This document shows positions 1 to 23,746 of a stretch of 23,746 nucleotides of DNA, in pieces. A program made the translations under genes and the position numbers. This DNA is from a virus, in IMG/VR virus record IMGVR_UViG_3300009431_000139, positions 1 through 23,746 of that record. One strand, given 5' to 3'. A model generated the notes under the pieces. It was not told the DNA's origin. It was given only the letters and a program-made list of their open reading frames with translations, and ran no database searches. Position 1 is the stretch's first letter; each line of letters opens with the position of its first letter.

Positions 1-115
1 CCAGATCCTTTTTGTACGCCTTGTTTACCGTCCAGATCTCATCCACATCAGATCCACGATGGAGATCCATTGTCTCCTCACAAAATCCTACAATCGCCAC
101 TGATCTGCTGGTCAT
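1..115 (-). CDS. Partial phage protein, Rossmann-like start (unknown function)
   Basis: The reading frame starts at ATG 113-115 and runs open to the window edge, so only the first 38 residues are seen. They begin MTSRSVAIVGFCEETMDLHR and continue through an EIWTVNKAY segment. A hydrophobic strand (VAIVGF) followed by an EIW-x-N-x-AY segment is a pattern I associate with phage proteins of Rossmann-like fold and unknown function; this is memory of family style, not a search. The ATG shares one base with the TAA of the upstream gene (TAATG), so translation is probably coupled. A GAGGAG further inside the gene could serve a later start (ATG at residue 16), but the coupled start is preferred. Confidence 0.55.
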   Translation of the reverse strand, partial: MTSRSVAIVGFCEETMDLHRGSDVDEIWTVNKAYKKDL

Positions 116-288
116 TACTTAATCACCATTTTTGTCTCAGGATCGATTAGCTCCAATTTGATCAGAGCGACCTCAATGATTTCGTCACGTACAGAAGGAT
201 GATCCCATCTCTTTCCCTTGTGTTTTACTTTGGCCTCTTTAACTTTCTGTTCTTTTTTGTCAACCACATTTATTTTTGTTGGCATCAT
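115..288 (-). CDS. Small charged phage tail-region protein (57 aa)
   Basis: This is a 57-residue frame starting MMPTKINVVDKKEQKVKEAK and ending ETKMVIK. It is very rich in lysine in its first half and has a short acidic/hydrophobic second half (EIIEVALIKLELID). It overlaps its neighbours on both sides: its ATG overlaps the TGA of the upstream gene (ATGA) and its TAA overlaps the next ATG (TAATG). That packing, plus GAGGTG just upstream, supports a real gene. Two ATGs stand in tandem (286-288 and 283-285); the second has better spacing from the GAGG. No function is recognised. Its place after the tail fibre suggests a small tail or tail-tip accessory. Confidence 0.65.
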   Translation of the reverse strand: MMPTKINVVDKKEQKVKEAKVKHKGKRWDHPSVRDEIIEVALIKLELIDPETKMVIK

Positions 289-728
289 TTCACCTCAATT
301 ACAACGGGTTCAATCTCCGAGTATTTAACATCATTTCCCTTTACTTCAATTTGCGAGTCGGGGTATTCGCTGGTCAATTCGATTTCTGTATACCCATAGC
401 CCAAAGTGTCAAATGTCTCTGCCGCAATTGGATAAACATCATCATTGATTTTTACATCCACACTACCAGTTCCACCTAGGGTCGGCATTCTTACCGTAAC
501 TGAAATTGAGTCTACGCCATCACCGATGATCTCACCAGCCTTGTTGCTACCAACACTTCCATCGATGTAGACATCAAACGACATGGGGCAAGCCATCCAC
601 GCCGCTTCAAGTGTTGCCTGATCTGGCTGCGGAACACCCGCACGCCATTCGTTAATTTCTGATTTATCGTTAGCAAGAGTATACTCATAACTTGGATCAA
701 TCTGCCATATTGCTAATGCCATATCCAT
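285..728 (-). CDS. Tail protein following the fibre gene (147 aa)
   Basis: The start is ATG 726-728, preceded by AAGGAG at a 5-base gap. A TTG 15 bases upstream is in frame but sits inside the end of the tail-fibre gene and has no ribosome site of its own. Residues 1-50 include an INEWRAGVPQPDQATLEAAW segment like the short N-terminal region of small tail accessory proteins (XkdW-like style). The rest is beta-rich, with repeated VDVKI/IEVK strands that suggest a bacterial Ig-like or carbohydrate-binding fold. It is translated 2 bases after the fibre gene stop. Likely a tail-fibre accessory or chaperone; the exact family is not recognised. Its DNA is poor in GATC, like the fibre gene. Confidence 0.6.
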   Translation of the reverse strand: MDMALAIWQIDPSYEYTLANDKSEINEWRAGVPQPDQATLEAAWMACPMSFDVYIDGSVGSNKAGEIIGDGVDSISVTVRMPTLGGTGSVDVKINDDVYPIAAETFDTLGYGYTEIELTSEYPDSQIEVKGNDVKYSEIEPVVIEVK

Positions 729-730
729 TG

Positions 731-1414
731 TCACTCCTTCCAAAATTCTGCAATTGTGTAAGTTTCTGCTTGTAAGTTTACGGCATCACCAAAACCTACA
801 GTAGCTTTAGTGTTCGTACATTGATGCTGAACTTCGAACACTTTTTGTGCAGCTATTGTAAATCTACCAACTATAAAGCTTCTATTCGAAGAAACACTGC
901 CATCTCGTTCTGCTTCTGAACTACCCGTTAACTCGACCGAAGTATCGGTAATGTTATATAAGCGTATTATATGTTCCAAACAATGAACCCCTGGCGCAGA
1001 AATAAAACACTTATAAGTTCCCGCATCTAGCGTGATCTGATTTGATGACAAAGCGGCATTGTTTCCCATATCAACCTTTTCGCTAGTTAAATCTCTTGTG
1101 CGCCACGCTCCAGAGGTGAAAGTCCCGCCATCTGTGTTCTGAGCTTTTTCATCCACGATTAAAATGTAGTTGTCGCCAGCAGTCCCCCATTCTGGTGCGG
1201 TTGCACCAGAATTAGTTTTCAGTGCCTGTCCCGCTGTGCCTATACCCAGCCTCGCAAGGGCATTTGCACCAGTGGCATACACAATATCACCAGCAGTTGT
1301 CACCTTGGCTGGAGCGGTTTCTGTTATAGATCCACTCACTCCCAGGTAATTATTCCAGATAGCACTTGTGATCAGCGTTCCAGTAGTTTTGTCAGCTCCA
1401 CCTGTCCATGCCAT
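731..1414 (-). CDS. Tail fibre / receptor-binding protein with C-terminal jelly-roll-like domain
   Basis: The protein has 227 residues; its start is supported by AGGAG 8 bases before ATG. The N-terminal 75 residues have the phage-fibre style (TSAIWNNYLG, then GDIVYATGANALARLGIG). The C-terminal 140 residues begin near YILIVDEKAQNTDGG and continue GGTFTSGAWRTRDL, then a TLDAGTYKCFISAPG strand and RLYNITDTSVELTGSSE. This is the layout of the C1q/TNF-like jelly-roll heads found at the ends of many phage fibres and of bacterial surface proteins. It probably contacts the host surface. GATC density is about 5 per kb (6 sites in 1,130 bp including the next gene) against about 35 per kb in the portal gene, which suggests exchange by recombination, as is usual for host-range genes. 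Confidence 0.75.
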   Translation of the reverse strand: MAWTGGADKTTGTLITSAIWNNYLGVSGSITETAPAKVTTAGDIVYATGANALARLGIGTAGQALKTNSGATAPEWGTAGDNYILIVDEKAQNTDGGTFTSGAWRTRDLTSEKVDMGNNAALSSNQITLDAGTYKCFISAPGVHCLEHIIRLYNITDTSVELTGSSEAERDGSVSSNRSFIVGRFTIAAQKVFEVQHQCTNTKATVGFGDAVNLQAETYTIAEFWKE

Positions 1415-1425
1415 ATATCACACTC

Positions 1426-1836
1426 CTACACGGGGATACCGTGATCGATATTTTCTTGCTTGAGATCATCCAGTGTCTCCAGCGGCGCTATCCAATTTCT
1501 ATTCTGCGGAAATGGTCTTAGCACCAGGATCCTCTCGATCTCTTTTTGTAATTTGTTATCAGGAAAGATCACGGGGCGAGCCTTGTATCCATTGACCGCG
1601 TTCTCACAGTTTGGACAATAGAAGGGCTGACCCACATCCACCACCATCCGCTCTCCGCACTCACACTTGGTATCCCAATTAGACTCCAGGATTTGAGCGT
1701 ACAGAGGATCACCCGATGGAGCCCAATCCACCACACCACGCCCCCATCTCGATCTAACTAACTTATCGACCCAAGGGCGATATCCACCCGCTCTCCTGAC
1801 AGTTTCTTGATGACTTGCAAATTTGATCATACTCAT
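1426..1836 (-). CDS. Zinc-ribbon tail-tip protein (136 aa)
   Basis: The start is supported by AGGAG 6 bases before ATG. A zinc ribbon is visible in the middle: C-E-C-G (about residues 58-61) and C-P-N-C (about residues 74-77). The N-terminal half is rich in Arg and Trp (RAGGYRPWVDKLVRSRWGRG). The C-terminal third ends in a helical segment (LDDLKQENIDHGIPV). It lies between the baseplate hub and the fibre, where siphoviruses often carry a small adaptor that links tip to fibre. The zinc site is read directly from the cysteines; the adaptor role is inferred from position only. Confidence 0.65.
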   Translation of the reverse strand: MSMIKFASHQETVRRAGGYRPWVDKLVRSRWGRGVVDWAPSGDPLYAQILESNWDTKCECGERMVVDVGQPFYCPNCENAVNGYKARPVIFPDNKLQKEIERILVLRPFPQNRNWIAPLETLDDLKQENIDHGIPV

Positions 1837-1845
1837 TGTTAGCTC

Positions 1846-3423
1846 CTAAAATGGTCCTAGATAAGTGGTTTCTCCAATTTCAGAAAATCCACTTATGCCC
1901 AGGTTCCAATATGAGTTAGGATCCGCTGGCTCTGTGATCCAATAACACTCATACGTTTTGTTTTGAATAAATTTATGCTGTTCTCCAATTATGAAATAAT
2001 CTTTTGCGTCCACCACGGTTTGATCCTCAGATAAGGTTACTCTGTTTCCAATAGTGAGAGATAATGCGTCAGTCATTAAGGCATCACTCTTTTGAGGCAT
2101 TAGTTTTACTTTTTTGATCTCTCCCCTGGGATCTTTTCTCAGATTCACAATGTAATCCGCTAAACTTTGTGCATCATCAGCATTGTCCATTACAAACGGA
2201 TACTTATACACCTGATATCCATAGTCTTTGATACTAGCATTGTCCTGTGCGTCTACATCGAGTTCACCAAAATCCGTTACCTTAGTACCTCTGATCTTTG
2301 CTCCTGGTTGGATCCAAACATCCACAGCGGCGGCGTTAGTGAACGTTACCTCACTACGAGTAGCATCTTCGGTTGTGAGAACTGTAGTGACGGATGTGGT
2401 GTAATCCGTTCCAGTACCATCCTCATTTTCCGTGGCTGTAAAGTCCGTTGTTTGTTGGGGAGTTATAGCATCTTTTCCAGCGATCTTAGCACCACTCACG
2501 GACTGATCCGCATAGCGAAAAGTTATCACCCTATCAGAACTCGCCTTAACCTTTATTGCCTGATCCGTTTGCCCCAGGGTTTCAGGAGATGATCCTACAA
2601 GGCGGGTTCGATAGGTGACAATACATTTATTAACAATATCTCCACCATAATCATAGTCAACGCCTACCATCGAATTATCTAGCGTGCTGTCAACCGTGGT
2701 ATTAGTTATCAAGTAATCACGGTTCCAAAAATTGATCACACCTGATCGATCAACAAAGATCCTACCATTTTCCCTCCCCGCCACATCTCTCAACGCGCCA
2801 TATACAGTAGTGCCATTAACCCATTGATCTCCAATATACAAGAACGTAATATCTCCTGTCTGTGCGCTTAAATAATCAGAAACGGCTCCCAGGATTGTAT
2901 TCTCACCGATCTCTGAGTGACCAGTGATACCAATCAACCAACGACCAGTAAAACCTGGAGGATATACCAGGGATTGCATAAGGATCGTTTCGATCACCTG
3001 ATCAGCGGTGACATTTTCTTGTAGCGGGATAAATATCTCTGTTCTAGAGGCTCTCGAGAAATACCCTTCTGCCTCCACCACAGTCTTTCTCTCCCCATAG
3101 ATCCCAGGCGATGGACGGATCTTTGTGATCCACCCCACGAACATGGTTCGATCCGTTGCGGAGTAGGTGGTCACAGTGGTGATCACCCTGCCATTAGTCC
3201 AATCCCCATAGATAGCTGAACTGGAGTTTTCAGGGGAGTATTTCTTGTCACTATTTTTAAGTAACAGTTTACATGTGGCGGTTCTGGAGATCGGATCAAA
3301 AGGATTAGCGAAACCGATCTGCCAATCAGCCCTCATTACATCATCACTTAGATCCTCATTAGAGTCCGAGAAATCGCCATCCCGATTTAGATCACACTTA
3401 ACCGAGAGAACCACATCAACCAT
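1846..3423 (-). CDS. Baseplate hub / distal tail-tip protein (525 aa)
   Basis: This 525-residue protein starts in the tape-measure stop (TGATG), with GGAGG 7 bases upstream. The N-terminus carries an Asp-rich loop (D-L-N-R-D-G-D-F-S-D, residues 11-20) like the calcium-binding loop at the start of many tail-tip proteins of this kind. Residues 90-130 (MFVGWITKI, then KTVVEAEGYFSR) match the usual hub pattern of a domain that reports on displacement and integrates with the tail tube. A copy of a short glycine motif, LIGITGHSEIGENTILGA (163-180), recurs at the C-terminus as LGISGFSEIGETTYLGP, so the protein has an internal repeat. Position right after the tape measure agrees with a hub protein. 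No enzyme motif (such as a peptidoglycan hydrolase) is visible. Confidence 0.75.
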   Translation of the reverse strand: MVDVVLSVKCDLNRDGDFSDSNEDLSDDVMRADWQIGFANPFDPISRTATCKLLLKNSDKKYSPENSSSAIYGDWTNGRVITTVTTYSATDRTMFVGWITKIRPSPGIYGERKTVVEAEGYFSRASRTEIFIPLQENVTADQVIETILMQSLVYPPGFTGRWLIGITGHSEIGENTILGAVSDYLSAQTGDITFLYIGDQWVNGTTVYGALRDVAGRENGRIFVDRSGVINFWNRDYLITNTTVDSTLDNSMVGVDYDYGGDIVNKCIVTYRTRLVGSSPETLGQTDQAIKVKASSDRVITFRYADQSVSGAKIAGKDAITPQQTTDFTATENEDGTGTDYTTSVTTVLTTEDATRSEVTFTNAAAVDVWIQPGAKIRGTKVTDFGELDVDAQDNASIKDYGYQVYKYPFVMDNADDAQSLADYIVNLRKDPRGEIKKVKLMPQKSDALMTDALSLTIGNRVTLSEDQTVVDAKDYFIIGEQHKFIQNKTYECYWITEPADPNSYWNLGISGFSEIGETTYLGPF

Positions 3424-5819
3424 CAGGAAACCTCCGCAAACTTCTTGCCGCGATATCCGGCCTCTGTTTCCAATCGATCAAAGAACTGAGTAGGATCATC
3501 AGCCTCCACATATACATCCCCCATGATGGTCAATCCACCGGATCCGCCGTGTCCTCTGGACGTAACATTACCAGCCAATACCCTGGCTGTCTTACCACCC
3601 AGGGGAGTAATCAGTTCAGGGATCCCAAACTCTCCAGCCAGGAACGGGCCTTGTGACACAAGTCCAAACTGACCACCACCAACTCCCGATACTGCACTAC
3701 CCGCTGTGGAGATCTGTTCAGCCGTAAAACTCGATGCGATCTGAGCCACCGTGGATGTGCGTCCAGTGGGGTTCCCGAAACCACCCTCAACCCCTCCACC
3801 TCTAACGTTAATGTGATGAGTGTAGATCACTAGATGTTTTTCAGCATAGTTAGGTATTCGATCCCAGGCCATCTTAACCAGAGCCAAATTGTTCCTGGCT
3901 GTCGAGAGCTTTGCAGTTAATTTAGCCCAGGCGTCGCCATGAGTATCCAGAGCTAGATCAGCCTTTGGCAATGTGTCACTTGTGAGAGTAGAGAATGTTT
4001 TGATCATTTCTCCTCTCATGTAATCAATCAACGTTCTAATAGCTGGAAGTAGTTCACTTAATATCGTGGGAGTAAGAGAGTGACCAGATCCCAGCCACTT
4101 ATCCAGTTCCTCAGCTTTAGCAGTAGCTTCCGGTAGAGCCTCTGTAGCGAGTGGGGTTAACCCCTCATCGATCAGTGTACTTAACGCTTCCTTTGCGGCC
4201 AGAGCTCCAGCATCCATCTCCTGGAAAGCGGAGAAATCCAGTTCTATTTGAGCTAGTTGATCAAACGCCCCCTTAAGACCACTCTCACCAATCACCTTAT
4301 CATACGCCTCATCCAGTGGGATCCCCAGGCTTGTGCTGATATTCTCGGCGGTGGCAGTAAGATCTATGTTTTCCATTTCCGTCTCAAAGTTCTCAGCCAC
4401 CTCCATGATCCCGCCAGCCAATACCAGAGCCTCCTCATCCGTGATCTTATCCTGCTCCCAGGCTGTCTTTACATCAGCCCACAGGGATGCAATTTGACCA
4501 CCACCAGCCATCCACCACTCCAGATCTGCAATAAATGAGGCAATGGGGGATTGGATGTTTCTGTCCAACCCATCCAGAAAGTTCTTGATCTTTGGACCAC
4601 TCTCACCCGCCCCTGTTCCCGCTCTCACAATGTCAGCGTTCAATCTCTCTAGTTCATCACTGAGATCCGTTACCTCCCGCGTACCATCTGCCATGAGATC
4701 CCAGGTTTCTTGCATCGATGTGGCGAGACTAGATCCATCATCCTCTTGATCTGACATTATATCTCCCCATCTTTCCATCTGTTCGTTTAGTTCTTCTTGA
4801 GCTTGAGCGGCCTGTCTCTCGGACTCTGTCATGATCGGGAGAGTATCCCCTGACAAAATCCAAAGTTGTTTGTTTGCTCTCTCCATCTCCGCCACATATT
4901 CGGTATAACTCATAGCACTGTTGGTAATTTCTTCGGCGTGTTCTTTGGCGGCGTTTTGTGCATCCCTTTGAAACGTGATCAGGGCTGTTAATCCCTGGGC
5001 AACATTAGCCATCGGACCAGATACCCAGGCCGCAAACTCGTCCTTAAGATTTGCTGTCTCAGCGGTCAATCTCTGGTAGTCATCCGTTGCACTCTCCACA
5101 TTACCGCCAACCTGATCGATCAACCTACCACCGGCCTCCAGGGTAGCATTGAGTAGAGCTAATTGTTTTTCTTCTGCGGTGAGAGCGTCCGTGGATTTAC
5201 CAACCGACTTAGCATAATCCTCGTTAGCCTTACCGACCTTGACAACAATCCCCAGGTTATCCAGGATCAACGGGCTGGATCTCTTGATACCCTTGTTAAT
5301 ACTCTCATACATGAAGGCGGTATCACCCAGGGCTGGATTGAGCTTGTTCGCCGCCTTGGCAATCTCCATCAATTTATCAGCATTACCTAAGAGAGATTTC
5401 CCCAGGGTTTCGGTAGTACCAGCCAGGAGCGTTAAGGTAGAGCTCATAGCATCCATGTTCGAGATGGTTCCACCGGATGCACTTGTGAGAGCATCTAGTT
5501 TATCAGGAGCCACTCCCCACTGATTTAGCAGACCCTCCCAGGATTGGGTTGTCTGGATCACCTGGGCTCCCTGTTCACCAAAATCGAGAGCCTTCTTAAA
5601 CGCAACCGCCGCACCCGCAACGATCCCAAAAGCGGCCGCTGCTTTCATCGCGTGATCCCTCATCTCTTTGAGGGTCATCGCCGATTTCTTGCCACCACCT
5701 TCAACCTCATCCCCAGCCTTTTTGCCAGACTTCCCAAGATCCTGGAGATCTTTGTTTATCGTTTCAAAGCCTTTGGTGAGAGCTTCTACAATGAGTTCGG
5801 TTTTGATCTGATCAGTCAT
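3423..5819 (-). CDS. Tail tape measure protein (798 aa)
   Basis: This is the longest gene in the window. Residues 1-60 form a charged coiled coil (KGFETINKDLQDLGKSGKK), followed by a hydrophobic helix AAAAFGIVAGAAVAF at about 60-74, typical of tape measures that help DNA cross the membrane. The middle is long alpha-helix with repeated Glu/Lys/Ala heptads. The C-terminal 110 residues are Gly-rich and include FLAGEFGIPELITPLGG, the common GE-x-x-PELI-like tape-measure motif. At roughly 1.5 angstrom per residue it would set a tail near 120 nm (estimate). No clear ribosome site precedes ATG 5817-5819; the gene overlaps the end of the GT frameshift product by 8 bases, so translation is probably coupled to it. 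Confidence 0.93.
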   Translation of the reverse strand: MTDQIKTELIVEALTKGFETINKDLQDLGKSGKKAGDEVEGGGKKSAMTLKEMRDHAMKAAAAFGIVAGAAVAFKKALDFGEQGAQVIQTTQSWEGLLNQWGVAPDKLDALTSASGGTISNMDAMSSTLTLLAGTTETLGKSLLGNADKLMEIAKAANKLNPALGDTAFMYESINKGIKRSSPLILDNLGIVVKVGKANEDYAKSVGKSTDALTAEEKQLALLNATLEAGGRLIDQVGGNVESATDDYQRLTAETANLKDEFAAWVSGPMANVAQGLTALITFQRDAQNAAKEHAEEITNSAMSYTEYVAEMERANKQLWILSGDTLPIMTESERQAAQAQEELNEQMERWGDIMSDQEDDGSSLATSMQETWDLMADGTREVTDLSDELERLNADIVRAGTGAGESGPKIKNFLDGLDRNIQSPIASFIADLEWWMAGGGQIASLWADVKTAWEQDKITDEEALVLAGGIMEVAENFETEMENIDLTATAENISTSLGIPLDEAYDKVIGESGLKGAFDQLAQIELDFSAFQEMDAGALAAKEALSTLIDEGLTPLATEALPEATAKAEELDKWLGSGHSLTPTILSELLPAIRTLIDYMRGEMIKTFSTLTSDTLPKADLALDTHGDAWAKLTAKLSTARNNLALVKMAWDRIPNYAEKHLVIYTHHINVRGGGVEGGFGNPTGRTSTVAQIASSFTAEQISTAGSAVSGVGGGQFGLVSQGPFLAGEFGIPELITPLGGKTARVLAGNVTSRGHGGSGGLTIMGDVYVEADDPTQFFDRLETEAGYRGKKFAEVS

Positions 5820-6482
5820 TTTCTAACCATGCTTTTAGATCGTTCTGGTTATCGGTAAGGGATGTCATATCCTTAGTTTTTTTGAGGGTTAATCTCATGG
5901 AGATCACCTCATTGATCGCCTCAATCGCAGACAGTAGGGAGATCTTCTGATCCTCCCAGGATCCACCATTAAGATAGATCCCATGTTTTTCGTGTAACGA
6001 GTATGCTCTTAAGATGGAGTTCCACGGGCCAACATCTACAGATCTTGATCCGAACTCCCATCCTGTTTCTGTGTCGCCATTGATCCAGTAGTCAACGGCG
6101 CTAAGAAGTTTTTTTGCACACGAAAAGCCGAACCGAAATCCTCCAGAACGACCTCTGATATCCAGTTAATCAAGTAGAGAGGCGTTTTCTGGAGGTTCCA
6201 TTCTTCGGGGGATTTACCCTCAATCCCTGGGATCCCCCCCCAATCGTCCAGGATCGCCATTGAGACAGCCAGGTTAGCGATCTCAGGGGCTCCTGTAGCC
6301 CGATCTCCTAACGCATGGAGAACCTCTGTTCTCCTCACAGCATGAGATCCGAGCCAATCGGGAGGGAGGACTATATAAACATCACCGTAATCGGGATGAT
6401 CGCAAACCACTTTTCTTTCGTCGGATCGTTTTCTCCAAGTACCAGAAAACAACCCTTTCAAATAGCTCCTAGTTTGGTTCAT
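5812..6482 (-). CDS. Tail assembly chaperone GT (-1 frameshift product, about 223 aa)
   Basis: The first 125 codons are shared with the G gene. A -1 shift at the heptamer A-AAA-AAC (6108-6114) then enters a frame open for 98 codons that ends in TGA 5812-5814, 8 bases inside the tape measure. The added T domain starts LLSAVDYWINGDTETGWEFG and ends NDLKAWLEND. It has no usable start of its own and would otherwise leave an unexplained 216-bp gap between G and the tape measure. In lambda and most siphoviruses, the small GT fraction binds the tape measure while G binds tube subunits. The frame, heptamer and position are read directly; the efficiency is unknown. The coordinates here span the two joined segments 6482-6108 and 6108-5812. 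Confidence 0.85.
6036..6482 (-). CDS. Tail assembly chaperone G (zero-frame product, 148 aa)
   Basis: The zero-frame product of the tail chaperone locus starts MNQTRSYLKGLFSGTW. It is mixed alpha/beta, with PPDWLGSHAVRRTEVLHALG and EIANLAVSMAILDDWG helices near the middle. It lies between the tail-tube gene and the tape measure, the invariant position of G/GT chaperones, which bind the tape measure and recruit tube subunits. The gene contains a complete -1 frameshift signal near its end, at 6075-6114. If ribosomes do not shift, translation ends at TAG 6036-6038 after a short tail (ending DGSSDQDL). The start follows the tail-tube stop after one base and has only a weak ribosome site. Confidence 0.85.
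   Translation of the reverse strand: MNQTRSYLKGLFSGTWRKRSDERKVVCDHPDYGDVYIVLPPDWLGSHAVRRTEVLHALGDRATGAPEIANLAVSMAILDDWGGIPGIEGKSPEEWNLQKTPLYLINWISEVVLEDFGSAFRVQKNFLAPLTTGSMATQKQDGSSDQDL
6075..6114 (-). promoter_or_regulatory. Programmed -1 ribosomal frameshift site with downstream stem-loop
   Basis: On the minus strand the zero frame reads CAA AAA AAC, giving the canonical slippery heptamer A AAA AAC at 6114-6108. After a 7-base spacer (TTCTTAG, 6107-6101) lies a stem-loop: arm CGCCGTTGA (6100-6092), an 8-base loop, and arm TCAATGGCG (6083-6075). The stem has 9 pairs, one of them G-U. A 5-9 base spacer followed by a stable stem is the usual layout of a stimulated frameshift. The new frame is open to the tape measure start. 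Confidence 0.85.
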
Positions 6483-6483
6483 C

Positions 6484-6933
6484 TTAGGTCACAGTTCCCC
6501 ATGCGGGAGCAGTGGATCCAGTTGGCTTCCATCGTGCCTCGTGAACGTGCTTGTTACCATCCAGCACCACTTTGGCATCCAGGAGAACATACTCACCTTC
6601 CCAATCGGGATCACCTGCTGTTGGAGCCGCTCCAGCGGATCCAAACTCTAGTGTCAGCGTACCAGTACCACCATTCGATCCATTTAGAACCGTGGTGGCT
6701 CCTGTGGTGGCCGTATCATTCAAGTGGAAACGGGCAGTAATCTCACTGTCAGCGTGACCAGCTAAGAAATTACGCACGCTCTCACTCACTCCAGTGAGAT
6801 CCACCTCATCAAAGGTAAGACCTCCACCGGATACTGATCCGGGAACCAGATCTCCAGATAGATCTCTGGGATTTCCACCACTATCATCCCAAGTTATTCG
6901 AAATCCTCGTTCTGATTTATTTTTACCAGCCAT
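6484..6933 (-). CDS. Tail tube protein, short paralogue (149 aa)
   Basis: The start has AAGGAG 6 bases before ATG. Residues 23-73 read DLSGDLVPGSVSGGG, then FDEVDLTGVSESVRNFLAG and ARFHLND. This is the same order of motifs as in the next gene upstream (6949-7704): DLSGD, then FDQVEFTGWSENVMNFLED, then AHLND. The two are therefore paralogues. The beta-rich sequence, with VLLDAKVVLDGNKH toward the end, and its place directly before the G/GT chaperone fit a major tail tube (ring) protein. It is the shorter of the two and lacks the C-terminal domain. Which of the pair forms the main tube cannot be told from sequence alone. Confidence 0.75.
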   Translation of the reverse strand: MAGKNKSERGFRITWDDSGGNPRDLSGDLVPGSVSGGGLTFDEVDLTGVSESVRNFLAGHADSEITARFHLNDTATTGATTVLNGSNGGTGTLTLEFGSAGAAPTAGDPDWEGEYVLLDAKVVLDGNKHVHEARWKPTGSTAPAWGTVT

Positions 6934-6948
6934 ATCAAACTCCTTGTA

Positions 6949-7704
6949 TTAGGGTACTCGTCCAAAAGTAATCACAGCCGTGAGCGTACCCGAGGTTCGG
7001 GTTAACACGGCTCTTGTATAACGATTTACAGTATCAGCTCCAGATTTTCTCTCCGCAACCACTGTCGATCCATCCGCCGAAAATGTTGTAAGGGTAGCCC
7101 AATCACTATCATTAGTAGAGTGTTCAATAGTGATCGCCCAGGTTCCTCCACTAGATACCAACACGTGAAGATTAGCCTGCCACCCATTAACCGAAGAAGC
7201 CTCGTTGTCATGGGATCCGCCCGTATATGTAGCGGATCGAGATGTGGCGGCACTCAGGAGCACCCCCATAGCGCCCTCCATGTAAGCATCATACTGAGCC
7301 GCGTCCGGTAAGAAATCCGCCGTGATGATCCCCGCTCCACCATCAAACCCACCCACATCCGAGATCTGAACCCCGTACATTAGATAAGCGGGATCCGGTA
7401 TAGCAGGATCCCCACCACCACCCATTACGAAACTCAGGGGAACATTGTTAGGAGCATCCTTTAGGATGGTAAACGCCCTCCCCGCCGCATCGTTTAGATG
7501 AGCCTGATATCCACGCAATCCCAGGATCCTCCGCCCATCCTCCAGGAAGTTCATCACATTCTCACTCCATCCTGTGAACTCCACTTGATCGAACCCATTA
7601 TCCAGGGATCCATAGTTCCGAGAGTCTCCACTCAGATCATAGGCTCCCACATATAACCGGGCATCTTTCAATCTCTTGTCTTTACCACTTGGGCTCTCAG
7701 CCAT
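6949..7704 (-). CDS. Tail tube protein, long paralogue with C-terminal beta domain (251 aa)
   Basis: An open frame extends 36 codons further upstream, but those codons lie in the repeat region of the previous gene. The start chosen, ATG 7702-7704 (MAESPSGKDK), has GGAGG 6 bases upstream and gives the usual 8-base overlap with the previous stop. Residues 20-72 share DLSGD / FDQVEFTGWSENVMNFL / HLND with the 149-residue neighbour. Residues 165-251 are an extra beta-rich domain (NGWQANLHVLVSSGGTWAIT, then EHSTNDSDWATLTTF) like the surface-exposed Ig-like decorations of siphoviral tube proteins. It probably forms tube rings, alone or mixed with its paralogue. Confidence 0.75.
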   Translation of the reverse strand: MAESPSGKDKRLKDARLYVGAYDLSGDSRNYGSLDNGFDQVEFTGWSENVMNFLEDGRRILGLRGYQAHLNDAAGRAFTILKDAPNNVPLSFVMGGGGDPAIPDPAYLMYGVQISDVGGFDGGAGIITADFLPDAAQYDAYMEGAMGVLLSAATSRSATYTGGSHDNEASSVNGWQANLHVLVSSGGTWAITIEHSTNDSDWATLTTFSADGSTVVAERKSGADTVNRYTRAVLTRTSGTLTAVITFGRVP

Positions 7705-7975
7705 TTTTAACCTCCGTTCCCTCATCGTCGGGGGAAGTAGATTTAACCTCCGTTCCCTCATCGTCGGGGGAAGTAGATTTAACCTGGGGCTCCTGGGATC
7801 GTGTAACGCCATCCGCTGGGATCAAAATCCCTTGTTTCATCCATACGGTTATCACCGATTTAGGAAAATCGCCCTGTTTGATCTCGTCACCGATCTTATA
7901 GCTCTTTTTCTTTTTATCGTTTCTGAGTTCTGTGGTAGCCACTAAGATCTCAGGGATCTGTGATTTTTTAGTCAT
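7697..7975 (-). CDS. Small tail-region protein with tandem C-terminal repeat (92 aa)
   Basis: The start is ATG 7973-7975, with GGAGG 7 bases upstream and overlapping the previous TGA (TGATG). An in-frame TTG three bases earlier is unlikely. The N-terminal 65 residues are basic, with an MTKKSQIPEILV start and a stretch of four lysines (NDKKKKSYKIGDEIKQGDF); they read like a small beta-barrel or DNA-mimic style domain of unknown family. The last quarter has two exact copies of STSPDDEGTEVK in tandem. It lies between the tail terminator and the tube genes. No function recognised. Confidence 0.7.
   Translation of the reverse strand: MTKKSQIPEILVATTELRNDKKKKSYKIGDEIKQGDFPKSVITVWMKQGILIPADGVTRSQEPQVKSTSPDDEGTEVKSTSPDDEGTEVKNG
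7706..7785 (-). repeat. 36-bp tandem repeat, 2.2 copies, carrying a ribosome binding site
   Basis: Two identical 36-bp units lie at 7706-7741 and 7742-7777, followed by the first 8 bases of a third (7778-7785). The unit length is a multiple of three, so the reading frame of gene 7697-7975 is kept and STSPDDEGTEVK is duplicated. Each unit also contains GGAGGTTAAA on the minus strand. In the last unit this is the ribosome site of the tail-tube gene starting at 7704. Confidence 0.95.
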
Positions 7976-8433
7976 CAATATTCCTCCGCATCCATGATCA
8001 TTATTTGATACAAATAGATAGGCTCCGCCTCCACAAGTTCATCAGGTGTAAGGTAGGGATCAAACCAGGGAAGAACAGGAGTTTGAGATCTGATCTCATC
8101 AATGGTGATCCCCTCCAGACCATCAGCAGATCGGTTATCATCCGTATCCATAGTATCTATGATCGCCTGTCTACCATTTCTAAAGTTAATCAAAGTGGTA
8201 TCCCATCCATCAAATACCTCGACCAGCCATACCTTAATTTGCCACTTTGTGACAGGATCTCTTGTATCTCTCCTGGCCACAAAATCATCCGAAGTTTCAA
8301 TAACTACTCTACGTCCACCACTCACACTCTCATCGAACATAGAGAAATCATTGATCAGCACCTCATCATCATCGAACTCACTCATCCCTTGGATGATGTC
8401 CTGGATCCCTTCCTGGATCGTTTGTTCGCTCAT
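7975..8433 (-). CDS. Tail terminator-like protein (152 aa)
   Basis: This is an acidic alpha/beta protein starting MSEQTIQEGIQDIIQGMSEF. It has a central strand KWQIKVWLVEVFDGWDTTL, a helix NFRNGRQAIIDTMDT, and the C-terminal strand EPIYLYQIMIMDAEEY. Strand-helix-strand with a short C-terminal edge strand is typical of the siphoviral tail terminator / neck family (lambda gpU, HK97 gp11 style), which caps the tube and joins it to the head. It follows the HK97 gp10-like gene and precedes the tube genes, the expected place. The start overlaps the previous stop (ATGA) and its ribosome site is weak. The family call rests on shape and order. Confidence 0.65.
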   Translation of the reverse strand: MSEQTIQEGIQDIIQGMSEFDDDEVLINDFSMFDESVSGGRRVVIETSDDFVARRDTRDPVTKWQIKVWLVEVFDGWDTTLINFRNGRQAIIDTMDTDDNRSADGLEGITIDEIRSQTPVLPWFDPYLTPDELVEAEPIYLYQIMIMDAEEY

Positions 8434-8924
8434 TTAGTCATTAGCTCCCTAATAAACCTACTAGAGATCAAGTTGAGCATATCTCTCGCTCCTGGCAGCC
8501 ATCTCCGATAAGCTCTCCCAATAAACGGGTTCGGCTTAGTACCAGGATGTTCCACCCCATACACGATCACTGTCTCTCCACCTACCTCGAACGCCAGGGG
8601 CTTACCAGGAGGGCGGGGTGGCTTGGGGATGGGATGTGGCTTGGTTCCCTTAGTGATAAACTCTACTAGAGGGGAAGGGGCGGAGAGCGTAAAACCAACC
8701 GCCTCGGCGGCTACAAATGTTCTAAACCGGATCCCCTTGGCAAAATCACCGGATCTCTTTGGAGCCTCCTCCTGAGCCAATCCTGTCATTCTCCTAGCCT
8801 GATCACGGATCAAATCTCTCCTGATCTCCAGGAGCTTTCCGTTAGCTTTCGCCCACCTACCGCGCAGATCTCGGAAGGACGGAACCATAGTGAGTTTAAA
8901 CATCGTGGCGGTATTATCAGCCAT
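8430..8924 (-). CDS. HK97 gp10-like neck/tail-completion protein (164 aa)
   Basis: The start chosen is ATG 8922-8924 (MADNTATMFKL); an in-frame TTG three bases earlier is less likely. Helical residues 15-60 (LRGRWAKANGKLLEIRRDLIR) lead to QEEAPKRSGDFAKGIRFR. This is the A-P-x-x-(S/T)G-x-(L/F/A) signature of HK97 gp10 proteins. A later loop has the family's PLVEFITKGTKPHPI and GVEHPGTKPNPFIGRAY motifs (ending PNPF-x-x-RA). gp10 family proteins form part of the head-tail joining ring. It sits between the connector and the tail terminator as usual. Confidence 0.88.
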   Translation of the reverse strand: MADNTATMFKLTMVPSFRDLRGRWAKANGKLLEIRRDLIRDQARRMTGLAQEEAPKRSGDFAKGIRFRTFVAAEAVGFTLSAPSPLVEFITKGTKPHPIPKPPRPPGKPLAFEVGGETVIVYGVEHPGTKPNPFIGRAYRRWLPGARDMLNLISSRFIRELMTK

Positions 8925-9442
8925 CAATCACTATCCCAATTCTCAAACGTATTACCGAATTGTTTTCTCTGCATGATCGGATAGATCCTGGATCCAGATC
9001 TGTCTCTGGTTTTTACGGCCACACTATCTATCACCGATCGAGATCTGGTTGCTCCAAGAGCCTCAAACCCTCTCGCCTTCTCCTCTACAAAGTTCATAAT
9101 AGACTCTGCCAGGAGAGTATGGCGGGATTTACCAGCCCGTTTATCCTTTGTCGTTGGTCCAAACCTACCAGATCCGTTGACACCCTCCACCATAGCGGCG
9201 GCGGTAGTATTAACAAACTTATCGATCACCAAAACACAATCGGCCTGCTCGATAGGAATATCGAACCCCTCATCAGCAAATAGCGTATTGATTTCAGCGG
9301 AGATCTGATCAATCCACGTTACCAATACTGGTTCGGTGGGATTTGTAGTTCCATCGAAGTCTCCCGATCCATTAGAACGGCGGGGAGTGATCGCGGCAAT
9401 TCCAGCAGTAGATCCGTATGAGTTAGTGGCTATATCTGTCAT
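8924..9442 (-). CDS. Probable head-tail connector / head completion protein (172 aa)
   Basis: The protein starts MTDIATNSYGSTAGIAAITP. It has an early helical segment (LVTWIDQISAEINTLFADEGFDIPI) and a C-terminal half rich in Arg/Lys (GPTTKDKRAGKSRHTLLAESI, RSRSVIDSVAVKTRDRSGSR). The order capsid block, this gene, gp10-like gene, tail terminator fits a connector (gp6/gp9-like adaptor or stopper). The residues 55-70 pattern (EQADCVLVIDKFVNTTAAAM), with hydrophobic strand and helix, resembles connector subunits but gives no diagnostic motif. The ribosome site is weak (GGTGGAT). Confidence 0.6.
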   Translation of the reverse strand: MTDIATNSYGSTAGIAAITPRRSNGSGDFDGTTNPTEPVLVTWIDQISAEINTLFADEGFDIPIEQADCVLVIDKFVNTTAAAMVEGVNGSGRFGPTTKDKRAGKSRHTLLAESIMNFVEEKARGFEALGATRSRSVIDSVAVKTRDRSGSRIYPIMQRKQFGNTFENWDSD

Positions 9443-9458
9443 GGGTTATCCACCATCA

Positions 9459-9839
9459 TCACTGAAACAGGGCGTATGTGACTTGGGCGGTTCCGGTAGG
9501 CGAACCACCATCAGCATCATCCTTTAACCGGATGAAGGGAACCCCACGGATATCCAGGACAAAATAATACTTACCCGTTGCGGTCATTGAAAACTTATTT
9601 ACGGTAGAAGTTTTTGTTCCAGCGGCGGCTGTCCAGGTTTGATACTGATGCTCATCTCCACCACTTACATGGAGAGCATAGGGAACAACGAAGAGGCCGG
9701 TTTCATCCCCCTTTGTATAATCAATGTAAACACCCAGGAAACTATGACCTTGAACATTGATCTCTTTTCCAATCAGAGTTTCGGTGGCGCTTATTGTTGC
9801 GGCTGATTGGAGTTCTTCAATTACAGCAGGATAGGACAT
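9459..9839 (-). CDS. Small beta-rich structural protein (126 aa)
   Basis: The start has GAGG 8 bases before ATG, and the stem-loop 9856-9885 lies just upstream of that site. The sequence is a compact beta-sandwich type: ATISATETLIGKEINVQGHS, then FLGVYIDYTKGDETG, YYFVLDIRGVPFIRLKDDAD, and a final GTAQVTYALF strand. Proteins of this type are common as capsid-surface or neck decoration proteins in phages with repeat-rich structural genes. No enzyme motif is present. Likely a virion decoration protein; exact family unknown. Confidence 0.6.
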   Translation of the reverse strand: MSYPAVIEELQSAATISATETLIGKEINVQGHSFLGVYIDYTKGDETGLFVVPYALHVSGGDEHQYQTWTAAAGTKTSTVNKFSMTATGKYYFVLDIRGVPFIRLKDDADGGSPTGTAQVTYALFQ

Positions 9840-9855
9840 ATCTCATACCTCAATC

Positions 9856-9885
9856 GAGACAGATCCCATCACTGAGATCTGTCTC
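9856..9885 (-). promoter_or_regulatory. Stem-loop with GNRA tetraloop upstream of a ribosome site
   Basis: As minus-strand RNA, GAGACAGAUCUCA pairs with UGGGAUCUGUCUC (13 pairs, one a U-G wobble) closed by the tetraloop GUGA, a GNRA sequence. The plus-strand RNA would have a C-A mismatch where the minus strand has the wobble, so the structure favours the transcribed strand. It begins after the stop of gene 9897-10223 and ends 5 bases before the GAGG of gene 9459-9839. No T tract follows on the minus strand, so it is not a simple terminator. It may protect or punctuate the capsid mRNA. Confidence 0.7.
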
Positions 9886-9896
9886 ATTTTTTAGGA

Positions 9897-10223
9897 TTAT
9901 TCATCCTGTGAAAGTAGTTTACGAACATCACCGACCTTGATAGAGCCATCCTTACCAGTTCCAATAACCTGGGCAAGATCGATACCATGTTCATCGGCGA
10001 GATCCTGAGCGGTTTTGGACGCCTTGTAACCTACAGTATCAGGAACATCATTACTGATCTGTTCCTCAGGGATCCGATCAGTAATAACTAGAGCAGAATG
10101 CTTTCGGGCCTCATCCTCACACTCGGCAGGAACGGGGCGAAACTCTGATTTTACAAAGATCTCACCACCACAGGCTCTTACAGTCGACCAGCGTGCGTCT
10201 TTTTTAACTTTTGCAAACAACAT
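9897..10223 (-). CDS. Structural-locus protein with E3-binding (PSBD)-like domain (108 aa)
   Basis: The start has AAGGAG 6 bases before ATG. The N-terminal half is short and basic (MLFAKVKKDARWSTVRACGG). A linker (PEEQISNDVPD) leads to residues 68-104, ASKTAQDLADEHGIDLAQVI then GTGKDGSIKVGDVRKLL. This matches the peripheral subunit-binding domain of 2-oxo-acid dehydrogenase E2 proteins in pattern: A-x-x-x-A-x-x-LA-x-x-x-GIDL-x-x-V-x-GTG-x-x-G-x-I-x-x-x-DV. Phages reuse this fold in head-fibre and neck proteins, probably as a small protein- or nucleic-acid-binding module. Position between capsid and connector genes suggests a virion role rather than metabolism. Confidence 0.75.
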   Translation of the reverse strand: MLFAKVKKDARWSTVRACGGEIFVKSEFRPVPAECEDEARKHSALVITDRIPEEQISNDVPDTVGYKASKTAQDLADEHGIDLAQVIGTGKDGSIKVGDVRKLLSQDE

Positions 10224-10244
10224 ATCTAGCTCCTTGGATTTGAT

Positions 10245-11498
10245 TTAATCGGCTTGTGTTGGCTCTACTCCGCCATCAGCATTTGATTGACCGTTACACC
10301 AGTAATCTGAACCATCGGAGATCATATAAACAAAATCTCCAACAACAGAAACACCACTGGCAAACGTGATTGTGTCACCATCGGCCTGATAGGGGCCATC
10401 TGTTCCTGTGTCCGTTTCAAGCTCATTGATTCCACAGGTTAAAACATTTTCAAGGTTATTGCCTGTGATGATCGTATAGTTTGCTCCAGAGGGAGCGGCA
10501 GTGATAACAAACCGAAAGGAACATCCTGCGGCCACCGTAGAGATCGCGGGGAGAGTGGTTTGAAATTCTGTTCCTGAATTTAGGAACATCGTTTTTCCAC
10601 ATTCCGCGGCGGTTAGGACATTGGCGGCGGTGACAACCTCAGCGAGCTCGAGAGTTCCACCCGTCCAAGTAGTGACCTGATTTTCATCAACGGCAAAGGC
10701 TGGAGTAGTACCACAAGTAGCTCCCAAGCCCACTACAAGATCATCCGCGCTATCATCCATACACGCATAGAAATCCTGTGCGTTACCATCAAAGATCAAG
10801 AGGTTATCCTCTTCTTCGGCGTTGCCGATTGTGACATCCTCATACAGGATCACATCTTGATTTTCATCTGCGCTTAGGATCGGCGTAGTACCTACAGTAG
10901 ATCCAAGGCCGAGAACCATATCATCAGCAGAATCATCCAGGGAGAAGTAATAATCTTGAGCGGCTCCATCATATAGGAGGGTGGCATCTTCCTCGCCAGC
11001 ATCTCCGATAGTTAGAACAGGAGTGGTGCCTCCCATTGTAAAATCACCATACGTAGTGACAGCCAAGTTTTCATCAATGCCAAGTCCGGGCGTAGTTCCC
11101 ACAGTAGATCCCAGGCCGATCAGGAGATCATCAGCACTGTCGTCCAGGGCGATATAGAAATCCTGTGCGTTACCGTCAAAAGTAAACTGTGCGTCATTGG
11201 CGGATCCATCAGCGATCACAATCTCTGTAGTAGTTGCGCTATCCACAAAGGAAAGTTTCGGGTCTGTACCTACAGTAGATCCATAGCCGATCAAGAGATC
11301 ATCAGCAGAATCATCCAGGGCGATATACCAGTCGTCAGCGTTACCATCGAAGGCGAAATAACTATCAGCGGCGAGCCCACTACCAACTACAAGGCTGGTG
11401 AAGTTTGTCTCACCCTCAGCAATCAATACAAATCCAGATGCGGCGACTAAAAGTAATCCAAGAACGAGGATCACGGAAATTAAACGTTTATTTTTCAT
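10245..11498 (-). CDS. Secreted-type acidic repeat protein, putative head fibre or surface protein (417 aa)
   Basis: The start chosen is ATG 11496-11498, preceded by AAGGAG; a more upstream ATG in frame falls in the stem-loop region and is less likely. Residues 1-28 look like a signal peptide (KNKR, a hydrophobic core LISVILVLGLLLVAASGFVL, then AEGE). Four repeats follow, starting near residues 50, 107, 176 and 237, each with the core FDGNAQD-x-Y-x-A-LDDSADDLLIGLGSTVGTTP. They are rich in Asp and have 57-69 residue spacing. The C-terminal 130 residues (TAAECGKTMFLNSGTEFQTT, FRFVITAAPSGANYTI) are a beta domain common in phage structural proteins. A signal peptide on a gene next to the major capsid gene is unusual. 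It may be a head fibre, an envelope-targeted protein or a lysis-linked factor. Confidence 0.7.
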   Translation of the reverse strand: MKNKRLISVILVLGLLLVAASGFVLIAEGETNFTSLVVGSGLAADSYFAFDGNADDWYIALDDSADDLLIGYGSTVGTDPKLSFVDSATTTEIVIADGSANDAQFTFDGNAQDFYIALDDSADDLLIGLGSTVGTTPGLGIDENLAVTTYGDFTMGGTTPVLTIGDAGEEDATLLYDGAAQDYYFSLDDSADDMVLGLGSTVGTTPILSADENQDVILYEDVTIGNAEEEDNLLIFDGNAQDFYACMDDSADDLVVGLGATCGTTPAFAVDENQVTTWTGGTLELAEVVTAANVLTAAECGKTMFLNSGTEFQTTLPAISTVAAGCSFRFVITAAPSGANYTIITGNNLENVLTCGINELETDTGTDGPYQADGDTITFASGVSVVGDFVYMISDGSDYWCNGQSNADGGVEPTQAD

Positions 11499-11519
11499 CG
11501 TTTTTTGCTCCTTATCTTT

Positions 11520-11554
11520 AGAGATCCCCACCCTCAATGAGAGTGAGGATCTCT
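11520..11554 (-). promoter_or_regulatory. 16-pair stem-loop between capsid gene and repeat-protein gene
   Basis: Arms are 11539-11554 and 11520-11535 with a 3-base loop (ATT in the minus strand). On the minus strand all 16 positions pair, two of them U-G wobbles; on the plus strand the same two positions are C-A mismatches, so RNA structure is kept only in the transcribed strand. It ends 6 bases before the AAGGAG of gene 10245-11498 and starts 23 bases after the capsid gene stop. No T tract follows on the minus strand. It probably sets relative mRNA levels of capsid and repeat protein (stability or partial termination). Confidence 0.75.
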
Positions 11555-11577
11555 TTATGATTTAGGATTAGGATCTC

Positions 11578-12471
11578 TTAGGAGTCGCCCATGTAAGCAA
11601 GACGCCAATCACCATACACCACCTCATAGCGTGCATGATATTGGATGTAATGCATACCACCATTACCAGCCTGGGAGTCGAACCACATATCATTCAACTC
11701 AGGCCGCTGGCGGATCACAACCAGGATAGGCTTGGAGTCTTCACTGGAGCACACAACGATCCACGCGTCATCATCCATCTCAGGGCTAGTAATAAAGCCC
11801 AAACGACCTTGCCACGGGTTCTTCTCGCGGTTTCCTGAATTGTAGATCCAGTCATTATCCGCGATCTGAGATACCTCACGGGCGAGATTGGGAGATGTGA
11901 CAAGCAGGTCAGGAACATAGTTCACATACTCACCAGTATCATCCAGGGATTTCTGAGCCGCCACGTAGACGGTTTCAAAATTCGTGGGGGAAAAGGCGAG
12001 ATCATACTCGTTGTCCTGGTTCGTCTGATACTTTCCACCTGGATCCGTGTGATCACTGTCAAAGAACTCTTGACCGTCATAGCACAGCCCGTAGGTAGTA
12101 CCATCGCCACCGTTGAGAACCTGGAAAGCCCGTTTGTTGAGATGTTTCTGGAATGTGGGCATCAGGTTTTTGAAGTTTCGCTCCAGGGATGCGGTCTGAT
12201 CATCTCGGATTGCATTCTTGGAGATCTTCAAGGTGAGATACCAATCTTTGGGCTTTACGGTCATACCCTTTTCGATCATGGTATCGACGATCTTGGGATC
12301 TTGTGTGGGGAGCGGAGTACCGCCGAGATCAACCAATGTCTGTTCACTGGCGGTTAGATCCACCTCAAGCGCAATTCGCGAGTAAGGCATGTTTGGCTTG
12401 GGTTTTGAGATCAACACACCTGTACGGGCGGCGACCTCTAGATGTTTAGGTAATGCGTTTGAAATAGCCAT
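11578..12471 (-). CDS. Major capsid protein, Mu gpT-like (297 aa)
   Basis: The start has GAGG 6 bases before ATG. The 297-residue length is near that of Mu gpT. Recognisable gpT-like stretches are the N-terminal helix plus loop (LTLKISKNAIRDDQTASLER), the motif LCYDGQEFFDSDHTDPGG (residues about 128-145), and the C-terminal YHARYEVVYGDWRLAYMG. gpT-type proteins have the HK97 fold and build the icosahedral shell. It is flanked by a decoration-like gene, a protease/scaffold gene and a repeat protein, a normal capsid cluster. The stop is followed by the stem-loop at 11520-11554. Confidence 0.9.
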   Translation of the reverse strand: MAISNALPKHLEVAARTGVLISKPKPNMPYSRIALEVDLTASEQTLVDLGGTPLPTQDPKIVDTMIEKGMTVKPKDWYLTLKISKNAIRDDQTASLERNFKNLMPTFQKHLNKRAFQVLNGGDGTTYGLCYDGQEFFDSDHTDPGGKYQTNQDNEYDLAFSPTNFETVYVAAQKSLDDTGEYVNYVPDLLVTSPNLAREVSQIADNDWIYNSGNREKNPWQGRLGFITSPEMDDDAWIVVCSSEDSKPILVVIRQRPELNDMWFDSQAGNGGMHYIQYHARYEVVYGDWRLAYMGDS

Positions 12472-12485
12472 TATTTACCTCACAT

Positions 12486-12944
12486 TTAAGTTATGTGCGA
12501 TTGCACAATACGGCCCTCAGGGCGGATAAACACAGTGCTATCCACTACTCGGAACACGGTTCCGACCTTCAGGTTTGTAGACGCCGTGGTGGAGAATGTA
12601 CCACTGTCGCTCATGTAGAGAGACTTGCCCACATCGGCATCAGTGATCGATCCAGCAGGGAGCCCGACATAAGTAGGATCCTCATAAATGTCGATCACGT
12701 TATCAGTTTCGGTGTCAGTGGTTGCGACTGTCTTAGCCTCACCAGCATAGCCGATGAAAACATCAGTTGCTTGGAGAGTGACATTCGAGTCAAATATACG
12801 GGGATAAACCGTATCTTCACTAACATCCAGGATCATCGGAGATCCAATATAGGCAACCTGGGCGGCGGAATTATCCAGCGTCCATCTACCCAAATGAGCC
12901 TCGCCGTATACCCTCAGATATTGATCAGCAGAAATATTAGCCAT
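12486..12944 (-). CDS. Capsid decoration / cement-like protein (152 aa)
   Basis: Start with AGGAG 4 bases before ATG; it begins just after the protease stop. The sequence is beta-rich: FIGYAGEAKTVATTDTETDN, IDIYEDPTYVGLPAGSITDA, DVGKSLYMSDSGTFST, and KVGTVFRVVDSTVFIRPEGR. The segment DVGKSLYMSDSGT followed by KVGTV is typical of small capsid-decoration proteins that sit between protease/scaffold and major capsid genes (gpD-like role, unrelated or weakly related fold). The order protease, this gene, capsid supports that role. No transmembrane or signal segment is seen. Confidence 0.7.
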   Translation of the reverse strand: MANISADQYLRVYGEAHLGRWTLDNSAAQVAYIGSPMILDVSEDTVYPRIFDSNVTLQATDVFIGYAGEAKTVATTDTETDNVIDIYEDPTYVGLPAGSITDADVGKSLYMSDSGTFSTTASTNLKVGTVFRVVDSTVFIRPEGRIVQSHIT

Positions 12945-12945
12945 C

Positions 12946-13611
12946 TTACTCCTCCTTCTCCGTCACTACAAACTCGGAGAGATCAAATTCGGCGGGATCG
13001 CCTAGTTCGTTGGTATCAAAGAAATCCTCGATCGACACCCCGGCCTCCTGAGCCTGAACTAAGATCGCAGACACTTTAGGATCCAGAGCTTTCTCACCAG
13101 GAACATAATCCTCGCCGTCTAAGCCTTTGGATTTGAACGAGATCGGGCCGCGTGTCCAAACTGCCTGTAGAATGTTACAAACACCCTCACGGGCCTCATC
13201 ATCGATACTCAGGAGGATCGCCTCAAGTTCTTGCTGAACCACGGGGAGCCCGTGAGCGTTACCATCATCACCCTGACAAACCTTGGTGGCGAACTGAGAA
13301 ACCTCTTGCTTGCGGCGGTACTCGGCGGTCATCTGAGCCAACATGATCCCCATTTGGTTCTCCATGTTTTCCAGCTCTAACTTAAGAGCACCTTCCACCT
13401 GTTGCGTGAGAGTATCTCGCACACCATCCAGGCCAACCAAGTCACCAAAGATCTCGCTGGAGAGTTTTTCACGAATACGCTCTACAGCGGCGGTGACAGC
13501 GGCTCCCTCGCCATCAAGGCCAAACTCAGCCATCACAGCGGATTGAGCCTGAGCCATCACTTGAGCGCGTTCCTCATCCGATAGCCCTTCTAACGTCATT
13601 TTCTTTGCCAT
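12946..13611 (-). CDS. Internal-start scaffold protein (221 aa, same frame as the protease)
   Basis: Inside the protease gene, AAGGAGG lies 7 bases before an in-frame ATG at 13609-13611. This is a better ribosome site than that of the full-length gene. The product MAKKMTLEGLSDEERAQVMA onward covers only the helical scaffold region. Mu (gene Z inside I) and lambda (Nu3 inside C) both make a scaffold from an internal start in the protease gene. The ribosome site and frame are seen directly; use of this start is an inference. Confidence 0.65.
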   Translation of the reverse strand: MAKKMTLEGLSDEERAQVMAQAQSAVMAEFGLDGEGAAVTAAVERIREKLSSEIFGDLVGLDGVRDTLTQQVEGALKLELENMENQMGIMLAQMTAEYRRKQEVSQFATKVCQGDDGNAHGLPVVQQELEAILLSIDDEAREGVCNILQAVWTRGPISFKSKGLDGEDYVPGEKALDPKVSAILVQAQEAGVSIEDFFDTNELGDPAEFDLSEFVVTEKEE

Positions 13612-14532
13612 ATCATGGCCTCCTTCACTAAGTAGGTTACTGACGTTTACTTCTTCTTCATCATCCAGGGTTGATCCACTAATGATCTCCTGGATCCATT
13701 GTGTAAATTTTTCGGGGATCTCCTGGGCGGCCTCCACCCAGGTTTTCTCCAGTTTTACAACTTTCCATTTTTCAAAGGGATCAAATGTAATCACCCCATC
13801 ATCATCCGTAGAGTATGCTACTTTGTAATCCTTTCCCTTCCACTTAACGATCACATAATCATCGAATACCCCATCATAAGCTACCCAGGGAATACCCTGA
13901 TCGTCTGATACTTCGGCAGGAGAGGGAACAGGGCGGAGAGCATCTCTAAAAGCATCTTTTACTTTACGAGCCTGCTCGTTCAAGCTATCCTCTGTGAGGT
14001 AAGAGATCTCCTCAGATAACATGATGGCATCAAATAGCGGGATCCCTTTCTCGTCTTTATTGGCGGGATAGTTTGTGAGAGATCCACCTAGTATCTCAAA
14101 ACTCTCAGTATTAAACACGGGAGAGAAGTTTGTCATGATCTTATTTTTGATAAGCTCAACCCCCAACTTAGTCCAGGCCACAGCCAACATCAGGGCGGTT
14201 CTCTTTTTGCCCCCGCTATCCGTAACAGATCCCAGGGATGCACCCGTGATCCATCCAGCGGCTTTTCCAAATGAGTGTTTCTCATCATCAATAGGGAGCC
14301 CTGGCTCTCCCTTGTCTTGCATCATCTTAATCCGTTTTATTGTGTTGGGGAGATACTTGTTCTTGATCTCTTTTGCCTTGACCGCAAACTTACGACCAAG
14401 CATATCTACCCCATCCTTAATCACCGATAGCCCCGCGATATCCTTTCCCTTAGTTAGAACATCATCCTCAGGGATCGAGAGATCGTTTTCTGCTAGTAAG
14501 ACAAATACACCATTTTCGATTTTGTTTGACAT
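12946..14532 (-). CDS. Mu gpI-like head maturation protease with scaffold C-terminus (528 aa)
   Basis: Residues 1-160 carry the Mu I-type protease pattern: GEPGLPIDDEKHSFGKAAGW (76-95), LAVAWTKLGVELIKN (116-130), TNFSPVFNTESFEILGGSLT (134-153). His86 and Ser151 are candidate catalytic residues by position in the family. Residues 213-262 form a beta-rich insert (VAYDGVFDDYVIVKWKGKDY). The C-terminal 220 residues are helical, Glu/Gln/Ala-rich and scaffold-like (LSDEERAQVMAQAQSAVMAE, LELENMENQMGIMLAQM). An internal ATG with an excellent ribosome site (13611) would give the scaffold alone. The gene follows a promoter and a terminator hairpin. Its own ribosome site is AAGGA, 4-5 bases from ATG. 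Confidence 0.85.
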   Translation of the reverse strand: MSNKIENGVFVLLAENDLSIPEDDVLTKGKDIAGLSVIKDGVDMLGRKFAVKAKEIKNKYLPNTIKRIKMMQDKGEPGLPIDDEKHSFGKAAGWITGASLGSVTDSGGKKRTALMLAVAWTKLGVELIKNKIMTNFSPVFNTESFEILGGSLTNYPANKDEKGIPLFDAIMLSEEISYLTEDSLNEQARKVKDAFRDALRPVPSPAEVSDDQGIPWVAYDGVFDDYVIVKWKGKDYKVAYSTDDDGVITFDPFEKWKVVKLEKTWVEAAQEIPEKFTQWIQEIISGSTLDDEEEVNVSNLLSEGGHDMAKKMTLEGLSDEERAQVMAQAQSAVMAEFGLDGEGAAVTAAVERIREKLSSEIFGDLVGLDGVRDTLTQQVEGALKLELENMENQMGIMLAQMTAEYRRKQEVSQFATKVCQGDDGNAHGLPVVQQELEAILLSIDDEAREGVCNILQAVWTRGPISFKSKGLDGEDYVPGEKALDPKVSAILVQAQEAGVSIEDFFDTNELGDPAEFDLSEFVVTEKEE

Positions 14533-14544
14533 AAGATCCTTTTA

Positions 14545-14584
14545 AACGAAAACCGGGCGATCCTTTGTAAATCAGATCGCCCGG
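14545..14584 (-). terminator. Intrinsic terminator or attenuator before the capsid operon
   Basis: On the minus strand, CCGGGCGATC (14584-14575) and its perfect complement GATCGCCCGG (14562-14553) form a 10-pair GC-rich stem with a 12-base loop, followed directly by TTTTCGTTT. This is a textbook intrinsic terminator. It lies between a strong promoter (14637-14666) and the capsid protease gene, so it would stop most transcripts unless something overrides it. Confidence 0.85.
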
Positions 14585-14636
14585 CAGTCGTAATAAGTCC
14601 ACACGACAAGCGGCTCATATTAAGTTGTCACCTGGG

Positions 14637-14666
14637 ATTATGCCACAGGTACTATACAAGAGTCAA
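14637..14666 (-). promoter_or_regulatory. Sigma70-like promoter with extended -10
   Basis: On the minus strand TTGACT (14666-14661), an 18-base spacer, then TGG-CATAAT (hexamer 14642-14637). The TGN before the -10 hexamer is an extended -10 element. It lies directly after the stop of gene 14668-14868. Predicted transcription starts near 14630, leaving about 45 bases before the terminator stem. It would drive the capsid operon. Confidence 0.75.
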
Positions 14667-14667
14667 G

Positions 14668-14868
14668 CTAGATTTTAGGCATCCTCTTTTTGGCAACGGG
14701 CATCATCCTGGAGATATCGATCATCCAGGTCATCCCATCATTGGATTTTTCCAAGATGATCAAGTAAGATCCAGGATCCAATCGATCCACCTGTCTCGCT
14801 ATAGATGTGGCTCTCTTGGATGTGTCGTGGAGCTTGGGATCATCTTTCTTGTTGGGATCTTTATCCAC
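14668..14868 (-). CDS. Small basic protein of unknown function (66 aa)
   Basis: A longer frame starts at 14946 but would lie mostly inside the previous gene. The better start is GTG 14866-14868, which has AGGAGG exactly 6 bases upstream and overlaps the previous TAA by 8 bases. The product begins MDKDPNKKDDPKLHDTSKRA and ends MPVAKKRMPKI. The middle, LDPGSYLIILEKSNDGMTWM, looks like two beta strands. No family recognised. It closes the accessory block just upstream of the promoter. Confidence 0.7.
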   Translation of the reverse strand: MDKDPNKKDDPKLHDTSKRATSIARQVDRLDPGSYLIILEKSNDGMTWMIDISRMMPVAKKRMPKI

Positions 14869-15184
14869 CCCAATCCTCCTGTTCTCCCAATGTTTTGAGG
14901 AGCCTGCACAGGATCCAACCCTGATTGATGATCTCCTGTCCATCATGTTCTACAATAGTATGAACGTGAGCATAATTCCCTCCATCTTGCTCCACGATCT
15001 CCGTAACCTCCACCTGGGTTCCATGGGCTAGATATCCCGTGAGATTTTGAGGTTCCAGGAGACCAGATCCAGGCACTCTCCACAAATAAAGATACTCCTG
15101 TACCACGTTACCAAACTCAATTGACTGAGGGTATCGATCTATGCCCCACACTTGATCAAACATCGGTTTTGATTGCTTTACCAT
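14861..15184 (-). CDS. SH3-like small protein (107 aa)
   Basis: The start has GGAG 5 bases before ATG, inside a 20-bp motif repeated at 22728-22747. Residues 35-95 carry a bacterial SH3-like pattern: RVPGSGLLEPQNLTGYLAHG, then TQVEVTEIVEQDGGNYAHVH and QGWILCRLL. SH3-like folds often bind peptides or cell-wall material. Here it is a lone domain without an enzyme partner, in an accessory block between packaging and capsid genes. Virion role or host-interaction role are both possible. Confidence 0.6.
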   Translation of the reverse strand: MVKQSKPMFDQVWGIDRYPQSIEFGNVVQEYLYLWRVPGSGLLEPQNLTGYLAHGTQVEVTEIVEQDGGNYAHVHTIVEHDGQEIINQGWILCRLLKTLGEQEDWGG

Positions 15185-15188
15185 AAAC

Positions 15189-15208
15189 TCTCCAGGAGCG
15201 TCTCTAAG
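15189..15208 (-). repeat. 20-bp leader repeat, copy 1
   Basis: The minus-strand sequence CTTAGAGACGCTCCTGGAGA contains the GGAG ribosome site of gene 14861-15184. A second copy at 22728-22747 differs at one position (CTTAGAAACGCTCCTGGAGA). Both lie in untranslated leader sequence. They could be a shared regulatory site or a short boundary sequence for recombination between phage modules. Confidence 0.85.
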
Positions 15209-15254
15209 CGTTTTTGTATCTTCATTTATATGGTTTAACCTATTGTGTACATAT

Positions 15255-15287
15255 TCCAGATCTAGGATTGATTAGGCGAGATCTGGA
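15255..15287 (-). promoter_or_regulatory. Nine-pair stem-loop overlapping a stop codon
   Basis: TCCAGATCT at 15287-15279 (minus strand) pairs with AGATCTGGA at 15263-15255 across a 15-base loop that contains the TAA of gene 15272-15490. No T tract follows, so it is not a terminator. It may protect the 3' end of the accessory mRNA. The 87-base gap 15185-15271 holds this stem and the repeat leader and nothing else clear. Confidence 0.55.
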
Positions 15288-15490
15288 TCATTCTGGTCAT
15301 TATCGGGCAAGATAAACCCCATTTCGCTGGCGTCCCTAAACAACCTAGAGAGACAACCGTCACACAAGGCTATCACCATCATTGACCTGAACTTAATCAG
15401 ATATACCATCCCACCCCAAAGATCACAAACAATACACGGTTTGAGATCCTTTCCGTTTCCATAATCTATAACTAGAACACTGAGATCCAT
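15272..15490 (-). CDS. Small Cys-rich (zinc-binding type) protein B (72 aa)
   Basis: The protein begins MDLSVLVIDYGNGKDLKPCI and has a C-I-V-C pair (about residues 19-22) and a C-D-G-C pair (about 43-46), in the order of a treble-clef or zinc ribbon. After the second pair comes LSRLFRD, echoed in the adjacent upstream gene (DGCLSRAV). The two proteins therefore look related. ATG lies one base after the upstream stop, so translation is probably coupled. Function unknown; likely a small regulatory or anti-host protein. Confidence 0.65.
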   Translation of the reverse strand: MDLSVLVIDYGNGKDLKPCIVCDLWGGMVYLIKFRSMMVIALCDGCLSRLFRDASEMGFILPDNDQNDPDLA

Positions 15491-15491
15491 G

Positions 15492-15710
15492 TCAAATACT
15501 CACCCAGCCATCAGGAAGATCCCGTAGTTTTACCTTATGTCCTAGTTGTCTTGGTAGAAACCTTGAGACACAGTGCGCCAGAGCCAACCAGCATTCACGA
15601 CATAAATATATCTTCGTACCTCCAACCTCTACGGCTATTACAGCCCTTGAGAGACAACCGTCCTCATCACACATGGATGCAAAACAACCTAACACTGTCA
15701 CACTTCCCAT
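15492..15710 (-). CDS. Small Cys-rich (zinc-binding type) protein A (72 aa)
   Basis: The start has AGGAG 6 bases before ATG. Cysteines at about 9, 14 and 19 (GCFASMCDEDGCLSRA) and C-R-E-C (about 37-40) suggest a zinc site. The C-terminus is basic (FLPRQLGHKVKLRDLPDGW). It shares the DGCLSR word and the exact 72-residue length with the next gene, consistent with an old duplication. The function is not recognised. Confidence 0.65.
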   Translation of the reverse strand: MGSVTVLGCFASMCDEDGCLSRAVIAVEVGGTKIYLCRECWLALAHCVSRFLPRQLGHKVKLRDLPDGWVSI

Positions 15711-15712
15711 GT

Positions 15713-15728
15713 TTAACTCCTATCGATA
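15713..15728 (-). repeat. 16-bp direct repeat, copy 1 (ribosome-site repeat)
   Basis: TATCGATAGGAGTTAA on the minus strand, matching TATCGATAGGAGCTAA at 16115-16130 in 15 of 16 positions. Both include the AGGAG ribosome site of the gene that follows. The two copies flank the C39-like peptidase gene, as expected if that gene came in by recombination or by duplication of a start region. Confidence 0.85.
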
Positions 15729-15753
15729 CTCCTGGTCAATACCTAATATTCTA

Positions 15754-16113
15754 TTATTGGATCACCTTCAAAAATACTGTGTACGTTTCCTTATTTTTGA
15801 GAGCTCCGTTCGGATGGGGATCGTGAACAACCTTACCACCACATCCCACCACACTATGCCAAAAGTTCCCATTTTTGCTTTTACCATTGATGATGTAATA
15901 GCCCACTGGATCCACATCACTCTTACTGATATCAATGTCAATAGGCTGTAGCCCTAAGTTATCGATACACCATAGAGAGAATTGCTCGTACCAGCCAGAT
16001 CTGACACCCCATCGGGGGATCTCATTAAGATTCAGATCAAACATAGATGCCAAACAAGCCTGTTGACAATTTCCTCCTGGAAATCCAAATGTTGTCTGAT
16101 TTACCTTTTTCAT
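15754..16113 (-). CDS. C39-like / papain-fold cysteine peptidase (119 aa)
   Basis: The start has AGGAG 5-6 bases upstream of ATG. The sequence MKKVNQTTFGFPGGNCQQAC places a conserved Cys (C16) at the start of a helix, the usual C39-like layout. A second block NGNFWHSVVGCGGKVVHDPH holds His86 and Asp98. Together these suggest a Cys-His-Asp triad in a compact C39-like papain-fold domain of roughly family size. Phages often carry one as a small stand-alone gene; reported or proposed roles include cleaving cell-wall or host proteins. It lies between head morphogenesis and capsid genes and is flanked by 16-bp repeats (15713-15728 and 16115-16130). The substrate is unknown. Confidence 0.7.
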   Translation of the reverse strand: MKKVNQTTFGFPGGNCQQACLASMFDLNLNEIPRWGVRSGWYEQFSLWCIDNLGLQPIDIDISKSDVDPVGYYIINGKSKNGNFWHSVVGCGGKVVHDPHPNGALKNKETYTVFLKVIQ

Positions 16114-16114
16114 A

Positions 16115-16130
16115 TTAGCTCCTATCGATA
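16115..16130 (-). repeat. 16-bp direct repeat, copy 2 (ribosome-site repeat)
   Basis: TATCGATAGGAGCTAA on the minus strand. TATCGATAG also encodes the last two codons (Tyr, Arg) and the stop of the head morphogenesis gene. The partner copy lies 402 bp away, at 15713-15728, after the peptidase gene, where it is non-coding. That asymmetry suggests the 15713 copy is the derived one. Confidence 0.85.
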
Positions 16131-16763
16131 TTCCTTGTCACATTGACAATTTCTTTGACACTGGCACTCGGATCCTGGGGATGGATAGGTTCCAAGGGGA
16201 GCCCACCCTCCCGCCTCGTAGGTTAGACAATCATCACAATTATTCGTACCACCCAACACTCTCCGCTCTTCCGTGAACCCAGCCTCCTCTTTAGCCTCTT
16301 GAACTCCATCGTAGTATCCAGTTCGTGACGCCTTGGCGTAGAGATCTGCCCTCCACAGGATTTGATCCCTGGTCATTTTGTTGTCGGCGATATCAAAAGC
16401 GAATTTATTCAGTTGCTGGTACTCAAAACGCAACCGCCCACCCATCCGCCCCCATGCGGTCTGTGTCATCTGCTTTACTCCACCGCGCCCCACGGATGAG
16501 GCCAACCCCCAGGAGTCTTTCACAGCGGATCCCATTTGTTTCTGCCATGTGGAGAGATCGATCTTTCCATCCAGGAATCTCTCGGTGATGTTACGCACAC
16601 CACTAGACAGATCTCCAGCGATCATCCTGCCCACATCCTTCTCCACCGTGGTATCGGATATCGGTCTACCAGTGACAGCCGATACAAACACAGCCTTGAT
16701 CCGATCCCATAATCGGGCGCCCACTCTCGCGGCCAGTATCGATTTACTCATCATCACTGTCAT
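16122..16763 (-). CDS. Head morphogenesis protein, Mu gpF-like style (213 aa)
   Basis: The N-terminus is basic and helical. Residues 80-160 are helical (DSWGLASSVGRGGVKQMTQT, then ADLYAKASRTGYYDGVQEAK). The C-terminus has the family signature N-C-D-D-C-L (176-179), GWAPLGTYPSPGSECQCQRN and a final C-Q-C, with six cysteines (176, 179, 200, 202, 206, 208) likely binding zinc. Head morphogenesis proteins of this type help build the portal-proximal head. Start: ATG 16761-16763 overlaps the end of the portal gene by 20 bases; the ribosome site is poor, so translation is probably coupled to portal translation. A second ATG pair (residues 4-5) is an alternative. Confidence 0.8.
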   Translation of the reverse strand: MTVMMSKSILAARVGARLWDRIKAVFVSAVTGRPISDTTVEKDVGRMIAGDLSSGVRNITERFLDGKIDLSTWQKQMGSAVKDSWGLASSVGRGGVKQMTQTAWGRMGGRLRFEYQQLNKFAFDIADNKMTRDQILWRADLYAKASRTGYYDGVQEAKEEAGFTEERRVLGGTNNCDDCLTYEAGGWAPLGTYPSPGSECQCQRNCQCDKEYR

Positions 16764-18408
16764 CTGGTTTGGGATTGGCTCTGATAAGAGCGGAGATCCT
16801 GGGTGAGATCTTGGCGGCGAGTTTTACCAATCGTTTAGCAAACGTATCAGGATCGATGTTCATCAGATCCGTTTCTCTTGTGAGATCGATGGGGTGCTCA
16901 TCGGGATCCACAGCAAACGGGCGGCGAGCTCCGTGGATCACGGCATGCATCAGGGCTTTTTGTAGATCCTCTTTTGAGAGATCCTCAACAGAGATCTCCG
17001 CCATCCTGGCATAATCCTCTAGAGCCACTCCCACATCCACGGAGATGATCTCATCACCTTCCTGGGGATCCTCATCCAGCGGGATCTCATCCTGATCCTC
17101 AAATGGATCCTCATCATCCTGGGGAACACTCACCACCTCATCATCACTCATCTCGGCGGTTTGTTCTGGCAAGAATTTTGATTTACGCCTCACCGCCATC
17201 TCATCATCTGTGGTGATTGAGAAGGATCTTCCAAACTTCTCCACAAATCCCGCCAGCGCGTTGAGATCGATGGGCTTCTCCACAGGCGTGGCGATCAGTG
17301 GGGGGATCCTTGTAAGATCACCAAATGATCCAGGATTATTTCTTATCAACCATCTTCCGATCTGTTGCCCGCCCTGATCAGCGAACCCCTGCATCATGGA
17401 GTTGAATACTTCCATATACATCTCACTCGCATCACTCACCGCGGCAAACGCTCCCGCTCCTGATGTGGTGGCCATACCCACCCATTGTAGAATGTAAGAT
17501 TGTAGTTTGCGGAGAGAATAAAATCGGATCGTGTCCAGTATATCTCTGGCGGCGGGGAATGGGATCGAGATCATATCTACTTCAAATTGATCCATGATCT
17601 CAGTTATAAAGTTTCCATCACTTGCGGCGGCGAGAGCTTCGGCGGCATCCGCCACCATGTTCTCCCCATCAGCGTCCAGAGCCTCCTTGACTTTGAACTT
17701 TATATATCCCGCGGTATGCTCGGCTCCGATCCCCATGATCACCTCATAGCCATACATGAGCCGCTCCATCCTCCACACGGCCTCCAGGGGGGAGAGCCCT
17801 TCGGGGTTATTGGAATCACCGAATGTTATATGTAGACACTCCTCAAATGGGAGAGGGATTGTCTCTGAGTTTTCGGCGTATGGATCCCTCTGGTTCATCC
17901 CTATTACTCGACTATTATCGCCCTCCATCCAGGATGCGAGAGTGGATTGAGATCTCCAGGCTAATCGGCGGATGCCGATCAGGCCATCATTGTATCCAGA
18001 TCTCCAGTCACTATCAGGGGAACTCCACTCATGGGATCTCAATCCTGGAGTGACGTACCACAAGCCCCAGCCCATAAATGGAACCTGGGCCGCGAGAGTG
18101 TTCCTCCACTTTTGGATCCCATCCTCAATATCATCGAGGACTTGATTTCCAAACTCCTCAAACTGTTTGTCATCATCAGTAGGATCTTCCCAGTCGATCT
18201 CATATCTAAAACCTACCTGAGATGCAAATGAGCTCATCATCAATCGAGCCACGGATATCTCGCCATCACTTCTACGGATCCTCTCTAGTAGAGAGTAACA
18301 TCCAGGCCACTCCATTTTCGTATGATAAGCCTCCTGGATAAACCCGGACATCATAGCCAATCCCTGGCTCCCCTTCTCCTTAAATCTTCCCGATCTTGTT
18401 TGTGCCAT
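16744..18408 (-). CDS. Portal protein (554 aa)
   Basis: The start has GGGAG 8 bases before ATG. The 554 residues include an N-terminal helical region (LLERIRRSDGEISVARLMMS), the central LPFEECLHITFGDSNNPEGL followed by SPLEAVWRMERLMYGYEVIM, and an acidic C-terminal tail (VVSVPQDDEDPFEDQDEIPL). NPEGLSPLEAVWR is the common portal motif ((N/D)-x-x-G-x-SPL-x-x-x-W), and the order terminase, portal, head morphogenesis confirms the call. It forms the dodecameric ring through which DNA is packaged. Because the rest of the head genes look Mu-like, it may belong to the gp29 / DUF935-type portals; I cannot settle that by eye. Confidence 0.88.
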   Translation of the reverse strand: MAQTRSGRFKEKGSQGLAMMSGFIQEAYHTKMEWPGCYSLLERIRRSDGEISVARLMMSSFASQVGFRYEIDWEDPTDDDKQFEEFGNQVLDDIEDGIQKWRNTLAAQVPFMGWGLWYVTPGLRSHEWSSPDSDWRSGYNDGLIGIRRLAWRSQSTLASWMEGDNSRVIGMNQRDPYAENSETIPLPFEECLHITFGDSNNPEGLSPLEAVWRMERLMYGYEVIMGIGAEHTAGYIKFKVKEALDADGENMVADAAEALAAASDGNFITEIMDQFEVDMISIPFPAARDILDTIRFYSLRKLQSYILQWVGMATTSGAGAFAAVSDASEMYMEVFNSMMQGFADQGGQQIGRWLIRNNPGSFGDLTRIPPLIATPVEKPIDLNALAGFVEKFGRSFSITTDDEMAVRRKSKFLPEQTAEMSDDEVVSVPQDDEDPFEDQDEIPLDEDPQEGDEIISVDVGVALEDYARMAEISVEDLSKEDLQKALMHAVIHGARRPFAVDPDEHPIDLTRETDLMNIDPDTFAKRLVKLAAKISPRISALIRANPKPDDSDDE

Positions 18409-18428
18409 TTGTTATACTCCCTGGAAGA

Positions 18429-19964
18429 TCATTCCTTCCATCTGGATTTGTGACCCTCAACTTTGGTAAGCCCTCGGATCTTTGAGTAATCAATTTTTAC
18501 ATCCTCAAAAAATGCCTGGATCACACTGTCGCCAGCATCCGTGGATCTCTTGAGGCGTTTTTTTACTTCCTTCTTACTCTCCACTTTTATCCTGGCTCCA
18601 CTCATCACTCTCCAGGATGGCGCCGTGAGATCTCCAGTAAGTTCATCATCTGGAGGAAGAGAGATCACCTCATCGATCAGGAGATCTCTCACATTCCACC
18701 ATGCGGCGGATCTAACATCAGCGAACCCTAGCTCTCCACTGATATCCTTTCTATCTGTTTTTGCTCCAGCGACAAATGGGATTATTCTCCAGGGTTTCCT
18801 CTGTGATTTACGGATCTCTCGCAAACGATCCACTACTCCAGCCCCCACTCCGATCACATCTATGATGGCATACCCTATCCACTTATCGAGTATACCCTGA
18901 GTGCGCCCTGCGACTGCCATTGTATCCCTTTCATTACTGCGAGTCAATTCTTGGATGAGCCACTCGAACCTCTTGGCGTATGTAGAGTAGTTTCCACCCC
19001 TGCCAACATCCACACCCACACAGGTAAACTTTAGATCATAATCATCCTTATTATCATTCCACTCATACCACCTCTCATTAGCCTCCTCAACCAGGGAGAG
19101 TGAGATCACGCCCACATCGGAACTCTTAGCAAAATTACCCAGCACCCTATTTTGATATACCGCAGATCCTTCTCCCCACTGTTTCCTCCTCTGGTTTGCC
19201 CAATCTTTATTGACACGCCCAGCCTTAATCGCATCCTGGAGAGACACATGAATCACATGCCAATCCTCATATCCCGCTTTCCTAGATTGGATCTCATAAA
19301 ATCTCCCCTGAGGTTCTCCAGGTGTAGAGATCGAGAGGATGTAGGCCTCACCACTAGCGAAGGCTCCCTCAGTCGCATCCCATGTATCCACGGGGATCGC
19401 CTTACTCTCATCATAGATATACAAGATATGATCTGCATGGGCTCCCTCCATTGCGCTATAATCATCCGATGTAATAGCAAACGCCTCACCCGTTGTGAGC
19501 TTAAGCGAAAGTGTTCTAAGTTCTGTTCGTGTGTTAAATGGTTTTCTCCCAATTACATCCCACCTTAGATATCTCGCCCATTTATGGATCTCAGGCCATA
19601 GAAATTTGGTAAGTTGTCTCCAAGCACTGGCAGTTGTAGGACACTTCCAATCATCCCCATCTCTAGTGAGAGCAAACCACAACACAGCCCACGCCGCATC
19701 GGCTGTCTTACCCAATCCGTGCGGACCACGCACACTCACTCTCCTCTCTTTCGGGATCCTGGCGAGTACATCCTCCTGGTAGGGAGCCGGGCCATCCTGA
19801 TCTTTAATCAATCCCCACGCAATACAATCACGCACAAATCCAGCAGGATCATCCCAATATTTCTGCTTAAATAACTGGTACTCTGTGGAGTGGAGATCAG
19901 CGCCCGCGGCTCTTTGTAATCTGTGGGAGATCTGATAGTCCAGCCATTTCTCCGTAGAGTTCAT
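18429..19964 (-). CDS. Terminase large subunit (511 aa)
   Basis: Domains are visible in order. Walker A GPHGLGKT (80-87) in an arginine-rich start (PKERRVSVRGPHGLGKTADA). A hydrophobic Walker B-like strand LYIYDE (181-186). A coupling STP motif (214-216). Then a RuvC-like nuclease with FTCVGVDVGRGGNYSTYAKR (Asp319 a likely metal ligand), AIIDVIGVGAGVVDRLREI and WWNVRDLLIDEVISLP. It is the ATP-driven motor and cutting enzyme for DNA packaging. Start: GAGGG 3 bases before ATG. It overlaps the end of the preceding gene by 68 bp; there is no later in-frame start that would avoid the overlap. Confidence 0.92.
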   Translation of the reverse strand: MNSTEKWLDYQISHRLQRAAGADLHSTEYQLFKQKYWDDPAGFVRDCIAWGLIKDQDGPAPYQEDVLARIPKERRVSVRGPHGLGKTADAAWAVLWFALTRDGDDWKCPTTASAWRQLTKFLWPEIHKWARYLRWDVIGRKPFNTRTELRTLSLKLTTGEAFAITSDDYSAMEGAHADHILYIYDESKAIPVDTWDATEGAFASGEAYILSISTPGEPQGRFYEIQSRKAGYEDWHVIHVSLQDAIKAGRVNKDWANQRRKQWGEGSAVYQNRVLGNFAKSSDVGVISLSLVEEANERWYEWNDNKDDYDLKFTCVGVDVGRGGNYSTYAKRFEWLIQELTRSNERDTMAVAGRTQGILDKWIGYAIIDVIGVGAGVVDRLREIRKSQRKPWRIIPFVAGAKTDRKDISGELGFADVRSAAWWNVRDLLIDEVISLPPDDELTGDLTAPSWRVMSGARIKVESKKEVKKRLKRSTDAGDSVIQAFFEDVKIDYSKIRGLTKVEGHKSRWKE

Positions 19965-20730
19965 ATACCCTCGATATTATGTTATTACCATTTGGAACCG
20001 TCTCGAGTTCCGCCACAAATAAACTGATCAGTGCGTCTAATCTCATCAACACCGCGGATCTGGTCATCATCTCTCCCTTATCCGCCATGATCTTCCTCTC
20101 TGTGTCTACAAGCTTTCTCACCTGTTCTGTTTGATCGTTGATCCCCTCAATTTGTTCCTGGAGATCCGCTCCCTGTTCCAAGAGATCTCCCAATAACACA
20201 AGACCATTAGCAAATCCCTGGGCATCCTTCTTGGATTGAGCTTCCAGGGTTTGATCGTATACCTCTTTTGCCCTGGTCCATAACTCAATAGAGTCTACGC
20301 GCCCAAGGAGTTCAACCCTGGAGGCCAGTAGTGTCCGGGTCAATTGTAGTTCCTGGGTGACTGTTACCTGATCGGGATCCGATGCAAACTCAATATGCTT
20401 AGAGAGTAGATCTCCCGTGAGATACTTTGACAATCCTTTCCCCTGATAATTTGGATGTGCGGTTCCCTTTAGAGATGCCCCTCCGTGTCTCTTACATGCT
20501 CCCCCCGCTCTCTTAACCTTCATCCTACAGTATCGATGATGATTGCACTCTGGACAGTGGAGGAGTTCATACTCACTGGCTGGATATCTGTGGCCACAAG
20601 ATGAACACCGCTTTACTCTACGGCAACAATAATCTTGATCACAGGTATCACACCGAAATCGATCCCCGATCTGGTAAACAGATCCAGCACAGGATCTCAC
20701 AGTACACTCGAAAACTGGAGTATCGGTCAT
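19897..20730 (-). CDS. Terminase small subunit candidate with N-terminal zinc fingers (277 aa)
   Basis: The first 80 residues contain twelve cysteines (such as C-D-T-C at 27-30, C-S-S-C at 42-45, C-P-E-C at 59-62), giving two or three zinc-finger-like motifs. Residues 78-104 (ACKRHGGASLKGTAHPNYQG, ending KGLSKYL) resemble the H-G-G ... H/N-P-N-(Y/F)-x-x-G ... S-K-Y-L signature at the start of many phage small terminases. The C-terminal half is a long helix with coiled-coil character (EQIEGINDQTEQVRKLVDTE) for oligomer formation. Adjacency to the large subunit agrees. ATG overlaps the methyltransferase stop (ATGA). It may recognise the packaging site. Confidence 0.72.
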   Translation of the reverse strand: MTDTPVFECTVRSCAGSVYQIGDRFRCDTCDQDYCCRRVKRCSSCGHRYPASEYELLHCPECNHHRYCRMKVKRAGGACKRHGGASLKGTAHPNYQGKGLSKYLTGDLLSKHIEFASDPDQVTVTQELQLTRTLLASRVELLGRVDSIELWTRAKEVYDQTLEAQSKKDAQGFANGLVLLGDLLEQGADLQEQIEGINDQTEQVRKLVDTERKIMADKGEMMTRSAVLMRLDALISLFVAELETVPNGNNIISRVYELYGEMAGLSDLPQITKSRGR

Positions 20731-21773
20731 CCCAATATTGCTTGCCTAATATTGGCTGCTACCGCATACATGAATAGGGGTGGAACACTATTGCCAACCT
20801 GATCAAGTATATTATTCCGCTGACCATATATTTTGTAATCTTCTGGAAAGGATCCCAGCAACATGATCTCCTTTGCAGTTAGAAAGCGCGGATAATTCCA
20901 ATGCACAAGCCCTGTACCTGCCGACTTAATGATCGTCGGAGATGGCCTATTCGGATTTAGCTTGATTGTTCCAAACATATTTCCCTTTGGATGATACTTG
21001 CTTGCTGACTCTCCATGCTGTAATAGTTTCCAATATGGCCTGGTTGATGGATTTAAATCTGGACCACCAAAACTCTCAAGATGCCCTATAGCTGCCTTCG
21101 TGCTAACTGGCCTAAACTGTGGAGTAGGGTATATACTGCCATTCCCCCTATCCCGGAGATCATCGCGAATACCAATAAATATAAGTCGCTCCCTTGACTG
21201 CGGAACAGAATACCAGCACATATTCAACAAGCGCACACTAACTTTATAGCCTGCTTTTTTTAGTTCTTTTACTATTTCAGAGAAAATTAATTTCATTTTC
21301 CCCTGAATTAGCCCGCTAACATTCTCCATTACAAATACCTTTGGCTTAATTTTCTTCAACAAGCGAGTATATTCCAAATAGAGCATGTTTCTATTATCTT
21401 CAATATTTCGCTTTCCTGCATTGCTAAACCCCTGACACGGAGGAGAACCATCTAGAACATCGAGCTCTCCAGGCGCCAATCCTATAATATCAAGGCACTC
21501 CGATGATGACAATAGTCTAATATCTCCATTATATATTGGCAACTCCGAATTATTATTTTTCAGTGTTGTAACTGCATACTTATCCCACTCAACTGCTAAT
21601 AGCTCTCTATACCCAGCCATTGAATATCCAAGCATAGATCCACCACAACCCGCAAATGTAGATACTACAGTAGGAGCATTTATATCCTTTGGTATAAGAT
21701 GCTTATTCCACATAATATCTAAATGCTTTATATAGTTATCTATTTCGGGAAGTCGTGACCACACTCTGGACAT
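20727..21773 (-). CDS. C5 cytosine-specific DNA methyltransferase (Dcm family, 348 aa)
   Basis: The C5-methyltransferase motifs are in order: FAGCGGS (I, 40-46), GSPPCQGFS (IV, catalytic Cys113), ENV (VI, 150-152), QSRERL (VIII, 192-197), RPSPT (IX, 276-280) and GNSVPP (X, 327-332). The target-recognition stretch between VIII and IX is short. It probably modifies phage DNA against host restriction. No endonuclease gene is next to it. GATC occurs only 6 times here (5.7 per kb) against about 35 per kb in the portal gene, and the gene is AT-richer than its neighbours, so it looks recently acquired. The start at 21773 overlaps the ParB-like gene by 34 bases; a later ATG (residue 21) is possible. 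Confidence 0.93.
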   Translation of the reverse strand: MSRVWSRLPEIDNYIKHLDIMWNKHLIPKDINAPTVVSTFAGCGGSMLGYSMAGYRELLAVEWDKYAVTTLKNNNSELPIYNGDIRLLSSSECLDIIGLAPGELDVLDGSPPCQGFSNAGKRNIEDNRNMLYLEYTRLLKKIKPKVFVMENVSGLIQGKMKLIFSEIVKELKKAGYKVSVRLLNMCWYSVPQSRERLIFIGIRDDLRDRGNGSIYPTPQFRPVSTKAAIGHLESFGGPDLNPSTRPYWKLLQHGESASKYHPKGNMFGTIKLNPNRPSPTIIKSAGTGLVHWNYPRFLTAKEIMLLGSFPEDYKIYGQRNNILDQVGNSVPPLFMYAVAANIRQAILG

Positions 21774-22237
21774 TCTATATATTTAACCTCATCTGCAACA
21801 GTTTCATCATAGGATTTTTCTTGTGGTTCTAGTATAAACTCTAGATCCAACTCGCGCTCTTTAAAGCCCTGTTCCAAAAGATCATCAAGATCAAAGAATG
21901 TGGAGAGCTTATCAAAATCTATTTCTCCTACTGCACCCTTATACAGTATTATCGTTAGTTCCTTTTGCTCAACTTCTGTCAGACCTCTACTAGATACTCT
22001 TACATCTACCTCAAGCTCTGGTCCGTACTCGTCAGCAAGTTCCCACACTCGCTTTCTCTGATGCCCATCATATAGCTCATTATTAGGTCCAATTGCCAAG
22101 GTTATAACTTGACCGAACTTCTTAAGAGATTGACGTAATCTGCGCGCATTATCTTTAGTTATTTGTTTTGGATTTTTCTCCCACTCGATAAGATCTCCCA
22201 ACTTTCGCCGCTCATTCTTCCAGGTTATTTTATCCAT
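21740..22237 (-). CDS. ParB/sulfiredoxin-like nuclease-domain protein (165 aa)
   Basis: ATG directly follows the previous TAA, with GAGG 5 bases upstream. Residues 12-100 show the ParB/Srx fold: LGDLIEWEKNPKQITKDNAR, LKKFGQVITLAIGPNN, then YDGHQRKRVWELADE with the G-H-Q-R core at 58-61 (the GH-R signature of ParB-type CTP/nucleotide-binding proteins). The C-terminus has a C-P-E-C-G-H knuckle (about 156-161). In many phages a ParB-like gene sits right before a DNA methyltransferase, as here, and may act as its specificity or DNA-clamping partner or as a DNA-modification cofactor. GATC content is low (4 sites in 498 bp). Confidence 0.82.
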   Translation of the reverse strand: MDKITWKNERRKLGDLIEWEKNPKQITKDNARRLRQSLKKFGQVITLAIGPNNELYDGHQRKRVWELADEYGPELEVDVRVSSRGLTEVEQKELTIILYKGAVGEIDFDKLSTFFDLDDLLEQGFKERELDLEFILEPQEKSYDETVADEVKYIECPECGHDFPK

Positions 22238-22459
22238 TTAATCCTCTCTATCCCCATACTCTACAATAGCATTTCGTACAGCCTCATAAGCCCGATTGTA
22301 GATGTCAGTAAACTCCTTACTCGGCCATTTGTGGTGACGTTTGATTGCCCTTGCTACGGGTGGCATAAACTTCTCCACCCTTGGATCGCCAGGGCTCCAA
22401 AGTTTTGGAGGGTTCTCAATTACAACTATTGGGGGTTGGCTTTTGACTTTTTTGCTCAT
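22238..22459 (-). CDS. Small unknown protein (73 aa)
   Basis: GAGGAG lies 2-3 bases before ATG. The protein begins MSKKVKSQPPIVVIENPPKL and is basic in the middle (ARAIKRHHKWPSKEF), with a helical C-terminus (FTDIYNRAYEAVRNAIVEYG). The stop abuts the ParB-like gene. It resembles a small DNA-binding or partner protein, but no family is recognised. Confidence 0.65.
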   Translation of the reverse strand: MSKKVKSQPPIVVIENPPKLWSPGDPRVEKFMPPVARAIKRHHKWPSKEFTDIYNRAYEAVRNAIVEYGDRED

Positions 22460-22472
22460 AGCTCCTCTAAGT

Positions 22473-22691
22473 TTACATATTAAAAGTAGAATGGATTATA
22501 GATCCAATCACAAACAGGATCACAACCAATGCTCCCAGCCCCATCCAGATCCACCACGGGAAGGATGAGACATATCTCTTAGGGAACCGCCTGTCATGGA
22601 TCGGACACTCCGCCTCTGGTTCTAACCCATAAGGTTCCTCAACTACACAATAATTACCGCAATCTATAAGATGATCATCTGGTGGGGTCAT
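22473..22691 (-). CDS. Small membrane protein with N-terminal zinc-type motif (72 aa)
   Basis: Start chosen at ATG 22689-22691 (MTPPDDHLIDCGNYCVVEEP). A TTG at 22727 gives 12 more residues but sits one base from its GGAG. Residues 11-32 hold C11, C15, C29 and H32, a possible zinc site. Residues 45-66 (FPWWIWMGLGALVVILFVIG) form one clear membrane segment, followed by SIIHSTFNM. This could be a small anchored regulator or an anti-host protein; it is too short and lacks other holin traits. A 9-codon leader frame (22717-22688) ends in a TGA overlapping its ATG. Confidence 0.55.
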   Translation of the reverse strand: MTPPDDHLIDCGNYCVVEEPYGLEPEAECPIHDRRFPKRYVSSFPWWIWMGLGALVVILFVIGSIIHSTFNM

Positions 22692-22698
22692 AATTCGG

Positions 22699-22727
22699 AG
22701 TATAGCGTAAATCCCATAAAAACGCAA
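22699..22727 (-). promoter_or_regulatory. Candidate sigma70-like promoter for the membrane-protein gene
   Basis: TTGCGT (22727-22722), 17-base spacer, TATACT (22704-22699) on the minus strand. Five of six -10 bases match the consensus; the -35 box matches weakly. A start near 22692 would make the mRNA nearly leaderless at ATG 22691. The same bases also allow the coupled leader frame, so the two readings compete. Confidence 0.4.
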
Positions 22728-22747
22728 TCTCCAGGAGCGTTTCTAAG
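22728..22747 (-). repeat. 20-bp leader repeat, copy 2
   Basis: CTTAGAAACGCTCCTGGAGA on the minus strand matches the copy at 15189-15208 in 19 of 20 positions. Here the GGAG is not properly spaced for the next TTG; it lies 11 bases before ATG 22717 (the short leader frame). The match in two otherwise unrelated leaders is unlikely by chance. Confidence 0.85.
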
Positions 22748-22962
22748 GGATTTAAACACCTCATAGGGTAATAAGTATTACATAGGCGGGGATTCACCCC
22801 CTAGGTGAGATGTAGGCATATCCTCTCAGGTGATTTACAGGAGTATAGTAACAAAACGGGAGATGCGGTAGGAAAAATACCAGGTGCTTCACTCACCCGA
22901 TACAAAAAAACCCACATCTCCCTATAGGAGGAAAGGGGCTATGCCAAACCCCTTACAGGTTA
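22748..22962 (-). other. Structured non-coding region (leader, operator or origin candidate)
   Basis: No reading frame with a ribosome site is seen here. Visible parts: GTAATA-AG-TATTAC inverted repeat (22768-22781); mutually exclusive small stems around GGGGATTCACCCC and TCACC-CCCTA-GGTGA near 22789-22807; repeated AGGTGA words at 22803 and 22829; an 8-pair stem GGGAGATG/CATCTCCC (22858-22865 with 22915-22922) enclosing two small stems and followed on the minus strand by GTTTTGTT; and an AAGGGG/CCCCTT stem near 22933-22953. A TATAAT box at 22962-22967 stands just before it. This could be an mRNA leader with a riboregulatory fold, an operator cluster or part of an origin. Confidence 0.55.
22858..22922 (-). 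promoter_or_regulatory. Eight-pair stem enclosing two four-pair stems (leader RNA candidate)
   Basis: GGGAGATG at the 5' end and CATCTCCC at the 3' end of the minus-strand RNA pair as an outer stem. Inside, GGTG-7 bases-CACC and GGTA-7 bases-TACC form two equal small stems, a three-way junction shape. A U-rich GUUUUGUU follows. This could act as a terminator or as a ligand-sensing fold; neither is proven. Confidence 0.45.
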
Positions 22963-22991
22963 TTATACTTCATCCTGGGGATCTTCTCCAA
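22962..22991 (-). promoter_or_regulatory. Candidate promoter overlapping the winged-helix gene stop
   Basis: A perfect TATAAT (22967-22962, minus strand) overlaps the TAA of gene 22963-23298. TTGGAG (22991-22986) lies 18 bases upstream as a poor -35 box. Transcription would start near 22955 and read through the structured region toward the membrane-protein gene. Confidence 0.4.
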
Positions 22992-23298
22992 ACCCACCTG
23001 GATCATCGCTCTCCAGGAGCCTGGTGAGAGTTAATACAGGATCACCATCCCCATCCAGGGATCCAGGAACAGAGAACCCTAGAGTTTTTCTTCCCGTTTC
23101 TTTTGATAGGATCTCACGGGAGAACAGGATCCCCTTATCCACCATATCGACCAGACGTTTTCTAGTTCGATCTACAGAATTTACAGAAGGAAAGATATTG
23201 AACCTGTGCGCCTCCTTTGCTGTGAACTCCACTTCTGTTTGATAGGGAGTTTCATAATACCTTTTTAGATCCTCCATGATAGTCCTTTTAATGCTCAT
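22963..23298 (-). CDS. Winged-helix-like DNA-binding protein (111 aa)
   Basis: The protein has an early helix (MEDLKRYYETPYQTEVEFTA), a KEAHRFNIFPSVNSVDRTRK region with a likely recognition helix (NSVDRTRKRLVDMVDKGILF), and a beta wing (SREILSKETGRKTLGFSVP): a winged-helix shape. The C-terminus is acidic. The ATG overlaps the upstream stop (ATGA); an internal ATG at 23277 (MEDLKR) with AAGGA upstream is an alternative start. It lies immediately upstream of the structured non-coding region with an inverted repeat, so it may control that region. Confidence 0.6.
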   Translation of the reverse strand: MSIKRTIMEDLKRYYETPYQTEVEFTAKEAHRFNIFPSVNSVDRTRKRLVDMVDKGILFSREILSKETGRKTLGFSVPGSLDGDGDPVLTLTRLLESDDPGGFGEDPQDEV

Positions 23299-23746
23299 AT
23301 CACAATAACCTCATCCTCCTCCTGTTCATAATCGAGAACAGGACACTCCCACATCACCTCTCCATCGGGTTCCACCACCGCAAAAAACATCCCCAGGGCA
23401 GACACATCTCCTGGGGCGATCTTATATCCGAACTCTGTTTTAGCTTGCAACGAAGGTAACAGGATCCCATCAATCCGCGTTGTCTTACCCTGATAATAAC
23501 GATGACAGTAGATGTGTCGATGAGCTCTCAGCCAAAACCTGGGGATCCTGGATCCTCTATCCAATAGCTCAAAGTATAAGGACACAAGATACTGGCGAAG
23601 AGCGTTACCCTCCAGATACTTCCTCCGCCCCTTCCCCACCTCAGCATGATGAGCAATATCAAACAGGATCCCATTGAGATCCAATCTCAACCGATCCCAC
23701 ACATATCGACCATCCTTATACTCCTGGGCGGCGGTTCCTTTTCTCA
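23295..23746 (-). CDS. Partial calcineurin-like metallophosphoesterase (C-terminal part)
   Basis: A GTG at 23702 could be taken as a start, but the frame stays open to the window edge; the extra codons read KGTAAQEYKDGRYVWDRLRL, matching the linker of this family. The protein is therefore cut at the right edge. Visible family marks: LNGILFDIAHHAEVG (the GxxFDxAHH block), RAHRHIYCHRYYQG (histidine metal-binding motif) and LLPSLQAKTEFGYKIAPGDV. Phage proteins of this type look like nucleic acid phosphoesterases. The acidic C-terminus ends YEQEEDEVIVI. The N-terminal metal ligands are outside the window. Confidence 0.7.
   Translation of the reverse strand, partial: RKGTAAQEYKDGRYVWDRLRLDLNGILFDIAHHAEVGKGRRKYLEGNALRQYLVSLYFELLDRGSRIPRFWLRAHRHIYCHRYYQGKTTRIDGILLPSLQAKTEFGYKIAPGDVSALGMFFAVVEPDGEVMWECPVLDYEQEEDEVIVI

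Follow-up and report, generated by a model that had tools for sequence, protein, structure and literature searches.

Over-use of the palindrome GATC in a fragment of an uncultured tailed phage

Analysis of a 23,746-bp IMG/VR fragment from an uncultured tailed bacterial virus (GC 47%; this whole stretch is referred to as the window) confirmed that the tetranucleotide GATC is over-used. The window contained 390 GATC sites, or 16.4/kb, against an order-0 expectation of approximately 90, which corresponds to a 4.2- to 4.4-fold excess. A pull towards GATC was demonstrated by shuffling and by codon context.

Size and distribution of the GATC excess

Pfam and PHROG searches identified a tailed-phage structural module on the minus strand of the window, together with a C5-cytosine methyltransferase gene and a ParB-like gene (Table 1).

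Table 1. Features of the window, with supporting matches and GATC content
Feature	Position	Strand	Match	GATC and remarks
GATC excess, genome-wide	1..23746	.		390 sites, 16.4/kb, about 4.2x
XkdW-like tail-region gene	285..743	-	PF09636, E 2.5e-6	3 GATC, 0.56 of expectation
Tail-end gene	731..1414	-	no Pfam match	3 GATC, 0.91 of expectation
Tail-module protein	6484..6933	-		74% identity to counterpart in GATC-rich L085/L204
Major capsid protein gene	11578..12471	-	PHROG 371, E 1.4e-26	15 GATC
Protease-like gene			PHROG 328
Between annotated genes	14533..14860	.		10 GATC in 328 bp; example of non-genic excess
Portal-protein gene	16744..18408	-	PHROG 113, E 1.9e-7 (weak match)	40 GATC, 24/kb; contains the 21-site stretch 16741-17340
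Terminase large subunit	18429..19964	-	PHROG 2, E 2.8e-27	24 GATC, 15.6/kb
C5-cytosine DNA methyltransferase gene	20727..21773	-	PF00145, E 3.9e-62	6 GATC, 0.74 of shuffle expectation; GC 0.40
ParB-like protein gene	21740..22237	-	PHROG 620, E 1.1e-16	4 GATC, 0.85 of shuffle expectation; GC 0.40

The expected number of sites rose to 164-173 under an order-1 Markov model (2.3-2.4x) and to 328-338 under the order-2, maximal-order model (about 1.15-1.19x). The latter is insensitive because GATC itself inflates the counts of GAT and ATC. The annotated genes contained 349 GATC, compared with 193 ± 9 under a synonymous-codon shuffle and 223.6 ± 7.9 under a shuffle preserving proteins, codon usage and dinucleotides. 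With this second shuffle of the genes, GATC was the most enriched of all 256 tetramers (z = 15.9). The excess was present in all three reading frames (127 observed vs 97 expected, 59 vs 23, and 163 vs 75), and the intergenic DNA, with 42 sites in 2.26 kb against 14.4 ± 3.6 under a first-order Markov model, was as dense in GATC as the genes.

These data bear directly on whether amino-acid content, codon usage and dinucleotide bias could generate the excess as a by-product. Those factors alone yield 224 of the 349 genic sites, and the low maximal-order ratio is in keeping with such an origin; however, the distance between observation and shuffle, and the intergenic excess, refute it as a sufficient cause, and we regard it as very improbable. 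The earlier note on this DNA had proposed the codon- and dinucleotide-preserving shuffle as the analysis that could overturn its claim, and the excess survived it. Its view that the bias runs opposite to restriction avoidance was likewise supported, the data indicating an active preference for GATC.

The sites were spread along the window. The 1-kb bins held 5-24 GATC, the excess was absent from only about four genes, and the counts per 250 bp were near Poisson (var/mean 1.10). Recounting reproduced exactly the previously recorded 21 sites at 16741-17340, 6 at 20727-21773 and 6 at 285-1414. The first of these stretches, at 35/kb, had been described as about nine times expectation, which holds as a local peak but not as an overall level: it is close to the maximum expected when 390 sites are evenly scattered (600-bp scan, p = 0.10; 1-kb scan, p = 0.04), and the figure to quote is therefore approximately 4x.

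Other features of the window were also recorded. Four imperfect repeats of ~127 bp (61-70% identical to the copy taken as reference) were present at 10708-11392, within a 430-aa gene (10245-11537) for a repeat protein with FDGNAxDxYxxxDDSADDLxxGxGSTxGTTP units. A 36-bp perfect tandem duplication was identified at 7706-7777, where the ORFs at 6949-7812 and 7697-7978 overlap. Under the codon- and dinucleotide-preserving shuffle, CCGG was strongly depleted in the window genes (21 sites vs 51 ± 5) and GGCC was low (44 vs 70), while GCGC and CGCG were low by composition. The phage depleted in CCGG encodes a predicted C5-cytosine methyltransferase.

Favoured word and codon context

The favoured word was plain GATC rather than a longer motif. 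No extended consensus emerged around the sites, the flanks being near neutral with a departure only at the two adjoining bases, and the only spacing signal in the gaps between sites was the codon period. Relative to order 0, GGATCC, AGATCT and TGATCA were raised 9.0-, 5.6- and 3.9-fold, with 46 copies of GGATCC vs 12.2 in dinucleotide shuffles. CGATCG was present in two copies (0.39x), consistent with the general CpG shortage of the phage.

The over-abundant cyanobacterial palindrome HIP1 (GCGATCGC) also contains GATC, but it needs a CGATCG core, the very hexamer that is depleted in the window. The near-neutral flanks and the depletion of CGATCG thus speak against the HIP1-like longer signal that had been suggested for this DNA. 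HIP1 and CGATCG methylation are dealt with elsewhere (PMC6604393).

Synonymous sites able to form GATC were nearly saturated with the choice that makes it. The aspartate codon GAT was used in 119 of 121 cases before C (98%, vs 82% elsewhere), serine TCN in 56 of 57 cases after GA (98% vs 66%), leucine CTN in 46 of 47 cases after GAT (98% vs 71%), and glycine GGA in 34 of 38 cases before TC (89% vs 32%). These choices vary with the neighbouring bases, so GATC accounts for part of the codon bias, which further weakens the by-product explanation.

Every alternative base at the mutable synonymous positions was depleted, to between 0.05- and 0.57-fold, by transitions and transversions alike; in the xGN|TC context, the values were 0.19 for C, 0.05 for G and 0.35 for T. 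Biased mutation or repair, either VSP-like or through gene conversion, could in principle convert near-sites into GATC, and GACC/GGTC was indeed the scarcest one-step neighbour (0.38 of the first-order expectation), as a C-to-T process would yield. However, GAC was scarce in other contexts as well (GACT 0.35, GGAC 0.36), and a single biased mutation would deplete one neighbour only, while the depletion of all the alternative bases, transversions included, fits motif selection. Biased mutation is thus an improbable source of the excess, which looks like selection for GATC.

GATC-poor genes

Four genes of the window (285-743 and 731-1414; 20727-21773 and 21740-22237) contained 16 GATC vs 33.4 expected (P = 0.0007, gene-scaled shuffle, for a set chosen post hoc), and their codon-context odds ratio was 3.2, compared with 8.9 in the remaining genes. 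The minimum of a 2-kb scan was located at 20951 (p = 0.001) and that of a 1-kb scan at 251 (p = 0.049). Both GATC-poor islands were bordered on each side by GATC-rich DNA. The GC content of the methyltransferase and ParB-like genes was below the 0.42-0.52 typical of window genes, and PF00145 was not found in the 13 relatives searched.

Recent acquisition is the natural reading of these genes, and we infer that the methyltransferase/ParB pair and the two tail genes arrived recently and have not yet ameliorated. The near-saturation of silent GATC options elsewhere points to a long-standing pull that the newer genes would not yet have felt. The proposal in the earlier note that GATC density works as a map of mosaicism stands locally, at these four genes, but such a map is coarse at best: the genes were picked post hoc, the rest of the window is near Poisson, and the protein sequence of a 381-bp gene at 9459 likewise leaves it with few sites (1 GATC, 1.2 expected).

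Viral relatives, candidate hosts and the origin of the preference

Relatives were sought with the terminase large subunit. The nearest viral contig had 59% identity by terminase, and a search with the portal gene found no relatives. Codon-context preference was expressed as a Mantel-Haenszel odds ratio over five synonymous GATC contexts, a measure little affected by GC content, and was compared across 86 viral records of at least 8 kb. The window gave 7.2, and its annotated genes alone 8.5 (gene bootstrap 6.2-11.5). The viral odds ratios were bimodal, with three of the 86 at 7-10 and the remaining 83 at or below 2.4 (median 1.0). L085 and L204, the latter a more complete record of the former, gave 9.8 (GC 40%) and are syntenic with the window, and L069 gave 8.9 (GC 64%), while L206 and L207, relatives with the same tail module, gave 1.1-1.4.

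Relatives with homologous terminases ranged from 0 to 4.7x GATC, and no positive evidence was obtained for the use of GATC in DNA uptake or packaging, as had earlier been considered. Four records of the same terminase family (L050, L051, L052 and L054) had no GATC in 12.7-16.6 kb, where 48-63 sites were expected. So the excess was gained in particular lineages, independently of gene content. The four GATC-free records are apparently near-identical. Near-complete avoidance was also observed in L055 (11.7 kb; 1 GATC vs 46 expected) and L056 (21.5 kb; 4 vs 83), and L138, a 12.7-kb viral contig found via the methyltransferase, had 0.0 GATC/kb.

The phage matches the already described, unexplained over-use of GATC in mycobacteriophage subcluster B3, where, genome-wide, GATC reaches fourfold and GGATCC more than fourfold the expected frequency, while the sister subclusters differ and the cause was left open (Siranosian et al. 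2015, PMC4841201). The window, which was matched to B3 by the published description of B3 alone, resembles it in the 4.2-4.4x level, the spread over the whole fragment, the raised GGATCC and the presence of related phages lacking the excess. B3, however, comprises cultured mycobacterial phages, whereas the window derives from an uncultured phage of GC 47% in which AGATCT, TGATCA and GGATCC are all raised. Beyond B3, the new elements are the intergenic and codon-context evidence for motif selection, the recurrence at GC 40, 47 and 64%, and the GATC-free relatives.

The same tetramer is used by the Dam/MutH system of Escherichia coli, but no match to the Dam families TIGR00571 or PF05869 was found in the 23,746-bp fragment, and MutH was found in none of 48 candidate-phylum genomes, GATC-rich and GATC-poor alike, although the actual host may lie outside these phyla. 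MutH-directed repair, as one form of the methyl-directed process suggested earlier, is thus unsupported in these phyla, and a phage-encoded Dam was rejected for the fragment. Among the relatives, TIGR00571 was matched in 0 of 50 and PF05869 in 1 of 50 (the record of L078).

Selection might act on the phage itself rather than through an inherited host-wide bias, with dense GATC helping the phage, for example if methylation of GATC by the host marked the DNA as self or altered its repair or replication. The bimodal odds ratios would suit this explanation, as would a trait common to phages at three different GC contents and the B3 phages, which carry the fourfold excess while sister subclusters on mycobacteria, hosts that lack Dam, do not (PMC4841201). 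Against it, no GATC-reading gene was found in the fragment, Dam families are essentially absent from the relatives, no benefit is known, and phiX174, a phage of a Dam/MutH host, goes the opposite way and is without GATC (PMC5014478). We consider selection on the phage itself possible but the less likely account. A broader version, in which several tailed-phage lineages would independently have acquired GATC saturation as a strategy that benefits the phage through a GATC-reading system of the host, regardless of chromosome bias, is offered as speculative and rather doubtful.

The preferred explanation, to which we assign a probability of about one half, is that the phage has tracked a bacterial host lineage whose chromosome prefers GATC. 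Terminase relatives were present in Chloroflexota, Calditrichota, KSB1 and actinobacterial assemblies at 38-58% identity, none of them close. Chromosomes in the phyla hosting phage relatives ranged from almost no GATC to approximately 15/kb. The densest chromosome slices had 14-15 GATC/kb with observed-to-expected ratios of up to 5.9, and across 87 slices, mostly picked for high GATC, the median odds ratio was approximately 2, with most values at 1-3.5 and two at 4.8 and 6.3. A preference for GATC thus exists in chromosomes and varies among them, which lends plausibility to host tracking.

No host matching the GATC level of the phage was found among ~910 genomes of Chloroflexota, Calditrichota, KSB1 and Actinobacteriota; measured as close pairs (GATC-N(0-30)-GATC), the maximum was ~4.7/kb vs 7.4/kb in the window. 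The GATC-rich chromosomes sampled were mostly of GC 0.57-0.76 with CpG-flanked sites, unlike the phage. In 13 provirus-like loci, GATC followed that of their own genomes weakly (rho 0.40, p 0.17). Dam presence as a predictor of GATC density in Chloroflexota was contradicted by an informal comparison of two tables: TIGR00571 was unmatched at E 1e-10 in most of the densest genomes but matched (E 2.5e-59) in the nearly GATC-free G256. Close GATC pairs were nearly lacking in two Chloroflexota genomes (G256, 32 in 5.1 Mb; G154, 6 in 0.9 Mb).

Under host tracking, the plain palindrome would long have been favoured in the phage genome, most likely on account of the host. The true host would belong to a GATC-preferring lineage, in which a cellular system would probably methylate GATC or recognise it in some other way.

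Because they are cut by restriction enzymes, short palindromes are usually lost from phages. The build-up of GATC in a phage, against its codon and base composition, demonstrates that this motif can instead be favoured. The within-gene context test is insensitive to base composition and can be used to screen any phage collection, and examples at GC 40, 47 and 64% beside GATC-free relatives make the cause of the B3 case testable.
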